Source of the DNA: Sphingosinithalassobacter sp. CS137
GTDB lineage: Bacteria > Pseudomonadota > Alphaproteobacteria > Sphingomonadales > Sphingomonadaceae
Assembly (NCBI RefSeq): GCF_014334115.1
Contig: NZ_CP060494.1
Span: 2,696,501-2,760,500, forward strand
Reading direction: 5' to 3'
Length of the DNA: 64,000 nucleotides
Shown here: positions 1 through 64,000 of the stretch, piece by piece
How positions within the stretch are numbered: the first letter of the stretch is position 1
Layout of the letters: each line of letters starts with the position of its first letter
Position numbers and translations under genes: made by a program
The notes under the pieces: model-generated
Seen by the model: the letters and a program-made list of their open reading frames with translations, nothing else
Databases searched by the model: none
Told to the model about the DNA's origin: nothing

Positions 1-1111
1 CGCCGAGCTGGCGTGTTGCCGCCTCCGTCACCGCCGCACCGGCTTCGCTGCGCTTTCGAGCGCCGTCGGCAGTGAAGAGATTGTCCGGCGCTTTCGCGTC
101 ATGCGCACTCGCTTGCGCGATCCGGCGTTGCTCGGCGGCAGTGAGCCGCAGGCCGAAATGCGGCGCGATGCGATCGAAGAAAGCGGCGGGGAGCGTGGCA
201 TAGTCGATGGCGATGCCACTCGTTGCCAGCCCTTCGACCGCCGCTGCGTGATAGTGGGCGAAGATCCGCGCGCAGAGGATCTCCGGTTGGGTGGTCCGCT
301 CCGTGTCGGCGTCGTAGAGCCCGGGCGGCACCAGCGCCGGGACGGTCTGATAGCCGCGTTGCCGCATCTGCGACACGAGCACTTCAACCGGATCGCGAAA
401 AAGGTAGATCCAGGGAACGTCGGGAAAGGCGTCGCGGAGCAGCGGCAAGGCGAGGATATGCCAGCTGTCGAGCTTCAGGAAGCAGCGGCTTTCCCCGCTG
501 CGACTCCGCGCGAGCGCCGCCATCATCGCGCGCAGCAGTGCGATCCGGCGGGCACGCGGCAGCTCAGGGTGCCGGAGCGCATAGCGGATCGCGGAGTCGA
601 GCGGCCCCGGCTCGGAGAGCGAAATCGCCGCGGGAAGCGCAGCCAGCATTTGCGCGACCAGAGTCGATCCGCAGCGCGACATGTGGAAGATCATGCCCTT
701 CAGCGGCGCCGATGCGTCGAGCGGCGCCCGATCAATGAACGCGTCGAGGCGCGTGCCGTGCCTGAACAGGCGGTTGAACGGTCTGGCCGCGGCCCGAGCG
801 ACCGAGTCCTGATAGAAGCTCTCGGTGAGCGGCCTCGCGCCGAAGCGCGCCCAATCGATCCAGGCGCCCTGCGCGTCCTCGACGATCGCGGTCGGCAGCC
901 ATCCCTCGGGTGCCCATGCGTCGTCCGGGGCAACGGCATTCGCGCGCCGGCTGGCGCGTAGCGCCTCGTGGTCGAGCGGCAAACCGGCGGATCGGGCGAG
1001 ATGTTGCGCGCGCGCTGCGAAGTCGTCGGGGTACGTCGCTTCGTCCAGAAAGGCCTGCGCCGCCGGATCGGCCATCACATGTGCGCGATACACTTCTCGA
1101 TCGCTCTTCAT
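1..1111 (-). CDS. Sulfotransferase family protein (3' end outside window)
   Basis: Reading leftward from an ATG at 1111 gives 370 codons that are still open at the window edge, so the C-terminus is missing. Residues about 139-156 contain a PAPS-binding-like loop (SRCGST at 145-150), and a downstream YLFRDPVEV segment resembles the 3'-phosphate-binding motif of sulfotransferases. The family transfers sulfonate from PAPS to hydroxyl or amine groups; the acceptor cannot be told. The gene is divergent from the beta-hydroxylase-like gene at 1200, with an 88-bp shared control region. A nearby hydroxylase suggests, as inference only, that the two modify the same surface or peptide substrate. Confidence 0.8.
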   Translation of the reverse strand, partial: MKSDREVYRAHVMADPAAQAFLDEATYPDDFAARAQHLARSAGLPLDHEALRASRRANAVAPDDAWAPEGWLPTAIVEDAQGAWIDWARFGARPLTESFYQDSVARAAARPFNRLFRHGTRLDAFIDRAPLDASAPLKGMIFHMSRCGSTLVAQMLAALPAAISLSEPGPLDSAIRYALRHPELPRARRIALLRAMMAALARSRSGESRCFLKLDSWHILALPLLRDAFPDVPWIYLFRDPVEVLVSQMRQRGYQTVPALVPPGLYDADTERTTQPEILCARIFAHYHAAAVEGLATSGIAIDYATLPAAFFDRIAPHFGLRLTAAEQRRIAQASAHDAKAPDNLFTADGARKRSEAGAAVTEAATRQLG

Positions 1112-1199
1112 GTTCCGCCTCTGTTGCTCAGGATCGCGGCCGGGCCGGTTTTGCATGTTGGAAGACCCTTGCTAGGCAAGGGCGGCGGGAGAACGACGG

Positions 1200-1790
1200 A
1201 TGATCGCACAGGAAGCGCGCTACCCGGACAGGGTCCGGCTGCCGATGGCGTTCGATCCCGCACTGCTGGAAGCGGACCTGGAACGGCTGGAGGCGGCGGA
1301 CTGGACGCCGCACTTCGTAACCCGCAACTATTCGGGCGATTGGAGCGCGATGCCCTTGCGCGCGCCGGCGGGTGCCGAGCATCCGATCCTGATGCTGAGC
1401 GCGCATCCGGGAGTAGCTGCGTTCGCGGACGCACCGGCGCTTCGGAGCGCCCCCTATCTGCGCGAGGTGATCGCTCGGCTGGAGTGCCCGCTGCAGACGG
1501 TGCGGCTGATGCGGCTGGGAGCCGGATCGTCGATCCTCGAGCACACGGATCCGGGATTGTGCGCCGAGGAAGGGACGGTTCGGCTCCACATCCCGATCCG
1601 CACCAATCCCCAAGTGCGCTTTTGCGTGAATCGCCGCCCGGTCGCGATGCGTCCGGGCGAGCTCTGGTACCTGCGCCTGTCGGATGTCCACAGCGTGGAG
1701 AATGGCGGGGCCACCGATCGCGTGCATCTGGTGATCGACGCCGCGATGAACCCGTGGCTCGCCGGCGAACTCGCGCGCGGGCAGGGTTGA
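1200..1790 (+). CDS. Aspartyl/asparaginyl beta-hydroxylase-like dioxygenase
   Basis: This 196-residue protein has the double-stranded beta-helix pattern of the aspartyl/asparaginyl beta-hydroxylase family, which are Fe(II)/2-oxoglutarate enzymes. The iron site is visible as H115-x-D117 (EHTDPG) and a distal His at 164 or 176 (DRVHLV). A conserved Arg follows the first motif in RLHIPIRTN, as expected for 2-oxoglutarate handling. It is about the length of the catalytic domain alone, with no signal peptide or membrane anchor, so it probably acts in the cytoplasm. GGGAG sits 8 nt before the ATG. The substrate is unknown; candidates are a secreted or surface protein encoded nearby or a small molecule. 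Confidence 0.8.
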   Translation: MIAQEARYPDRVRLPMAFDPALLEADLERLEAADWTPHFVTRNYSGDWSAMPLRAPAGAEHPILMLSAHPGVAAFADAPALRSAPYLREVIARLECPLQTVRLMRLGAGSSILEHTDPGLCAEEGTVRLHIPIRTNPQVRFCVNRRPVAMRPGELWYLRLSDVHSVENGGATDRVHLVIDAAMNPWLAGELARGQG

Positions 1791-1873
1791 GCGATCTGAG
1801 ACCTTCACAGCAGCGGCAATCCTCGGCACTGTAGCGCTCGGGAGCCACAGGGGCGGCATTAGGGGGAATTCGC

Positions 1874-2167
1874 ATGCGCTTGCTCGCACCGGAAGATTTC
1901 GAACCCTGGGTTGGCCGCAAGGTGCGAGTCAACACGCTGCCCAAGCCGGTCGAAGTGACGCTGGAGCGTATCGAGCGGCGGCCGCCGCTGCCCGAGGAAC
2001 TCGACTTTCGCGAGCCCTTTTCGTTGTTCTTCGAATCCGAGTTCGACGTCTATCTGCTCGACACCGCCTATGAGTTCGATTGCGGCCGCGGCGGACCGTA
2101 CAGCTTCGTGATCTCGCAGCTCGTACCATCGAAGACGCGCCGCTATTATCAGGCGGTGTTCGCCTGA
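1874..2167 (+). CDS. DUF6916-like small protein
   Basis: This 97-residue protein opens with LAPEDFEPWVGRKVRV and ends in LVPSKTRRYYQAVFA. That matches my recollection of the DUF6916 family (a LxDFxPxVGxxFxV start, a mid FxLxF strand and a C-terminal YEAVF), whose genes commonly sit beside tail-collar proteins. No function is established. AGGGGG lies 8 nt before the ATG. It follows the hydroxylase gene by 83 bp on the same strand and converges with the tail-collar gene. The family name rests on memory of the pattern, not on a search. Confidence 0.65.
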   Translation: MRLLAPEDFEPWVGRKVRVNTLPKPVEVTLERIERRPPLPEELDFREPFSLFFESEFDVYLLDTAYEFDCGRGGPYSFVISQLVPSKTRRYYQAVFA

Positions 2168-2174
2168 GAGCGCA

Positions 2175-2203
2175 CGGCCGCCCCGCTCAGAGCGGAGCGG
2201 CCG
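2175..2203. terminator. Convergent hairpin terminator
   Basis: A 7-bp GC stem (CGGCCGC with GCGGCCG) continues past one mismatch into five more pairs around a 3-nt loop. It lies in the 51-bp gap between two convergent genes (ends 2167 and 2219). No clear T-tract follows. Confidence 0.6.
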
Positions 2204-2218
2204 CCGAAGCCGCGAAAA

Positions 2219-2803
2219 TCAGTTCCGCGAGGGGAAGATGCCCTCGACGCAGATGATCGCGTTGACCACCGTGTACGGCTGCATGTTGTTGATGGGGACA
2301 TTGTTGCCGGCGATGCTGGTCGACCCATTGAGGCTGACTCCGCCGAGCGGGACCGTTGTGCCGGTGGCTCCGGCGGGGACGTAGATCACGACGCTGTCGC
2401 CGCTCGTGTTGTGGGGGGTGCCGAGATGCGCATTCGCTTCGGGTTCGCTGACCTCCTCAAGGGCAGACACTCCGGCCATCGCGTTCAGCGTCACGCCTCC
2501 GGGAGCGAGGGTGTGATTATGCGCCGGCATGTTCGGCAGGATGAGGGTCGTTGTCTCCGTGCCTGCCATCTGGCCCAGCGCGTAGTTGCTCGTTCCCGGA
2601 CCCTGGCCCTGCCCAAGAAAGGCGCGTCCCCGCGCATCGGGCAGACCGAACGTCGTCTGGCCATTGCCGCCATAGGTGGTGCCGAGCAGGGAGAAGAGCG
2701 CCGTATGCTGTGCAATCGACATGATCTGCCCTTGGCAGAACATGAAAGAACGCGGTGCGAAATTCGCGCCGAAGAACAGAATTTGCGTGAGATAGAATTC
2801 CAT
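2219..2803 (-). CDS. Phage tail collar domain protein (microcystin-dependent-protein type)
   Basis: This 194-residue protein starts with MEFYLTQILFFGANFAPRSF and the tail-collar signature FCQGQIMSIAQHTALFSLLGTTYGGNG at about residues 22-48, followed by the FGLPDARGRAF block. The same fold occurs in phage short-tail-fibre collars and in stand-alone bacterial proteins of the MdpB type. There is no signal peptide and no other phage gene nearby, so it is not evidence for a prophage. GGGAG lies upstream of the ATG. It is divergent from the giant autotransporter across 303 bp and may serve the surface function of that locus (inference). Confidence 0.85.
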   Translation of the reverse strand: MEFYLTQILFFGANFAPRSFMFCQGQIMSIAQHTALFSLLGTTYGGNGQTTFGLPDARGRAFLGQGQGPGTSNYALGQMAGTETTTLILPNMPAHNHTLAPGGVTLNAMAGVSALEEVSEPEANAHLGTPHNTSGDSVVIYVPAGATGTTVPLGGVSLNGSTSIAGNNVPINNMQPYTVVNAIICVEGIFPSRN

Positions 2804-3033
2804 CGAGCCTACTCCCTTTGCGTGTCACGTTCCGGCTTTCGTCTGAGCGTGTTCGCGGATGCCGAAAGGCTCCGCGACTTCGTAGCACTGTCTTACGGGA
2901 ACTCCGCCCAGCCGCGACTGACGTTCGGGCGCGAAGGAGAGGCTAAAGACCGATTCGCGCCATAGCAATAGCAACTCGCGCTACAACAGCGGGCAAAATC
3001 CATCTGCTGCACAACTGTTGGCGCTGGAAAGCG

Positions 3034-3061
3034 TTGAGTCGAACTTGCCCAAAGCTAAAAT
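3034..3061 (+). promoter_or_regulatory. Candidate promoter of the giant autotransporter gene
   Basis: In the 303-bp gap between the tail-collar gene (start 2803) and the autotransporter (ATG 3107), TTGAGT at 3034-3039 and TAAAAT at 3056-3061 are 16 bp apart, resembling -35 and -10 boxes. The stretch 3040-3080 is the most AT-rich part of the gap. Nothing coding was recognised in the rest of the gap. Confidence 0.35.
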
Positions 3062-3106
3062 ATCAGTAAGTAAAGCGCTTAGAAGCACGTGCGGGGGTGT
3101 ACTGTG

Positions 3107-6100
3107 ATGCGGGTGGGGGCAAGCCTGGCGCAGGGCCTGTGGCGAGTCGCGGGGCGACTCGGGGACTGGGCGAAGGGCAAAACCGATTCGGCTGTCTCCG
3201 GATCGGATCTTTACGGCCGCGCTGTCCGGCGCGCGGTGGCGGCTGCGCCCCTCCTGTGCCTGGCGGCGATGCCGACGGTCGCGTCGGCGCAGAGTTCTGC
3301 CTGCAGCGCCATTCAGAGCGGCATTCTCGATTTCACCGCCACCGCTACCTATGGCGGTTCCACGACCTGGTCGGGCGGACGTTTTTCATTTGCAACGGGA
3401 ACCGGAACGGCGATCCGGAACTCTGCGTGGAGCAACACGTCGCAGTTCAGCGACACCATCTATGCGCCCGACGCGACGGCTTCGTACAGCTTCGCGGCGG
3501 GCGAGACCGTGACGGTCACGTTCAACGTCACCAGCTATTCCTCAGCGAACAGCAACACGATCAACCTTCGCCTCGAGACAGGTAGCGGCAGCAGCTCCTT
3601 TGCTCCAGTCGTTCAGAATATCTCGGGTGACGGCACGTACACGCTCACCTACACCTTCGCGAGCGACACGGCGATGGTCGGCGTCACGACTCGCGAGACG
3701 AACAACGGGCCGGCGGCGACGATCTTGGTCGATGCATCCTGCTCCGGCGGAGCGCCGACCGTCTCCTCCGTCTCACCGGATTCCGGTCCGGCCAGTGGGA
3801 ACGCGCTGGTTACGGTGAACGGCTCGAATCTCACCGGCGCCACTTCCGTGACCTTCGGCGGCACACCGGGGACGGGCATTACCGTCGCCGGCGACGGCAA
3901 TTCGCTCAGCGTGACCACCCCTGCGCATGCCGCGGGTGCAGTCGCGGTGGCGGTGACCACCCCGGGCGGAAGCGATTCGCTGGCGAACGGCTACACCTAT
4001 CTCGCCGCGCCGACAGCGACCTCGATATCCCCGACGAGTGGCCCGGCCTCCGGCGGCACCATCGCTACGATCACCGGCACCGGGTTCGTCGCGGGCGCGA
4101 CCAGCGTGACGATCGGGGGAACGACGCTTCCCGCCGGCAGCGTCACCGTCGCCGGTGCGACATCGCTGAGCTTTACGACTCCCGCTCAATCGGCCGGCAA
4201 TGTGGCCGTCACCGTGACCACCGGCGGCGGCACCAGCGGCGCCGTGCCGGGCGGATTCACCTATATTCCGGCGCCGACCGTCACGGGTCTTAGCCCGGCC
4301 TTCGGTTCGACGGCGGGCGGGAACACGGTCACCATCACCGGCACCGATCTCAGCGGCGCAACCGGCGTGCAGTTCGGCGGAACCGCCGCGAGCGGCGTCA
4401 CCGTTGTTTCCGCCACGCAGATCACGGCCACCGTGCCGGGACCGGCCAGCGCGGGCACGGTCAACGTCACGGTCACCACGCCGGGCGGGACCAGCGGCAC
4501 CGGCGCGGCGTCGCAGTATGAATATCGCGCACCGCCTGCTGTCGCGGTGAGTTCGCCGGCCGATGGCGGCACTGCATCGAGCACCAGCCCGACCTATTCG
4601 GGGACGGTCGCCAGCGGATCGACCGTCGAAGTCCATGTCGATGGCGCCAGCATCGGTGCCGCCACGGTCGCCGGGTCGAGCTGGAGCCTGGCGCAGCCGA
4701 CGCCGCTCGCGCCGGGTTCGCATACCGTCTACGCGGTGGCGACGCTCAACGGAGTGCCCAACACTTCGCCGACCAGCAGCTTCACGGTGAAGCAGGACCA
4801 GACGATCGCGTTCAATTCGGCCGCGCCGACGACTGCCCAGTACAACACCGGCAACTATACGGTCACTGCGACGGCGACGTCCGGCCTGCCGGTGACGCTG
4901 ACGATCGATCCCGCCGCGACGAGCTATTGCTCGATCGCAGGCAATGTCGTCACCTACACCGGCGTCGGCACTTGCGTGATCAATGCCAATCAGTCTGGAG
5001 ACGCCTCCTATTATGCCGCGCCACAGGCCCAGCAGAGCTTCGCGATCGCGCCGGCGTCTCAGACGATCACCTTCGGAGCGGCGCCAGCAAGTCCGACCGT
5101 AGGCGGCAGCTATGCGCCGAGCGCGACCGCCACTTCCGGCCTGCCGGTGACATTCTCGATCGACGCCGGCTCGACGAGTGGCGCCTGCTCGATCGCGGGA
5201 GCGACGGTGAGCTTCACCGGTGCGGGCACCTGCATCGTCAATGGCAATCAGTCGGGCAACACCAACTATGCGGCCGCGCCGCAGGCCCAGCAGTCGTTCA
5301 CGATCGCCGCGACGGCTCCCGGCGCGCCGACGATCGGGACTGCGACGGCGGGCGACGGCCAGGCGACAGTGAGCTTCGCCGCCCCGGCCTCGAACGGCGG
5401 CGCGGCGATTACCGGCTACACCGTGACAGCCTCTCCGGGGGGCGCGACCGCCAGCGGCAGCGGTTCGCCGATCACCGTGACCGGGCTGACCAACGGCCAA
5501 GCCTATACCTTCACCGTCACCGCGACCAATGCGCAGGGCACCGGTCCGGCGTCGGCCGCGTCGAATGCAGTCACGCCGCAGCCTGCTCCGCCGATCGCCG
5601 GCGCCTACAGCACCACTGCGCCCTATAATCCGGGGTCGGCGGCCCCGCAGTCGTTCAGCCTGTCCGCGCAAGTGACCGGCGGCTCGCCGACCGGCTATGC
5701 GGTCGGCTCCGCGACAACGTCCGGCGGCGGCTCGGTGAGCATCGATAGCAGCGGTCAGGTGAGCTACACGCCGCCGGCCGGCTACCGCGGCAACGACAGC
5801 TTCACCTACACCGCCAGCAATGGCGGAGGCACCTCCGCCCCGGCAACGGTGACTGTCCTCGTCGGGGATCCGACGCTCACGATCGGGCTGGCCGGAAGCG
5901 GCACGGTGGACACGGCGCTCACCGGCGTGACGGTGACCGCCAGCGGCGGTACTGCGCCCTATAGCTGTGCGCTCGCGGGCGGTACGCTTCCCGGCCTGAC
6001 ACTGAATTCGAACTGCACCATCACTGGAACGCCGAGCACAGCCGGAAATCATGCATTCACCGTGACGGTGACCGACAGCAGCGCCGGCCCCGCAGGCGCG

Positions 6101-9100
6101 TTCAGCCAGCTCAGCAACACGCTGACTCTCAGCATCGCTGCCCGTGCGAGCTCGGTGAGCCTGACAAGTGCTCCGAACCCCTCGACCTTCGGCCAGACCG
6201 TCACCGCGACGGCCACTATCACGGGCACTTCGCCCAGCGGCAGCGTGACGTTCAGCATCGGCGGCTCGCCGATCGCGGGGTGCGCGAGCGTTGCAGTGGC
6301 AGGCGGCTCTGCAAGCTGCAGCTACACACCGGCAACGGCCGGAACCTTCGCAGTCGATGCCGCCTATTCGGGAGACGCGAACAACGCGCCGAGCAGCGGT
6401 TCCGCGAATCAGTCGGTCACTCAGGCAAGCCAGACGGTCTCGTTCACGTCGACGCCGCCCGCGCCGGCCGTCTTCGGCGGCACCTATACGCCGAGCGCGA
6501 CTGCCACGTCAGGTCTGGCGGTGAGCTTTGCCATCGATGCCACGTCCGGCGCAGTTTGCACGATCGCGGGAGGCACGGTGAGCTTCACCGGCGCCGGCAC
6601 GTGCACGATCAACGCCAATCAGCCTGGCAACGTGAATTACAGCGCCGCGCCGCAGGCACAGCAGACCGTCACCGTGACTCAGGCGAACCAGACGATCGGC
6701 TTCACCTCGACGCCTCCTTCGCCCGCGAGCTTCGGCGGGACCTATACGCCAACTGCGACGGCGACTTCGGGCCTGGCGGTGAGCTTCACCATCGATCCCG
6801 CCGCCGGCGCGGTCTGCGCCATCGCAGGCGGTACGGTGAGCTTCACTGGCGTCGGCACGTGCACCATCAACGCCAATCAGGCGGGGAACGCGAATTTCAG
6901 CGCCGCGCCGCAAGTGCAGCAGACCATCACGGTAGCTCAGGCGAGCCAGACGATCGGCTTCACTTCGACGCCTCCGTCTCCGGCGAACTTCGGCGGCACC
7001 TATACGCCGGCCGCGACGGCCACCTCAGGACTCGCAGTGACCTTCACGATCGATCCGGCCGCGAGCGGCGTATGTTCGATCGCGGGCGGCACTGTGACCT
7101 TCACGGGCGCAGGCACTTGCACGATCAACGCCAATCAGGCGGGTAATGCGAACTATGGCGCTGCGCCGCAGGCCCAGCAGAGCTTCGCCGTCGGCCAAAC
7201 GAGCCAGACCATCGCCTTCACTTCGACGCCTCCTTCGCCGGCGGCATTCGGCGGCACCTACACGCCGAGCGCGACGGCGACCTCGGGCCTCGCAGTGACC
7301 TTCACGATCGATCCTGCCACGGGCGGCGTGTGCACGATCGCCGGCGGCACTGTGACCTTCACCGGCGCAGGCGCCTGCACGATCAACGCGAACCAGGCGG
7401 GCAACGCGAATTACAGTGCCGCGCCGCAGGTACAGCAGACCGTCACGGTGGCCCAGGCCAGCCAGACGATCAGCTTCACCTCGACACCTCCGTCGCCTGC
7501 GCTCTTCGGCGGCACCTATGCACCGAGCGCGACGGCCACTTCGGGCCTGGCGGTGAGCTTCACGATCGATCCGGCCGCGAGCGGCGTGTGCACCATTGCC
7601 GGTGGAACGGTGAGTTTCACGGGCGCGGGCACTTGCACGATCAACGCCAACCAGCCTGGCAATGCGAATTATGGCGCGGCGCCGCAGGCACAGCAGAGCT
7701 TTGCGGTAGGCGAGGCGAGCCAGACCATCGCCTTCACCTCGGCGCCTCCGTCGGCGGCGGTATTCGGCGGAACCTATGCGCCGACCGCGACCGCGACCTC
7801 CGGGCTTGCCGTGACTTTCACGATCGACCCGGCCGCGAGCGGCGTATGCTCGATCGCAGGCGGGACGGTGAGCTTCACCGGAACCGGCACGTGCACGGTC
7901 AACGCGGATCAGGCCGGCAACTCGAACTATACCGCGGCGCCGCGGGTCCAGCAGAGCTTCGCGGTCGGGCAAGCAAGTCAGGCCGTCAGCTTCACATCGA
8001 CGCCCCCTTCCTCTGCCACGCCGGGCAGCACCTATGTGCCCGCCGCAACTGCGACTTCGGGGCTGGCCGTGGTCTTCACGATCGATCCCGCTTCGAGCGC
8101 GGTCTGCACCATCTCCGGCGGGACGGTGCGCTTCACAGATGCCGGCACCTGCACGGTGAATGCCGATCAGCCCGGCAACGCCAACTATGGCGCCGCACCG
8201 CGGGTGCAGCAGGCCATCACCGTCGGCTATCCGGCGCCCGTAGTCGCGGGGGCGAGCGCGACGGTGCCCTACAACAGCTCGGGTACGGCGATCGACCTGT
8301 CGGCTTCGATCAGCGGCGTCCACAGCAGCATCGCAGTGGCGAGCGCGCCTGCGCACGGGACGGCGAGCGTGTCGGGCAATGTCGTCACCTATACGCCCAC
8401 CGCGGGCTATTATGGGGCCGACAGCTTCACCTATACCGCGAGCGGCCCGGGCGGCACCTCGGCTCCGGCGACGGTGAGCGTCACCGTGGCGACGCCGGCT
8501 GCACCGAGCGTCGTCGATGCGAGCGCCAACGTGCCCTACAACAGCACGGGTACGGCGATCGACCTGTCGGCTTCGATCAGCGGCGTCCACAGCAGCATCG
8601 CGGTGGCGAGCGCGCCTGCGCACGGGACGGCGAGCGTGTCGGGCAATGTCGTCACCTATACGCCCACCGCGGGCTATTATGGGGCCGACAGCTTCACCTA
8701 TACCGCGAGCGGCCCGGGCGGCACTTCGACTCCCGCGACGGTGACGCTGACCGTTGCCGTGCCTGCGCCGCCAACCGTCGCGGATCGCAGCGACGTGGCA
8801 GTCGAATACAATAGCGCGGGTACCGCGATCGACCTCGCGGGTTCGATTTCGGGTGTCTACACCAGCGTCGCCATTGCATCCGCGCCGGCGCACGGAACGG
8901 CGACGATCACGGGTACTGTGGTCACCTATGTGCCCACGGCGGGTCACTGGGGTGCGGACAGCTTCGCCTATACCGCCAGCGGCCCCGGCGGGACCTCGAC
9001 AGCGGCTACGGTCGGACTGACGGTGGCAGCGCCGCCCCCGCCGGTGGCACAGCCGGGCAGCGAGACAGTGACTGGCAACACGCCGGTCGATCCGAACGGC

Positions 9101-10933
9101 AGTGTCCAGATCGATCTGTCCGCGCTCGTATCGGGCCAATATGACACGATCCGCATCGATACGCCGCCCGCGCACGGCACGGTGACGTTGCAGAGCACCG
9201 GCGCCGGTAGTGCCGGCTCGGGAACCCGGGCGCTTGCCGTCGCGACAGTGATCGCAACCTACACGCCGGCGGTCGGCTATGTGGGAACCGACAGCTTCAC
9301 CTTCGTGGCGGTCGGGCCAGGCGGGACTTCCTCCCCGGCTGCCGTGACGGTCGAGGTCGTCGGTGCAGCGCCGGTGGCGAGCCCCCACAGCGCAGCGACC
9401 GGCGATGGCCAGACGGTATCGGTGGACCTCACCGCGGGCGCCGCAAACGGGCCGTTCACTGCGGCGAACATTGTGGCCGTCACCCCGGCAGCGGCGGCGA
9501 CCGCTACGATCGTGACGACCGGATCCGGCTCGACCCAAGGCTATCGCCTCGACGTCACCGCCGCCAATCGCTTCGGCGGCACGATCAGCGTGCAGTATAC
9601 GCTGAGCAACGCCTATGGGACTTCGGCTCCCGCAACGGTGACGGTGACGGTGAGTGCGCGGCCCGATCCGACCACCGATCCGAACGTCCGCGGAATCAGC
9701 GACGCGCAGGCGGAGGCGACTCGGCGTTTCGCCCGCAGCCAGGTCTCGAATTTCATGCGGCGCACCGAGCAGCTGCACAACGGCGGCGGCTCGGGCGGCT
9801 CAGCAATGGGCGTGACGCTCAATTCCCGCGATGGAGGGGCTTTCCCCCAGGCGATGCCCGGCACCGACGATTCCGCGCTCGCGATCACACAGCGAATGCG
9901 GATGAGCGAGGAGGATCCGGCGATCGGCGCCTATCTGAACAGTCCCGCCGGCCGCTACGATCGAGGCGGAATGCTCAACCGACCGGACAGTCTTCTGGGC
10001 ACATCCTCGGTGGGTGTCGCTCCGGCGGAATCGAACGGCCAAGCGGGCGAGGAGCCTGGCTATGGCGCCGATGCCGGCCCCGGCGACGGGCGGCGCCAGC
10101 CGGGTTCGGTCGCGGTGTGGAGCGGCGGAGCCATCGATATCGGAACGCAGGATGCGACGCGCGACCGCTCGAAGATCACGGCGACCACGACGGGATTGAG
10201 CGGCGGCGCCGATATCATGCTGGCCGAGGGAGCGGTGCTCGGCATCGGCGGCGGCTATGGCAATGACGTCAGCTGGATCGGCGGATCGGCGGCGCGCGTC
10301 CGCAGCCAGAGCAGCCTGTTCGCGGCCTATGCCAGCCTGACGCCGTTCGAGGGCGCATTCGTGGACGGCATGGCCGGCGTGGGCGATCTCAGCTTCTCGA
10401 CCCGGCGGACGGTCGAGGAGACGCGCGGCGTGGCGCTTGGCAGCCGCGACGGTGCGTTCACGGTGGCGGCGCTCGCACTGGGAATCGACCGCGGGGGCGG
10501 TTCGATCCGCTGGTCGATCTATGGCCGGGGCGAGATCATGAACGCGGATCTGGACGCCTATGTTGAATCGGGCGCGGGCCGGTACGACCTCCGCTTCGAC
10601 GCGCGGAGCCTCGACTCGCTGACGGGCACGCTCGGCGCGCGGATCGAGGCCGAACAGCGCTTTGGAGACTTGTCCGTCCAGCCGCGGCTGCGGTTCGAAT
10701 GGAGCCACGAGTTCCAGGATGCGGACCCGCAATGGCTCGACTATGCCGATATCCCCGGAGCGGCATTCTACAGCCTGGCGACGCGCAACTGGACCCGCGA
10801 CCAATATCAGCTGACCGTCGGCAGCAGGTTCCTTCTCCTTTCCGGCTGGGGCCTCGACTTCGAAACGGGCGCCCGGTTCGGCAGCGGGATGACGGCAGGC
10901 ACCTTGCGAATGCTGCTTTCGAAGCGGTTCTGA
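3107..10933 (+). CDS. Giant Ig-like repeat autotransporter
   Basis: This 2608-residue protein is probably a type Va autotransporter. I chose the ATG at 3107 (GGGGG just upstream) over an in-frame GTG at 3089. An extended N-terminus of about 40 residues precedes a signal-like [18 protein letters not shown]. The passenger contains three TIG/IPT domains (about 217-475), a bacterial Ig-like domain (482-563), two C-X14-C repeats (564-735), a fibronectin-III-like domain (737-825), cadherin-like and putative-Ig domains (828-1105), seven more C-X14-C repeats (1106-1707) and cadherin-like repeats (1710-2085). A linker leads to a beta-barrel of about 275 residues ending in the aromatic LLSKRF. The likely role is adhesion or a surface scaffold; the ligand is unknown. 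Confidence 0.85.
6421..8226 (+). repeat. Seven tandem 258-bp in-frame domain repeats
   Basis: Seven consecutive copies of an 86-residue unit begin with a [18 protein letters not shown] motif and end near AAPQAQQ. Each carries two cysteines separated by 14 residues. Two more distant copies lie upstream at about 4796-5310. The copies are clearly homologous at the DNA level and differ mostly at third positions. Confidence 0.9.
8264..8728 (+). repeat. Near-identical tandem pair, period 267 bp
   Basis: The segments 8264-8460 and 8531-8728 differ at only a handful of positions over about 195 bp. They encode two successive cadherin-like domains with the same [19 protein letters not shown] core. A diverged third copy follows to about 9020. 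The high identity implies recent duplication or gene conversion. Confidence 0.85.
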
Positions 10934-11232
10934 CGCAAGACCGGGCGGGCGATCGGCGACCTTCGGGCTCGTCGGCCGGACGATGATCAGACAGGTTCCG
11001 ATCCCGCGAGGGGCTTCACCAGAAGTTGGAGCGGTCCACCCGGTATAGGTCCAGAAGCCGCTCCGGCCCGCCTTGTCAGGGCCGCACGCGTCGATCCACC
11101 GAAGCGCGAGTTCCCGGCCTTCGCGCCGCGTGGACGCGGTTAGAGGAGCCCGGAATTGGCTCGTTCCGAAGTGGTCGTGCTTTGTTGTGGAGGGGGATGG
11201 TGCGCCACAAAGTCTTCAGCGAACCCGTCTCG

Positions 11233-11256
11233 CTTTCTCGCTTTCTCGCTTTCTCG
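11233..11256. repeat. Octamer microsatellite (CTTTCTCG x3)
   Basis: Three perfect copies of an 8-bp unit, with a further partial copy on the left. It lies in the roughly 430-bp gap between the autotransporter and the acyl-CoA dehydrogenase gene, at the edge of the IS3-like remnant. An 8-bp unit shifts the reading frame with each copy gained or lost. Confidence 0.8.
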
Positions 11257-11338
11257 CTCTCCAGCTCCTTCAGTCGCCGGACCTCGGAGACCTCCAGCCC
11301 CCATAGTTCGGTTTCCGGTTGAAGATGTCAGCGTCCGT
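11240..11338 (-). pseudogene. Decayed IS3-family orfA fragment
   Basis: Read leftward, the strand gives TDADIFNRKPNYGG and then, after a one-base shift in a G run, LEVSEVRRLKELESEKARK. This matches the IS3-type OrfA core, in which a helix-turn-helix ending in F-x-x-W-(R/K)-x-x-YGG is followed by a VSEVRRLKELE leucine-zipper start. No start codon, no orfB and no terminal inverted repeats were found, so it is a remnant. The rest of the 10934-11364 gap shows nothing I can identify. Confidence 0.5.
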
Positions 11339-11364
11339 AGCGTTCTGGTGCGGAGACTCGTGCG

Positions 11365-12507
11365 CTATAGCGATCGGCCGATCACTTCTTTCATGATCTC
11401 GTTCGTACCGCCGTAGATGCGGCTGACGCGGGCATCGCGCCAGAAGCGGGCGATCGGGTATTCGTTCATATAGCCGGCCCCGCCATGGAGTTGCAGCGCG
11501 GCGTCGCACACCTCGCCCTGCAATTCGGTGTGCCACAGCTTTGCCGCCGATGCCTCGGCGGTCGTCAGCTTGCCCTCGACATGGCGTTTCAACGCCCAGT
11601 CGATATGCGCCCAGCCGACCTGAAGCTTGGTCGCGAGATCGGCGAGGACGAATCGCGTATTCTGGAAGTCGAACACGGTTTTCCCGAACGCCTTGCGCTC
11701 CTTCACATAGGCGAGGCCTTCGTCGAACGCGCGCTGGGCAGCCGCCTGTGCGCCGATCGCGATCGACAGGCGCTCCTGGGGAAGCTGGCTCATCAGATAG
11801 ACGAAGCCCTTGCCTTCGTCGCCCAGGCAGTTGGTGATCGGAACGCGCACGTCGTTGAAGAACAGTTCCGATGTGTCGCCCGAATGCTGGCCGATCTTAT
11901 CAAGGTTGCGCCCACGCGCGAAGCCCTCGCGCGTCGCTTCCACCAGGATCAGTGAGATCCCCTTGGCGCCCAGTTCGGGATCGGTCTTCGCGACGACGAT
12001 GACGAGGTCGGCATTCTGGCCGTTGGTAATGTAGGTCTTCGACCCATTGATCACGTAATGGTTACCGTCCGTACGCGCGGTGGTCTTTACGCCCTGGAGG
12101 TCGGAGCCGGTGCCCGGCTCGGTCATGGCGATGGCAGTGATCGCCTCGCCGGAGATCATCTTGGGCAGCCACTCGCGCTTTTGCTCTTCCGAGCCGTAGT
12201 GAAGGACGTAGTCGGCGACGATATCGGACTGAAGTGTGATGCCGACTGCGGAGCCCGTATAGGCCAGCTCCTCGCCGATGACGGCATTGTAGCCGAAGTC
12301 GAGGCCTAGCCCGCCATATTCCTCCGGAAGGGTGGGACAGAGCAGGCCGGTCTCGCCGGCAGCGCGCCAGAATTCGCGATCGACGATCCCGGCCTCTTCC
12401 CAGCGTTCGAGATTGGGAATCAGCTTCGCCTCGAAGAACTTGCGCACCTGTTCGCGGAACAGCTCGTGATTCTCGTCGTACCCGGTGCGATCGGCGGTGT
12501 TCAGCAT
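11365..12507 (-). CDS. Acyl-CoA dehydrogenase (long-chain type)
   Basis: This 380-residue flavoprotein catalyses the first step of beta-oxidation, forming trans-2-enoyl-CoA and passing electrons to ETF. The signatures AIAMTEPGTGSDL (FAD/substrate site, about 129-141) and LHGGAGYMNEYPI are clear. The C-terminal IYGGTNEIMKEVI lacks the Glu of the medium-chain YEGT motif. It resembles the long-chain/isovaleryl class, where the catalytic Glu sits on an internal helix, here probably near FDEGLAYVKERKAFGK. A GGAG-rich ribosome site precedes the ATG. It lies 21 bp downstream of the hydratase/dehydrogenase fusion gene and probably shares its transcript. Confidence 0.9.
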   Translation of the reverse strand: MLNTADRTGYDENHELFREQVRKFFEAKLIPNLERWEEAGIVDREFWRAAGETGLLCPTLPEEYGGLGLDFGYNAVIGEELAYTGSAVGITLQSDIVADYVLHYGSEEQKREWLPKMISGEAITAIAMTEPGTGSDLQGVKTTARTDGNHYVINGSKTYITNGQNADLVIVVAKTDPELGAKGISLILVEATREGFARGRNLDKIGQHSGDTSELFFNDVRVPITNCLGDEGKGFVYLMSQLPQERLSIAIGAQAAAQRAFDEGLAYVKERKAFGKTVFDFQNTRFVLADLATKLQVGWAHIDWALKRHVEGKLTTAEASAAKLWHTELQGEVCDAALQLHGGAGYMNEYPIARFWRDARVSRIYGGTNEIMKEVIGRSL

Positions 12508-12528
12508 GTCTCTCTCCTCTCCGGTCGG

Positions 12529-14601
12529 TCAGCCGGCGTTGCGGACTTGGTGCAGCGGCTGGCCCTTCTCGGCAAGCTCGACAAGCAGTGGGGCCGGTGT
12601 CCGGCCGGTCTCCCGAAGACCAGCGATGACTCGGTCGAGACCGACAGTATCCGCCCAGAACAGCGGACCGCCCGTGTAGACCGGCCAGCCATAGCCATAG
12701 ACGAGCGCGATATCGACGTCGGATGCGCGGATCGGGATGCCTTCGCCGAGCAGCTTCGCGCCCTCGTTCACAACCGGGAACAGCAGTCGCTCGACAATCT
12801 CCTGCGCCGCGAATCTGCGGGGTGCCGAACCGGATTTCGCCTGGAAATCCCGGATCACCTTTTCGGCGACCTCCGAAGGAGTCGCGCGGCGCTGCTCGTC
12901 ATAATCGTAGAAGCCGCCCTGCTTCTTCTGCCCCCAGCGGTCCATCTCGCAGAGCACTTCGACGACCGTCGATCCGCTGCTGGTCGCCGCGTCCCAACCG
13001 ATGACGTCGAGGCCGACAAGGTCAAGCATCGCGAAAGGCCCCATCGCAAAGCCATAGTCGACGATCGCGGCATCGACATCCCAGGGCATCGGTCCTTCGA
13101 GCAGCAGCGCCTCGGCCGCGGCCATGCGCGGGGCCATCATGCGATTGGCGATGAAGCCGTCGCAGACGCGACTCAGCACCGCAACCTTGCCGATGCGGCG
13201 GCCGATTCCCATCGCGGTGGCCACGACCTCGGGCGCTGTCAGCTTGCCCCGCACGACCTCGAGCAGTTTCATCACGTTCGCGGGCGAGAAGAAGTGCATG
13301 CCGACGACATGGTCGGGACGCTTCGTAGACGCCGCGATCGCATCGACGTCGAGGAAGCTCGTATTGGTCGCCAAGACGGCATCCGGCTTGGCGATCCCGT
13401 CGAGCTTGCCGAAAATCTCCTGCTTCAGCTCGAGCTTTTCGAACACGGCCTCGATGATCAGATCGGCGTCGCCCAGATCCTCCATCGCCAGGGTCGGCGT
13501 CAGCAGCGCCATGCAGCGTTCCAGCTGCTCCGGCTTCATCCGCCCCTTGTCGACGGTGACCTGGTAGTTGCGCCGGATTGTCGCGACACCGAGATCGAGC
13601 GCATCCTGCCTCGCCTCGACCAGCGTCACCGGCATGCCGGCATTGAGGAAATTCATGGCGATGCCACCGCCCATCGTTCCGGCGCCGATCACGCCGACGG
13701 TGCGGACGTCGATCTGCTGGGTATTCCTGGGGATATCCGGCACCTTCGCCGCTTCGCGCTCGGCGAAGAAGAGGTAGCGTTGCGCCGCTGCTTCCCGGCT
13801 GGAGAACAGTTCGGCGAACAGCGCCGCCTCGCGCTTCATGCCTTCGTCGAACGGCAGCGTGACCGCCGCCTCGATCGTCCGGATGATGTTTTCGGGCGCC
13901 TTGAGGCCGCGAAAGGCGCGCGCGTGCTTCTGCCTGAATGCGGCGAAGAGCTCGGGCCCCGATTCCAGCTCCAGCCCCTCCGTCCGGTCGCGTACCCGGA
14001 TGAGCGGGCGATTTTCGTCGGCCGCAGCGCGCGCAAACGCCACTGCCTGTTCGACCAGCGCACCCTCTGCGACGATCTCGTCGACCAGCCCGGTTGCATG
14101 GGCCTTCGATGCGGAGACGGGGCGACCGAGCGCGATCATCTCGAGCGTGGTCGCCGCGCCGGTGATCCGGGGCAGCCGCTGCGTACCGCCGGCGCCGGGC
14201 AGGAGGCCAAGCGCGACTTCGGGCAGGCCCAGCTTCGCGGACGGCACGGCGACCCGGAAATGACAGACTAGTGCTACCTCCAGCCCGCCACCCAGCGCGG
14301 TTCCATGGAGCGCGGCGACGGTGGGTTTCGGGGACGACTCGATCAGGGCCTGGACCTGGTGAAGGTTGGGGCCGCGCGGAGAGGGATCGTCGAACTCGCG
14401 AATGTCGGCGCCGGCGATGAACGTGCGCCCCGCGCAGGCTAGGACGATGGCACGCACCTGGGGATCGGCGAGCGCCGATTCAAAGCCGAGCTGAAGTCCT
14501 TCGCGGACATCGGCAGACAGCGCATTCACGGGCGGTGAATCGAGCGTCAGGACCGCGACGCCGTCGTCGATCTCCAGTCTTGCCACCGGATTGAGTTCCA
14601 T
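12529..14601 (-). CDS. Bifunctional enoyl-CoA hydratase / 3-hydroxyacyl-CoA dehydrogenase
   Basis: A protein of about 690 residues combining steps two and three of beta-oxidation. The N-terminal crotonase domain (about 1-190) has the oxyanion-hole motifs AGADIREF and GGGLEVALVCH. The NAD-binding domain starts near residue 290 with VGVIGAGTMGGGIAMN (GxGxxG), and the catalytic His lies in GMHFFSPANVMK. I chose the ATG at 14601 because GGAG lies 8 nt upstream; an in-frame ATG at 14619 has no such site. The layout resembles peroxisomal-type bifunctional enzymes and FadJ. It is divergent from the SDR gene at 14673 across a gap carrying the shared operator-like motif. Confidence 0.9.
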   Translation of the reverse strand: MELNPVARLEIDDGVAVLTLDSPPVNALSADVREGLQLGFESALADPQVRAIVLACAGRTFIAGADIREFDDPSPRGPNLHQVQALIESSPKPTVAALHGTALGGGLEVALVCHFRVAVPSAKLGLPEVALGLLPGAGGTQRLPRITGAATTLEMIALGRPVSASKAHATGLVDEIVAEGALVEQAVAFARAAADENRPLIRVRDRTEGLELESGPELFAAFRQKHARAFRGLKAPENIIRTIEAAVTLPFDEGMKREAALFAELFSSREAAAQRYLFFAEREAAKVPDIPRNTQQIDVRTVGVIGAGTMGGGIAMNFLNAGMPVTLVEARQDALDLGVATIRRNYQVTVDKGRMKPEQLERCMALLTPTLAMEDLGDADLIIEAVFEKLELKQEIFGKLDGIAKPDAVLATNTSFLDVDAIAASTKRPDHVVGMHFFSPANVMKLLEVVRGKLTAPEVVATAMGIGRRIGKVAVLSRVCDGFIANRMMAPRMAAAEALLLEGPMPWDVDAAIVDYGFAMGPFAMLDLVGLDVIGWDAATSSGSTVVEVLCEMDRWGQKKQGGFYDYDEQRRATPSEVAEKVIRDFQAKSGSAPRRFAAQEIVERLLFPVVNEGAKLLGEGIPIRASDVDIALVYGYGWPVYTGGPLFWADTVGLDRVIAGLRETGRTPAPLLVELAEKGQPLHQVRNAG

Positions 14602-14641
14602 CCCTGTCTCTCCGTCCATCTTTGCGCTAGGGCGCTATCGG

Positions 14642-14662
14642 ACTAACTACTCAATTAATCAA
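14642..14662 (-). promoter_or_regulatory. Shared cluster motif, copy a
   Basis: On the minus strand this reads TTGATTAATTGAGTAGTTAG. It is the first of six aligned copies of a roughly 20-bp element with consensus TTRKTTAWKTGARYRNTTA. It sits between the divergent hydratase/dehydrogenase and SDR genes and abuts the AAGGAGG ribosome site of the latter. Confidence 0.55.
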
Positions 14663-14672
14663 GGAGGTGGTG

Positions 14673-16474
<1,802 letters not shown>

Positions 16475-16475
16475 C

Positions 16476-17708
16476 ATGCACCTGAATTGGAGCCCCGAGG
16501 AACTGGCGTTTCGCGACGAAGTCCGCGCCTTCATCGCTGACGAACTGACGCCGGAACTGGCGCAGGCCGGGCGCATGGCGACCAGCGTCTATCCTGACCA
16601 CAAAGCGAGCATGGAATGGCAGCGCCGCCTCCACGCGCGCGGGTGGGCAGCGCCGCACTGGGCCCCAGAACATGGCGGGCAGGACTGGAGCGTTGCGCAG
16701 CATTACCTGTTCGATCGCGAGATGATAGAGGCGGGAGCCCCGTCGTTGTCGCCGATGGGCATCCACATGGTGGCGCACGTCATTATGCGGTTCGGCACCC
16801 CCGAACAGCAGGCATTCTTCCTGCCCCGCATCCTCACCGGCGAAGTGTTCTTCTGCCAAGGCTATTCGGAACCGGGTGCGGGGTCGGATCTCGCCTCGCT
16901 CCAAATGGCTGCGGTCGCGGACGGCGATGATTTCGTGCTGAACGGATCGAAAATCTGGACGACTCACGCGGCCGAGGCGAACTGGATGTTCGCGCTGGTC
17001 CGCACGTCGAAGCTCGATCGCCCCCAGCAGGGGATCACGTTCCTCCTCATCGAAATGGACGATCCGGGGATCGAAGTGCGTCCTCTGCTCATGACGTCGG
17101 GCGAGGAAGTGCAGGCGCAGGTGTTCTTCACCAATGTCCACGTGCCGCAATCCAACGTGCTCGGCGCGGTGGACCAGGGCTGGGGCGTCGCCAAATACCT
17201 GCTGGAATTCGAACGTGGCGGAAGTGCCTATGCGCCTGCGCTTCACGCGCGTGCGGACCGGATCGCCACCGAGGCCGCAGAAATGCACACGGGCGAAGGC
17301 GGGACTCTGATCGACAATCCGGCATTCGCGCACAAGCTCGCGGCAGCGCGCGCGCGCGTAGATACGCTCGAAATCCTCGAAATGCGGCTGCTCTCCCAGG
17401 CGTCCCGGGGCGGCAGTGTCGGTGCCCTGTCGTCGATGATGAAAGTGCTCGGCACCGAACTGGCCCAGCATCTGAGCGAGCTTGCGCTGGAGGCGGCCGG
17501 TCCGGCGGGAAGCGTCTATCAGCCGCATGCTGCGATGCCGGGTGGACCGACGCCGTACTTCACTCCACCGAAGGACGGCCATGTCGTCGGGGCGGCATGG
17601 CAGGCGCTGGCGCCGCTGCGCTATCTCAACGAGCGGGCGGGATCGATCTACGCCGGATCGAACGAAATCCAGCGCAACATTCTCGCCAAGATGGTGCTCG
17701 GCCTCTGA
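16476..17708 (+). CDS. Acyl-CoA dehydrogenase, PimC/FadE large-subunit type
   Basis: This 410-residue protein has WAAPHWAPEHGGQDW near residue 47, CQGYSEPGAGSDLASL near 128, and the C-terminal IYAGSNEIQRNILAK. This sequence style is typical of the larger subunit of heteromeric acyl-CoA dehydrogenases used on bulky substrates (pimeloyl, steroid and terpenoid acyl-CoAs). There is no YEGT Glu. The convergent gene ending at 17718 encodes a protein of the matching small-subunit type, 9 bp away, and is the likely partner (inference). Confidence 0.88.
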   Translation: MHLNWSPEELAFRDEVRAFIADELTPELAQAGRMATSVYPDHKASMEWQRRLHARGWAAPHWAPEHGGQDWSVAQHYLFDREMIEAGAPSLSPMGIHMVAHVIMRFGTPEQQAFFLPRILTGEVFFCQGYSEPGAGSDLASLQMAAVADGDDFVLNGSKIWTTHAAEANWMFALVRTSKLDRPQQGITFLLIEMDDPGIEVRPLLMTSGEEVQAQVFFTNVHVPQSNVLGAVDQGWGVAKYLLEFERGGSAYAPALHARADRIATEAAEMHTGEGGTLIDNPAFAHKLAAARARVDTLEILEMRLLSQASRGGSVGALSSMMKVLGTELAQHLSELALEAAGPAGSVYQPHAAMPGGPTPYFTPPKDGHVVGAAWQALAPLRYLNERAGSIYAGSNEIQRNILAKMVLGL

Positions 17709-17717
17709 CCTTCTCGT

Positions 17718-18860
17718 TCAGGCGGCTTTCGGGCGGCCGAGCGACGAGTAGCGGGCGAGGTGATGATCGACGGTGCCGAACTGCTGTTCGATTACAGTCG
17801 CGCGCTTGAAATAATGGCCGACGGCCAGCTCCTCGGTCATCCCCATCGCCCCGTGAAGCTGGACCGCATTCTGCCCCACGAAACGGAGCGATTCGCCGAG
17901 TGTCGCCTTCGCGGCGGAAACGGCGCGGGCGCGCTCCGCATCGGGTGCGCTCAGGTTCAGCGTAGCGAGAAAGCTTGCCGAGACTGCCTGCTCCAGCGCC
18001 ATGTACATGTCGACCATGCGGTGTTGCAGCGCCTGGAAACTCGCCAGCGGCTGGCCGAATTGGCGCCGCTGCCGGGTATAGTCGACCGTGTCCGCCATCA
18101 TCCGGCGCATCACGCCGACGCCCTCGGCGCACACGCCGGCGGTCCCCGCATCGATCGCGCGTTCGATATGCGGCAGCGCGTCGCCTTCGCCGGTCAGCAA
18201 CGCATCGCCAGGCAGGCACAGGTCGGTGAGGACAAGGTCGGCGGCGGGGCGTTCGTCGATCAGGCGATAGTCATGGCGGGTGATGCCATCGGCCCCAGCG
18301 TCGGCAAGGAACAGGGCAATGCCCTCGCGATCCCCCGCCGACCCGCCGGTGCGGGCCGAAATCAGCAGCTGATCGGCATCGGGCGCGCCGACGACGACGC
18401 TCTTGGTGCCGTTCAACAGCCAGCCATCGCCATCCGCCGCCGCCGTCGTATCGACATGGGCCAGCGTATAGCGGCTCCGCGGCTCGCCATGGGCAAGCGC
18501 GACCTGAGCCGAACCGGCGGCGATCCGCGCGAGCAGTGCGTCCGCCGTCTCGCCGCCGACACCGGAGAGCAGGCCACCCGATATCACCACCGTTTCCAAA
18601 TAGGGCGCAAAGACCAGCGCTTCGCCGAGCGCTTCCATCACGACCATCGCTTCCACCGGGCCGCCGCCCATGCCGCCCACCCGTTCGGGCAGCGGTGCGG
18701 CGAGGATGCCGAGCGTTTCGGCGAAGTCGCGCCACAGCGCCGCATCGGCACCACCCGCGCGAAGCCGCTTGCCGCGCGTTTCGAAACTATAGCTGTCGCG
18801 CAGGTACCGCTCCAGCATCTCCTTCAGGATCGCTTGTTCGTCGCTCAGCCCGAAATCCAC
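17718..18860 (-). CDS. Acyl-CoA dehydrogenase, PimD/FadE small-subunit type
   Basis: This 380-residue protein starts MDFGLSDEQAILKEMLERY and has TRQRRQFGQPLASFQALQH and LHGAMGMTEELAVGHYFKR. It resembles the smaller subunit of two-gene acyl-CoA dehydrogenases, with a more diverged middle domain and no clear TEPxxGSD motif. Such proteins usually work as alpha2-beta2 heterotetramers with a PimC-like partner. Two candidates flank it: the convergent gene at 16476-17708 and the divergent gene at 18941. The upstream gap with the latter carries motif copy c. Confidence 0.85.
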   Translation of the reverse strand: MDFGLSDEQAILKEMLERYLRDSYSFETRGKRLRAGGADAALWRDFAETLGILAAPLPERVGGMGGGPVEAMVVMEALGEALVFAPYLETVVISGGLLSGVGGETADALLARIAAGSAQVALAHGEPRSRYTLAHVDTTAAADGDGWLLNGTKSVVVGAPDADQLLISARTGGSAGDREGIALFLADAGADGITRHDYRLIDERPAADLVLTDLCLPGDALLTGEGDALPHIERAIDAGTAGVCAEGVGVMRRMMADTVDYTRQRRQFGQPLASFQALQHRMVDMYMALEQAVSASFLATLNLSAPDAERARAVSAAKATLGESLRFVGQNAVQLHGAMGMTEELAVGHYFKRATVIEQQFGTVDHHLARYSSLGRPKAA

Positions 18861-18899
18861 GCTCCGGCGCCCCTTCCTGTTGCATCGGCCATGATGCGC

Positions 18900-18926
18900 G
18901 TTATGCGTTCAATTAACTAACTAAGC
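18900..18926 (-). promoter_or_regulatory. Shared cluster motif, copy c
   Basis: On the minus strand this includes TTAGTTAATTGAACGCATAA, close to the cluster consensus. It lies in the 80-bp divergent gap between two acyl-CoA dehydrogenase genes (starts 18860 and 18941), so one site could serve both. Confidence 0.6.
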
Positions 18927-18940
18927 AAGAAGAGGATGGC

Positions 18941-20119
18941 ATGACCGCCCTTGGTGCCACCGCCGAAGCGCTGCGCCATGAAGTGCGCAACTTCCTCGCC
19001 CATGAGTTTCCGCAGGACGTGCTGGCGAAAGCGCGCGCCGGTACGGTGCCGGACCGGGACGACCACATCCGAATGCAGCGGGCGCTCCATGCGCGCGGCT
19101 GGCTGGCGCCCGCCTGGCCCGCGGAACATGGCGGCCCAGGCTGGACTCCTGCCGAACGCTATGTGTTCGAACAGGAGATGGAGCGGGCGGGGGCGCCGCC
19201 GATCATCCCGATGGGGATCATCTATGTCGGCCCGGTGATCTACACCTTCGGGACGCCGGACCAGCAGCGCCGCTGGCTGCCCGATATCCTCGAGAGCCGA
19301 TCGATCTGGGCACAGGGCTATTCGGAGCCTGAGGCAGGTTCGGATCTCGCCTCGCTCTCGATGCGCGCGGAGCGGGCGGGCGACCGGTATCGCGTGACCG
19401 GCACCAAGATATGGACGACACAGGCGCATTGGGCGGACTGGATCTTCTGCCTCGTCCGCACCTCGCGCGAGGCGCGGCGCCAAGGCGGGATCAGCTTCCT
19501 GTGCATCGAAATGGACAGCCCTGGCGTCACCGTCCACCCGATCGTGACGCTCGACGGCGTGCACCACCTCAACCGGGTCGAGTTTCGCGATGTGGAAGTG
19601 CCGCTCGACCAGCGGATCGGCGAGGAGGGCGCGGGATGGCGTTATGCCAATGCGCTGCTGCGCAACGAGCGGATTTCCTACGCGCACGTCGCCCGCAAGC
19701 GTGCCGACCTCGATCTTCTGGAGGGCTGGGCGCAGCGTATGGCGCTGGGCGGCGAGGCTTCGGCGATCGCGCGGGAGGCGGCGGCGTGCCGGGTGGCGGT
19801 GGACATGCTCGAAATGCGGGTCCTCCGGCTGCTGGGGTTGGGTGACAACGCCGCGCTGGCCGATGCCGCGTCGCTCAAGATAGAAGCGACCGAGCTTGCC
19901 CAGCGGATCGCCACGCTCGGCCTGCGGCTCGCCGGCCCCGCCGCGGGCGCGTTCGTGCCGCGCCTCGACGGGAGATGGGGGGAACGGCTTGCCACCCTAC
20001 CACCCGAGGCCGTGCTGTGGACCGCCAACTATCTCTTCGAGCGCGCGGGCGGCATCTACGGGGGAACGACCGAGATACAGAAGAACATTCTGTGGCGGAT
20101 GATCGAAGGTAGTCGATAG
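18941..20119 (+). CDS. Acyl-CoA dehydrogenase, PimC/FadE large-subunit type (second copy)
   Basis: This 392-residue paralogue of the gene at 16476 has WLAPAWPAEHGGPGWTP, AQGYSEPEAGSDLASL and the C-terminal IYGGTTEIQKNILWRM. The N-terminal helices are shorter than in classical acyl-CoA dehydrogenases. It probably oxidises a bulky or branched acyl-CoA at a different round of degradation from its paralogue (inference). AGAGG precedes the ATG. It converges with the phosphotransferase-like gene 20 bp beyond its stop. Confidence 0.88.
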   Translation: MTALGATAEALRHEVRNFLAHEFPQDVLAKARAGTVPDRDDHIRMQRALHARGWLAPAWPAEHGGPGWTPAERYVFEQEMERAGAPPIIPMGIIYVGPVIYTFGTPDQQRRWLPDILESRSIWAQGYSEPEAGSDLASLSMRAERAGDRYRVTGTKIWTTQAHWADWIFCLVRTSREARRQGGISFLCIEMDSPGVTVHPIVTLDGVHHLNRVEFRDVEVPLDQRIGEEGAGWRYANALLRNERISYAHVARKRADLDLLEGWAQRMALGGEASAIAREAAACRVAVDMLEMRVLRLLGLGDNAALADAASLKIEATELAQRIATLGLRLAGPAAGAFVPRLDGRWGERLATLPPEAVLWTANYLFERAGGIYGGTTEIQKNILWRMIEGSR

Positions 20120-20138
20120 CCCGGACTTGCGGGCGCGG

Positions 20139-21200
20139 TCACTTACCCCCGGCCTGACGCCAGCCGATCTCCGCCAATTCCGGAAGCGTCGCGACCATCC
20201 GTTCGGCGTCCGCCGACGCCGCCGTGCCGCGGATCATCCGTCCCTTGATCCCATGCAGGATCGCGGCGAAGCGGAACATGTTGAACGCCGCGTAGAAGTC
20301 GAGCGCCGGAATGCTCTCGCGCCCCGTGCGGCGGCAGTAGGCGGCGACATAGTCGGCCTCGGACGTTACGCCCAGCGCGTCGAGGTCGGCGCCGACAAGA
20401 CCGGCGAGCATGTGGCTGGGCAGCCGGTACATCAGCAGGTGATAGGTGAAGTCGGCCAGAGGGTCGCCGAGCGTCGACAATTCCCAGTCGAGCACCGCCA
20501 GCACGCGCGGCTCGCTGGGGTGAAAGATCATGTTGTCGGCGCGGAAATCGCCGTGAATGACGCGGGTTTCCTGTTCGGGCGGGAGGTTTTCCGGTAGCCA
20601 CTCGGCAAGCCGGTCCATTGCGTCGATCCGGCCCGCGGCCTCGTCTTCGCGATACTGGCGGGTCCAGCGTGCGATCTGTCGCTCGATATACCTGCCTTTG
20701 CGCCCATAATCGCCCAGACCCGCATCGTCGGGATCGATCGAATGAAGCTGCGCCAGCGTAACGTTCATCGCGTTGAAGTACGCGGCCCGCTCCTCGCGCG
20801 GCACGTCCGGGAAGGTCGAGTCCCAGAAGATTCGCCCGTCGACCAGCTCCATCACGAAGAACCAGGTGCCGATGACATCTTCATCGGTGCACAGGCCGAA
20901 AATGCGCGGCACCGGAAAACCCTTACCGCCCAGCGCCGCCATCACCCGCGCCTCGCGCTCGACGGCATGTGCACCCTTTAGCAACTGCCCCGGCGGCTTG
21001 CGGCGCAGCACATAGGCGCGGGCGGGCGTATCGAGCCGGTACGTCGGGTTGGACTGCCCGCCCCTGAACTGCGTGACGGTCAGCGGTCCCGCATAGCCTT
21101 CCACATTCGCCGCCATCCACCCGGCCAGTCGCGCCTCGTCGAAGCGATGCGCTTCGCGGACTTCGCGCGTTCCGGTGAAGCTGTCGGCAGCGCTGCTCAC
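20139..21200 (-). CDS. APH-fold phosphotransferase family protein (ACAD11 N-domain type)
   Basis: This 353-residue aminoglycoside-phosphotransferase-fold protein has the nucleotide-loop FRGGQSNPTYRL, a catalytic-loop HGDFRADNMIF, and a metal-binding LDWELSTLGDPLADF. Homologues are fused to acyl-CoA dehydrogenase in animal ACAD10/11, where the kinase phosphorylates 4-hydroxyacyl-CoA. The adjacent ACAD gene here supports the same two-step logic (inference). The start is a GTG at 21200 overlapping the ACAD stop by 3 bases, so they are translationally coupled. It is the last gene of the minus-strand operon that begins with the aldehyde dehydrogenase. Confidence 0.85.
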   Translation of the reverse strand: MSSAADSFTGTREVREAHRFDEARLAGWMAANVEGYAGPLTVTQFRGGQSNPTYRLDTPARAYVLRRKPPGQLLKGAHAVEREARVMAALGGKGFPVPRIFGLCTDEDVIGTWFFVMELVDGRIFWDSTFPDVPREERAAYFNAMNVTLAQLHSIDPDDAGLGDYGRKGRYIERQIARWTRQYREDEAAGRIDAMDRLAEWLPENLPPEQETRVIHGDFRADNMIFHPSEPRVLAVLDWELSTLGDPLADFTYHLLMYRLPSHMLAGLVGADLDALGVTSEADYVAAYCRRTGRESIPALDFYAAFNMFRFAAILHGIKGRMIRGTAASADAERMVATLPELAEIGWRQAGGK

Positions 21201-22381
21201 GCCTGTTCCTGCGCCGCGAGGGTCTCGCGCTTGATCTTCTTGGCGAGACTCCATTTGTGCACCTCGGTCGGGCCGTCATAAATGCGGAAGGCGCGGATTT
21301 CGCGGAACACCTGCTCGACGATGGTGTCGCCCGAGACGCCGGTGCCGCCCATCACCTGAACACAGCGATCGGCGACGGCGAACAGCAGGTCGGCGACCGC
21401 CACCTTGGTCATCGAGCTTTCGGTGGTGCCGGGCGCGCCCGAATCTAGCACATTGGCGCACCAGTCTATCATCAGCTCGGCCTGTTTCAGCGCGATCCGG
21501 TTTTCGGCGAGCATGAAGCCGACGCCTTCATGGTCGATCAGCATCCTGCCGAATGCGTGGCGCTTCACCGCATAGGCGCAGGCGATTTCGTGCGCACGGG
21601 ACGCCGCGCCGTGCCAGCGCATGCAGTGCGTAAGGCGGGCGGGGGCGAGCCGTACCTGCGCATAGCGAAATCCTTCGCCGACTTCGCCGAGTATCTGATC
21701 GGCCGGCACGCGCAATTTGTCGATAGTGACGATGCTGTGCCCGCCGGGCATCGAACTGTCGATCGTGTCGAGCACGCGTTCGATTCGGATCGCGGGGTCG
21801 GGCAGGTCGACAAGGAACAGAGTCGCGCCTTCCTCGGTCTTCGCCATCACGATGCCCACCGTCGCGCCGTCGGCGCCGGTGATGAACGCCTTGCGCCCTT
21901 CGATCACCCAATGATTGCCGTCGCGCCGCGCGGTCGTTTGCAGCATCGAGGGGTCGGAGCCAGCCCCGCCATCCTCTGCCGGTTCGGTCATGAAGAAGGC
22001 CGAACGCGCCTTGCCGGTCAGCATGGGGGCGAGGAAACGCGCTTTCTGCTCCTCGCTCGCGACCTTGCCGAGCAGGAACATATTGCCCTCGTCAGGCGCA
22101 GCGCCGTTCACTGCCACCGGGCCGAGCGGCGACAGCCCCGCCGCGCGGAACACCATGGCAGTCTCGCCATGTGTCAGGTGGGTGCCATCGTCCAGGATGT
22201 GCGGCGTCATCAGACCCGCCTGCCTCGCCAGATCGCGCAGTTCCGCGACCAGATCCTCGCTCGGTCCGTGCGGCCCGCACCGCGGATCGCGTTCATAGGG
22301 AGCCACCGTTTCGCGGACGAAGACGGCGACACGCTCCGCGATAGCCGGGGCGCGGCTGCTGTTGCCGGTCGGTTCGGTCAT
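21197..22381 (-). CDS. Acyl-CoA dehydrogenase (ACAD10/11-like)
   Basis: This 394-residue protein has FFMTEPAEDGGAGSDPS, YAVKRHAFGRMLIDHEGV, MGGTGVSGDTIVEQVFRE and a C-terminal FRIYDGPTEVHKWSLAKKI. The DGPTEVH ending is typical of the ACAD10/11 group, which works together with an APH-type kinase. The stretch GTHLTHGETAMVF shows an atypical N-terminal domain. The ATG at 22381 overlaps the GST stop (ATGA). Together with the coupled downstream kinase gene it may remove 4-hydroxyacyl-CoAs, a known ACAD11 role; that role here is inference. Confidence 0.88.
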   Translation of the reverse strand: MTEPTGNSSRAPAIAERVAVFVRETVAPYERDPRCGPHGPSEDLVAELRDLARQAGLMTPHILDDGTHLTHGETAMVFRAAGLSPLGPVAVNGAAPDEGNMFLLGKVASEEQKARFLAPMLTGKARSAFFMTEPAEDGGAGSDPSMLQTTARRDGNHWVIEGRKAFITGADGATVGIVMAKTEEGATLFLVDLPDPAIRIERVLDTIDSSMPGGHSIVTIDKLRVPADQILGEVGEGFRYAQVRLAPARLTHCMRWHGAASRAHEIACAYAVKRHAFGRMLIDHEGVGFMLAENRIALKQAELMIDWCANVLDSGAPGTTESSMTKVAVADLLFAVADRCVQVMGGTGVSGDTIVEQVFREIRAFRIYDGPTEVHKWSLAKKIKRETLAAQEQA

Positions 22382-23028
22382 TCCGGGGCGCTCCGGTTGG
22401 TATGGGCGGCGAGCCGGTTGGCACCGCCGAGCTCGACTGCACGCGCATGGGCTGGGCGTGCCTCGATCCGCTCCAGCCAATGCGCGATGGCCGGATAGTC
22501 GCCGCTCAGCGGCATCGCGCGTACCATTTCGCCGATGAAGCTCATCTGGATGTCGGCTGCGGTGAAGTCGCTGCCGACAAGATAGTCGGTCGTTGCCAGC
22601 TGTGTCTCGATATACCCCAGGTGCCGGGCAAGCTCGCTGTCGATCCGCCAGCGCAGAATGTCGGTCTCCCCGCCGAGCGCCGTGACATAGAGGTTGAGCA
22701 TCAGCGGCAGCATCGCCGACCCTTCGGCATAGTGAAGCCACATCTCATAGGCGTCATACTCCGCGCTGCCGACGGGCGGCGTCAGCCGGCCCCCGCCATA
22801 TCGGCGCAGGACGAAGGCGATGATTGCGCCGGACTCGAATACCGTTTGCCCGTCCGCGACCAGCACCGGCGACTTGCCGAGCGGATGCACCGCCTCGAGC
22901 GACGGCGGGGCGAGGCGGGTGGCGGGATCGCGAGCATGCTCGACCAGTTCGTAGGCCAGGCCCAGCTCTTCGAGCAGCCACAGGATACGCAGCGACCGGG
23001 AATGGTTCAGGTGGTGGACGGTGATCAT
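22378..23028 (-). CDS. Glutathione S-transferase
   Basis: This 216-residue GST has an N-terminal thioredoxin-like domain (MITVHHLNHSRSLRILWLLEEL), the cis-Pro/ES glutathione site GKSPVLVADGQTVFESGAII, and a C-terminal helical domain with FTAADIQMSF. Ser10 of NHSRS is a candidate catalytic residue. It sits inside the aldehyde dehydrogenase/crotonase/acyl-CoA dehydrogenase operon, so it may detoxify an electrophilic intermediate such as an enal (inference). Confidence 0.88.
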   Translation of the reverse strand: MITVHHLNHSRSLRILWLLEELGLAYELVEHARDPATRLAPPSLEAVHPLGKSPVLVADGQTVFESGAIIAFVLRRYGGGRLTPPVGSAEYDAYEMWLHYAEGSAMLPLMLNLYVTALGGETDILRWRIDSELARHLGYIETQLATTDYLVGSDFTAADIQMSFIGEMVRAMPLSGDYPAIAHWLERIEARPAHARAVELGGANRLAAHTNRSAPE

Positions 23029-23041
23029 GTCGGCCGGATCC

Positions 23042-23962
23042 TCAGCGATATTCGGGTTCGTCCCACCAGGGGAAGAAATCGGGCATGTCGGCCGAAACGC
23101 GGTTCGGGAAATTCGCCTCGCGCTTCTGAAGGAACGCCGTCACGCCCTCGATCGCATCGGCGCTGCGACCGCGGGCGAGCACGCCGCGGCTGTCGATCCG
23201 GTGCCCCTCCATCGGATGCGCCATGCCCAGGCCCCGCCACAGCATCTGCCGAGTGAGGGCGACCGAGACCGGCGCGGCGTTCGCGGCGATCTCGGTCGCG
23301 ATCGCCTGCGCGGTATCGAGCAGCGCGTCGGCTGGGACGACGTCGCGGACCAGCCCGCCGCCCAGCGCCTCGTCCGCCGGAAAGATGCGCCCGCTGAGTG
23401 TCCAGTCGAGCGCCTGCGCGATTCCGACGATCCGTGGCAGGAACCACATCGAGGCGCCTTCGGGCACAATCCCTCGCCGGGCGAAGACGAAGCCGAATTT
23501 CGCGCGGTCGCTGGCAATGCGAATGTCCATCGGCAGCAGCATCGTCGCGCCGATGCCGACGGCGGCGCCGTTGATCGCGCCGATAACGGGCTTCAGACAT
23601 TCGAAGATGCGCAGTGTCAGCCGCCCGCCATAGTCACGCGCGCTTTCGCCGGCATAGTCGATCGTCCCGTCTGCGCGGATCGGGGAGCCCGGTTGGCCCG
23701 CCGCATCGAACACCTTTGCCCCCATTTCCAGGTCCGCCCCGGCGCAGAATGCGCGCCCCGATCCGGTGACGATGATCGCGCGAACATCGTCGTCGGCATC
23801 GGCGCGATCGAATGCGTCGATCATCTCCTCCATCATCCGGACGGAGTAGACGTTCATCTTGTCCGGGCGATCAAGCGTCAGCGTGGCGACATGATCCGCG
23901 ACTTCGTAGCGGATTTGCTCGTAGGTCATGGCCGCGGTCCGGTCGGTGGTTTCCGCAGTCAT
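23042..23962 (-). CDS. Enoyl-CoA hydratase/isomerase (crotonase) family protein
   Basis: This 306-residue protein has GSGRAFCAGADLEMG (oxyanion hole 1), NGAAVGIGATMLLPMDIRIAS (oxyanion hole 2), and RRGIVPEGASMWFLPRIVG carrying the catalytic-region Glu. It is longer than a minimal hydratase because of a loop after GADLEMGAKVFD and a C-terminal tail. It could hydrate a 2-enoyl-CoA or act on a branched or ring product; the reaction is not determined by sequence. Its ATG overlaps the aldehyde dehydrogenase stop by four bases. Confidence 0.88.
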   Translation of the reverse strand: MTAETTDRTAAMTYEQIRYEVADHVATLTLDRPDKMNVYSVRMMEEMIDAFDRADADDDVRAIIVTGSGRAFCAGADLEMGAKVFDAAGQPGSPIRADGTIDYAGESARDYGGRLTLRIFECLKPVIGAINGAAVGIGATMLLPMDIRIASDRAKFGFVFARRGIVPEGASMWFLPRIVGIAQALDWTLSGRIFPADEALGGGLVRDVVPADALLDTAQAIATEIAANAAPVSVALTRQMLWRGLGMAHPMEGHRIDSRGVLARGRSADAIEGVTAFLQKREANFPNRVSADMPDFFPWWDEPEYR

Positions 23963-25428
23963 TCCGCCGTCTCCGCGGCCGGTGCGGCCTCGGCGTTTTC
24001 GGCGATGATCGGCTTGCGGGCGGTGATGGTCTGCGGGGCGGTGAATTCGAGCAGGCCGTCAATGCCATGCTCCACGCCGATGCCCGACTGCTTGTGCCCG
24101 GCAAAGGGCGTCCAGGGCATCACGTAGAGCGTCTCGTTGATCCAGACGGTTCCGGTTTCGAGCCGCTCGGCGACCGCGACCGCCGCCTCCATGTCGTTCG
24201 ACCAGACCGATCCGGCCAGCCCATAGTCCGAAGCGTTGGCCCGCGCGATCGCCTCGTCCAGATCAGCGTATTTGAGCAGCGGGACGAACGGACCGAACGC
24301 CTCCTCCTGCACCGTGCGGCTGTCCTCCGGCGGATTGTCGACAATGGTGACCGGAATGAAATAGCCGTCGCCCTCCGCCGGCTCGCCGCCGGTCAGGAAG
24401 CGTTCGCCGTTCGCCCGGGCATCGGCGATCAGCGTCTTCACCCGGTCGAATTGCTGCCGGTTTTGAATGGGGCCAAGCATGTTGCCCTCTGCCATGCCGT
24501 CGCCCATCGGCACGCGCTGCGCCACGGCGACGAGCGCGCGGGCAAGCTCGTCATAGATGTCGGCATGGACATAGATGCGCTTGGCGGCGGTGCAGACCTG
24601 GCCCGAATTGGCAAAGGCTGCCCAGAAGAGCGGCTCGGCCACTGTCTCGACATCGACATCGGGCAGGACGATCGCCGCATCGTTGCCGCCCAGTTCGAGC
24701 GTCACGCGCTTCAGCGTCGAGGCGGCGCTTTCCATCACTCGCTTGCCGGTCGCGGTCGACCCGGTGAAGCTGATCTTGTCGATATCGGGATGCGCGGTCA
24801 TCCACGGACCCAGATCGTCGCCACCGCTCACCACGTTGAACACGCCGGGCGGAAGATGTTCTCGCATCGCTTCTCCCAGCTTCAGCATCGTGAGAGGCGT
24901 GAAGGGCGACGGCTTGATCACCAGCGTGTTGCCGGTGAGCAGTGCGCCGCAGATTTTCCAGATGCCGATCATCAGCGGGAAATTCCACGGCACGATCGCG
25001 CCGACCACGCCCAGCGGCACGTGCCGGGTTTCGGACCGGCGTTCGGGCGTTTCTTCGTTCACCGTCACCGGCAGTTCCTGCTGCGCCACCGTCTGCGCCC
25101 AGAATGCCGCACCGCCGACTTCCGGGCCGGTCATGGCGAGCGGGCGTCCCTGTTCGAGTGTGAAGAGTCGCGACATCGCGCCCATATTTGCGCCGATCAC
25201 TTCGCCGATCTTCGCGACTGCCGCGCGGCGTTCGGCTAGCGGCGTCGCACGCCATTTAGGGAAGGCGGCGCGTGCGGCGGCAACGGCATCGTCAAGCTGC
25301 GTGCGGGTGCAGTCGGGCGCCTTGGCCACCAGTCCCTCGGTCGCCGGGTTGAGAACGTCGATCGTTGCATCGCCCGGCACGCCTGCGCCGTCGATCGTCA
25401 TCGTGAAATCGCGCGTGAAATCCACCAT
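23959..25428 (-). CDS. NAD(P)-dependent aldehyde dehydrogenase
   Basis: This 489-residue ALDH-superfamily enzyme has IVPWNFPLM, SFTGSTATGK (cofactor site), the general base Glu in LELGGNDAA, the nucleophile Cys in NSGQVCTAAKR, and EEAFGPFVP. It oxidises an aldehyde to the acid and heads the five-gene minus-strand operon ending at 20139. Within the proposed pathway it would oxidise aldehydes from C=C cleavage or alcohol oxidation before CoA ligation. It is divergent from the thiolase gene, with motif copy d between them. Confidence 0.92.
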   Translation of the reverse strand: MVDFTRDFTMTIDGAGVPGDATIDVLNPATEGLVAKAPDCTRTQLDDAVAAARAAFPKWRATPLAERRAAVAKIGEVIGANMGAMSRLFTLEQGRPLAMTGPEVGGAAFWAQTVAQQELPVTVNEETPERRSETRHVPLGVVGAIVPWNFPLMIGIWKICGALLTGNTLVIKPSPFTPLTMLKLGEAMREHLPPGVFNVVSGGDDLGPWMTAHPDIDKISFTGSTATGKRVMESAASTLKRVTLELGGNDAAIVLPDVDVETVAEPLFWAAFANSGQVCTAAKRIYVHADIYDELARALVAVAQRVPMGDGMAEGNMLGPIQNRQQFDRVKTLIADARANGERFLTGGEPAEGDGYFIPVTIVDNPPEDSRTVQEEAFGPFVPLLKYADLDEAIARANASDYGLAGSVWSNDMEAAVAVAERLETGTVWINETLYVMPWTPFAGHKQSGIGVEHGIDGLLEFTAPQTITARKPIIAENAEAAPAAETAE

Positions 25429-25490
25429 CGCTGCCTCTTCGCGAAGTTTTTCTCGGACGACGTCTAACGCGTTCGGCGAGTCTCGAAAAG

Positions 25491-25514
25491 GTTAGTTATG
25501 CGAGTGATTAAAAT
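25491..25514 (+). promoter_or_regulatory. Shared cluster motif, copy d
   Basis: Plus strand TTAGTTATGCGAGTGATTAA matches the cluster consensus. It lies in the 156-bp divergent gap between the aldehyde dehydrogenase (start 25428) and thiolase (start 25585) genes. Confidence 0.55.
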
Positions 25515-25584
25515 TTCGGTGGCCGATTGAAACCCAGGTGATCCGCTGGTATCGCCGTCCAAACTCGAGAATCGGAGCAGTCTC

Positions 25585-26760
25585 ATGGCACATCCCACAG
25601 CCTATATCGTCGATGCGGTGCGCACTGCGGGTGGCAAGCGCGGCGGCCGACTGGCCGGCTGGCATCCCACCGATCTGGGCGGGGCGGTACTCGACGCGCT
25701 GGTCGATCGTACCGGGATCGACCCTAAGGCGATCGATGATGTGATCATGGGTTGCGTCGGGCAGGCGGGCGAACAGGCGCTGCACGTGGGGCGCAATGCC
25801 GTCCTGTCCTCCAAGCTGCCCGAAAGCGTGCCGGCGGTGACGATCGACCGACAGTGCGGTTCGTCGCAGCAGGCCATGCAGTTCGCGGCGCAGGCAGTTA
25901 TGTCGGGCACGCAGGACGTCGTGATCGCCGCTGGCGTGGAATCGATGACGCGCGTCCCGATGGGATCGACGGTGATGTTCCATGCCGAGAAGGGCATGGG
26001 CACTCCCAAGTCGCCGCGGCAGGAAGAGCGCTACCCCGGCATTCAGTTCAGCCAGTTCCTGGGCGCCGAGATGATCGCGAAGAAGCACGGCTTTTCGAAG
26101 GACGAGCTCGACGCCTTTGCGCTCGAAAGCCACCGTCGCGGCGCGGCCGCGACCGAACGAGGGGACTTCGAAAGCGAAATCCTGGCGCTGGAAATCGAGA
26201 CTCCGCACGGTACCGAACTTCACCGGATCGATGAAGGCATTCGCTTCGACGCGACGATGGAAGGCATTCAGTCGGTCAAGCTGCTCGCGCCTGACGGTGT
26301 GATTACTGCCGCCAATGCAAGTCAGATCTGCGACGGGTCGTCCGGCGTGCTGATCGTGTCCGAAGCTGCGCTGAAAGAGCATGGCTTGACCCCGATCGGG
26401 CGCCTCCACAACCTCACCGTCACGGCGGGCGATCCGGTCATCATGCTCGAGGAGCCACTGTTCGCGACCGACCGGGCGCTGAAGCGCGCCGGAATGAAGA
26501 TCGAGGATATCGACCTCTACGAAGTCAACGAGGCGTTCGCGCCGGTGCCGCTCGCATGGCTGAAGCATACGGGGGCCGATCCGGAGAAGCTGAACGTGAA
26601 CGGCGGTGCGATCGCGCTGGGCCATCCGCTTGGCGCGAGCGGCACGAAGCTGATGGCGACACTGCTCAATGCTCTCGGCAAGCGAGGCAAGAAATACGGA
26701 TTGCAGACGATGTGCGAAGGCGGCGGCGTCGCCAACGTGACCATCGTCGAGCGGCTGTAA
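25585..26760 (+). CDS. Acetyl-CoA acyltransferase (thiolase)
   Basis: This 391-residue thiolase performs the last step of beta-oxidation, releasing acetyl-CoA or propionyl-CoA. The nucleophile is Cys91 in DRQCGSSQQA, and the catalytic His and second Cys are in NGGAIALGHPLGASG and TMCEGGGVAN. Its length and start MAHPTAYIVDAVRTAGG match biosynthetic/degradative thiolases. It leads a plus-strand operon with an SDR and the alpha-methylacyl-CoA racemase. A thiolase plus racemase pairing suits methyl-branched chains, where propionyl-CoA alternates with acetyl-CoA. Confidence 0.92.
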   Translation: MAHPTAYIVDAVRTAGGKRGGRLAGWHPTDLGGAVLDALVDRTGIDPKAIDDVIMGCVGQAGEQALHVGRNAVLSSKLPESVPAVTIDRQCGSSQQAMQFAAQAVMSGTQDVVIAAGVESMTRVPMGSTVMFHAEKGMGTPKSPRQEERYPGIQFSQFLGAEMIAKKHGFSKDELDAFALESHRRGAAATERGDFESEILALEIETPHGTELHRIDEGIRFDATMEGIQSVKLLAPDGVITAANASQICDGSSGVLIVSEAALKEHGLTPIGRLHNLTVTAGDPVIMLEEPLFATDRALKRAGMKIEDIDLYEVNEAFAPVPLAWLKHTGADPEKLNVNGGAIALGHPLGASGTKLMATLLNALGKRGKKYGLQTMCEGGGVANVTIVERL

Positions 26761-26826
26761 AGCGATAGCGACCGGAGCGGGGGCCGGTGTGCCCGCATCG
26801 CAGCGTTTCAGGACAGGAACAGGTTT

Positions 26827-27609
26827 ATGAAACTCGACTCATCGATTGCCGCCGTCGTCACCGGAGGATCTTCGGGGCTGGGCGCGGCGACTGCCCGCGC
26901 GCTTGCCGCCAAGGGCGTGAAGGTCGCGATTTTCGATCTGCAGAAGGAAAAGGGCGAAGCGGTCGCCGCGGAAATCGGCGGCGTCTTCTGCGAGGTGAAC
27001 GTCACCAGCGACGAAAGCGTCGACACCGGGTTCTCGGTCGCGCGCAAGGCCCATGGGCAGGAGCGTATTCTGGTCAACTGTGCAGGCACCGGCAATGCCG
27101 TGAAGACCGCCAGCCGGTCGAAGGAAGACGGCAGCATCAAGCATTTCCCGCTCGATGCGTTCAACTGGGTCATCCAGATCAACCTGGTCGGCACCTTCCG
27201 CTGCATCGCCAAATCTGCGGCCGGCATGCTGACGCTCGATCCGATGGAGGATGGCGAGCGCGGTGCGATCGTCAATACCGCCAGCGTCGCCGCCGAAGAC
27301 GGACAGATCGGGCAGGCCGCCTATTCGGCGTCGAAGGGCGGCGTTGTCGGCATGACATTGCCGATCGCGCGCGACCTGATGAGCGAAGGCGTGCGGGTGA
27401 ACACCATCCTGCCGGGCATTTTCGACACGCCGCTGCTCGCCATGGCGCCGCAGAATGTCAAGGATGCGCTGGCCGCGTCGGTGCCGTTCCCGAAGCGGTT
27501 GGGCCAGCCCGACGAATATGCCGCGCTCGCGCTCTGCATGATCGAAACGGGCTATTTCAACGGCGAGGACGTGCGCCTGGACGGCGGCATCCGCATGGCG
27601 CCGCGCTGA
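26827..27609 (+). CDS. Short-chain dehydrogenase, HSD10/3-hydroxyacyl-CoA dehydrogenase type
   Basis: This 260-residue SDR has TGGSSGLGAATA (cofactor loop), NCAGTG, a Ser in NTASVAAEDGQIGQ and the catalytic YSASKGG. The pattern IGQAAYSASKGGVVGMTLPIARDL and the GIFDTPLL tail closely resemble human HSD17B10 (type II 3-hydroxyacyl-CoA dehydrogenase), which acts on 2-methyl-3-hydroxybutyryl-CoA and steroids. That fits a branched-chain pathway. It follows the thiolase gene by 66 bp. Confidence 0.88.
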   Translation: MKLDSSIAAVVTGGSSGLGAATARALAAKGVKVAIFDLQKEKGEAVAAEIGGVFCEVNVTSDESVDTGFSVARKAHGQERILVNCAGTGNAVKTASRSKEDGSIKHFPLDAFNWVIQINLVGTFRCIAKSAAGMLTLDPMEDGERGAIVNTASVAAEDGQIGQAAYSASKGGVVGMTLPIARDLMSEGVRVNTILPGIFDTPLLAMAPQNVKDALAASVPFPKRLGQPDEYAALALCMIETGYFNGEDVRLDGGIRMAPR

Positions 27610-27616
27610 GCCGGTG

Positions 27617-28639
27617 ATGCACCCGCTGAACGGCGTCCGCATCGTGGAGATGGCGGGGATCGGCCCTGGCCCGTTTTGCGGGATGATGCTCGCGGATCAC
27701 GGGGCGGAGGTGATGTACTGCCACCGCCCCGGCGCCGCGCCCGATCCGCGCGATCCGCTGCTGCGCGGGCGAAGGCCGGTCGAGATCGATCTGAAATCGC
27801 CGGAAGGCGTCGCCAGGATCCGCGAACTGACGGCGCAGGCGGATGGCCTGTTCGAAGGCTTTCGCCCCGGCGTGATGGAACGGCTTGGCCTTGGCCCGGA
27901 CGTGCTGTGCGCGGACAATCCGCGCCTCGTTTTCGGGCGGATGACCGGCTGGGGCCAGACGGGGCCGCTCGCCAATGCTGCGGGGCACGACATCAACTAT
28001 ATCGCTCTTTCCGGCGCACTGCACGCCTTTGGTCGGGCAGGCGGCAAGCCCACGCCGCCGGTGAATGCGGTTGGCGATTTCGGCGGTGGCGGCATGATGA
28101 TGGCCTTTGCCATGGTGTCCGGCATCCTAGGCGCGCGGGCGAGCGGTCTCGGCACCGTGATCGATTGCGCGATGACCGAAGGGTCGGCGCTGCTGATGAA
28201 CATGGTCTGGGGCTTTCGCGAAACGCTGGGCTGGGTGGACGATCGCGGGGTCAACCTGCTCGATACCGGAGCCCACTTCTACGATACGTTCGAGACGGCG
28301 GACGGCAAGCACATCGCGCTTGGTGCGATCGAGCCGCAATTTTATGCGCTCTTCCGGGAGGTTGTGGGGATTGCCGACGACCCCGCATTCGACGCGCAAA
28401 TGGATCGCACCGCCTGGCCGGACCTGAAGCAGCGGCTCGATACCTTGTTTCTGACCAGGACGCGCGACGAATGGTGTTCGCTGCTCGAGGGCACCGATGC
28501 CTGTTTCGCGCCAGTCCTGTCGATGAGCGAAGCGCCCGATCATCCGCACAATGCGGCGCGAGGCTCCTTCATCGAGCGCGCGGGCGTGGTGCAGCCCGGC
28601 CCGGCGCCGCGCTTCGATCCGCCGCCCGCCACGGAGTAA
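27617..28639 (+). CDS. Alpha-methylacyl-CoA racemase
   Basis: This 340-residue protein belongs to the CoA-transferase family III fold, but the signature is that of alpha-methylacyl-CoA racemase: GHDINY with His124, VGDFGGGGM with Asp154, and GAIEPQFY with Glu239. These match His126, Asp156 and Glu241 of the mycobacterial racemase MCR at a constant offset of two. The enzyme interconverts 2R- and 2S-methylacyl-CoA so that branched chains can enter beta-oxidation. ATG 27617 is preceded by an in-frame GTG at 27614. It directly follows the HSD10-like gene in the thiolase operon. Confidence 0.88.
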   Translation: MHPLNGVRIVEMAGIGPGPFCGMMLADHGAEVMYCHRPGAAPDPRDPLLRGRRPVEIDLKSPEGVARIRELTAQADGLFEGFRPGVMERLGLGPDVLCADNPRLVFGRMTGWGQTGPLANAAGHDINYIALSGALHAFGRAGGKPTPPVNAVGDFGGGGMMMAFAMVSGILGARASGLGTVIDCAMTEGSALLMNMVWGFRETLGWVDDRGVNLLDTGAHFYDTFETADGKHIALGAIEPQFYALFREVVGIADDPAFDAQMDRTAWPDLKQRLDTLFLTRTRDEWCSLLEGTDACFAPVLSMSEAPDHPHNAARGSFIERAGVVQPGPAPRFDPPPATE

Positions 28640-28717
28640 CACTGGCGTCGCGCGATCGCCTTGCTGGCGCGGGGCGATGGCACTGCTCGTCTGCAGACTG
28701 GGATCGGGTGAGGGGGA

Positions 28718-28740
28718 GGGGCGCCGCTGAACGGCGCCCC
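28718..28740. terminator. Perfect 9-bp hairpin between convergent genes
   Basis: GGGGCGCCG, a 5-nt loop and CGGCGCCCC form a perfect stem in the 111-bp gap between the convergent racemase and acyl-CoA ligase genes. No T-tract is present, so it is only a candidate bidirectional terminator. Confidence 0.55.
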
Positions 28741-28750
28741 CGCCACCGCC

Positions 28751-30364
28751 TCAATTCACGCCGCGGTCGCGCCCTTCCCAATAGGGATCGCGCAGTGCCC
28801 GGCGCATCACTTTGCCCGATGCCGTGCGGGGAAGGGCATCGACGAAATCGACGGTCTTCGGCACCTTGAACCCGGCAATCCTGCCCTTGGCATAAGCGAT
28901 GATATCGTCGGCATTCGCATCGCTGCCCGATTTGGGCACGACGACGGCCTTCACCGCTTCGCCCCATTTCGCATCGGGTACGCCGAATACTGCGACTTCC
29001 TGCACCGCCGGGTGGCCGTAGATCGCGCTTTCCACTTCCGCCGGATAGACGTTTTCCGCGCCGGTGCAGATCATGTCTTTGAACCGGTCGTGAATGTAGA
29101 GATAGCCGTCTTCGTCGAGATAGCCGGCGTCGCCGGTCCGCAGCCACCCGTCATTGTCGACCGTTTCGGAGGTCGCGTCGTCTCGGTTCCAGTAACCGAC
29201 CATGTTCGCGACCGAGCGGGTTTCGACCTCGCCGACTTCGCGCGGCGGCAGTACACTGCGCTCCTGCGGATGGACGATGCGGATTTCGACCCCCGGCATC
29301 GGAAGCCCGGCCGAGCGCATCCGCTCGTTGCCCGCCGCGTCGTGGTCCTCGGGCGGCAGGTAGACGATCGTGCCGCAGGTTTCGGTCATGCCATATTGCT
29401 GGGCGAAGCCGCATTTGAACACCTCGGTCGCCTCGCGCAGCAGGTCGAGCGCGATCGGCGAGGCGCCGTAGAGAATATGCCGCAGCTTCGGAAATTCGAG
29501 CTCGCGAACGTTCGGCATCATCAGCAGCATCTGGATCGCCGTGGGGACGAGGAACATCTTGGAGATGCCGTCCTTCGCCATCGCTTCCAGAACCTGGGCG
29601 GGCAGGAAATCGCGGTGCACGATCGTCGTCGCGCCGTTGAAATAGCCGACGATAGCCCAGCCGACCCCGCCGATATGGCCCAGCGGCAGCGCGACCAGAT
29701 TGACGTCGTCCTCCAGCCACTCGTTCCACGGCATCGGCACGCCCATCGCATCGCGCCGGCCGCTCAGGATGTTGCGATGGCTGAGCATCACGCCCTTGGG
29801 TTTGCCGGTGGTCCCGGATGTGTAGAGCTGAAGTGCGACGTCGCCCGGATCGACCTCGATATCGGGCGCCGAGCTGTCCGCCGCATCGCGCCACTCGGCA
29901 AAGCCTGGCAGATCGCTTCCCGGCTCCATCGCGATGCACTTGTCGACACCGGGCAGCGCGCAATATTCGGACGCGCGCTCGAACTGGTCGGCCGCGAGGA
30001 ACAGCAGGCGTGTGTCGGAATCGTCGAACACCTGGATGATTTCCCGTGCGGCGAGGCGCCACTGTGCCGGAACCATCACCATTCCCGCCTTCGCGACTCC
30101 GAACATCAGTTCGAAGAAGCTGTCGAGCGCCTTGCCGACGAAACCGACGCGAGCGCCCGGCTTCAGCCCCTCGGCCAGCAGCGCATTGGCGACTCGATTC
30201 GCCCGGGCATCGAGCGTCGCCCAACTGGTTTCCGTCCCTTCGAAACAGGTAGCGGTTTTCAGCGGTCGTCGTGAGGCATGGTAGGCGGGGATGTCCCCCA
30301 GCCGAGGCATCGCATCGAAATCGATCGCCTGATCCACCCGCGTCCTCTGCGTCGCTTCGCCCAT
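28751..30364 (-). CDS. AMP-forming acyl-CoA ligase
   Basis: This 537-residue member of the ANL superfamily activates a carboxylic acid with ATP and CoA. Motif A3 LYTSGTTGKPKGVML, A5 QQYGMTETCG, A7 WLRTGDAGYLDEDGYLYIHDR and the C-terminal catalytic Lys in PRTASGKVMRR are intact. The pocket-lining segment VALPLGHIGGVGWAI is small-residue-rich, consistent with a bulky acid (inference). The promoter gap carries motif copy e. It would supply the CoA ester for the racemase and dehydrogenases around it. Confidence 0.92.
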   Translation of the reverse strand: MGEATQRTRVDQAIDFDAMPRLGDIPAYHASRRPLKTATCFEGTETSWATLDARANRVANALLAEGLKPGARVGFVGKALDSFFELMFGVAKAGMVMVPAQWRLAAREIIQVFDDSDTRLLFLAADQFERASEYCALPGVDKCIAMEPGSDLPGFAEWRDAADSSAPDIEVDPGDVALQLYTSGTTGKPKGVMLSHRNILSGRRDAMGVPMPWNEWLEDDVNLVALPLGHIGGVGWAIVGYFNGATTIVHRDFLPAQVLEAMAKDGISKMFLVPTAIQMLLMMPNVRELEFPKLRHILYGASPIALDLLREATEVFKCGFAQQYGMTETCGTIVYLPPEDHDAAGNERMRSAGLPMPGVEIRIVHPQERSVLPPREVGEVETRSVANMVGYWNRDDATSETVDNDGWLRTGDAGYLDEDGYLYIHDRFKDMICTGAENVYPAEVESAIYGHPAVQEVAVFGVPDAKWGEAVKAVVVPKSGSDANADDIIAYAKGRIAGFKVPKTVDFVDALPRTASGKVMRRALRDPYWEGRDRGVN

Positions 30365-30403
30365 TCAGCCTCTCCAGATTGCCCGGGATTGGATCCCGTC
30401 GCT

Positions 30404-30426
30404 ACGCATTAATTACTTAAATAACG
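30404..30426 (-). promoter_or_regulatory. Shared cluster motif, copy e
   Basis: On the minus strand this reads TTATTTAAGTAATTAATGCG, matching most of the cluster consensus. It lies between the acyl-CoA ligase start (30364) and the TetR gene stop (30447). Confidence 0.5.
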
Positions 30427-30446
30427 CAGAGAGGGCAAGCCAGCGG

Positions 30447-31079
30447 TCAGCGGTGCAGGAGGATACTTTCCATCAGCAGTTCGGTGATGTGATCGGCATA
30501 TCCGCGCCGCATCTCGTCGGTTATCTCGTCGATCCCGAAGGCGTATTTTAGCGAGTGGCGGGCGTGGAACAGATGGTCGCACGCGCCGATCAGCGAAAAG
30601 TAGAAGAGCATGGGATCGACGTCGCGGAATGCGCCTTCGCGCACACCCTGTTCGAGAATTGCCTTTTGCGCCGCCGCGAGAGGCTTGGTGAACCGCTCGG
30701 CGATGAAGCGGGCGGTTTCCGAATCGGTATCGATCGACAGCGCGCCGACCAGGCGGTTCATGTAGGGATAGCGGTAATAAGTTTTGATCACGCCGGAAAT
30801 GTGGTGCCGCATCTTCTGCGGGGCCGGCATGTCTGCCTCGACCAGCGCGTCCAGGTTGCCGAACGTACCGCCGGCATCGCGCTCGAGCAGGGCCATGAAC
30901 AGGCCGGCCTTGTTGCCGAAATGATAGCGGATCAGCGCGGAGTTGAGACCGGAGCGCTGTGCGATGTCGACGAAAGTGACGTCCACCGAATTGCGTTCGG
31001 TCATCAACGCACTGGTGGCGTTGAGCAATGCGTCGGCCGACGCGATCCCACTATCCTTGCGCTGCGCTGTACTCGCCAT
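30447..31079 (-). CDS. TetR-family transcriptional regulator
   Basis: This 210-residue protein has an N-terminal helix-turn-helix (VTFVDIAQRSGLNSALIRYHFGNKAGLF, about 34-61) and an all-helical ligand domain with a TetR-C-like tail. The ATG at 31079 gives the full HTH with normal family length. It is transcribed after the LuxR-type gene (35-bp gap). As the only TetR in the cluster it is the best candidate to bind the six-copy motif, with an acyl-CoA or pathway intermediate as ligand (inference). Confidence 0.9.
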   Translation of the reverse strand: MASTAQRKDSGIASADALLNATSALMTERNSVDVTFVDIAQRSGLNSALIRYHFGNKAGLFMALLERDAGGTFGNLDALVEADMPAPQKMRHHISGVIKTYYRYPYMNRLVGALSIDTDSETARFIAERFTKPLAAAQKAILEQGVREGAFRDVDPMLFYFSLIGACDHLFHARHSLKYAFGIDEITDEMRRGYADHITELLMESILLHR

Positions 31080-31114
31080 TCCCGTACCCCTGAAATCCTT
31101 CCTTTTGCGATCTT

Positions 31115-31846
31115 TCAACGTCGTGTCGCGACGAATCCGAGTTCCGCCGCACGCTGCACCGTTCTCAATCGTCCCATTTCGCCGAGCTTGGCGCTGGCCT
31201 TGCGGAGGTGGAACCGCACTGTCGGTATCGCCACCTCCAGGATGGTGCCGATTTCCCCATCGGTTTTTCCTGCCGCGGCGAGTTTCAGGCACTGGATCTC
31301 GCGGCGCGTGAGCGGGTGGACGAGAATCGGCGACGGTCCGTGATTCACGACCTCGCATGCCGCGACGAACCGCAACGCTAGGCCATGCAGTGCGACGGCG
31401 TGTTCGCGGTACAGGACAACCAGGTCCGGCCGTCCGGTGTCGCTTGCCCACAGTACCGCACCGATTGTCGTCCCCGGCAGATGAACCGGCGCGACGATCG
31501 CCGCACGGACGGCGTAATCCTTCTCCCGCGCCTGCTCGATCAACTCGTCGCTCAGGGCCATCGTCTGCCATCCGCCGATTTCGCCGCGATCGTAATAAAA
31601 GGGCTCTGCCGTGTGCCGTACCACCGCGATGATGGCGTTGCGCAGCGCAAGGTCGCTCCAGTTCCAATAGTCGCGTGCGTCCGCCGTGAAGTCGAACAGG
31701 GCGCCGATCGGTTGCCCGCGCTCGTCAAGCGCGGCGCGGGCGCTGCTGATGTCGGCACAGGCGGCAACCAGCGGCAGGCCCAGCCGGTGCCCGGCCTCCT
31801 GAATTTCCGCCGCCAGCAATCCGATCGTTTGCGTGTCCTGCGCCAC
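31115..31846 (-). CDS. LuxR-type regulator (solo)
   Basis: This 243-residue protein has an N-terminal autoinducer-domain-like region (NWSDLALRNAII and DRGEIGGWQTMALSDELIEQA) and a C-terminal LuxR HTH (LTRREIQCLKLAAAGKTDGEIGTIL, about 181-205). No luxI-type synthase gene is in the window. Several residues of the acyl-homoserine-lactone pocket are not clearly conserved, so it may sense another ligand. It is divergent from the TonB-dependent receptor across 118 bp containing motif copy f. Confidence 0.85.
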   Translation of the reverse strand: MAQDTQTIGLLAAEIQEAGHRLGLPLVAACADISSARAALDERGQPIGALFDFTADARDYWNWSDLALRNAIIAVVRHTAEPFYYDRGEIGGWQTMALSDELIEQAREKDYAVRAAIVAPVHLPGTTIGAVLWASDTGRPDLVVLYREHAVALHGLALRFVAACEVVNHGPSPILVHPLTRREIQCLKLAAAGKTDGEIGTILEVAIPTVRFHLRKASAKLGEMGRLRTVQRAAELGFVATRR

Positions 31847-31895
31847 TCCGGGGCACCCCTATCAGAACCGATAGCTGTCCAGCCTGCTCTTACAA

Positions 31896-31919
31896 TGTAA
31901 TTGTTCACTTAAACAACAC
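31896..31919 (-). promoter_or_regulatory. Shared cluster motif, copy f
   Basis: On the minus strand this reads TTGTTTAAGTGAACAATTAC, one of the best consensus matches, with an imperfect GTT-N9-AAC dyad. It sits between the LuxR/TetR genes and the TonB-dependent receptor, where it could mediate autoregulation and control uptake. Confidence 0.6.
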
Positions 31920-31964
31920 CCAAATTGCGGCGTTCGACCGCGGGGGACAGTGGGAGGAAGTGGT

Positions 31965-34460
31965 ATGCGCAAGGCAGGTTTTCTCATCGCCGCGGCACCG
32001 GCTGCATTGTTCGCCTCCATGCCTGCCTCGGCGCAGGACGCCGCGGCGCAGTCCGGTCAGGACGAAACGCCCGTCGCGCGCACGCAGTCGGTGGGCGATG
32101 AAATCGTGGTGACCGCGCAGCGACGCAGCGAATCGATCAACGACGTCCCAATGGCGGTGCAGGCGCTTTCCGGCGATTCGTTGCGCGACCTGCGCATCGA
32201 CAATGTGCAGTCGCTCGCCACCAACGTGCCCGGTCTTGCGGTGGCGCCCGCCTATTCCGGTGTGCCGATCTTCACGCTGCGCGGCATCGGCTTCAACAGC
32301 GTCAACATCACCGCGACCTCGACGGTCGGCATCTACCAGGATGAACTGGCCTATCCCTATCCCTCAATGGCGAGCGGTCCGCTCTTCGATCTGGAGCGTG
32401 TCGAGGTGCTGAAGGGTCCGCAGGGCACGCTATATGGCCGTAACACCACCGCCGGCCTTGTCGACTTCATCACCAACAAGCCGCAGCTGGGGGCCGTCAC
32501 CGGCTCCGGTACGGTCGAGGTCGGCAACTACCAGACCTATAACTTCGAGGGCGCGCTCAACCTTCCGCTCGGCGATACCGCGGCGATCCGCTTCGCCTTC
32601 CGTTCCGAGAACAGCGACGAGGGTTGGCAGATCGACCAGAGCCGCGGCGAGAGGCTGGGCGAAAAGGATCGCCTTGCGGGTCGCGTCTCGCTACTGTTCC
32701 AGCCGTCCGACACGTTCGAGGCGTTCGCATCCGTATCGGGCTGGCGCGATCGGTCCGAAACCCAGGCGGGGCAGGCGATCAGCCTCAACCTCACCAATCG
32801 CCTCACGCAGGCCTCTCCAGCGGTCGGCCCAGGCGATTTCAACATTCCCGGCCTGCTGACCTATCTCGCGAACAATCAGCCAGACGAGGCCAGCGACGCG
32901 GGCTTCGCCCCGTCCTCTCAGCTCGGCGCGACTGTCGGCCTGGCGCCGGGCATCGGAGCCCCGCGTGCCGACAGCGACTTCTTTTCGGCTCAGCTCCGTC
33001 TGACGGTTCGGCCGAATTCCGAACTCTCGATCATCTCGATGACCGGCTACAGCGATTTCTCGCGCCAGGACGTCGTCGATTTCAGCGGCGTCCCCTATGA
33101 AATCGTCGCTACCGAATATGATGCGAGCATCGAGACCTTCTCGCAGGAGCTGCGGTTCGAGGGCGACCATCCGGGCTTCCGCTGGTCGCTGGGCGGATAT
33201 TATGCCCACGACGAGCTGAAGGAAGGCAGCGTCTTCCTGATCGGCGACAACTCGTCGGTCCGCTATCTTCGCGCATCGACGCTGGGCATCCTTGCCAACC
33301 CGGTGCTGAACGCGATTTTCAACACCGCTGGGTACACCCCGGCGGATGTAGCGGTCGCCTTCCGTGCAGGCGGTGGCAGCGCGACCGGCTATTCCGAAAC
33401 CTATAGCGGCTTTGCAAATGCCGAATTCGATGTCAGCGACAACTTCACCATTTCGGGCGGCGTGCGGATCGGAATGGATTATACCGAGCTGGACGGCTGT
33501 TCGATCGACGTGAACGGCAACTACCAGGCGATCGTCAATACCGCCGGACGGGCGATCATCTTCCAGACCTATGGCGTGATCGCACCGCTGGTCGTGCCCG
33601 GCGGCTGCACCACCTACGATCCCACGACCAATCAGGACGTGCTCGTCCACGAAGAGCTGAACGAGAGCAACGTCTCCGGCCGGCTCGCATTCCAGTACAC
33701 GCCCAGTGATGCGACGCTGATCTATGCCTCTGCGGCGCGCGGTGTGAAGTCGGGCAATATCCCGATCGTGCCCGCCAACCGCGCGGTGCAGTTCACTCCG
33801 GCCACGCAGGAATTGCTCACTGCCTATGAAGTCGGGATCAAGCAGGAACTCGGCGATCGCTTCGCCCAGGTGAACGTGTCCGCCTTCTTTTATGATTATC
33901 AGGACAAGCAGTTCAGCTCTTACGTTCCGGACCCGACCTTCGGTGCGCTCCAGCGGCTGGTCAACATTCCGGAATCGCACGCCTGGGGTATCGATGCGGA
34001 AGTGACGCTGCGTCCGACGCCGGCGTTCGTGCTGACCTGGAACGGCACGTATCTGAACACTGAAATCGAAAATTATGTCGGTGCCAACGCCGCCGGCATT
34101 CCGACCGACTTCTCGGGTGCGGAATTTTCGTTCGCGCCTGAATTCTCGACCAGTGCGACCGCGACGCTGACGCTGCCGCTGTCGTCCAGCCTCAATTTCC
34201 AGGCGACGCTCAATGGTAGCTACCGCACGGAGACCCATTCGGACTTCGGCGAGGATCCGCTGTTCCGCATCCCGGACTATGCGCTGGTGAACGGCAGCTT
34301 CGGCATTGCCAGCGCCAATGGCGGCTGGGCCCTGACCGTCTGGGGCCGGAATATCACCGACACCTATTACTGGACGTCGGTCGTCGACAACCAGAACCTC
34401 AACGTCCGTTATGCCGGGATGCCGCGCACCTACGGTGCTTCCTTCACCTTCAACTTCTGA
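31965..34460 (+). CDS. TonB-dependent outer-membrane receptor
   Basis: This 831-residue protein starts MRKAGFLIAAAPAALFASMPASAQ, a signal peptide with cleavage after AQ. A TonB-box-like GDEIVVTAQRR is followed by a plug domain (about 50-165; VEVLKGPQGTLYGRNTTAGLV) and a 22-strand-type barrel ending in the aromatic YGASFTFNF. GGGAGGAAG precedes the ATG. Sphingomonad receptors of this class import many hydrophobic or bulky compounds besides siderophores. Its place between the regulators and the DUF2236 gene suggests uptake of the cluster's substrate. Confidence 0.93.
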   Translation: MRKAGFLIAAAPAALFASMPASAQDAAAQSGQDETPVARTQSVGDEIVVTAQRRSESINDVPMAVQALSGDSLRDLRIDNVQSLATNVPGLAVAPAYSGVPIFTLRGIGFNSVNITATSTVGIYQDELAYPYPSMASGPLFDLERVEVLKGPQGTLYGRNTTAGLVDFITNKPQLGAVTGSGTVEVGNYQTYNFEGALNLPLGDTAAIRFAFRSENSDEGWQIDQSRGERLGEKDRLAGRVSLLFQPSDTFEAFASVSGWRDRSETQAGQAISLNLTNRLTQASPAVGPGDFNIPGLLTYLANNQPDEASDAGFAPSSQLGATVGLAPGIGAPRADSDFFSAQLRLTVRPNSELSIISMTGYSDFSRQDVVDFSGVPYEIVATEYDASIETFSQELRFEGDHPGFRWSLGGYYAHDELKEGSVFLIGDNSSVRYLRASTLGILANPVLNAIFNTAGYTPADVAVAFRAGGGSATGYSETYSGFANAEFDVSDNFTISGGVRIGMDYTELDGCSIDVNGNYQAIVNTAGRAIIFQTYGVIAPLVVPGGCTTYDPTTNQDVLVHEELNESNVSGRLAFQYTPSDATLIYASAARGVKSGNIPIVPANRAVQFTPATQELLTAYEVGIKQELGDRFAQVNVSAFFYDYQDKQFSSYVPDPTFGALQRLVNIPESHAWGIDAEVTLRPTPAFVLTWNGTYLNTEIENYVGANAAGIPTDFSGAEFSFAPEFSTSATATLTLPLSSSLNFQATLNGSYRTETHSDFGEDPLFRIPDYALVNGSFGIASANGGWALTVWGRNITDTYYWTSVVDNQNLNVRYAGMPRTYGASFTFNF

Positions 34461-34505
34461 ACGGGCGGGAGTTGGGGTCAGCGAGTTCGAATTGGGAGTA
34501 ACGCC

Positions 34506-35432
34506 ATGAATGACGCCGCACTTTCCATGCCAGCAGCCGGCCATGTCGGCCCGGCTGCGGACGCCCCGGCGCCGACGCGGAAGAAGAAGCCGGTGATTCC
34601 GCGCGTGGATTTCCTCAATCCGCCCGGCGCGCCTGCCTATTACGAGCCGGACTCGATCGCATGGGACGTGTTCAAGAACCCGGTGTCGTTGTTCGTCGGC
34701 GGAATAACGGCGGTGCTGCTCGAACTCGGTGAGCCGCGCGTGCGCGCGGGAGTGTGGGGACACTCGATCTTTCCTACCGATCCCGTCACTCGAATGCGGC
34801 GTACGGGGATGGTCACGCATGTGAGCGTCTATGCCCCCCGCGCCGTCGCCGACAAGGTGATCGGTGGTGTCGTACGGATGCACGAAAAGGTGCGCGGTAC
34901 GACTTCCGAGGGTGAGGCCTACCATGCAAACGACCCGGAGTTGCTTGATTGGGTGCAGGCCACCGTGGGCTATGGTTTTATGGAGGCCTATGCTGCGTTC
35001 TGCCGTCCGCTGAGCAATGCCGACCGCGACCGGTCTTATCGGGAATCGAAGCCGATCGCCGACCTTTTCCTCGCACGCGGCGCGCCGACCAGCCTGGCGG
35101 AGCAGCAGCAGCAGTTCGAGGCGATGCGCCCACGAATCCAGTCGCACCCCATCGTCTTCGAGTTTCTCGACATCGTCAGGAGGACGCCGGCCGTTCCCGG
35201 GCCGTTGCGCCCGTTCCAGTGGATGATGGTACGCGGCGGCATCTCTCTGTTGCCGCTCTGGGCGATCGAACGGCTGGAGCTCGACGGGGAGGAATATCAC
35301 CTCGCTTGGTGGGAGCGGCGTATCCTGAAGGCGATGGGCGCAGCGTTCGAACGCATCCACATCAAGAATGCGCCTCCGGCGCAGGCGTCGCGCAGGCTGG
35401 GCCTGCCGTCGAACTACCTTTACCGCGGATAG
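34506..35432 (+). CDS. DUF2236 oxygenase-like protein (MpaB / latex-clearing superfamily)
   Basis: This 308-residue protein has the DUF2236 pattern: GVWGHSIFPTDPVTRMRRT (83-100), then VTHVSVYAPRAVADKVIGGVVRMHEKVRG (His126) and YHANDPELLDWVQATV. In the superfamily, Lcp (latex clearing protein) cleaves polyisoprene with haem b and MpaB cleaves a farnesyl side chain. His126 is the probable haem-region residue. The common WVH is WVQ here (Gln151). No Sec or Tat signal is seen, so it is probably cytoplasmic. It lies 45 bp after the receptor gene and upstream of the aldehyde oxidoreductase genes. Confidence 0.78.
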   Translation: MNDAALSMPAAGHVGPAADAPAPTRKKKPVIPRVDFLNPPGAPAYYEPDSIAWDVFKNPVSLFVGGITAVLLELGEPRVRAGVWGHSIFPTDPVTRMRRTGMVTHVSVYAPRAVADKVIGGVVRMHEKVRGTTSEGEAYHANDPELLDWVQATVGYGFMEAYAAFCRPLSNADRDRSYRESKPIADLFLARGAPTSLAEQQQQFEAMRPRIQSHPIVFEFLDIVRRTPAVPGPLRPFQWMMVRGGISLLPLWAIERLELDGEEYHLAWWERRILKAMGAAFERIHIKNAPPAQASRRLGLPSNYLYRG

Positions 35433-35782
35433 GCAGGTCGATCTCCGCTGCGAGCGGATCTCCGAAGTCGAGCATCGCGAGAAACCATTAGGACCGCCTG
35501 CTGGCCACGAGACTATTCGACTACGCCGATCACGCACGTAAGGCGGCACATGAAACGGCGGCCGAGTAGTTCCTGCTCGAGCCAGCGCACTGACTAGGCT
35601 TTGCATGGGCGGAGCCGCAATCCCGCTGCTCGCGACGGCGCCGATCATACCGGGTCTTCGCTATCAATCAGATCGGCATGGCGCGCGAGATCTATGGAAT
35701 TGCCGTTTCCACCGTGACTTAGCGGAACCAGTCGGCCCCAGGCCCGCTTACACTTTATACGTCCAGAGAAGGGAACTTGCCG
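35433..35782. other. 350-bp gap upstream of the aldehyde oxidoreductase genes
   Basis: No convincing gene. A stretch around 35510-35570 reads LFDYADHARKAAHETAAE and stops, which could be the tail of a lost gene, but I cannot assign it. The AT-richer TTACACTTTATAC at about 35750-35762 is a possible promoter element for the downstream operon. The six-copy cluster motif is absent here. Confidence 0.4.
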
Positions 35783-36313
35783 ATGGAGCAACTCGTCCGA
35801 CCGACAGGGATCGAGTGCGAGATCGCACGCCCGACGTCCCTCACCATCAATGGGGAAACCGGTGAATACGGCATCCCTGCCTGGACTTCGCTGCTCGACT
35901 TCCTGCGCGAGCGGCTCGGGCTGACCGGCACCAAGAAGGGCTGCGACCACGGCCAATGCGGCGCCTGCACCGTCCTGATCGACGGGCGGCGGATCAACTC
36001 CTGCCTGAAGCTTGCCGTCACGCTCGACGGTGCGGAGATCACCACGATCGAGGGGTTGGCAGGAAAGGATGGGACGCTGCATCCGCTGCAGGAAGCCTTT
36101 GTGCGGCATGACGGCTTTCAGTGCGGCTATTGCACGCCGGGACAGATCTGCTCGGCGCAGGGCCTGCTCAACGAGGGCAAGGCCGACAGCCGCGACAGCA
36201 TCCGCGAGTATATGAGCGGCAACATCTGCCGCTGCGGCGCCTATCCCAACATCGTCGATGCCGTCGAGGACGTGCTGCGTGGCCGGACGAGCGAGCCGAG
36301 GATGCCGGAATGA
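35783..36313 (+). CDS. [2Fe-2S] subunit of PaoA-type aldehyde oxidoreductase
   Basis: This 176-residue electron-transfer subunit of a xanthine-oxidase-family enzyme has a plant-type cluster bound by Cys54, Cys59, Cys62 and Cys74, and a second cluster by Cys114, Cys117, Cys149 and Cys151. AGAGAAGGGA lies 8 nt before the ATG at 35783; an upstream TTG is less likely. E. coli PaoA has a Tat leader but this protein begins directly at the ferredoxin-like domain, so the complex is probably cytoplasmic. Its stop overlaps the next start (ATGA). Confidence 0.92.
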   Translation: MEQLVRPTGIECEIARPTSLTINGETGEYGIPAWTSLLDFLRERLGLTGTKKGCDHGQCGACTVLIDGRRINSCLKLAVTLDGAEITTIEGLAGKDGTLHPLQEAFVRHDGFQCGYCTPGQICSAQGLLNEGKADSRDSIREYMSGNICRCGAYPNIVDAVEDVLRGRTSEPRMPE

Positions 36314-37323
36314 ATCGCTTCTCCTATGCCCGCCCCACCACGGTGGCCGAGGCGCTTTCCGAGGTTCGCGGCGAGGCAGTGCGTTTCCTGGCCGGCGGCA
36401 CCAATCTCGTCGATCTGATGCGCGAGGAGGTCGAACGGCCTGTGAAGCTGGTCGACATCAATCGCCTGCCGCTCAGAGACATCGAGGAGACCGAGGGCGG
36501 GGGGCTGAAGATCGGCGCGCTGGTGCCCAATTCGGACCTCGCCTGGGATGCGCGGATCGAGAGCCGCTATCCGCTGCTCTCCGCTGCGCTGCTCGCGGGC
36601 GCCAGCCCGCAGCTGCGCAACGCGGCGACCACCGGCGGCAACCTGCTTCAGCGCACGCGCTGCTATTATTTCTACGACGTTGCCACCGCCTGCAACAAAC
36701 GCGATCCCGGTAGCGGTTGTCAGGCGATCGGCGGGCTCACGCGGCTGCACGCCATCCTTGGTGCCAGCGAGCACTGCATCGCCACCCATCCCTCCGATAT
36801 GTGCGTCGCGCTGCAGGCGCTCGACGCCCGGGTTCACGTCGAAGGGCCCGAGGGCGCGCGCGCGATTGCGTTCCAGGATTTTCACCGCCTCCCCGGTGAT
36901 CGGCCGCAGGACGATACGACTCTCAGGCCCGGTGAACTGGTCACCGCGATCGAACTGCCCGCCGAACGCTTCGACATGCATTACACCTATCTGAAACTGC
37001 GCGACCGCCAGTCCTATGCCTTCGCGCTGGTGTCCGTCGCGGCGGCGCTGAGGATGGAGGACGACGTCATCGGCGAGGTCCGGCTGGCGCTGGGCGGCGT
37101 GGCGCACAAGCCCTGGCGCAACCGCGAGGCCGAAGCGCTGCTGGTCGGCAAGGCGCCATCGGCAGACGCCTATGCCGAAGTGGCCGACGCCATTCTCGCG
37201 GAGGCGCGCGGGCAGGGCACGAACGACTTCAAGATCCCGCTCGCGCGTCGCGCCATCCTGCGCGCGCTCGACCAGGCGGCCAACGCCAATCCGCAGAGCC
37301 AGATCGAGAAGCGGATCGCATGA
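36310..37323 (+). CDS. FAD subunit of PaoB-type aldehyde oxidoreductase
   Basis: This 337-residue CoxM/PaoB-type subunit has the FAD-pyrophosphate loop LAGGTNLVDLM (28-38) and TTGGNLLQRTRC. Cys118, Cys128, Cys137 and Cys156 (TRCYYF, ACNKRDPGSGC, HC) form the extra [4Fe-4S] site known from PaoB and from 4-hydroxybenzoyl-CoA reductase. It overlaps its neighbours by four bases at both ends, so the three subunits are co-translated. It passes electrons from the molybdenum site via Fe-S to FAD. Confidence 0.92.
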   Translation: MNRFSYARPTTVAEALSEVRGEAVRFLAGGTNLVDLMREEVERPVKLVDINRLPLRDIEETEGGGLKIGALVPNSDLAWDARIESRYPLLSAALLAGASPQLRNAATTGGNLLQRTRCYYFYDVATACNKRDPGSGCQAIGGLTRLHAILGASEHCIATHPSDMCVALQALDARVHVEGPEGARAIAFQDFHRLPGDRPQDDTTLRPGELVTAIELPAERFDMHYTYLKLRDRQSYAFALVSVAAALRMEDDVIGEVRLALGGVAHKPWRNREAEALLVGKAPSADAYAEVADAILAEARGQGTNDFKIPLARRAILRALDQAANANPQSQIEKRIA

Positions 37324-39587
37324 GGGAACCCAGCACCATGACGATGCAGCCGACCATGACGAAAGCCCGCTTCGGCACGCCGCTCAGCCGCGTCGATGGC
37401 CCGGCGAAGGTCACCGGGCAGGCGAAATATGCGGCGGAGTTCGCGCGTGCCGACCTCCTGCACGGCCACGTCCATACTGCCCGGATCGCCAAGGGAAAGA
37501 TCAAGCGCATCGACATGGCGCGGGCGCTGGACGTCGCCGGCGTCGTCGATGTCATTACGCACGAGAACCGGCCCCACGTGACGTGGTTGCCGATCAAGAT
37601 GAAGGATATGGTTGCGCCGCCGGTCGGCAGTCCGTTCCGGGCGCTGTACGGGCCCGACATCATCTATTCGGGTCAGCCGATCGCGCTGGTGGTGGCCGAG
37701 AGCGAGGAGATCGCCCGCTACGCCTCCAGCCTGTTGGAAGTCGAATATGAGTGGGCTGAATTCCGGACCGATCTGAACGAAGCGCGCGAGGACGGCTTCA
37801 GCCCGCTCATCCCGCGGGTGGGGTATCACAAGCCGAAGTCGCGCGGCGACGGAGAGGGGGCGTTCGCCGCCTCTCCCGTGCAGGTCGCGGGCGAATACCA
37901 TCTGATGCCCGAGCACCACAATCCGATGGAGATGTTTGCCTCCACTGTCTTCTGGGAGAATGACGGCACGATCACCATCTACGACAAGACGCAAGGGGTG
38001 AAGAACAGCCACTGGTACGTCTGCAGCGCGCTGGGATTCGATCGCGACAAGGTGCGCGTGCTTTCCCCCTTCGTGGGCGGTGCCTTCGGATCGGGCCTGC
38101 GGCCGCAATACCAGCTCTATCTCGCGGGTCTCGCCGCCAAGAAGCTGGAGCGATCGGTTCGCGTGGTCATGACGCGGCAGGAGATGTTCGGCCACGGCTA
38201 TCAGCCCGAATGCTACCAGACGGTCAAGCTGGGCGCCGAGGAGGACGGGCGGCTCAACGCGATCGTCAACTCGGCGGTGACGGCGACCTCCAGCTTCGAG
38301 CATTACATGGAGACGATCGTCAATTGGGGCGCGCTCACCTATCGCTGCGAGAACGCCAAGCTCGACTACGAGATCGCGGCGATCGACACCTTTACGCCAT
38401 GTGACATGCGCGCGCCGGGCGGGGCGACGGGCATGAACCTGTTCGAGATCGCGATGGACGAGCTGGCCTATGCCTGCGGCATCGACCCGCTCGAGCTGCG
38501 CCTGCGCAACTATGCCGAGCGCGAGCAGATCAAGGACAAGCCCTGGACTTCCAGGGCGCTGCGCGAATGCTACGAACAGGGCGCGCGCAGGTTCGGATGG
38601 GAGAAGCGCAGCCACGAGCCGCGCTCGATGCGCGATGGGCGCGAGCTGATCGGCTGGGGCATGGCGACCGGCGTCTGGGAGGCGATGATGGGTCCGACCA
38701 GCGTGCGGGCGGTGCTGTCGGCCGACGGCTCGCTGAAGGTCGGCACCGCGACCGCCGACATGGGGCCGGGCACCTACACGATGATGACCCAGATCGCCGC
38801 CGCCACGACCGGGCTGCCGGTCGAGAAGATCACCGCCGAGCTCGGCGATACCGAACTGCCGTTCTCGCCGGTGGAGGGTGGCTCGTGGACCGCGGCCTCG
38901 ACCGGCTCGGCGGTGCAGAAGGCGTGCGAATCGCTGCTCGAGGAGCTGTTCGACAAGGCCCGCCACCTGGACGGCTGCCCGTTGTCCGGCGCGCACCACG
39001 ACGACATCGACTTCGCCGATGGCCATATCGTCCTCAAGGACAATCCTGCGATTGGGATGCGCTTCGACGAAATCCTCGCCGCGGCCGGGATGGACGAGCT
39101 GGAAGTCAAGGAAATGGCCCGGCCCGGCGTGTTCAACATGATGAAGAAGGCGCGCAATACGCATTCGGCCGTCTTCGTCGAGGTGCGCGTCGACGAAGAG
39201 GTCGGGATGGCGCGCGTTACCCGCATCGTCGACGCGGTCGCCGCCGGAAGGATCATCAATCCCAAGACCGCACGCAGCCAGATCCTGGGCGGCTGCGTCT
39301 TCGCCATCGGCATGGCGCTGACGGAGGAGACGCTCGCCGATCACCGGATCGGCCGCTTCATGAACCACAATCTCGCCGAATATCACGTGCCGGTGAATGC
39401 CGACGTGCCCGACATCGACGTGATCTTCGTCGAGGAACACGACACCGAGGTCAGCCCGATCGGCGTCAAGGGGGTGGGCGAGATCGGCATCGTCGGCACC
39501 GCAGCAGCTATCGCCAACGCCCTGTTCCATGCGACCGGTAAGCGCATCCGCGATTTGCCGATCACCATCGACAAGCTGATGACGTAA
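37320..39587 (+). CDS. Molybdenum-cofactor subunit of PaoC-type aldehyde oxidoreductase
   Basis: This 755-residue catalytic subunit has the N-terminal GTPLSRVDGPAKVTGQAKYAAE, the cofactor-binding FVGGAFGSGLRPQ and GGSWTAASTGSA regions, and the catalytic Glu721 in KGVGEIGIVG. The family oxidises aldehydes to carboxylic acids with water as oxygen source; E. coli PaoABC prefers aromatic aldehydes. The likely role here is oxidation of aldehydes made by the upstream DUF2236 oxygenase (inference). Maturation needs MCD cofactor insertion by an XdhC/PaoD-like protein, which is not encoded in this window. Confidence 0.92.
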   Translation: MREPSTMTMQPTMTKARFGTPLSRVDGPAKVTGQAKYAAEFARADLLHGHVHTARIAKGKIKRIDMARALDVAGVVDVITHENRPHVTWLPIKMKDMVAPPVGSPFRALYGPDIIYSGQPIALVVAESEEIARYASSLLEVEYEWAEFRTDLNEAREDGFSPLIPRVGYHKPKSRGDGEGAFAASPVQVAGEYHLMPEHHNPMEMFASTVFWENDGTITIYDKTQGVKNSHWYVCSALGFDRDKVRVLSPFVGGAFGSGLRPQYQLYLAGLAAKKLERSVRVVMTRQEMFGHGYQPECYQTVKLGAEEDGRLNAIVNSAVTATSSFEHYMETIVNWGALTYRCENAKLDYEIAAIDTFTPCDMRAPGGATGMNLFEIAMDELAYACGIDPLELRLRNYAEREQIKDKPWTSRALRECYEQGARRFGWEKRSHEPRSMRDGRELIGWGMATGVWEAMMGPTSVRAVLSADGSLKVGTATADMGPGTYTMMTQIAAATTGLPVEKITAELGDTELPFSPVEGGSWTAASTGSAVQKACESLLEELFDKARHLDGCPLSGAHHDDIDFADGHIVLKDNPAIGMRFDEILAAAGMDELEVKEMARPGVFNMMKKARNTHSAVFVEVRVDEEVGMARVTRIVDAVAAGRIINPKTARSQILGGCVFAIGMALTEETLADHRIGRFMNHNLAEYHVPVNADVPDIDVIFVEEHDTEVSPIGVKGVGEIGIVGTAAAIANALFHATGKRIRDLPITIDKLMT

Positions 39588-39810
39588 CCTCCGGAGTGGA
39601 TAGAGCCGCGCCAGCTGCAACGTAGAGCTGCCCGCGCATCTGTGACCTCAGCTAGCTACTGCGTTCGCGATTGCCGCGGCAGGCGAACGGGGGCGAATAA
39701 GCGTCTCTACCGCGCTGGGTCGCGGTCGCAGCGCGTTTAAGTCCCGGAACTATCGGGATGAAACTGCGACTCTGTGCAGAGGAAGCCGTTTTACAACAAC
39801 GACTTAAATG

Positions 39811-39886
39811 TGGTGCCCAGGGACGGAATCGAACCGCCGACACTGCGATTTTCAGTCGCATGCTCTACCAACTGAGCTACCTGGGC
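39811..39886 (-). tRNA. tRNA-Phe (GAA)
   Basis: On the minus strand the 76-nt cloverleaf begins GCCCAGG and ends CCTGGGC-A-CCA with the CCA encoded. The D-arm GCTCAGTTGGTAGAGC, anticodon loop CTGAAAA (GAA) and T-loop TTCGATT are complete. The preceding 39588-39810 gap shows no gene. Confidence 0.97.
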
Positions 39887-39917
39887 ACGCCAGCGGAAAC
39901 GCCGGAAGGGCCGCCTG

Positions 39918-40103
39918 TTAGTCCCGATTCTCGGGTGTGTCCAGCCCGCTGTGCGGATCGGGTGCGGCGGCTTCGCCGGGCAGGCGATAGCCTTCGCCCA
40001 GCCATTTGAGCAGATCACGGTCGCGGCAGCCACGGCTGCAGAAGGGGGCGTGCTCCTGCACTGGGGGATTGCTGCACAGGGGGCAGGTTTCGCGTCGCGC
40101 CAT
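39918..40103 (-). CDS. yacG: YacG-type zinc protein (DNA gyrase inhibitor)
   Basis: This 61-residue protein has a four-cysteine zinc site, CPLC and CSRGC, and the YacG tail RDLLKWLGEGYRLPG. E. coli YacG binds the GyrB C-terminal domain and inhibits gyrase. Two ATGs in tandem exist; 40103 has GAGGAG at a proper 5-nt distance. It directly follows the RNase E/G-like gene, a common arrangement in alphaproteobacteria. Confidence 0.9.
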   Translation of the reverse strand: MARRETCPLCSNPPVQEHAPFCSRGCRDRDLLKWLGEGYRLPGEAAAPDPHSGLDTPENRD

Positions 40104-41056
40104 CATCGCTCCTCGGCGGTTTCGAAGTGCGCCGCGCCGCCGGTCCTGCGCCCAAGCTCGGCCGTCCAGCCAGGTTCCTGTGCCAGGCGCCGCGCGACGC
40201 GCCGGCCCACCATATGGGTAGCGGGCGGGGGTGGGGGAAGCCGTTCGATCCGGCGCAGCTCCGCCCGCGCCTCGGCACCGGTCGGATCCGCGCGGACAAG
40301 CTCCGGCAAGGACGGGCGCATTCGCCGCCGAACGATCTGGAGAAAGCCGAAGCCGTTCATGCTGGTGCGCTCGAACGGCTGGGGGAGCGAGGCGTCGATG
40401 GCTTCTGCGACTGCCTGACGCGCTGCCTTGCCCGAAAGCGTGGGAAAGTCGATGCCGACCGAACCGGCGATGCCGTGGCGCTCCATCGCGCGCGCAACGG
40501 CATGGGCGGCGTTGACCGCAAGCGGCTCGAGCGGGGCGGGGCCGTCGACATCGAACAATGTCATTGCCGGCGTGAGCGAAAGCCGCAGCGCGCCGCCCGC
40601 GAAGGCGATCTCGCCGGTGCGGGCTTCCTCGAGCACTTCGGACCAGCCGGCCTGCTCGAGCAGGTCGGGCTCGTGCGGATGGAGGCGGCGGACCGGATGC
40701 CCGCTTGCAGTGATGCGCGCGAGAAGGTCGGGTCCGGTCAATGGAGCCGCGCTCTCGGCGGCGGGAACGGCTTTGGGCAGCTTTGCGCGGCCCGGCTCGG
40801 GGATCGCCTCGCGGACGATCCGCACCATCAGGCGCGCGCCCTGCGTAATCCCCTTGGGGAGCGGATCGCATAGCGCGTCGCCGCCGGATTCGAGAGTCAC
40901 TCGCCCCGTCACTCGATCGGCGAGACGGGCGAGCGCAACGGTGCCGGTGCGCGGCCCCGCGTCCGGAAGCTCGATCCTCGCCTTCCAGATCGTGCCGCGC
41001 GCGACCAGCGCGGCGCGCGTCTCACCGATGCCGGCTTCGTAGAGCCACTCAGCCAA
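40103..41056 (-). CDS. Ribonuclease E/G-family protein
   Basis: This protein of about 317 residues has the compact RNase E/G-like core seen in sphingomonads: N-terminal AEWLYEAGIGETRAAL, FDVDGPAP and GIDFPTLSGKAAR (metal-site Asp residues), and ERTSMNGFGFLQIVRRR. It lacks the long N-terminal S1 region and C-terminal scaffold of RNase E. I chose a TTG at 41056, overlapping the maf stop, because the conserved N-terminus begins there; an upstream in-frame ATG at 41110 lies inside maf. The role is probably RNA processing. Confidence 0.78.
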   Translation of the reverse strand: MAEWLYEAGIGETRAALVARGTIWKARIELPDAGPRTGTVALARLADRVTGRVTLESGGDALCDPLPKGITQGARLMVRIVREAIPEPGRAKLPKAVPAAESAAPLTGPDLLARITASGHPVRRLHPHEPDLLEQAGWSEVLEEARTGEIAFAGGALRLSLTPAMTLFDVDGPAPLEPLAVNAAHAVARAMERHGIAGSVGIDFPTLSGKAARQAVAEAIDASLPQPFERTSMNGFGFLQIVRRRMRPSLPELVRADPTGAEARAELRRIERLPPPPPATHMVGRRVARRLAQEPGWTAELGRRTGGAAHFETAEER

Positions 41057-41618
41057 ATCGATAGCCGACTGCGGCGAGCAGGGCGCGCGTTTCGTAGAGG
41101 GGCAATCCAATCACGCCCGAGTGGCTGCCGGAAAGCCAGCGCACGAAGCCCTCGGCATGGCCCTGGATGGCATAGCCGCCCGCCTTGCCCATTCCCTCGC
41201 CGGTGGAGACATATTCGTCGATTTCGGCGCGGGTGAGCCGCTTGAAAGCGACCTGCGTGTCGGCGAGGCGGGTGCGCGCGCGACCGTCGAGGCCGATCAG
41301 CGTGACCGCCGAAAGGCAATGGTGGCGCCTTCCCGAGAGCAGTTCGAGCATGCGGCGCAGATCGGCTTCGTCGGCGGGCTTGCCGAGGATGCGGCGGCCG
41401 ACCGCGATCGTGGTGTCACCGGCCAGCAGCACTTCGTCGGGAGCGCGGGGCACCGCCGCCGCCTTCGCTTCGGCGATGCGCAGCACATAGCGGCGCGGCA
41501 GTTCGCCGGGCAGCGGGTCCTCGTCAACTTCGGGAGCGGCGATGCGATCGGGCACGACGCCGATCCGGGCGAGCAAGTCGCGACGGCGCGGCGAGGTGGA
41601 GGCGAGAACGAGTTTCAT
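41049..41618 (-). CDS. maf: Maf-family nucleoside triphosphate pyrophosphatase
   Basis: This 189-residue protein has the Maf signatures LASTSPRRRDLL (5-16), EVDEDPLPGE, LAGDTTIAV and GKAGGYAIQGHAEGF. The family hydrolyses non-canonical or modified NTPs such as dTTP/UTP or m7GTP, limiting misincorporation. It lies between infA and the RNase gene, with its stop overlapping the RNase start. Confidence 0.93.
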   Translation of the reverse strand: MKLVLASTSPRRRDLLARIGVVPDRIAAPEVDEDPLPGELPRRYVLRIAEAKAAAVPRAPDEVLLAGDTTIAVGRRILGKPADEADLRRMLELLSGRRHHCLSAVTLIGLDGRARTRLADTQVAFKRLTRAEIDEYVSTGEGMGKAGGYAIQGHAEGFVRWLSGSHSGVIGLPLYETRALLAAVGYRFG

Positions 41619-41726
41619 GCCGCTGTCCCTGGAGCCTTTTCGCCTGCGGCGCCATGCCCCGGCGGCCGGTTCAGCCGCACGACGCCCAGGCCGAGGGCGA
41701 TACGACCGCGCCGGGCGGCACTCCGG

Positions 41727-41945
41727 TCACTTGAAGCGATAGGTGATCCGGCCCTTGGTCAGATCATAGGGCGTGAGCTCGACGAGTACTTCGTCGCCCA
41801 CCAGCACGCGGATACGGTTCTTGCGCATCTTGCCGGCGGTATGGCCCAGAATCTCGTGGTCGTTCTCGAGCCGCACGCGAAACATGGCGTTGGGCAGCAG
41901 CTCCACCACCTGTCCGCGCATCTCGAGCAGTTCTTCCTTTGCCAA
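41727..41945 (-). CDS. infA: Translation initiation factor IF-1
   Basis: This 72-residue OB-fold protein has [36 protein letters not shown] and [10 protein letters not shown], a full match to IF-1. The start codon is TTG at 41945, with GAGG 5 nt upstream; no ATG gives the conserved N-terminus. It leads the infA, maf, RNase, yacG run. Confidence 0.95.
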
Positions 41946-42049
41946 AGAAACCTCGTTGATGCCGATTCGAGCGCCGGAGCCTTTACTCTCGCGCGCTCGA
42001 AAAAGGAAGCCGGGCGCGACGCCGCCGCGCCCGGCGATCCCAGGGGCGA

Positions 42050-43975
42050 TCAGGCGGGGTTGTGTTCGGCGAGGAACGCCTCGAGCGCCTCGAGGAATTC
42101 GACGCGATCTTCCTCGCGGCTGAGACCGTGATCGCCCTCTTCCTGTTCGATATAGGTGACGTCCTTTCCGGCCGCCCGCATCCGCTCGTACATCTCGCGC
42201 GACTGGCTTTCGGGAAGGCGCAGGTCCTCCTTGCCGTGAACCAGCAGCAGCGGGATGCGGATGTCGTTCACGAAATTGATCGGCGAGATGTCGCTCAGAT
42301 CGGGTGCCTGCTCGGAGAGCCAGTCGGTGAAGTTGTTGCCGAGGAAGCGCTTGTCGTGCGCCAGCATGCGGTTCATGTCGGACACGCCGGCGAACGAGAC
42401 GGCGCAGCGGTAGAGATCCGAATCGCGCTGGGCCGCCCGCATCGCGGCATAGCCGCCATAAGAGCCGCCGACGATGCAGACGCGTCCCGCATCGGCGATT
42501 CCCTCTCCGGCAAGATGCGTGATCGCGTCGTTCAGGTCATCCTGCATCTTGCGGCCCCACTCGCCGTCGCCCGCAAGCGCGAAGGCCCGCCCATAGCCGC
42601 TCGACCCGCGATAATTGGGCTGCACGACCGCATAGCCGCGGCTGGCGAGAAACTGCGCCCACCAGTCATAGGTCTCATAGTCGCGTACGAACGGGCCGCC
42701 ATGGGGCATGACGATCAGCGGCAGGTTTTCGGAGCGGCCGCGCGGGAGCGTGAGCACCGCCTCGATCGGAAGACCGTCGCGCGCCGCGTAGCGGATCGTC
42801 GAGACCGGGTTGAGCTTGGCGAGGCGGATCGTGCGATTGTCGAACGCGATCGGCGGCATCTCTCCGGAGGCTCGATCGTAGAGGAAATAGGCGCCGGGCG
42901 AATCGGCCGCCCCGACATGGACAAGAACGCGGCCATAGTCGTTGCTGTAGCTGACGATCGTGGCAGCCCCGCCGGTCACCTTGCCGTCGACTTCCGCCTG
43001 GATCGCCGCCAGATCCTCGTCGAGCCAGCGGATTTCGGGACCTTCGTTGAGATAGCGGACGCCCAGCAGCTTGGTCTGGTCCGCATTCGTTCTGTAACCG
43101 AGGATGTCGTGCGCTTCGTCTCCATAGAGCGGCTCGCCAAGCGCCATCGTGGCCAGATCATAGCGATAGATGCGGCGGATCCCGTCTTCTCCCTCGGCAA
43201 GCGAGAGGACCGTGCCGTCCGCCAGGAACAGATCGGGCTTGGTCACTTGCTCACGATAGGCGACCTGGCGGTCGATGATGTCGCGGAATCCGTCGCGATC
43301 GCTGTCCCGGTAAATCGCGCGGTACTTGCCGTCGATGTTGCCGATCCCGACGCGGACGTCGCCGTCCCCGTCGGTGATCCAGCTGAAGATGCCTTCGCGC
43401 CCGTCCGTGATCAGCTTGCTGCGCCCCGTCGAAACGTCGAACTCGAGCACTTCGGGCCAGAAACCGGGCTCGCGCAGATATTCCGCGCGCTGCATCGACA
43501 TGCGGACGCGCGGCGTGCCGTCGTTCGCCACCCAGATCACATCGTCGGCGTAGCGGCCGACCTGACGCGATCGGGTGAGCAGCGGCACGGTCTCGCTGCC
43601 GTCGGCTTTGATGCCGACCGCGCGGGTGATATAGGAAATTCCCGAGCGGCCGAACGGCGCATCGCCTCCGACGCCGGCGACGAGCCAATCCTCGTTGACC
43701 CATCGGATCCACAGCAGATCGTTCTCGCCGAGCGGGATCAGCGAGGGCGATCCTTCGCCGATCGGAACGATGCCGAGGAACTGCTCGCCTCGCACGGCGA
43801 TCCGGCCGACGATCTTGTTGCCGCTGGGGGAGAGTTGCGGCGCCTCGAGCGCCGGCAGCGCCGCGAAGTCGGCCGCGCTGAACTGGCTGCCGGCCTGTGC
43901 CACCGCAGGCGACGCGGCGAGCGTCATCGGCAGCGCAGCGGCAAGCGCCGCCGCAACAAAACAGTGGATTTTCAT
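42050..43975 (-). CDS. S9-family (prolyl oligopeptidase-type) peptidase, secreted
   Basis: This protein of about 641 residues starts [29 protein letters not shown], a signal peptide with cleavage after AQA. A beta-propeller region follows, then the alpha/beta hydrolase domain with nucleophile Ser in [10 protein letters not shown], the acid in [12 protein letters not shown] and His in [10 protein letters not shown]. The ATG at 43975 (GGGGGTAC upstream) is preferred over one at 44029. It is probably a periplasmic aminopeptidase or dipeptidyl peptidase. The gene stands alone after the hppA terminator. Confidence 0.9.
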
Positions 43976-44032
43976 AATGTACCCCCAAGATGATGTGGGC
44001 AGGCTATGGCCGCCTGTCAGCATCCACAAGCC

Positions 44033-44067
44033 AAAAAAAGAACCCGCCCGGCGTCGCCGGACGGGTT
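44033..44067 (-). terminator. Rho-independent terminator of hppA
   Basis: On the minus strand AACCCGTCCGGCG pairs with CGCCGGGCGGGTT around a short loop, with one mismatch, followed by a run of seven T (plus-strand A at 44033-44039). It lies 27 bp past the hppA stop. Confidence 0.85.
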
Positions 44068-44093
44068 TATCACGCCTGTGATATTGCGGGCCT

Positions 44094-46331
44094 TCAGCCC
44101 CCGGCGGCCGCCAGTGCCGCGAGGAGCAGCAGCGCGACGATGTTGGTGATCTTGATCATCGGGTTCACTGCGGGACCGGCGGTGTCCTTGTAGGGATCGC
44201 CGACGGTGTCGCCGGTCACCGCGGCCTTGTGCGCCTCGGAGCCCTTGCCGCCGTGATTGCCGTCCTCGATGTACTTCTTGGCATTGTCCCAGGCGCCGCC
44301 GCCCGAGGTCATCGAGATCGCGACGAACAGCCCCGAGACGATCACGCCCAGCAGCAGCGCGCCGACCGCGGCGAAGCCCTGGCTGCGGCCGTATTCGGCG
44401 GCGCTTCCATAGGCGACCGGCAGCGGATCGGGCGCTCCGGCAGCCGCGACCGCCATCACCGCGAAATAGACGACGATCGGCGCCAGCACCGGCAGCAGCG
44501 AAGGAAGGATCATCTCCTTGATCGCCGCCCGGGTGACGATGTCGACCGTGCGACCGTAATTGGGACGGCTGGTGCCTTCCATGATGCCGGGATTGTCGCG
44601 GAACTGCGTGCGGACGTCTTCGACCACATGCCCCGCCGCGCGGCCCACCGCGGTCATGCCGAACGCGCCGAACAGATAAGGGAGCAGTGCACCGAGCAAC
44701 AGCCCGACGATGACATAGGGGTTGGAGAGCGAGAAATCGACGGCGCTGGTCAGCCCCAGCTCGACCGAGAAATGGTCGAGATCAGTGGTATAGGCGCCGA
44801 ACAGGACGAGCGCGGCGAGGCCCGCGGAGCCGATCGCATAGCCCTTGGTCACTGCCTTGGTGGTGTTCCCCACCGCGTCGAGCGCGTCGGTGCGGTGGCG
44901 CACGTCGTCGGGAAGCCCCGCCATCTCGGCGATGCCGCCGGCATTGTCGGTCACCGGGCCATAGGCATCGAGCGCGACGACCATTCCGGTGAGCGCCAGC
45001 AGCGAGGTGGCGGCGAAGGCGATGCCGATGATGCCCGCGATCTGATAGGCGGCGATCACCGCGACGACGATCACCAGCGTGGGCAGCGCGGTCGCCTCGA
45101 GGCTGATCGCGAGACCCTGGATCACGTTGGTGCCGTGGCCGGTCTCGGACGCCTTGGCGATCGACTTGACCGGACGATAGGCGGTGCCGGTGTAATATTC
45201 GGTGATCCACACCAACAGGCCGGTGACGAGCAGGCCGATCATCATGCAGGCGAACAGCCCCCAGCCGGTGAAGCTCGGGCCGATCGCGAGCCCCGCGTCG
45301 ATGCCCTCGACCAGCGCGAGGTCGACGGGGACTTCGTCCATGCCGATCCCGCCGCCGATCACGGCGGAAAGATCGCCGAGCGTCGCCTGGGTGACCGCCC
45401 AGATCGCCGGGACCGAGAGGATCGCGGTGGTGAGAAAGCCCTTGTAGAGCGCGCCCATGATCGACTCCTTGCGGCCAAGCCGGACCGCATAGGTGCCGAT
45501 GATCGAGGTCAGAATGCAGACACCGCCCACGATCAGCGGCAGGCTCATCAGCGCCAGCAGCCGATCCGGCGCAAGGCCCTGCACCAGCAGCGCGATCGAC
45601 ACCATGGTGATGCCGAGCGTGACGACATAGGTTTCGAACAGATCGGCGGCCATGCCCGCGCAATCGCCGACATTGTCGCCGACATTGTCGGCAATAACGG
45701 CGGGGTTGCGGGGGTCATCCTCGGGAATGCCGGCCTCCACCTTGCCGACCAGATCGGCGCCTACGTCGGCTGCCTTGGTGAAGATGCCGCCGCCCAGCCG
45801 CGCGAAGATCGAGATCAGCGATGCGCCGAAGGCAAGCGCGGTGAGCCCCTCGACCACCGGCCGCCCATTGGGCGCATGGCCGGCGACGCCGACGAGATAC
45901 CAGAAGAGCAGCGCGATCGAGAGCAGGCCGAGCCCTGCGACGAGCATCCCGGTGACTGCGCCCGAGCGAAAGGCAAGCGTGAGCCCGCCCTGCAGCGAGC
46001 CCCGCGCCGCCTCGGCAGTACGCACGTTCGCGCGCACCGAGATGTTCATGCCGACGAAGCCGGCAACGCCCGACAGGATCGCGCCGAGAAGGAAGCCGAC
46101 CGTGGAAAGCAGGCCGAGCGTGAAGAAGAGGATGATGGCGACGATCACGCCGACGACCGCGATCGTGCGGTATTGCCGGCCGAGATAGGCCTTGGCGCCT
46201 TCCTGAATTGCCGCGGCGATGTCCTGCATCTTCGCGTCGCCCGCGGGCGCTTTCAGGACCTGTCGGCTGGTAACGAATCCATAGACGACGGCGATCACGC
46301 CGCAGACGATGGCGAGATAGACGATCTCCAT
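44094..46331 (-). CDS. hppA: Membrane-bound proton-pumping pyrophosphatase, K+-independent type
   Basis: This 745-residue membrane pump of about 16 helices couples PPi hydrolysis to proton transport across the inner membrane. [20 protein letters not shown] is the first helix. The PPi site includes the acidic motifs near [23 protein letters not shown] and [25 protein letters not shown] carries Lys where K+-dependent pumps have Ala, which marks the K+-independent class (as in Rhodospirillum rubrum). The start at 46331 gives the conserved N-terminus. It lies downstream of thiL with a 299-bp gap containing a REP-like pair. Confidence 0.95.
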
Positions 46332-46480
46332 ATCGCGTGCATCCTTCCCCTGTGTGGCACGGGTCCGGTCTGCGCCGGCTCCTGCGCGTTTGTTGAAGCT
46401 AACAGGGTGCGGCGCGAGCGCAAGCGGTGGTGAAAGCGGGGTCGGCGGAGAGCGGGACGGACGATGCTGCCTTCTCGCAC

Positions 46481-46557
46481 CGCTCGTCCCGAGCAAAGTC
46501 GAGGGACGTGCGGCATGCGGTGCCTGCGGTGTCTCGACTTCGCTCGACACGAACGGC
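46481..46557. repeat. Paired REP-like palindromes in inverted orientation
   Basis: Two small palindromes, one around GTCCCGAGCAAAGTCGAGGG (about 46486-46507) and one around GTGTCTCGACTTCGCTCGAC (about 46530-46550), are imperfect reverse complements of each other. This is the doublet layout of REPIN/BIME elements; a TCGACTTCGCTCGA core is, from memory, frequent in sphingomonad intergenic DNA. It fills part of the thiL-hppA gap, in which no gene was seen. Confidence 0.6.
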
Positions 46558-46630
46558 GGGCGGGATACGCGACGAAGCGACATTCACGCGCGTCACCCGA
46601 GCCTCACGCCGGCACCCGCGATGCGGCAGG

Positions 46631-47797
46631 TCAGCCGTGCTCGAAGCCCAGCCGGTCCGGAAGCAGGACGGCCGCGCCGGCGTCGGTTGCGTGCAGACCC
46701 GATCCAGTTGCGAAGCTGCCGATGCATGTCGCAGGCAGCGGCGGCTCGGCGCCGGCCGGAAGCGCGAAGAGCAGCTCGTAATCGTCGCCCGCGGTCGCGG
46801 CGGCGAGGCGGGATTCGCGCGTGTCGCCGCGATGGGCGACGTAGCCTGCCGAGAGCGGAATGGTCGCCAGATCGACCGTCACGGCAAGGCCACTCGCTTC
46901 CGCCATGCGCCGCGCGTCGATCAGGAGCCCGTCGGAAACGTCCATCATCGCGTGCACGTGCGGCGCAAGCGCGGCGCCTTCCGCCAGGCGCGGCTCGGGA
47001 CGGCGATAGCGTGCGAGCAGCGTCGCCGGCCCCGCCTCGCCGCGCGCGATCGCCAGACCCGCGCCGGCGTCTCCGATCGTGCCGGTTACCCATAGCGCAT
47101 CGCCGGGTCGGGCACCCGAACGCGCAGGGGCGCGGGCGCTACGGCCCAGTGCGGTGAGCGCAAAGGTGCGCGGCGCGCCGGACGGCACCGACACCGTGTC
47201 GCCGCCCAGCAGCGGACAGGCGAAGTGGCGCAGCGCCGCATCGAGCCCGGCGAGAAACGCGCGGTCCCAATCGGCATCGGGCGCAAGCGGATGACCGAGG
47301 AGCACGCCTTCGGGCGCCGCGCCCTTGGCCGCGAGATCGGAGAGATTCACGGCGAGCAGCTTCCAGGCCACGTCCTCTGGGGGATCGTCCGCGAGGAAAT
47401 GGACTCCTTCGACAATCAGATCGGTAGTGAGCACCAGGTCGCCCAGCACCGCCGTGTCGTCGACCAGACCGCGCGCCGCCGGGTGCAGCGGGAGGCTGCG
47501 GAGCGCGGCGATCAGCTCGGCTTCGCTTAGGCCTCGCCGCCGCGGCGGCGGCGGCGCGGCGAGCAGCCAGCTGCGGATCGCGCTCGCCAGGTTGGGCGGA
47601 TCGTCGGCGACGATGCGCAGCTGGTCGATCGCGGCGACGAGTGCGCTCAGCGGCAGCGCACGCACGGCAGCCGCCGCTTCGAGCGCGGACCAGAAGACGG
47701 GTTCGAGGCTGATCGACGTCGGGTGGCCGGCGATGGTGATCGAGCGCTTGACCGGGCCAGCGAAGCCGCCGGGAAGCACGGGGAGGGAAGCGCTCAT
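46631..47797 (-). CDS. thiL: Ribbon-helix-helix domain fused to thiamine-monophosphate kinase
   Basis: This is a 388-residue two-part protein. Residues about 15-78 (VKRSITIAGHPTSISLEPVFW and LVAAIDQLR) match the RHH_4 ribbon-helix-helix domain, normally a free-standing protein of about 80 residues. After a linker AAPPPPRRRG, residues about 89-388 are ThiL: HPAARGLVDDTAVL, TTDLIVEGVHFL, AVNLSDLAAKGA and MDVSDGLLIDARRM. ThiL phosphorylates thiamine phosphate to thiamine diphosphate. GGAGGAGG precedes the ATG at 47797. The codon at the usual ThiL start is CTA and no ATG/GTG/TTG lies close by, so ThiL depends on the fused start. The junction is a GC-repeat tract, so a frameshift error must be excluded. 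Confidence 0.82.
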   Translation of the reverse strand: MSASLPVLPGGFAGPVKRSITIAGHPTSISLEPVFWSALEAAAAVRALPLSALVAAIDQLRIVADDPPNLASAIRSWLLAAPPPPRRRGLSEAELIAALRSLPLHPAARGLVDDTAVLGDLVLTTDLIVEGVHFLADDPPEDVAWKLLAVNLSDLAAKGAAPEGVLLGHPLAPDADWDRAFLAGLDAALRHFACPLLGGDTVSVPSGAPRTFALTALGRSARAPARSGARPGDALWVTGTIGDAGAGLAIARGEAGPATLLARYRRPEPRLAEGAALAPHVHAMMDVSDGLLIDARRMAEASGLAVTVDLATIPLSAGYVAHRGDTRESRLAAATAGDDYELLFALPAGAEPPLPATCIGSFATGSGLHATDAGAAVLLPDRLGFEHG

Positions 47798-47827
47798 GAT
47801 CCTCCTCCGCGCGGAGGAGGGGCTGCG

Positions 47828-49657
47828 TCATTCCTCATCGAAAAGGCTGGCGAGCTGCTCGATCATCGTGCCGGCGAGCTGCTCGGCATCCATGATCGTC
47901 ACCGCCTTCTGGTAATAGCGGGTGACGTCATGCCCGATGCCGATCGCGACCAGCTCGACCGGCGATCGGCCCTCGATCCAGCCGATCACCTGGCGCAGGT
48001 GGCGTTCGAGATAGCTGCCCGAATTGACCGACAGCGTCGAATCGTCGACCGGCGCGCCATCGGAGATCACCATCAGCACCTTGCGCTCTTCGGGTCGGCC
48101 GATCAGCCGGTTGTGCGCCCAGAGCAGCGCCTCGCCGTCGATATTCTCCTTGAGCAGCCCTTCGCGCATCATGAGGCCGAGCGATTTCTTGGCGCGGCGC
48201 CACGGTTCGTCGGCCTGTTTGTAGACGATGTGGCGCAGATCATTGAGGCGGCCGGGCTGCGGCGGGCGACCTTCGGCGAGCCACTTCTCGCGGCTCTGGC
48301 CGCCCTTCCAGGCGCGGGTGGTGAAGCCCAGTATCTCGGTCTTCACGCCGACGCGCTCCAGCGTGCGGGCGAGGATGTCGGCGCTGATCGCCGCGATCGA
48401 GATCGGACGGCCGCGCATCGATCCCGAGTTGTCGATCAGGATGGTGACGACCGTGTCGCGGAAATCGGTGTCGCGCTCGACCTTGTAGGAAAGCGACTGC
48501 ATCGGATTGACGACGACGCGCGCCAGACGCGCGGCATCGAGCAGCCCTTCCTCCTGATCGAAGTCCCAGCTCCGGCTCTGTTGCGCCATCAGCCGGCGCT
48601 GGAGCCGATTGGCGAGCTTGGTCACTACCCCCTGGAGATGAACGAGCTGCTGATCGAGATAGGAGCGCAGCCGCTCCAGCTCTTCGTCATCGCACAATTC
48701 GGTCGCCGCGATCACTTCGTCGAACTGGCTGGTGAACGCCCGATATTCGAACTGGGGGGGGAGATCGGACCAGGGGCGATTGGGGCGGACAGGCATCATG
48801 CCTTCCTCGCCGTCATCGCCCGGATCGCCCTCGGCGTCGTCCATGGACTCGTCCTGGCGCTGCTCGCCTTCGGCGTCCTCGTTCTCGCCCTCGCTCTGCT
48901 CGCCGCGCGCCTCGACTTCGCCTTCGCCGCTTTGGGACTGTTCCTCGCCTTGCTCTTCGTTCTGGTCCTCGCCGTCCTCGGTGCCTTCGTCGTCGCTGCC
49001 GCCCTCGTCCTGGTCGTCGGGCAGCATGTCGCCTTCGGTCAGCTCGAGGTCGGCGAGCAGCTTCGACACGAACTGCGCGAAATTGGCCTGATCGTCGATC
49101 GCCAGCGGCAGCGCGTCGAGATCGCTGCCCGCCTTTTCCTCGATCCAGTCGCGGACCAGCGCGAGCCCCGGCGCGGCGCTTGCGGGCGCGGCCCGGCCGG
49201 TGAGCCGCTCGCGCACCATCAGGCCGATGGCGGTGGACAGCGGCACTTCGTCGCGGCTGCGGGCGCGGGCGATGGGATCGGACCGCAGCCGTAGCGCGAG
49301 CGAATGCTCCAGATTGTCGGCGATGCCGGCGTAGCCGCGCGAGCCCAGCGCCTCGACGCGCGCGGTCTCCACCGCGTCGAACACGGCGCGGGCGATGGCT
49401 TCCTTGGGTGCACCGCGCTGATGCAGCGTGCTGTCATGATGGCGGCGGCGCAGCGCAAAACCGTCGGCGAAGCCGCGCGCTTCGGCGATCTGCTCGCGCG
49501 GCAGCGTTCGGCTGGGCAGCGGCACCTTCATGCTCTTGCCCGATTGCGACGGCGCATCCGCCGTGAAGCTCAGTTCGACCTCGGCGTCCTGCGCAAGCGC
49601 GCGCGCCGCGCCGCCGAGCACGCCGCGCAGCCGATCGATGGGAGAGTCGGTGGCCAT
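47828..49657 (-). CDS. cobT: Cobaltochelatase subunit CobT
   Basis: This 609-residue protein has an N-terminal CobT region ([21 protein letters not shown]), a highly acidic middle stretch (about 210-285, [18 protein letters not shown]), and a C-terminal von Willebrand A domain with the metal-site DNSGSM and a second motif near VISDGAP. CobT pairs with the AAA+ protein CobS to drive CobN-dependent cobalt insertion in the aerobic cobalamin route. cobN is not in the window. It is followed 30 bp later by the thiL fusion gene. Confidence 0.92.
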
Positions 49658-49741
49658 GGGATCGTGTTTGCGGGGAGCGGGGGCAAGGATGCAAGGGCGG
49701 ATTCGCCGCAGCGTCGCCGGAAAGGTTGGGATCGTCGGCGG

Positions 49742-49954
49742 TCAGCGCCTCAGCCGGCGGCGCAGCGCAGCGTGGATGACATCCATCAGGCTGGGTCGCC
49801 GAACCGCCGGCAGCGGCGCGGCTGCGGCGGCAGAAGCATCCTCGAGCCGCTCGGCGACGATCTGCTTAAGATAGGCGAACTCGTCGCCATAGATCGGTCC
49901 GCCCTCGCCGCCGCGTGCGGTCCAGCGCTTCGGGTCGAGCGAGTCGCCGCTCAT
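49742..49954 (-). CDS. Small conserved-looking protein between cobS and cobT
   Basis: A 70-residue protein with [38 protein letters not shown] and a basic tail LRRRLRR. I do not recognise the family. The start overlaps the cobS stop (ATGA), which supports translation, and cobT begins 84 bp after it. Its position suggests a chelatase-related or simply co-transcribed role; no function is proposed. Confidence 0.6.
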
Positions 49955-50955
49955 GCCGCGCCGACGACGCTTTCCGGCAGATCCTTGCCGAAGACGCGCT
50001 GATAATATTCGGCGACCAGCGCGCGCTCTGCCTCGTCGCACTTGTTGAGAAACGAGAGGCGGAAGGCAAAGCCGACGTCGCCGAAGATCAGCGCGTTCTG
50101 TGCCCAGGTGATGACCGTGCGGGGCGACATGACGGTCGAGATGTCGCCGTTGACGAAGCCCTTCCGCGTGAGGTCCGCCACGCGGACCATATTCTCCACC
50201 GTCTCCTTGCCGCCCGGCTTGTCATATTCGCCCGACTTGGCGAGCACGATCTGGGCCTCGGTGGCGGCGGGCAGATAGTTGAGCGTTACGACGATGTTCC
50301 AGCGGTCCATCTGGCCCTGGTTGATCTGCTGCGTGCCGTGATAGAGTCCGCTGGTGTCGCCCAGGCCCACCGTGTTGGCGGTGGCGAACAGGCGGAAATA
50401 CGGGTTCGGGCGGATCACGCGATTCTGGTCGAGCAGCGTCAGCTTGCCCTCGGTTTCCAGCACGCGCTGGATCACGAACATCACGTCCGGGCGGCCCGCG
50501 TCATATTCGTCGAAGACCAGCGCGGTCGGCGTCTGAAGCGCCCAGGGGAGGAGCCCCTCCCGGAATTCGGTGACCTGCACGCCGTCCTTCAGCACGATCG
50601 CGTCGCGGCCGATCAGGTCTATGCGGCTGATGTGCGCGTCGAGATTGATGCGGATGCACGGCCAGTTGAGCCGGGCCGCCACCTGCTCGATGTGAGTCGA
50701 CTTGCCGGTGCCGTGATAGCCCTGGATCATCACGCGGCGGTTGTGCGCGAAGCCCGCCAGGATCGCGAGGGTGGTGTCGGGATCGAAGACATAGGCCGGG
50801 TCGAGGTCGGGGACGCGCTCGTCCGCCTCGCTGAAGGCGGGGCATTCCATGTCGCTGTCGATCCCGAACAGATCGCGCACCTTCACCATCTTGTCGGGAG
50901 CGTCGAGGATCGTGGTCTCCCGGCTGTCGGGCTGGGTGTTGGGGATATCGGTCAT
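49951..50955 (-). CDS. cobS: Cobaltochelatase AAA+ subunit CobS
   Basis: This 334-residue AAA+ ATPase has Walker [12 protein letters not shown] (about 107-117), Walker [13 protein letters not shown] and sensor-type [14 protein letters not shown]. It forms a ring with CobT that powers CobN cobaltochelatase. The start [10 protein letters not shown] at 50955 gives the normal N-terminus. It leads a minus-strand run with the 70-residue gene, cobT, thiL and perhaps hppA. In many alphaproteobacteria a J-domain gene lies just upstream of cobS; here that gene is 4 kb away at 55 kb. Confidence 0.93.
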
Positions 50956-51026
50956 GCGGATGGGCTCGATCTGAAGATGTCGCCACTCACCTAGGCGCTG
51001 GCGCAGCGCACCGCAACGCACTGCGC

Positions 51027-51695
51027 TCAATCGGTGACGAAGTGCGGCAGCGCGAAGCAATCGACGAAGCGCTGCGCCAGCGCGCGGTCGCCGGTGACCT
51101 TGACCAGGCCGGCGGCCTCGGTCGCCGCCAGCGGCGCCGACCCGTAGAACACCGGCCGCAGCCCTGAGGTGTCGCCTTCGAAAACGAGGGTTGCACCATC
51201 GGGCGTCGCGCGCCGCGCGTCGAGCCGGCCATTCGCGATCGCCGCGCGAAACGGCTCGCCGCCGATCAGGAAGCCGATTTCGCCATCCAACTGCTCGCCG
51301 AGCGCGGCGCCGCGCACCGGATCCATCATCGTGCGCAGCGAAAGCATCATCGCTGTGTTGCTGAGCGGCAGCGTCACGTCGTGCGCGGGAGACCCCGCCG
51401 CCCAGCGGCTCAGCGCGAAGATCGGCTCCTCCAGCGCATAGCCCCAGCGCGTCAGCTCATAGACCTGCGCGTTCGCTGGCGAGGGCAGCATGCGACGGCG
51501 CAGAATGCCGGCGCGCCCCAGCCCCTCCAGCCGCTGGGTGAGGACGTTCGCACTCAGCCCCGGCAGCGCGCCGCGTATCTCGCCAAACCGCCGCGGCCCG
51601 AGCAGCAGCTCGCGCACGATCAGCATCGCCCAGCGCTCGCCGACCAGGTCCATCGCGAGCGCGGTGCCGCATGCGTCTTGGTACCAGCGACGCAT
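51027..51695 (-). CDS. HxlR-family winged-helix regulator with C-terminal extension
   Basis: This protein of about 222 residues has an HxlR DNA-binding domain ([49 protein letters not shown]) at the N-terminus and a roughly 100-residue C-terminal part resembling an SCP2-like lipid-binding fold. The ATG at 51695 gives the usual [10 protein letters not shown] start; an in-frame GTG at 51734 lies within the operator region. It is divergent from the DUF4287 gene and probably autoregulates through the twin dyads between them. Confidence 0.88.
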
Positions 51696-51714
51696 CTTGT
51701 TCAAATCGTTGGAA

Positions 51715-51750
51715 GTTATTTTTTGTGACTCCACGGTTGTTTTTTGTAAC
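51715..51750. promoter_or_regulatory. Twin dyad operator, 21-bp period
   Basis: GTTATTTTTTGTGAC (51715-51729) and GTTGTTTTTTGTAAC (51736-51750) match at 13 of 15 positions. Each has GTT/AAC-type inverted ends, and their starts are 21 bp apart, two helical turns, so two dimers could bind the same DNA face. They lie between the HxlR gene and the divergent DUF4287 gene. Confidence 0.6.
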
Positions 51751-51801
51751 TAGCGCGCGCAGAAAGTGCAAGGCACGCGATTCGCGGCGCAGGAGAGCGA
51801 T

Positions 51802-52032
51802 ATGTCCTTCCAGGCCTATCTGACCAACATCGAGGCCAAGACCGGCAAGAGCCCCGCGGACTTTCGCGCCTATGCCGAGGAGAAGGACTGGCTCGCCGAC
51901 GGCGCGCTCCGCCGCGACCTGAAGGCGGGAACGGTCGTCGCCGACCTGAAGGAGCAGTTCGGGCTGGGGCACGGTCACGCCATGGCGATCGTCGCGCTGC
52001 TGAAGGGCGCGAAGCGGGAAGGCGAGGCCTGA
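51802..52032 (+). CDS. DUF4287-type small protein
   Basis: A 76-residue protein, MSFQAYLTNIEAKTGKSPADFRAYAEEKDW through GHGHAMAIVALLKG, matching the DUF4287 pattern (SFQAYLxxIExKTGKTPxDF). Its function is unknown. AGGAGAG is well placed before the ATG at 51802. It is the first gene of a plus-strand run controlled by the HxlR intergenic region. Confidence 0.8.
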   Translation: MSFQAYLTNIEAKTGKSPADFRAYAEEKDWLADGALRRDLKAGTVVADLKEQFGLGHGHAMAIVALLKGAKREGEA

Positions 52033-52056
52033 ACATCGAGCCGTGGGAGCAAGGCG

Positions 52057-52554
52057 GTGGACACGCTCACGACCTGCATCTGGTACGACGGCGCGGCCGA
52101 GGAAGCCGCCCGCTTCTATACCGCGCTGCTTCCCGACAGTCGGGTCATTCGCGTGCTGCGTACTCCCGCGCAAACGCCCTCGGCCCAGCCGGGCGACGTG
52201 CTCGTCGTCGAATGGGAAATGGCGGGGCAGCGGTTCATCGGCCTCAACGGCGGCGCTTCCTATCCGCAGACTCAGGCGGTGAGCTTCGTGATTCACACCG
52301 ACGCGCAGGAGGAAACCGACCGGCTGTGGGCGGCAATCACCGGCGACGGCGGCGAGGAAGGCATGTGCGGTTGGTGCAAGGATCGTTGGGGCGTGAGCTG
52401 GCAGGTGACGCCCCGGCGGCTGATGGAGCTCGTCTTCGACAATGAGGATCCCGAGAGCGCCCGCCGCGCGATGGAGGCGATGATGCCGATGCGCAAGATC
52501 GACATCGGCGTGATCGAGGCCGCCGCGACGGCCGAGCAAGGAGCGCAGCGATGA
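52057..52554 (+). CDS. VOC-superfamily protein, PhnB/3-demethylubiquinone-methyltransferase-like
   Basis: This 165-residue single-domain VOC protein has CIWYDGAAEEAARFYTALLPDSRV, FIGLNGG and a C-terminal WQVTPRRLMELV typical of the PhnB-like group. Its metal-ligand pattern is incomplete, so enzymatic activity is uncertain. It begins with GTG at 52057, 24 bp after the DUF4287 stop, and overlaps the next gene by four bases. Confidence 0.82.
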   Translation: MDTLTTCIWYDGAAEEAARFYTALLPDSRVIRVLRTPAQTPSAQPGDVLVVEWEMAGQRFIGLNGGASYPQTQAVSFVIHTDAQEETDRLWAAITGDGGEEGMCGWCKDRWGVSWQVTPRRLMELVFDNEDPESARRAMEAMMPMRKIDIGVIEAAATAEQGAQR

Positions 52555-53204
52555 GCGTGGAGATCACCGGCTTCAACTGGGTGCCCGACTTCGCAAGAGG
52601 CTATGTCCGCGACTTGCGGCCGCGCTGGGCATGCGAGGAGATCGGGCTGCCCTATGCGATGCGGCTGATGCATCCGATGGAGCGGCCCGCCGAGTATCGC
52701 GAGGAGCAGCCGTGGCTGCAGGTGCCGGCGCTGCGCGACGGCGATGTCCGGCTGTTCGAAAGCGGCGCGATCCTGCTGCATCTGGGCGAAAAGGACGAAC
52801 GGCTGCTGCCGCGCGATCCCGTGGCGCGGGCGCGGGCGATCGCCTGGCTGTTCGCCGCCTTCAGCAGCGTCGAGCCCTGGATGATGCAGATCGGCGAGGT
52901 CGAGCTGTTCTCGAATGGCGCGCAATGGGCCGAGCTGCGCCGCGCCAGCCTGATCGAGAGTTGCGGCGAGCGCCTTGATCGCTTGGCCGAGGCGCTGGGG
53001 AATCGCGATTGGCTCGCCGACACCTTCAGCATCGCCGACATCGCGATGGTCACGGTGCTGCGCGACGATTGCGGCACTGGCGTGGTCACCGACCGCCCGG
53101 TGCTGGCCGCCTATGTCGAGCGCGGCACCGCCCGCGCCGCATTCCGCCGCGCGCTCGACGCGCAGCTTGCCGATTTCACGGCGCACGCGCCGAAAGCCGC
53201 CTGA
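52551..53204 (+). CDS. Glutathione S-transferase family protein
   Basis: This 217-residue GST has a YVRDLRPRWACEEIGLPYAMRL start, the glutathione-site VPALRDGDVRLFESGAIL, and a C-terminal domain with FSIADIAMVTVLRD. It is coupled to the upstream VOC gene by an ATGA overlap and sits in the HxlR cassette, consistent with a small detoxification set. Confidence 0.87.
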   Translation: MSVEITGFNWVPDFARGYVRDLRPRWACEEIGLPYAMRLMHPMERPAEYREEQPWLQVPALRDGDVRLFESGAILLHLGEKDERLLPRDPVARARAIAWLFAAFSSVEPWMMQIGEVELFSNGAQWAELRRASLIESCGERLDRLAEALGNRDWLADTFSIADIAMVTVLRDDCGTGVVTDRPVLAAYVERGTARAAFRRALDAQLADFTAHAPKAA

Positions 53205-53219
53205 ACGAGGAGAGAGAAG

Positions 53220-53576
53220 ATGCCCTATGTCGATGGCTATGTGCTGCCGGTGAAGCACGCAAAGAAGGACGCCTATGTCGCGGTGGCGAAGAAGGCCGCG
53301 CCGATCTTCCATGAATATGGCGCGCTGCACGTGATGGAAGCCTGGGGCAGCGACATCCCCAAGGGCGAGACGACCGATTTCTTCATGGCGGTGAAGGCGC
53401 AGGAGGACGAGAATGTCGTCTTTTCCTGGATCATCTGGCCCGACAAGGCGACTCGCGACGCCGGGTGGGAAAAGATGATGAAGGACGAGCGGATGCAGCC
53501 CGACGGCGAAATGCCGTTCGACGGCAAGCGCATGTTCTGGGGCGGATTCGAGCCGGTGGTCGACACGCGCGCCTGA
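53220..53576 (+). CDS. DUF1428 protein
   Basis: This 118-residue protein has MPYVDGYVLPVKHAKKDAYVAVAKKAAPIFHEYGAL and FMAVKAQEDENVVFSWIIWPDKATRD, a strong match to DUF1428 (dimeric alpha-beta barrel, function unknown). GGAGAGAGA precedes the ATG. It is 15 bp after the GST stop. Confidence 0.9.
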   Translation: MPYVDGYVLPVKHAKKDAYVAVAKKAAPIFHEYGALHVMEAWGSDIPKGETTDFFMAVKAQEDENVVFSWIIWPDKATRDAGWEKMMKDERMQPDGEMPFDGKRMFWGGFEPVVDTRA

Positions 53577-53598
53577 CCCCGCCCGGAAGGAGAACGAC

Positions 53599-54390
53599 AT
53601 GTCCGAGCATCACGGCAGCTTCATCTGGTACGAACTGATGACCGCCGATCCGGCGCGCGCCGCAGCCTTCTACCAGGCGGTTCATGGCTGGGAAACCAAG
53701 TCCAGCGGCGTGGGGGCGGTGGAGTATCACGAGATCACCGCCGCCGAGGGGGCGTCCGTGGCCGGCATGCTGGCGCTGACCGACGAGATGATCGCCGGCG
53801 GGGCCGCACCGGGCTGGTTCGGCTATGTGTGCGTCGACGATGTCGATGTCGAGCTTGCGGCGCTGAAAGCTGCCGGTGGTGCCGAGCTGATGGACCAGAC
53901 GGTGCCGGGCGTCGGACGGATGGCACTGGTCGCCGATCCGCAGGGCATTCCGATCTATCTGATGGCGCCGCAGCCGCCGGAGGGCGGGGCGGACGCGGTA
54001 TCGACCGCCTTCTCGGCCGATCCCGGCGCGGTCGGGCATGTCGCCTGGAACGAACTCACCACGCCCGACCCGGCGGGCGCCAAGGCCTGGTATCTCGAAC
54101 GCTTCGGCTGGCGCCACGGCGGGGCGATGCCGATGCCGGGGCTGGGCGAATATGAGTTCTTCCAGCGCAGCGACGTGCCGCTCGGCGCGATCATGCCCCG
54201 GCCGGAGGGCCAGCGCGCGGGCTGGACCTTCTATTGGCGCACCGGCGATATCGACGCAGCGAAAGCGCGGGTCGAGGCGGCGGGCGGGACGCCGCTGCAC
54301 GACATCCAGCAGGTGCCGGGCGGCGACTATGTGCTGACCTGCACCGATCTCGAGGGCGCGGTGTTCGGGCTGGTCGGCTCGCGCGGCTGA
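53599..54390 (+). CDS. Two-domain VOC (glyoxalase-fold) protein
   Basis: This 263-residue protein contains two VOC domains: about 4-120 (HGSFIWYELMTADPARAAAFYQ) and about 140-260 (GHVAWNELTTPDPAGAKAWYLERFGW). The layout resembles hydroxylase-like VOC proteins of unknown activity. AAGGAG lies upstream of the ATG. Its stop overlaps the start of the downstream GST-like fragment frame. Confidence 0.88.
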   Translation: MSEHHGSFIWYELMTADPARAAAFYQAVHGWETKSSGVGAVEYHEITAAEGASVAGMLALTDEMIAGGAAPGWFGYVCVDDVDVELAALKAAGGAELMDQTVPGVGRMALVADPQGIPIYLMAPQPPEGGADAVSTAFSADPGAVGHVAWNELTTPDPAGAKAWYLERFGWRHGGAMPMPGLGEYEFFQRSDVPLGAIMPRPEGQRAGWTFYWRTGDIDAAKARVEAAGGTPLHDIQQVPGGDYVLTCTDLEGAVFGLVGSRG

Positions 54391-54583
54391 GGCGGCCCCC
54401 GCGCTCTTCTACGCCGACTGGGCGAATCCGATCCCGGCGGAGCTGGCCACGCTGCGCGGCTATCGCGGCCGATTGCTCTCGCGCGCCAGCATCGCGCGCG
54501 CCGTGGACGAAGGGCGCCGCTATCGCCACTATTTCCCGCTCGATATGCCCGAGCCCGCCGACCCATTGGAGTGTGCCGAATGA
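54389..54583 (+). pseudogene. GST-like C-terminal fragment without a start codon
   Basis: A 64-codon open frame reads FYADWANPIPAELATLRGYRGRLL and SRASIARAVDEGRRYRHYFPLDMPEP, then stops at 54581. This looks like the C-terminal helix and tail of a GST-type protein (IARAVDEARPYRHxFPL is a familiar ending). No start codon is available in frame and the N-terminal domain is absent. The stop overlaps the SRPBCC start as in coupled genes, so this may be the surviving end of a deleted gene. Confidence 0.45.
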
Positions 54584-55044
54584 ATGACGCGAACGAACTC
54601 AGCATCACTCGGCTGATCGACGCGCCGCCCGAAACTGTGTGGCGTGTCTGGACCGAGCGCACCGAGGAATGGTTCTGCCCCAGGCCGTGGCGAGTCGATA
54701 TCCTGGAGCAGGATCTGCGCCCCGGCGGGCGATCGGCGATGATCATGCGCGGGCCGAACGGCGAGGAGAATGCGCTGGAGGGGGTGTTCCTAGAGGTCGT
54801 CCCGAACCGGCGGATCGTCTCGACCGACGCTTTCGCGGCGGGCTGGAAGCCGCAGGGCCCGTTCATGGTGGCGGTCACCACCTTCGAGGAGGAGGGCGGA
54901 AAGACGCGTTACACCGCCCGCAGCCGTCATTGGACCGAGGACGCGCGCCGACAGCACGAGGCGATGGGCTTCGCCGAAGGCTGGGGCACGGTGGCCGAAC
55001 AGCTTGCGGAGCTTGCAGAAGCCGAGGCGCGGTCCGCTGCCTGA
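54580..55044 (+). CDS. SRPBCC / AHSA1-type START-like protein
   Basis: This 154-residue protein has LSITRLIDAPPETVWRVWTERTEEWFCPRPW and a C-terminal HEAMGFAEGWGTVAEQLAELAE, the AHSA1/SRPBCC pattern. The fold binds hydrophobic ligands. Members commonly sit with VOC, DUF1428 and small HTH regulators, as here. The start at 54580 overlaps the stop of the preceding fragment. Confidence 0.9.
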   Translation: MNDANELSITRLIDAPPETVWRVWTERTEEWFCPRPWRVDILEQDLRPGGRSAMIMRGPNGEENALEGVFLEVVPNRRIVSTDAFAAGWKPQGPFMVAVTTFEEEGGKTRYTARSRHWTEDARRQHEAMGFAEGWGTVAEQLAELAEAEARSAA

Positions 55045-55049
55045 CGCGA

Positions 55050-55664
55050 TCAGGCGAAGGCGGGCGAGCCCTTGAGCTGCTGATACGCCTCGATCACGGC
55101 GCGCAGCCGCGCCTCATGCGTGCGATCGCCCCCGTTCCGATCAGGATGATACTTGCGGACGAGATCGCTGTAGCGCCGCCGCAGCGCCGTGCGGTCGGCA
55201 TCCGCTTCAAGCCCCAGCACGTCGAGCGCGTGACGATCGCGGCCCGACAGCGGCTTGCCGTCCTTGCGCCCGGCCTGCGCGCGCATCCGCTCGCCGAAGC
55301 GCGCGCCGATCGCGTCGAGCGGGTCGGCGAAGTCGGCCCAGCGCGGCGGGCGGTCGGCCCCGCCGGTCGACGCGAAGGCGCGTGTCTCGCGCTCCCATCC
55401 GGCAAGCGGGCGCTGCGCGTCGTGAATCTCGTCCGGGCTCATCCCGGCGAAGTAATTATATCCCGAATTGAATTCGCGAACATGATCGAGGCACAGCCAG
55501 CGGTAGCGGCCGGGACCTTCGCCACCGCCGCGCGGCGGCGCGACGGGTGCGCGGAATTCCCCGGCTTCCTCGCAGCCGGGCTTCGCGCACATGCGGCCCG
55601 CCGCTTCCACACGACCGTGAAAGCGGGCATTCGGACGATCTTTTCTCGGCTGGTTCCGCGCCAC
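55050..55664 (-). CDS. J-domain protein
   Basis: This 204-residue protein has a C-terminal J-domain (HALDVLGLEADADRTALRRRYSDLVRKYHPDRNGG) with the HPD motif that stimulates DnaK ATPase. An N-terminal segment carries CAKPGCEEAGEFRAP, a possible zinc site with Cys in WLCLDHV. The start is GTG at 55664. It is divergent from bolA by 35 bp. In many alphaproteobacteria this J-protein gene directly precedes cobS. Confidence 0.9.
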   Translation of the reverse strand: MARNQPRKDRPNARFHGRVEAAGRMCAKPGCEEAGEFRAPVAPPRGGGEGPGRYRWLCLDHVREFNSGYNYFAGMSPDEIHDAQRPLAGWERETRAFASTGGADRPPRWADFADPLDAIGARFGERMRAQAGRKDGKPLSGRDRHALDVLGLEADADRTALRRRYSDLVRKYHPDRNGGDRTHEARLRAVIEAYQQLKGSPAFA

Positions 55665-55699
55665 TCTACTCCCTCGCGCAAACGCCCTATATAGGCGCG

Positions 55700-55996
55700 A
55701 TGCCGAACGGGAAAACCGAGCCGCTCGCCGAAACGATCGCCGCCCGCCTCACCGCCGCGCTCGATCCGGCGCACCTGCATGTCTCCAACGACAGCGCGAA
55801 GCATCGCGGCCATGCCGGCGACGACGGCAGCGGCGAAAGCCATTTCAGCGTCGCAGTGACGAGCGCCGCCTTCGAAGGCAAATCGCGCGTCGAACGGCAG
55901 CGGCTGGTGAACCGCGCGCTCGCCGACCTGCTCGAGACGCGAATCCACGCGCTCGCCATCCGCGCCAGGACGCCGGGCGAGGCCGATGGCATATAA
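55700..55996 (+). CDS. bolA: BolA-family protein
   Basis: This 98-residue protein has the BolA fold signature: LTAALDPAHLHVSNDSAKHRGHAG, SHFSVAVTSAAFEGKSRVERQRLVNRAL and IHALAIRARTP. BolA proteins partner monothiol glutaredoxins in Fe-S handling. The conserved His in HRGH is present. It overlaps the next gene by 11 bases. Confidence 0.92.
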   Translation: MPNGKTEPLAETIAARLTAALDPAHLHVSNDSAKHRGHAGDDGSGESHFSVAVTSAAFEGKSRVERQRLVNRALADLLETRIHALAIRARTPGEADGI

Positions 55997-56690
55997 TCTC
56001 TGGTACTGGCCGAAGATTCAGGGGCGCGGCGAATTCGTGCGGCTCGCGCTGGAAGCGGCAGGGGTGCCCTATCGCGACTGCGCGCGCGAACTGGGCGCCG
56101 AGGCGCTGATCGCCGACATGAAGCGCTATGACCGCGCGCCCTTCGCGCCGCCCTATCTGGAGATCGAAGGCCTTGCGATCGCGCAGGTCGCCGCGATCCT
56201 GCTGTGGCTCGGCGAGCGGCACGAGCTTGCGCCGTCCAACATGGCCGACCGCATGTGGCTGCATCAGCTCCAGCTCACCATCGCCGACTTTGTCGCCGAG
56301 ACGCACCAGGTGCATCATCCCGTCGGCGTCGGTCTCTATTATGAGGATCAGAAGGCCGAGGCCGCGCGCTTCGCTCGCGAATTCCGCGACGAGCGGATGC
56401 CGAAGTTCCTCGGCTATCTCGAGGAAGCGGCGGCCTGCAATCCGGGCGACTGGCTGATCGACCATCGCTTCACCTACGTCGATTCCTCGCTGTTCCAGCT
56501 GATCGAGGGGCTGCGCTACATGTTCCCCAGGCGCATGGCCGCGCTGGAGCCCGAGCTGCCGCGCCTGATGGCGATCCACGGGCTCGTCCGCGACGTACCG
56601 GGTATCCGAGCCTATCTGGCCAGCGATCGCCGCCTGCCGTTCAACGAGGACGGCATCTTCCGCCACTATCCGGAGCTCGATGCAGCATGA
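55986..56690 (+). CDS. Glutathione S-transferase
   Basis: This 234-residue GST has a YWPKIQGRGEFVRLALEAAG N-terminus typical of the alpha/mu/pi-like bacterial group, with Tyr7 as a candidate catalytic residue. APPYLEIEGLAIAQVAAILLWL is the glutathione site and DWLIDHRFTYVDSSLFQLIEGL lies in the C-terminal domain. It is coupled to bolA and to the downstream pirin gene by short overlaps. Confidence 0.85.
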   Translation: MAYNLWYWPKIQGRGEFVRLALEAAGVPYRDCARELGAEALIADMKRYDRAPFAPPYLEIEGLAIAQVAAILLWLGERHELAPSNMADRMWLHQLQLTIADFVAETHQVHHPVGVGLYYEDQKAEAARFAREFRDERMPKFLGYLEEAAACNPGDWLIDHRFTYVDSSLFQLIEGLRYMFPRRMAALEPELPRLMAIHGLVRDVPGIRAYLASDRRLPFNEDGIFRHYPELDAA

Positions 56691-57592
56691 GCGACACGCC
56701 CGACGACCTGGTGATCCAGACGATCACGCCGACGACGCACGATCTGGGCGGCTTCAAGGTACACCGGACGCTGCCGTCGCGGCCGCGAACGATGGTGGGG
56801 CCGTTCGTGTTCTTCGACCAGATGGGCCCCGCCGATCTGGCGCCGGGCAACGGGATCGACGTGCGCCCGCATCCGCACATCAATCTGGCGACCGTCACCT
56901 ATCTGTACGACGGCGCGCTCGATCATCGCGATTCGCTGGGCACCTGCGCGCGCATCCGGCCCGGCGCGGTGAATCTGATGACCGCCGGACGCGGCATCGT
57001 CCATTCCGAGCGGTCGCCGGGCGATCAGCGGAGCGGCGCGCCTTTCTCCGGCATTCAGACCTGGCTGGCACTGCCCGAGGCGCAGGAAGAGATCGACCCG
57101 GCCTTCGAGCATGTCGAAGCCGACGCCTTGCCGGTGATCCGCGGAGAGGACGCCAAGGCGCGGGTGATCATGGGATCGCTCTGGGGCGTCACCGCGCCGA
57201 CGACGACCTATGCCGGCACCATCTATGCCGACATCGTGCTCGAGCCGGGCGGCAGCGTTCCGATCGATCCGGCGGCCGAGGAGCGGGCGCTCTATTGCGG
57301 GTTGGGCGATGCGACGCTCGACGACGTGCCGCTTTCCCCCATGAAGCTTTATGTCATCCGTCCGGGCGTCGCGGCGACGCTGCGTTCAAGCGCCGGCGGG
57401 CGCGTGATGCTGTGCGGCGGCGACGCATTCGCCACGCCGCGCCACGTCTGGTGGAACTTCGTCTCGTCGAGCCGCGACCGGATCGAGACGGCCAAGGAAG
57501 ACTGGAGGGCGGGGCGCTTCCCGAAGGTGCCCGACGACGCCGAGGAGTGGATCCCCATTCCCGAAGTGCCGAAAACCGTGAGCTATCCGTAA
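56687..57592 (+). CDS. Pirin-family cupin protein
   Basis: This 301-residue two-cupin protein has VGPFVFFDQMGPADLAPGNGIDVRPHPHINLATVTYL, where the His cluster binds Fe, and RGIVHSERSPGD with a further metal-ligand His. Some bacterial pirins show quercetinase activity and others are regulators; the role here is unknown. Start and stop overlap or abut neighbours in the bolA, GST, pirin, hydrolase run. Confidence 0.92.
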   Translation: MSDTPDDLVIQTITPTTHDLGGFKVHRTLPSRPRTMVGPFVFFDQMGPADLAPGNGIDVRPHPHINLATVTYLYDGALDHRDSLGTCARIRPGAVNLMTAGRGIVHSERSPGDQRSGAPFSGIQTWLALPEAQEEIDPAFEHVEADALPVIRGEDAKARVIMGSLWGVTAPTTTYAGTIYADIVLEPGGSVPIDPAAEERALYCGLGDATLDDVPLSPMKLYVIRPGVAATLRSSAGGRVMLCGGDAFATPRHVWWNFVSSSRDRIETAKEDWRAGRFPKVPDDAEEWIPIPEVPKTVSYP

Positions 57593-57613
57593 GGTCCATC
57601 AATGGAGGGGAAC

Positions 57614-58507
57614 ATGGCCGATTTCGAGATGCAGCGCGTCGCCTTGCCGACCGGGGTCGAGCTCGACGTGGCGGTGGCGGGAAAGCGGGACGCCGAGCCG
57701 ATCATTCTGCTCCACGGCTTTCCCGAATCGCACCGGACGTGGCGCCACCAGATCCCCGCGCTCGCAACCGATCATTTCGTGCTCGCGCCCGACCAGCGCG
57801 GCTTCGCGCGCTCGTCCAAGCCCGAAGGCGTCGAGAATTACAGCCCCGACAAGCCGGTCGCCGACCTGCTGGCGCTGGCAGATCACTTCGGCATCGGGCG
57901 CTTCACGCTGGTGGGGCACGACTGGGGCGGTGCGATCGCCTGGATGGCGGCGCTGCAGCATCCCGATCGGATAGGGCGCCTCATCATCGTGAACGCGCCG
58001 CATCCGGCGATCTTCCAGAAGACGGTGATCGAAGATCCCGGCCAGCGTGCGGCGAGCCAGTATATCCGCACTTTCCGCGATCCCAATCTCGAAACGATGC
58101 TCGAAGCGATGGGGCTGGAGAAATTCTTCGACACCACCTTCGCGCGCCACATCAGCTCGGAGATCGCGCCCGAAGAGCGTGCCGCCTATCTCGACGAATG
58201 GCGCCAGCCAGGCGCGATGACCGCGATGCTCAACTGGTATCGCGCGAGCCTGATCGAAGTGCCGCCGGTCGATGCCAAGCTCGACAAGCCGACGTTTACG
58301 ATGCCGCCGCTGCCGAAGGTTCCGATGCCGACGCTGGTGATCTGGGGAATGAAGGACAGCGCGCTGCTGCCCTGCCAGCTCGACGGGCTGGACGGACAGG
58401 TGAAGGACCTCACGATCGCGCGGATCGAAGATGCTGGCCATTTCGTCCCTTGGGAAAAACCGGATTCCGTAACGACGGCAATGCGGGCATGGTTAGCTAG
58501 TCATTGA
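57614..58507 (+). CDS. Alpha/beta hydrolase, epoxide-hydrolase-like (copy 1)
   Basis: This protein of about 297 residues has the oxyanion HGFPESHRTWRHQ, the nucleophile Asp in GHDWGGAIAW, and His in EDAGHFVPWEKP. An Asp nucleophile points to soluble epoxide hydrolase or haloacid/haloalkane-type chemistry rather than esterase. GGAGGGG precedes the ATG at 57614; an in-frame ATG at 57602 also exists. It is closely similar to the next gene. Confidence 0.88.
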   Translation: MADFEMQRVALPTGVELDVAVAGKRDAEPIILLHGFPESHRTWRHQIPALATDHFVLAPDQRGFARSSKPEGVENYSPDKPVADLLALADHFGIGRFTLVGHDWGGAIAWMAALQHPDRIGRLIIVNAPHPAIFQKTVIEDPGQRAASQYIRTFRDPNLETMLEAMGLEKFFDTTFARHISSEIAPEERAAYLDEWRQPGAMTAMLNWYRASLIEVPPVDAKLDKPTFTMPPLPKVPMPTLVIWGMKDSALLPCQLDGLDGQVKDLTIARIEDAGHFVPWEKPDSVTTAMRAWLASH

Positions 58508-58565
58508 AGGCGGCCGTGTTGTGCGGGCGTGTTCTTGCGGTGATGGCGGGTGAGAAGGGGCGGCA

Positions 58566-59504
58566 GTGATCCGAAGCGTACCGAGCCTGACCGTGCGTGA
58601 GGAGCCGACCCGGCGGGTGGCGCTCGCCACCGGTGTCGAACTGAACGTCGCGTGCCTGGGCAATCCCAGCGCGCCGCCGCTGATCCTCCTTCACGGCTTT
58701 CCCGAATCGCATCGCACCTGGCGCCACCAGATGCTGGCGCTCGCCATCAACCATTATGTGATCGCGCCGGACCAGCGCGGATTCGGCGAATCGTCGCGGC
58801 CCGAAGGCGTCTCCAACTATGCGCCGCAACTGCTGATGGCGGACGTCGTGGCGCTGGCGGATGCGCTCGGCGTCGAGACGTTCACGCTGATCGGGCACGA
58901 TTGGGGCGGTGCCCTCGCCTGGGGGGCGGCGCTGCGCTATCCGCGGCGCGTGCGGCGGCTGGCGCTGCTCAACGCGCCGCATCCGCAGATCCTGCAACGC
59001 ACCCTGATCGAAGACATGGGGCAGCGCAGGGCGAGCCAGTTCATCCGCACCTTCCGCGGGTTCGCGGTCGATCGCGATCCGAATGCGGATGAACTGGAGC
59101 AGTTCTTCTGGAGCCTGTTCGTCGAGCATCTGGAGGCGCGGGTGCCCGCCCACGAGCGCGAGCTCTATATCCGGCAGTGGAGCCAGCCCGGCGCGATGAC
59201 CGCGATGACCAACTGGTATCGCGCCGCCGATCTCTTCGTTCCGACGATGGAGGAGACGCCCGAGCGGCCCGAGTGGATCGATGCGCCTTTCCCGATGGTC
59301 TCACAGCCCACGCTCCTGCTTTGGGGGATGCGTAACGCCGGGCTGCTGCCGGTGCTGCTCGAGGGACTTGAGACGCTGGTGGCCGATCTGCAGATCGTGC
59401 GGATGGATGCCGGCCATTTCCTTCCCTGGGAAGCGCCGCAGGCAGTGAGCCGGACGCTCGCGGCGTGGCTGGCGCGAACGCCCGTGAAGCCGCCGCTGGT
59501 CTAG
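58566..59504 (+). CDS. Alpha/beta hydrolase, epoxide-hydrolase-like (copy 2)
   Basis: This 312-residue paralogue of the preceding gene shares HGFPESHRTWRHQ, GHDWGGALAWGAALRYP and DAGHFLPWEAP, so catalytic Asp and His are kept. GAGAAGGGG is placed before a GTG start at 58566. The pair is a tandem duplication separated by 58 bp. Confidence 0.88.
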   Translation: MIRSVPSLTVREEPTRRVALATGVELNVACLGNPSAPPLILLHGFPESHRTWRHQMLALAINHYVIAPDQRGFGESSRPEGVSNYAPQLLMADVVALADALGVETFTLIGHDWGGALAWGAALRYPRRVRRLALLNAPHPQILQRTLIEDMGQRRASQFIRTFRGFAVDRDPNADELEQFFWSLFVEHLEARVPAHERELYIRQWSQPGAMTAMTNWYRAADLFVPTMEETPERPEWIDAPFPMVSQPTLLLWGMRNAGLLPVLLEGLETLVADLQIVRMDAGHFLPWEAPQAVSRTLAAWLARTPVKPPLV

Positions 59505-59525
59505 CGCCGCGCCCGCCGGGTCCGT

Positions 59526-60569
59526 TCAGAGCGTTTCCACCCACAGCCCATGGGCGTGGGCGATGGCGCGCATGCGATCCTCGCCGCCACCGGGCCAGTG
59601 GCGCAGCCAGAGCTCCTGCCGTGCGAGGCCGCGATCGGGCTCCATGCGGACCCATGCAAGCGGACGCTCGGCGGTCGCGCACGCCCCCGCGGCCTCCATT
59701 GCGGCGCGGATCCGGCGCTGCCCCTCGACCGGAAGATATTGCCAGACGACCGAATGCACCAGCACGCGAGTGACGCCCGGCGCCTGCGGCTCGTCGAGGC
59801 GCGCCTCGACCCAATCGGCGGCGTCGGCCGCGACGAGATCGACGGGTCGCGAGCGGAGCATTGCGAATGCCGCTTCCAAGCGTGCGTGACGCTCGGGATT
59901 GTCGGCCCAGATATACGCCATCAGGCGGCGGCGCGTCTCGGCGTCACTCGTGTCGAGCGGGCGAATGTCGCAGCCGCGTACCGAGAGAATGTCGATCGGC
60001 ACTTGCGGTGGCGGCGCCCCGCGCCATTCGGGCCGGATCAGCACCGGCGCGTCGGCCGGCCCCGCGTTCGTGCCGCCAAGATCGAAGCGATAGCGCTCGA
60101 TCAGCAGGTTAAGACCGGCACTCGAGCCGATCTCGAGCAGTTCGAGCTTCGGCCCGAAGCGCCGTGCGAGTTCGAGCAGCCCCGTCATCAGCACGGCGGA
60201 TCGGCCCGGCTCGTTGGTCTGCGGCGGACCATCGAGCCATGGCAGCAGCGCGGCGTCGTGCACGATCAGCGCGTCGGCGAGAATCAGCGCCACGGCGTCC
60301 ATTCGCGTCACTTCGCCGGCGAACACCCGCGACAGATCCGGAGCCGCGCCCGCCTGATCGAGCGCATGAAGGCCGCCGATCAGGCGCAGCGGGAGCGCGT
60401 CCGCGGTCGGGTCGCCGGGCCAGTCGAGCACCCGTGCGCCGGTGCGGCTCTCGCGCGTCAGGCTGTCGGCGAGCGCGCCTGCGATGCGCCCGGTGATCGG
60501 CGCCGAATGCGCATCGCAATAGGCGCGCTGGATCAGAAAGGCTTCGCGGACGGCGGCGGGATCGGCCAT
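59526..60569 (-). CDS. DUF2332 protein
   Basis: This 347-residue protein has the DUF2332 pattern: N-terminal [48 protein letters not shown] (resembling a methyltransferase-like glycine motif), [16 protein letters not shown] and WVRMEP. No activity is established. The ATG at 60569 gives the family-typical length. It is divergent from hisG across 88 bp. Confidence 0.9.
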
Positions 60570-60657
60570 GATGCTCCTCTGGCGGCGTGCCGGATGCCCG
60601 ACCCGTACCGAGGCCTTGTTGCGCCGCCGTCGCCCCCCAAGTAAAGCCCCGCAGCCC

Positions 60658-61320
60658 ATGACCGATCCGATCATCCTTGCCGTACCCAAAGGCCGCATCC
60701 TCGAGGAAGCGCTGCCGCTGCTCGCGCAGGTCGGAATCGTGCCCGAGCCGGCGTTCGGCGATTCGGCCAGCCGCGCGCTGCGGTTTCGCACCAACACGCC
60801 CGACATCGATCTCATCCGCGTGCGCGCGTTCGACGTCGCGACCTTCGTGGCGCACGGCGCCGCGCAACTGGGAATCGTCGGATCGGACGTGCTGGCCGAA
60901 TTCGACTATTCCGAATTGTACGCGCCGGTCGATCTCGGCATCGGCCATTGCCGGCTGTCGGTCGCCGAGCCCGCCGATCAGGCGGAGGGTGACGATCCGC
61001 GCGGCTGGAGCCATGTGCGCATCGCCACCAAATATCCGCATGTCACGCGTCGCCACTTCGCCGCGCGCGGGGTGCAGGCCGAGTGCGTGAAGCTGAACGG
61101 CGCGATGGAGCTGGCGCCCAAGCTGGGGCTTGCGCCGCGCATCGTCGATCTCGTCTCGTCGGGGCGCACGCTGCGCGAGAACGGCCTCGTCGAAGTCGAG
61201 ACGATCGCCGACGTCACGAGCCGGCTGATCGTCAATCGCGCGGCGTTCAAGACGCGCGCGGCCGATGTGGTGCCGCTGGTCGATGCCTTCCGCAAGGCAG
61301 TGGAGCGGGCGGCGGCATGA
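60658..61320 (+). CDS. hisG: ATP phosphoribosyltransferase, short form
   Basis: This 220-residue protein has [42 protein letters not shown] and the PRPP-loop region [15 protein letters not shown]. It catalyses the first step of histidine biosynthesis. It lacks the C-terminal regulatory domain of long HisG, so it belongs to the short class that needs HisZ; no hisZ is visible in the window. Its stop overlaps hisD (ATGA). Confidence 0.94.
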
Positions 61321-62615
61321 TCCTGCTCGACGCGACCGCACCGGACTTCGAAACGGCCTTCACCGCGCTGGTGAACGCCCGCCGCGAGGCGGACGAGGAT
61401 GTCGCGCGCGACGTGGCCGCGATCCTGCGGCGCGTGCGCGACGAAGGCGATGCCGCGCTCGCCGATCTCACACGCCGATTCGACCGCCATGATCTCGACG
61501 CGAGCGGCTGGCGCATCGATGCCGACGCCTGCGATGCGGCGCTCGCGGGGCTCACTCCGGAGCTGCGCGCGGCGCTCGAACTCGCCGCGGAGCGGATCGC
61601 CGCCTATCACGCCGAGCAGCGACCGGCGGATCGCGACACGACCGATGCCGCCGGCGTCCGGCTCGGTGCGCGCTGGACCGCGGTGGACGCCGCCGGCGTC
61701 TATGTGCCGGGCGGTCGGGCAGCCTACCCCTCGTCGGTGCTGATGAACGTGATCCCCGCCAAGGTGGCGGGCGTGGGGCGAGTGGTGATGGTGACGCCGA
61801 CGCCCGACGGCGTGGTCAATCCGCTGGTGCTCGCAGCGGCGAAGATCGCCGGCGTGGACGAGATCTGGCGCGTCGGCGGCGCTCAGGCGGTGGCGGCACT
61901 GGCCTATGGCACCAGCCGGATCGCGCCGGTCGACGTGGTGACCGGCCCCGGCAACGCGTGGGTCGCCGAGGCCAAGCGCCAGCTCTATGGCGTGGTCGGC
62001 ATCGACATGGTGGCCGGGCCTTCGGAGATCGTCGTAGTCGCCGACGCCGCGAACGACCCCGAGTGGATCGCCGCCGACCTGTTGAGCCAGGCCGAGCATG
62101 ATCCCACGAGCCAGTCGATCCTGTTCACCGACGATGCTAGTTTCGCGCAGTCCGTCGCCGATGCCGTCGCGCGGCAGCTGGCCGAACTGGCGACCGGAGC
62201 GACGGCGCGGGCGAGCTGGGACGCGAACGGGGCGATCATCCTGGTGCCGAAGCTGGGCGACGCGATGCCGCTCGTCGATCGGCTGGCGCCCGAGCATCTC
62301 GAGCTCGCCTGCGACGGCGCAGCAACGTTGTTCGATGCGGTGCGCCACGCCGGATCGGTCTTCCTCGGGCGGCACACGCCCGAAGCGGTGGGAGACTATG
62401 TCGCCGGACCGAACCATGTGCTGCCGACCGGGCGGCGGGCGCGATTCGCTTCCGGCCTGTCGGTGCTCGACTATATGAAGCGGACGAGCTTCCTGTCGCT
62501 GGACGCGGCGGGGCTCGCGGCGATCGGCCCGGCGGCGGTGGCGCTCGCGCAGGCCGAGGGATTGCCGGCGCACGCCAAGTCGGTGGCGATCCGATTGAAC
62601 CGACCAAACCCATAG
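61317..62615 (+). CDS. hisD: Histidinol dehydrogenase
   Basis: This 432-residue zinc enzyme catalyses the last two steps of histidine synthesis (histidinol to histidine with 2 NAD+). The signatures [60 protein letters not shown] and catalytic-region APEHLELAC are all present. It is coupled to hisG and followed by nusB 45 bp later. Confidence 0.96.
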
Positions 62616-62660
62616 AGAGTCCGTTCGCGCGAAGGCGGACGGAATGAGGAATCAGACGCA

Positions 62661-63122
62661 ATGCCAAGCCATACCGCCCGCAGCCGCTCGCGTGCTCGCG
62701 CCGCCGCGCGCCTTGCCGCCGTCCAGGCGCTGTACCAGCAGGAGATGGAGGGAACCGCCGTCACGGCGCTGCTGCACGAATTCCACCAGCATCGGTTGGG
62801 CGCCGTGATCGAGGACGTCGAATATGCCGAGGCGGACATCGCCTTCTTCGACGATCTGGTGAAGGGCATCGACGCCCGCCGCGACGAGATCGACCGGCTG
62901 GTGGCGAGCAAACTGGCCGAGGGATGGAGCCTCGACCGGCTCGACAAGCCGATGCGCCAGATTCTGCGCGCCGGCACCTATGAGCTGCTGGCGCGGCCCG
63001 ACGTTCCGATCGGCGCGGTGATCAGCGAATATCTCGACGTGACCGACGCCTTCTACGACCGCCGCGAAAAGGGATTCGTCAACGGGCTGCTCGACGGCAT
63101 CGCGAAAGACGTGCGCGGTTGA
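62661..63122 (+). CDS. nusB: Transcription antitermination factor NusB
   Basis: This 153-residue helical protein has SRSRARAAARLAAVQALYQQEM at the N-terminus and RQILRAGTYELLARPDVPIGAVISEYLDVTDAFYDRREKGFVNGLLDGIA at the C-terminus, matching NusB. With NusE it binds boxA RNA. In many alphaproteobacteria thiL follows nusB; here thiL is 15 kb away on the other strand. Confidence 0.95.
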   Translation: MPSHTARSRSRARAAARLAAVQALYQQEMEGTAVTALLHEFHQHRLGAVIEDVEYAEADIAFFDDLVKGIDARRDEIDRLVASKLAEGWSLDRLDKPMRQILRAGTYELLARPDVPIGAVISEYLDVTDAFYDRREKGFVNGLLDGIAKDVRG

Positions 63123-63126
63123 GCCG

Positions 63127-64000
63127 CTAGCCGAGCATCGCCGCGAGCGCGGGTGACAGAAGCTCGCGCGCGGCCTGTGCCTCACGCACCGTCATCTGCA
63201 CCGCCAGCCCCTCACGCTCCGCGAGCGCCATTCCGGGCGGGCCGAGTACGGTGAGCGCCGTCGCCCAGGCGTCGGCGAGCATGCAGCAGTGGTGCAGCAC
63301 GCTGACCGAAGCAACTCCGTTGTCGACGGGGCGGCCGGTGCGCGGGTCGAGCGTATGGGCATAGCGACGGCCGGCATGTTCGAACCATCGCTGCGAATCG
63401 GCCGAGGTGGCGATCGCGAGGCCGTGGAGTGCTACTCGGATCGGCGCGGCGCCTTCCGCAGGCTCGATCTCGACCCACCAGGGTTGGCCGTTGGGCTTGA
63501 CGCCCGCGCCGAGCAATTCGCCGCCGATTTCGACCAGGAAATCGGCGATGCCGAGCGCGCGCAGCCGCTGCGCGACCCGATCGACCGCGTAGCCCTTGGC
63601 GATTCCGGAGAAATCCAGCGCGGCCGAGGCGGCTCGGCGGGCGCGGAGCAACGGCGGATCATGTTCGATCCGGCGATCGGCGAGCGCGGCGATTTCCACA
63701 TCGGCAGGCGGCGCGTCGCGGCGGCCGGAGGGGCCGAAGCCCCAGAGATCGGCGAGCCGGCCCGCGCCCGGGTCGAAGGCGCCCTCGCTCAGCTTCCCGA
63801 CCTTCTCGGCAGTCGCAAGTACATGCGAGAGTGCAGGGGGAATGGAGTGCCACTGGCCCGCAGGCGCTCGGTTGAACCTGCCGAGGCTCGACTCCGGCTC
63901 CCAATGGCTCATCTCCCCAACGATATCGGCCAATGTGACCGCGATTTCGTCGGGGACGGCCCTCGGCAGGCCGGACGCTGGCGGCACCAGCCGGACCGAC
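63127..64000 (-). CDS. apbE: FAD:protein FMN transferase (ApbE), 5' end outside window
   Basis: At least 290 residues, open to the right window edge; the sequence entering the window reads SVRLVPPASG, as near an ApbE N-terminus. HWEPESSLGRFN, LDFSGIAKGYAVDRVA (Asp-containing substrate site), EIGGELLGAG, HTLDPRTGRPV and LADAWATALTVLG (metal-binding) are present. ApbE attaches FMN to Thr/Ser of flavoproteins such as NqrC/RnfG, or FMN-binding domains. It converges with nusB, with a 4-bp gap between stops. Confidence 0.92.
   Translation of the reverse strand, partial: SVRLVPPASGLPRAVPDEIAVTLADIVGEMSHWEPESSLGRFNRAPAGQWHSIPPALSHVLATAEKVGKLSEGAFDPGAGRLADLWGFGPSGRRDAPPADVEIAALADRRIEHDPPLLRARRAASAALDFSGIAKGYAVDRVAQRLRALGIADFLVEIGGELLGAGVKPNGQPWWVEIEPAEGAAPIRVALHGLAIATSADSQRWFEHAGRRYAHTLDPRTGRPVDNGVASVSVLHHCCMLADAWATALTVLGPPGMALAEREGLAVQMTVREAQAARELLSPALAAMLG

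What the first reader, a model, noticed from the sequence alone, without database searches (positions are those of the whole stretch)
11365..39587. Candidate isoprenoid or methyl-branched lipid catabolic regulon in a sphingomonad
Seen: a TonB-dependent receptor, a DUF2236 protein (the Lcp/MpaB superfamily, which cleaves isoprenoid C=C bonds), a three-subunit molybdenum aldehyde oxidoreductase, an ALDH, an acyl-CoA ligase, a racemase for 2-methylacyl-CoA, five acyl-CoA dehydrogenases, two crotonase domains, HSD10-type and other SDRs, a thiolase and TetR/LuxR regulators. Known: in rubber-degrading actinobacteria lcp is next to oxiAB (a molybdenum hydroxylase acting on isoprenoid aldehydes), is controlled by a TetR regulator, and alpha-methylacyl-CoA racemase is needed for growth on polyisoprene. 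Inference: the same logic appears here in a Gram-negative with a cytoplasmic oxygenase, probably acting on an imported oligoprenyl or terpenoid compound. I know of no described counterpart.
Basis: partly seen in the sequence, partly recalled or inferred. Interest (0 to 1): 0.8.

Follow-up and report, generated by a model that had tools for sequence, protein, structure and literature searches.

The report
Likely rubber-fragment digestion gene cluster
A sphingomonad bacterium carries a block of about 23 genes that looks built to import and break down small isoprene-chain molecules, such as the pieces left when natural rubber is cut; most of the closest relatives of its central gene lie near genes for rubber-cutting enzymes.

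Summary
In detail: every gene family named is present at 11365-39587, plus three not named (an NMO-type flavoprotein, an APH-type kinase, a GST). The isoprenoid reading gains strong comparative support. The DUF2236 gene falls in a 12-sequence clade in which 9 of the 11 others lie within 7 kb of a RoxA/RoxB-like rubber-oxygenase gene (Sphingomonas kyeonggiensis, Steroidobacteraceae, Myxococcota). In S. kyeonggiensis, 17 of the 23 window genes have counterparts (56-92% identity) in one 35-kb block holding RoxA. The window's own genome has no Rox gene, so it probably uses imported oligo-isoprenoids or a similar terpenoid. LuxR, TonB receptor, DUF2236 and acyl-CoA ligase stay together in 8 of the 11 clade relatives. 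PaoABC was not found in relatives, and the racemase is common in the family. DUF2236 shows no signal peptide, keeps the haem motif and is modelled with the fold of t-anethole oxygenase and Lcp. A kinase/dehydrogenase pair with LvaA/LvaC (ACAD11) residues fits the levulinyl-CoA end expected of such chains, but is not universal in Rox loci. No function was tested. If right, it names candidates for uptake and downstream steps of Gram-negative rubber breakdown.

The parts
11365..12507 (-). acyl-CoA dehydrogenase (ACAD1)
   Evidence: Pfam; 86% counterpart beside FadJ in the S. kyeonggiensis RoxA block
12529..14619 (-). FadJ-type crotonase/3-hydroxyacyl-CoA dehydrogenase fusion
   Evidence: Pfam; 71% in S. 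kyeonggiensis block
14667..15425 (+). SDR1
   Evidence: Pfam; 72-73% in S. kyeonggiensis block
15434..16474 (+). NMO/FabK-like flavoprotein, possible enoyl/dienoyl-CoA reductase (role inferred)
   Evidence: Pfam, NCBIfam (FabK model 243 bits, below its cut-off of 453); 83-84% in S. kyeonggiensis block; 62% near RoxA in two Steroidobacteraceae
16476..17708 (+). pimC-like acyl-CoA dehydrogenase 1
   Evidence: Pfam, NCBIfam (below the equivalog cut-off); 72-73% in S. kyeonggiensis block
17718..18860 (-). pimD-like acyl-CoA dehydrogenase
   Evidence: Pfam, NCBIfam (below the equivalog cut-off); 57-59% in S. kyeonggiensis block
18941..20119 (+). pimC-like acyl-CoA dehydrogenase 2
   Evidence: Pfam, NCBIfam; no separate counterpart in the S. 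kyeonggiensis block
20139..21200 (-). LvaA-like kinase of APH fold; GTG start at 21200 chosen, an ATG at 21254 is also possible
   Evidence: Pfam; PDB best hit 3dxp (named putative acyl-CoA dehydrogenase) 380 bits, then ACAD11 8v3v 262 bits; HGDFRADN motif; starts
21197..22381 (-). LvaC/ACAD11-type dehydrogenase; ATG overlaps the GST stop
   Evidence: PDB best hit ACAD11 8v3u 180 bits; R-x7-HCMR motif and Asp in YDGPTE; 83% in S. kyeonggiensis block; start
22378..23028 (-). glutathione S-transferase
   Evidence: Pfam; only 34% in S. kyeonggiensis block
23042..23962 (-). enoyl-CoA hydratase
   Evidence: Pfam; 78% in S. kyeonggiensis block
23959..25428 (-). aldehyde dehydrogenase
   Evidence: Pfam; 70-72% in S. 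kyeonggiensis block
25585..26760 (+). 3-ketoacyl-CoA thiolase
   Evidence: Pfam; 80% in S. kyeonggiensis block
26827..27609 (+).
   Evidence: Pfam; 91-92% in S. kyeonggiensis block
27614..28639 (+). alpha-methylacyl-CoA racemase
   Evidence: Pfam; PDB MCR 355 bits; 76% in S. kyeonggiensis block
28751..30364 (-). acyl-CoA ligase (FadD)
   Evidence: Pfam; 63-71% near DUF2236 in S. kyeonggiensis and Steroidobacteraceae
30447..31079 (-). TetR regulator
   Evidence: Pfam; start chosen
31115..31846 (-). LuxR-type regulator
   Evidence: Pfam; found near DUF2236 in 11 of 80 named loci
31950..34460 (+). TonB-dependent receptor with a signal-peptide-like N-terminus
   Evidence: Pfam; N-terminus by eye; 16 of 80 named loci carry a match over 300 bits near DUF2236
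34506..35432 (+). DUF2236 / MpaB_Lcp_cat haem oxygenase candidate, no evident signal peptide
35783..36313 (+). 2Fe-2S subunit (PaoA-like), no Tat signal seen
   Evidence: Pfam; start
36310..37323 (+). FAD subunit (PaoB-like)
   Evidence: Pfam (scanned from 36121); start
37320..39587 (+). Mo subunit (PaoC-like)
   Evidence: Pfam; NCBIfam PaoC 591 bits, below its cut-off of 1180; PDB 5y6q 517 bits, 5g5h PaoC 403 bits
39811..39886 (-). tRNA-Phe at the border of the cluster (not part of the pathway)
   Evidence: ARAGORN; similarity to congener G091 resumes here

Best explanation
The block is a catabolic cluster for oligo-isoprenoids of the kind produced when RoxA/RoxB cut polyisoprene, in a genome that has no Rox enzyme of its own. 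Proposed working, step by step. (1) The TonB receptor, with the LuxR/TetR regulators beside it, imports isoprenoid aldehydes/ketones (inferred). (2) In the cytoplasm the DUF2236 protein, a haem-b C=C-cleaving oxygenase, shortens them (haem motif and modelled fold shown; haem, place and activity inferred). (3) The Mo oxidoreductase and/or the ALDH turn the aldehyde end into an acid, and FadD makes the CoA ester (families shown; substrate inferred). (4) Beta-oxidation of 4-methyl-4-enoyl and 2-methylacyl chains uses the dehydrogenases, NMO flavoprotein, racemase, hydratases, SDRs and thiolase, giving acetyl-CoA and propionyl-CoA (families shown; roles inferred). (5) The methyl-ketone end is left as 4-oxopentanoyl (levulinyl)-CoA, or as 4-oxopentanal after exhaustive C=C cleavage; an SDR reduces it and the LvaA/LvaC-type kinase-dehydrogenase pair turns it into a normal beta-oxidation intermediate (diagnostic residues shown; substrate inferred).
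For: In two S. kyeonggiensis genomes 17 of 23 window genes have counterparts in one block holding RoxA. That protein matches PDB 4b2n at 1099 bits (that 4b2n, titled '70 KDA PROTEIN', is RoxA of strain 35Y is recalled; PMC10837239 reports a S. kyeonggiensis Rox over 70% identical to it), and it is the only match of that query in each of the three S. kyeonggiensis genomes. In the 12-row clade DUF2236 lies 4-7 kb from Rox genes in S. kyeonggiensis and Steroidobacteraceae and within about 0.3 kb in three Myxococcota loci. Tree: window in a 12-row clade (SH-aLRT 94; 13 rows 98), 9 of its 11 other members Rox-linked. Of 80 named loci 9 carry a Rox match over 200 bits, all among the 12 with the best DUF2236 match. 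Each of six Steroidobacteraceae/Myxococcota genomes has one DUF2236 hit at E 1e-20, and it is the Rox-linked one. Rox is rare: 3 of 369 class genomes, G205 itself being one, and 0 of 199 family genomes (the query rings in S. kyeonggiensis). Haem motif, model, fold. ACAD11-type residues. Racemase. The RoxA product ODTD is a keto-aldehyde with two 4-methyl-alkene-type units (start of the abstract of PMC6797691, in the listings).
Against: The window's genome has no Rox protein, nor have the two N. profundi genomes with the same core or the Maricaulis genome, so the polymer itself is not the likely substrate. Rox without the link exists: G249 and G262 carry Rox-like genes (38-46% identical pieces) and no DUF2236 hit; over the class and Steroidobacteraceae samples 3 of 5 distinct Rox-bearing genomes have the link. 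G222 and G223 have PF21419 hits over the cut-off away from their DUF2236 loci, though the RoxA query does not match them. Of 16 named loci with the receptor, 10 show no Rox in the stretch held. The receptor, LuxR and ligase are not beside DUF2236 in the three Myxococcota loci. PaoB/PaoC were not found in relatives. The S. kyeonggiensis kinase lies outside the block, N. profundi has no HCMR-type dehydrogenase within the 60 kb examined, and the pair or its parts occur in sphingomonad regions without Rox (G002, G126). Much of the beta-oxidation set is common, e.g. racemase in 140 of 199 genomes. The L081 DUF2236 frame has an in-frame stop, and the G200 RoxA match shows two stop codons in the aligned stretch, although a 676-residue frame with both haem motifs is open there. 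No biochemistry was possible.
Confidence: 0.65

Rival explanations
1. The same cluster type, but in this Rox-less strain tuned to another isoprenoid: squalene, a sesqui- or triterpenoid, a phytol-like or geranyl/farnesyl compound, with DUF2236 cleaving its prenyl double bond.
For: No Rox in this genome or in N. profundi; fungal MpaB cleaves a farnesyl chain (passages of PMC12724181); 10 of 16 receptor-bearing named loci show no Rox in the stretch held.
Against: Gene content and identity to the RoxA-bearing block are high (17 of 23 genes, 56-92%), and DUF2236 nests among Rox-linked sequences.
Confidence: 0.22
2. A steroid or bile-acid side-chain (or other cyclic-acid) degradation cluster, in which DUF2236 plays an accessory role.
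For: Such dehydrogenases, thiolases and racemases also occur in steroid pathways (recalled); the thiolase scores 363 bits to the steroid thiolase model, below its cut-off of 515.
Against: Among the families listed (best 25 per protein) no steroid-specific model reached its cut-off; no ring-cleavage family is in the cluster; the counterpart blocks carry Rox. I did not search the whole genome for steroid genes, nor annotate every gene of the counterpart blocks.
Confidence: 0.06
3. A generic branched-chain fatty-acid beta-oxidation island next to an unrelated receptor-DUF2236 pair.
For: Components such as the racemase are common (140 of 199); ALDH-thiolase-SDR2-ECH-TetR homologues lie about 5-10 kb from a DUF2236 of a different clade in G095.
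Against: The two halves stay together in S. kyeonggiensis, N. profundi and Maricaulis with rearranged order.
Confidence: 0.07

Closest known systems
RoxA-bearing locus of Sphingomonas kyeonggiensis (its Rox noted in PMC10837239; the cluster not described in the passages I saw)
   Same: 17 of 23 window genes have counterparts at 56-92% in one block
   Different: Has RoxA, a GMC oxidoreductase, a second CoA-transferase, a second ligase and a thiolase-like protein; lacks PaoABC, a close GST, the second pimC gene and the adjacent kinase
RoxB-like loci of Steroidobacteraceae (L078-L080)
   Same: LuxR, receptor, DUF2236 and FadD side by side
   Different: RoxB-like gene and a two-subunit Mo hydroxylase; few of the beta-oxidation genes matched within 60 kb
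lcp-oxiAB of rubber-degrading Streptomyces (passages of PMC8235351)
   Same: DUF2236-superfamily oxygenase with a Mo hydroxylase; TetR-type regulators upstream of lcp
   Different: Lcp is Tat-secreted and attacks the polymer; OxiAB is a heterodimer; here the oxygenase shows no signal and the Mo enzyme has three subunits
t-anethole oxygenase of Stenotrophomonas maltophilia (8s1j)
   Different: 10% identity; different substrate class; its gene neighbourhood was not examined
Pseudomonas putida lva operon / mammalian ACAD10/11 (PMC12440821, PMC11342911, passages)
   Same: Kinase plus dehydrogenase with the R-x7-HCMR motif and Asp at the catalytic place
   Different: Embedded in an isoprenoid-type cluster; other lva genes were not looked for

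Membership tests
MpaB/Lcp catalytic domain superfamily (PF09995) | Profile match over the curated cut-off | tested here: met
   155 bits against 23
MpaB/Lcp catalytic domain superfamily (PF09995) | Haem-site residues: Arg, Lys/Arg, Thr and proximal His (Lcp R164, K167, T168, H198) | tested here: met
   R96, R99, T100, H126 invariant in 29 sequences; assignment to the Lcp residues rests on motif and helix position, not on a residue-level superposition
MpaB/Lcp catalytic domain superfamily (PF09995) | Globin-type fold shared with Lcp | tested here: met
MpaB/Lcp catalytic domain superfamily (PF09995) | Bound haem b and C=C cleavage | not testable with these tools
   needs purified protein
Latex clearing protein (Lcp) proper | Tat signal, secretion | tested here: not met
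   no signal-like N-terminus in the window or in 13 related loci, judged by eye
Latex clearing protein (Lcp) proper | Sequence similarity to LcpK30 | tested here: not met
   no PDB sequence match to Lcp by phmmer (E up to 1) or profile (E up to 10)
RoxA/RoxB rubber oxygenase system | A Rox dihaem protein in the genome | tested here: not met
   PF21419 0 hits and RoxA protein 0 hits in G000
RoxA/RoxB rubber oxygenase system | Same downstream gene block as a RoxA-bearing genome | tested here: met
   17 of 23 genes
LvaA/LvaC (ACAD10/11-type) 4-hydroxyacyl-CoA pathway | HCMR motif with Arg eight residues before its His, Asp instead of Glu, APH kinase motif | tested here: met
   RLAPARLTHCMR, YDGPTE, HGDFRADN
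LvaA/LvaC (ACAD10/11-type) 4-hydroxyacyl-CoA pathway | Activity on 4-hydroxyvaleryl-CoA | not testable with these tools
   needs assay
Alpha-methylacyl-CoA racemase | Closest to MCR/AMACR with the His and Asp stretches of the active site (residue roles recalled) | tested here: met
   355 bits to MCR, AGHDINY and VGDFGGG aligned
OxiAB-type Mo hydroxylase | Two-subunit enzyme | tested here: not met
   three genes including an FAD subunit; a two-subunit form is seen in Steroidobacteraceae
PaoABC periplasmic aldehyde oxidoreductase | NCBIfam PaoC equivalog cut-off | tested here: not met
   591 bits against 1180; no Tat signal seen on the 2Fe-2S subunit

The most novel reading that the evidence does not exclude
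A two-stage rubber-type catabolism in Gram-negatives: outer cleavage by Rox (own or a neighbour's), import by this dedicated TonB receptor, then a second, cytoplasmic Lcp-superfamily oxygenase that cuts the imported chains down towards 4-oxopentanal. That product is oxidised by the Mo enzyme to levulinate and fed through an ACAD11-type phosphorylation-elimination pair. Rox-less strains such as this one would be cross-feeders on others' rubber cleavage products.
Probability: 0.3. Interest if true: 0.85.

Novelty: new variant of a known kind. Interest (0 to 1): 0.72.

Why it matters
For the Gram-negative rubber degrader Steroidobacter cummioxidans the pathway after RoxA/RoxB was put forward from genome sequence: PMC5979037 calls its scheme 'predicted', found no complete Mce uptake system, and names FadL and 'numerous' TonB receptors as candidates (section 24). 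A later paper calls the pathway 'elucidated' by experiments and in silico analysis (passage of PMC10837239). This work points to one DUF2236 oxygenase gene that stays with Rox genes in three distant lineages, and to one receptor, one LuxR regulator and one ligase that stay with it in two of them (Sphingomonas, Steroidobacteraceae), plus a possible levulinyl-CoA exit route. These are single-gene hypotheses testable in culturable strains. The same block without Rox suggests cross-feeding or a wider isoprenoid role.

Tried and rejected
Sequence search of DUF2236 against PDB gave nothing or only unrelated weak hits, so the structural link rests on the model; Foldseek alone gave only E-values above 0.1. 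PaoABC as the conserved partner was rejected: no PaoB or PaoC match in the regions scanned, only the 2Fe-2S subunit has distant matches. Racemase as a specific marker was rejected (140 of 199 genomes). The kinase/dehydrogenase pair as a universal mark of Rox blocks was weakened: the kinase is absent from the S. kyeonggiensis block, the HCMR-type dehydrogenase from the N. profundi and Steroidobacteraceae stretches looked at, and in Paraliomyxa the dehydrogenase keeps the HCMR motif but my pattern for the Asp stretch did not match. Rox loci in G249 and G262 showed no DUF2236 or receptor of this kind; G262's two contigs are only 3 and 5 kb. Further PF21419 hits of S. kyeonggiensis, G204, G206, G207, G208, G210, G222 and G223 away from DUF2236 were fetched in part and showed no DUF2236 beside them; by that 39-position model alone 13 of 27 genomes pass the cut-off, some with short, weak hits, so I relied on full-length Rox matches. 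An exact repeat (14 bases or more) of the 3' part of tRNA-Phe was not found elsewhere in the window; integrases were not searched for. Literature: searches listed no paper that I recognised as describing this cluster or a DUF2236 protein linked to Rox; only parts of the listed papers were opened, and the library is open-licence PMC only. The paper behind 8s1j was not seen; the one I tried is not held.

Rows dropped: the tree used 76 of the 104 rows prepared. Named loci hold at most 10 kb on each side of DUF2236 and some much less, so Rox farther away would be missed there. Locus L216 came from a wrong contig (its length did not fit) and was not used. Congener G155 was less informative: no tRNA in its stretch.

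Full report
What is there. The window lies in a single-contig 3.19-Mb genome, 99.98% complete. Gene calling and Pfam scans give 23 genes between 11365 and 39587. Additions are an NMO-type flavoprotein, a GST and an APH-type kinase whose start overlaps the end of an ACAD11-type dehydrogenase. The CoA-transferase-family protein is closest to alpha-methylacyl-CoA racemase MCR (355 bits).

Relatives. Of 199 genomes of the family (own included), 110 have some DUF2236 match, but only two others reach 50% identity (57% and 51%). A scan of named genomes found 372 relatives and kept 80. The 12 best by E-value come from Novosphingobium profundi (2), Sphingomonas kyeonggiensis (3), Steroidobacteraceae (3), Myxococcota (3) and a sphingomonad MAG (group names partly recalled). 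Near DUF2236, a receptor match over 300 bits occurs in 16 of 80 loci, the LuxR gene in 11 of 80 and a FadD match over 500 bits in 15 of 80.

The Rox link. Recurrent unknown genes near DUF2236 are RoxA-like dihaem proteins (PF21419) with two CxxCH and a MauG-type motif: PYMHNGSVP in Steroidobacteraceae, PYFHNGSVP in Myxococcota, PFLHNGSVP in S. kyeonggiensis. The first two are printed in a table of Rox proteins in PMC6311187 (column headings not in the passage seen). The S. kyeonggiensis protein matches PDB 4b2n at 1099 bits. Rox matches over 200 bits occur in 9 of 80 loci, all among the 12 with the best match. On the tree (76 rows, quick search, SH-aLRT only) the window sits in a 12-row clade (94; 13 rows 98); 9 of its 11 other members are Rox-linked, and the Rox state needs two changes. 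Distances are about 6-7 kb in S. kyeonggiensis, 4-6 kb in Steroidobacteraceae and within about 0.3 kb in three Myxococcota loci. Six Steroidobacteraceae/Myxococcota genomes have one DUF2236 hit each at E 1e-20, and it is the Rox-linked one.

How special is that? RoxB-like proteins (E 1e-60) were found in 3 of 369 class genomes, G205 being one, and in 3 of 120 genomes of its family, all three the linked ones already known. RoxA-like proteins (E 1e-20) were found in 0 of 199 genomes of the window's family; the query does ring in the three S. kyeonggiensis genomes. Against: G249 and G262 carry Rox-like genes and no DUF2236 hit, so 3 of the 5 distinct Rox-bearing genomes of those two samples have the link. 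G222 and G223 have PF21419 hits over the cut-off away from their DUF2236 loci, but no RoxA match. Ten of the 16 receptor-bearing loci show no Rox in the stretch held.

The whole block. With 60-kb stretches, two S. kyeonggiensis genomes have counterparts of 17 of 23 window genes at 56-92% identity within about 35 kb, with RoxA between the receptor/DUF2236 half and the FadJ/NMO/pim half. Not found there: the second pimC gene, the kinase, PaoA, PaoB, PaoC, and a close GST. One N. profundi genome has 14 of 23 and a Maricaulis parjimensis locus 15 of 23, both without Rox. In two Steroidobacteraceae, NMO, FadJ and ACAD1 homologues (62%, 32-34%, 53-54%) lie near RoxA. The LuxR-receptor-DUF2236-FadD set is present in 8 of the 11 clade relatives; the three Myxococcota loci lack it. 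So the window holds a Rox-less version of a RoxA-associated catabolic block.

Chemistry (inference). RoxA makes ODTD, 12-oxo-4,8-dimethyltrideca-4,8-dienal (start of the abstract of PMC6797691). Counting carbons, beta-oxidation of its acid gives acetyl-CoA and propionyl-CoA per isoprene unit through 2-methylacyl-CoA, which may need a racemase, and ends in 4-oxopentanoyl-CoA. Full C=C cleavage would instead give 4-oxopentanal. Levulinic acid is broken down in P. putida by way of LvaA and LvaC, related to ACAD10/11 (passages of PMC12440821 and PMC11342911). The window pair shows the diagnostic residues: an Arg eight residues before the His of HCMR, an Asp in YDGPTE, and HGDFRADN in the kinase. 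HCMR-type genes also lie in the S. kyeonggiensis RoxA block (83%) and in two Myxococcota Rox blocks with a kinase beside them (57% and 37%; in the latter my pattern for the Asp stretch did not match). The link is not universal: N. profundi and the Steroidobacteraceae stretches lack such a gene, the S. kyeonggiensis kinase is elsewhere, and HCMR-type genes occur in sphingomonad regions without Rox.

PaoABC is not a conserved partner, and the racemase is widespread (140 of 199). A Gram-negative oxygenase of this fold is already known by structure. A Mo hydroxylase of a different, two-subunit make does sit in the Steroidobacteraceae loci, so the aldehyde-oxidising role may recur with different enzymes.

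Setting. The block ends at a tRNA-Phe. In congener G091 similarity resumes at that tRNA, and none of the window genes left of it matches in the 14.9 kb beyond; congener G155 had no tRNA in the stretch fetched. The 28-36 kb part has lower GC (0.63-0.64) than the flanks (0.66-0.70). This fits acquisition; no tRNA repeat was found in the window and integrases were not searched for.

Verdict. A new variant of a known kind (rubber/oligo-isoprenoid catabolism), well supported by comparative genomics and untested in function. Interest lies in naming a receptor, a probably cytoplasmic oxygenase and an exit route for the Gram-negative downstream pathway.

Noticed in passing
3089-10933: A 2614-residue predicted autotransporter with Ig-like, TIG and fn3 domains and a C-terminal autotransporter beta-domain, directly left of the cluster.
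   Followed up: no
2219-2803: A protein with a phage tail collar domain near the window's left end.
   Followed up: no
39811-39886: tRNA-Phe borders the cluster; congener G091 has the tRNA side in the same order and no match to the cluster in the 14.9 kb beyond, which suggests an acquired island.
   Followed up: partly
G000:C1:2917189-2917992 (outside the window; L059/L060): A second DUF2236 gene of the same genome, 48% identical, falling in a different clade and without a receptor of this kind within 20 kb.
   Followed up: partly
L185, L193 (Steroidobacteraceae RoxA loci): An APH-type kinase (28-30% to the window's) lies near RoxA with NMO, FadJ and ACAD1 homologues, but no HCMR-type dehydrogenase in the stretch.
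   Followed up: partly
L074-L076, between DUF2236 and RoxA: A GMC oxidoreductase, a second CoA-transferase, a thiolase-like protein and a second ligase recur in S. kyeonggiensis; roles unknown.
   Followed up: no
L099, L101, L106, L118, L119, L120 (Caulobacter): A FadD homologue (58-60%) sits directly upstream of another DUF2236 group, with no receptor or Rox match in the stretch held, hinting at a wider DUF2236-ligase partnership.
   Followed up: no
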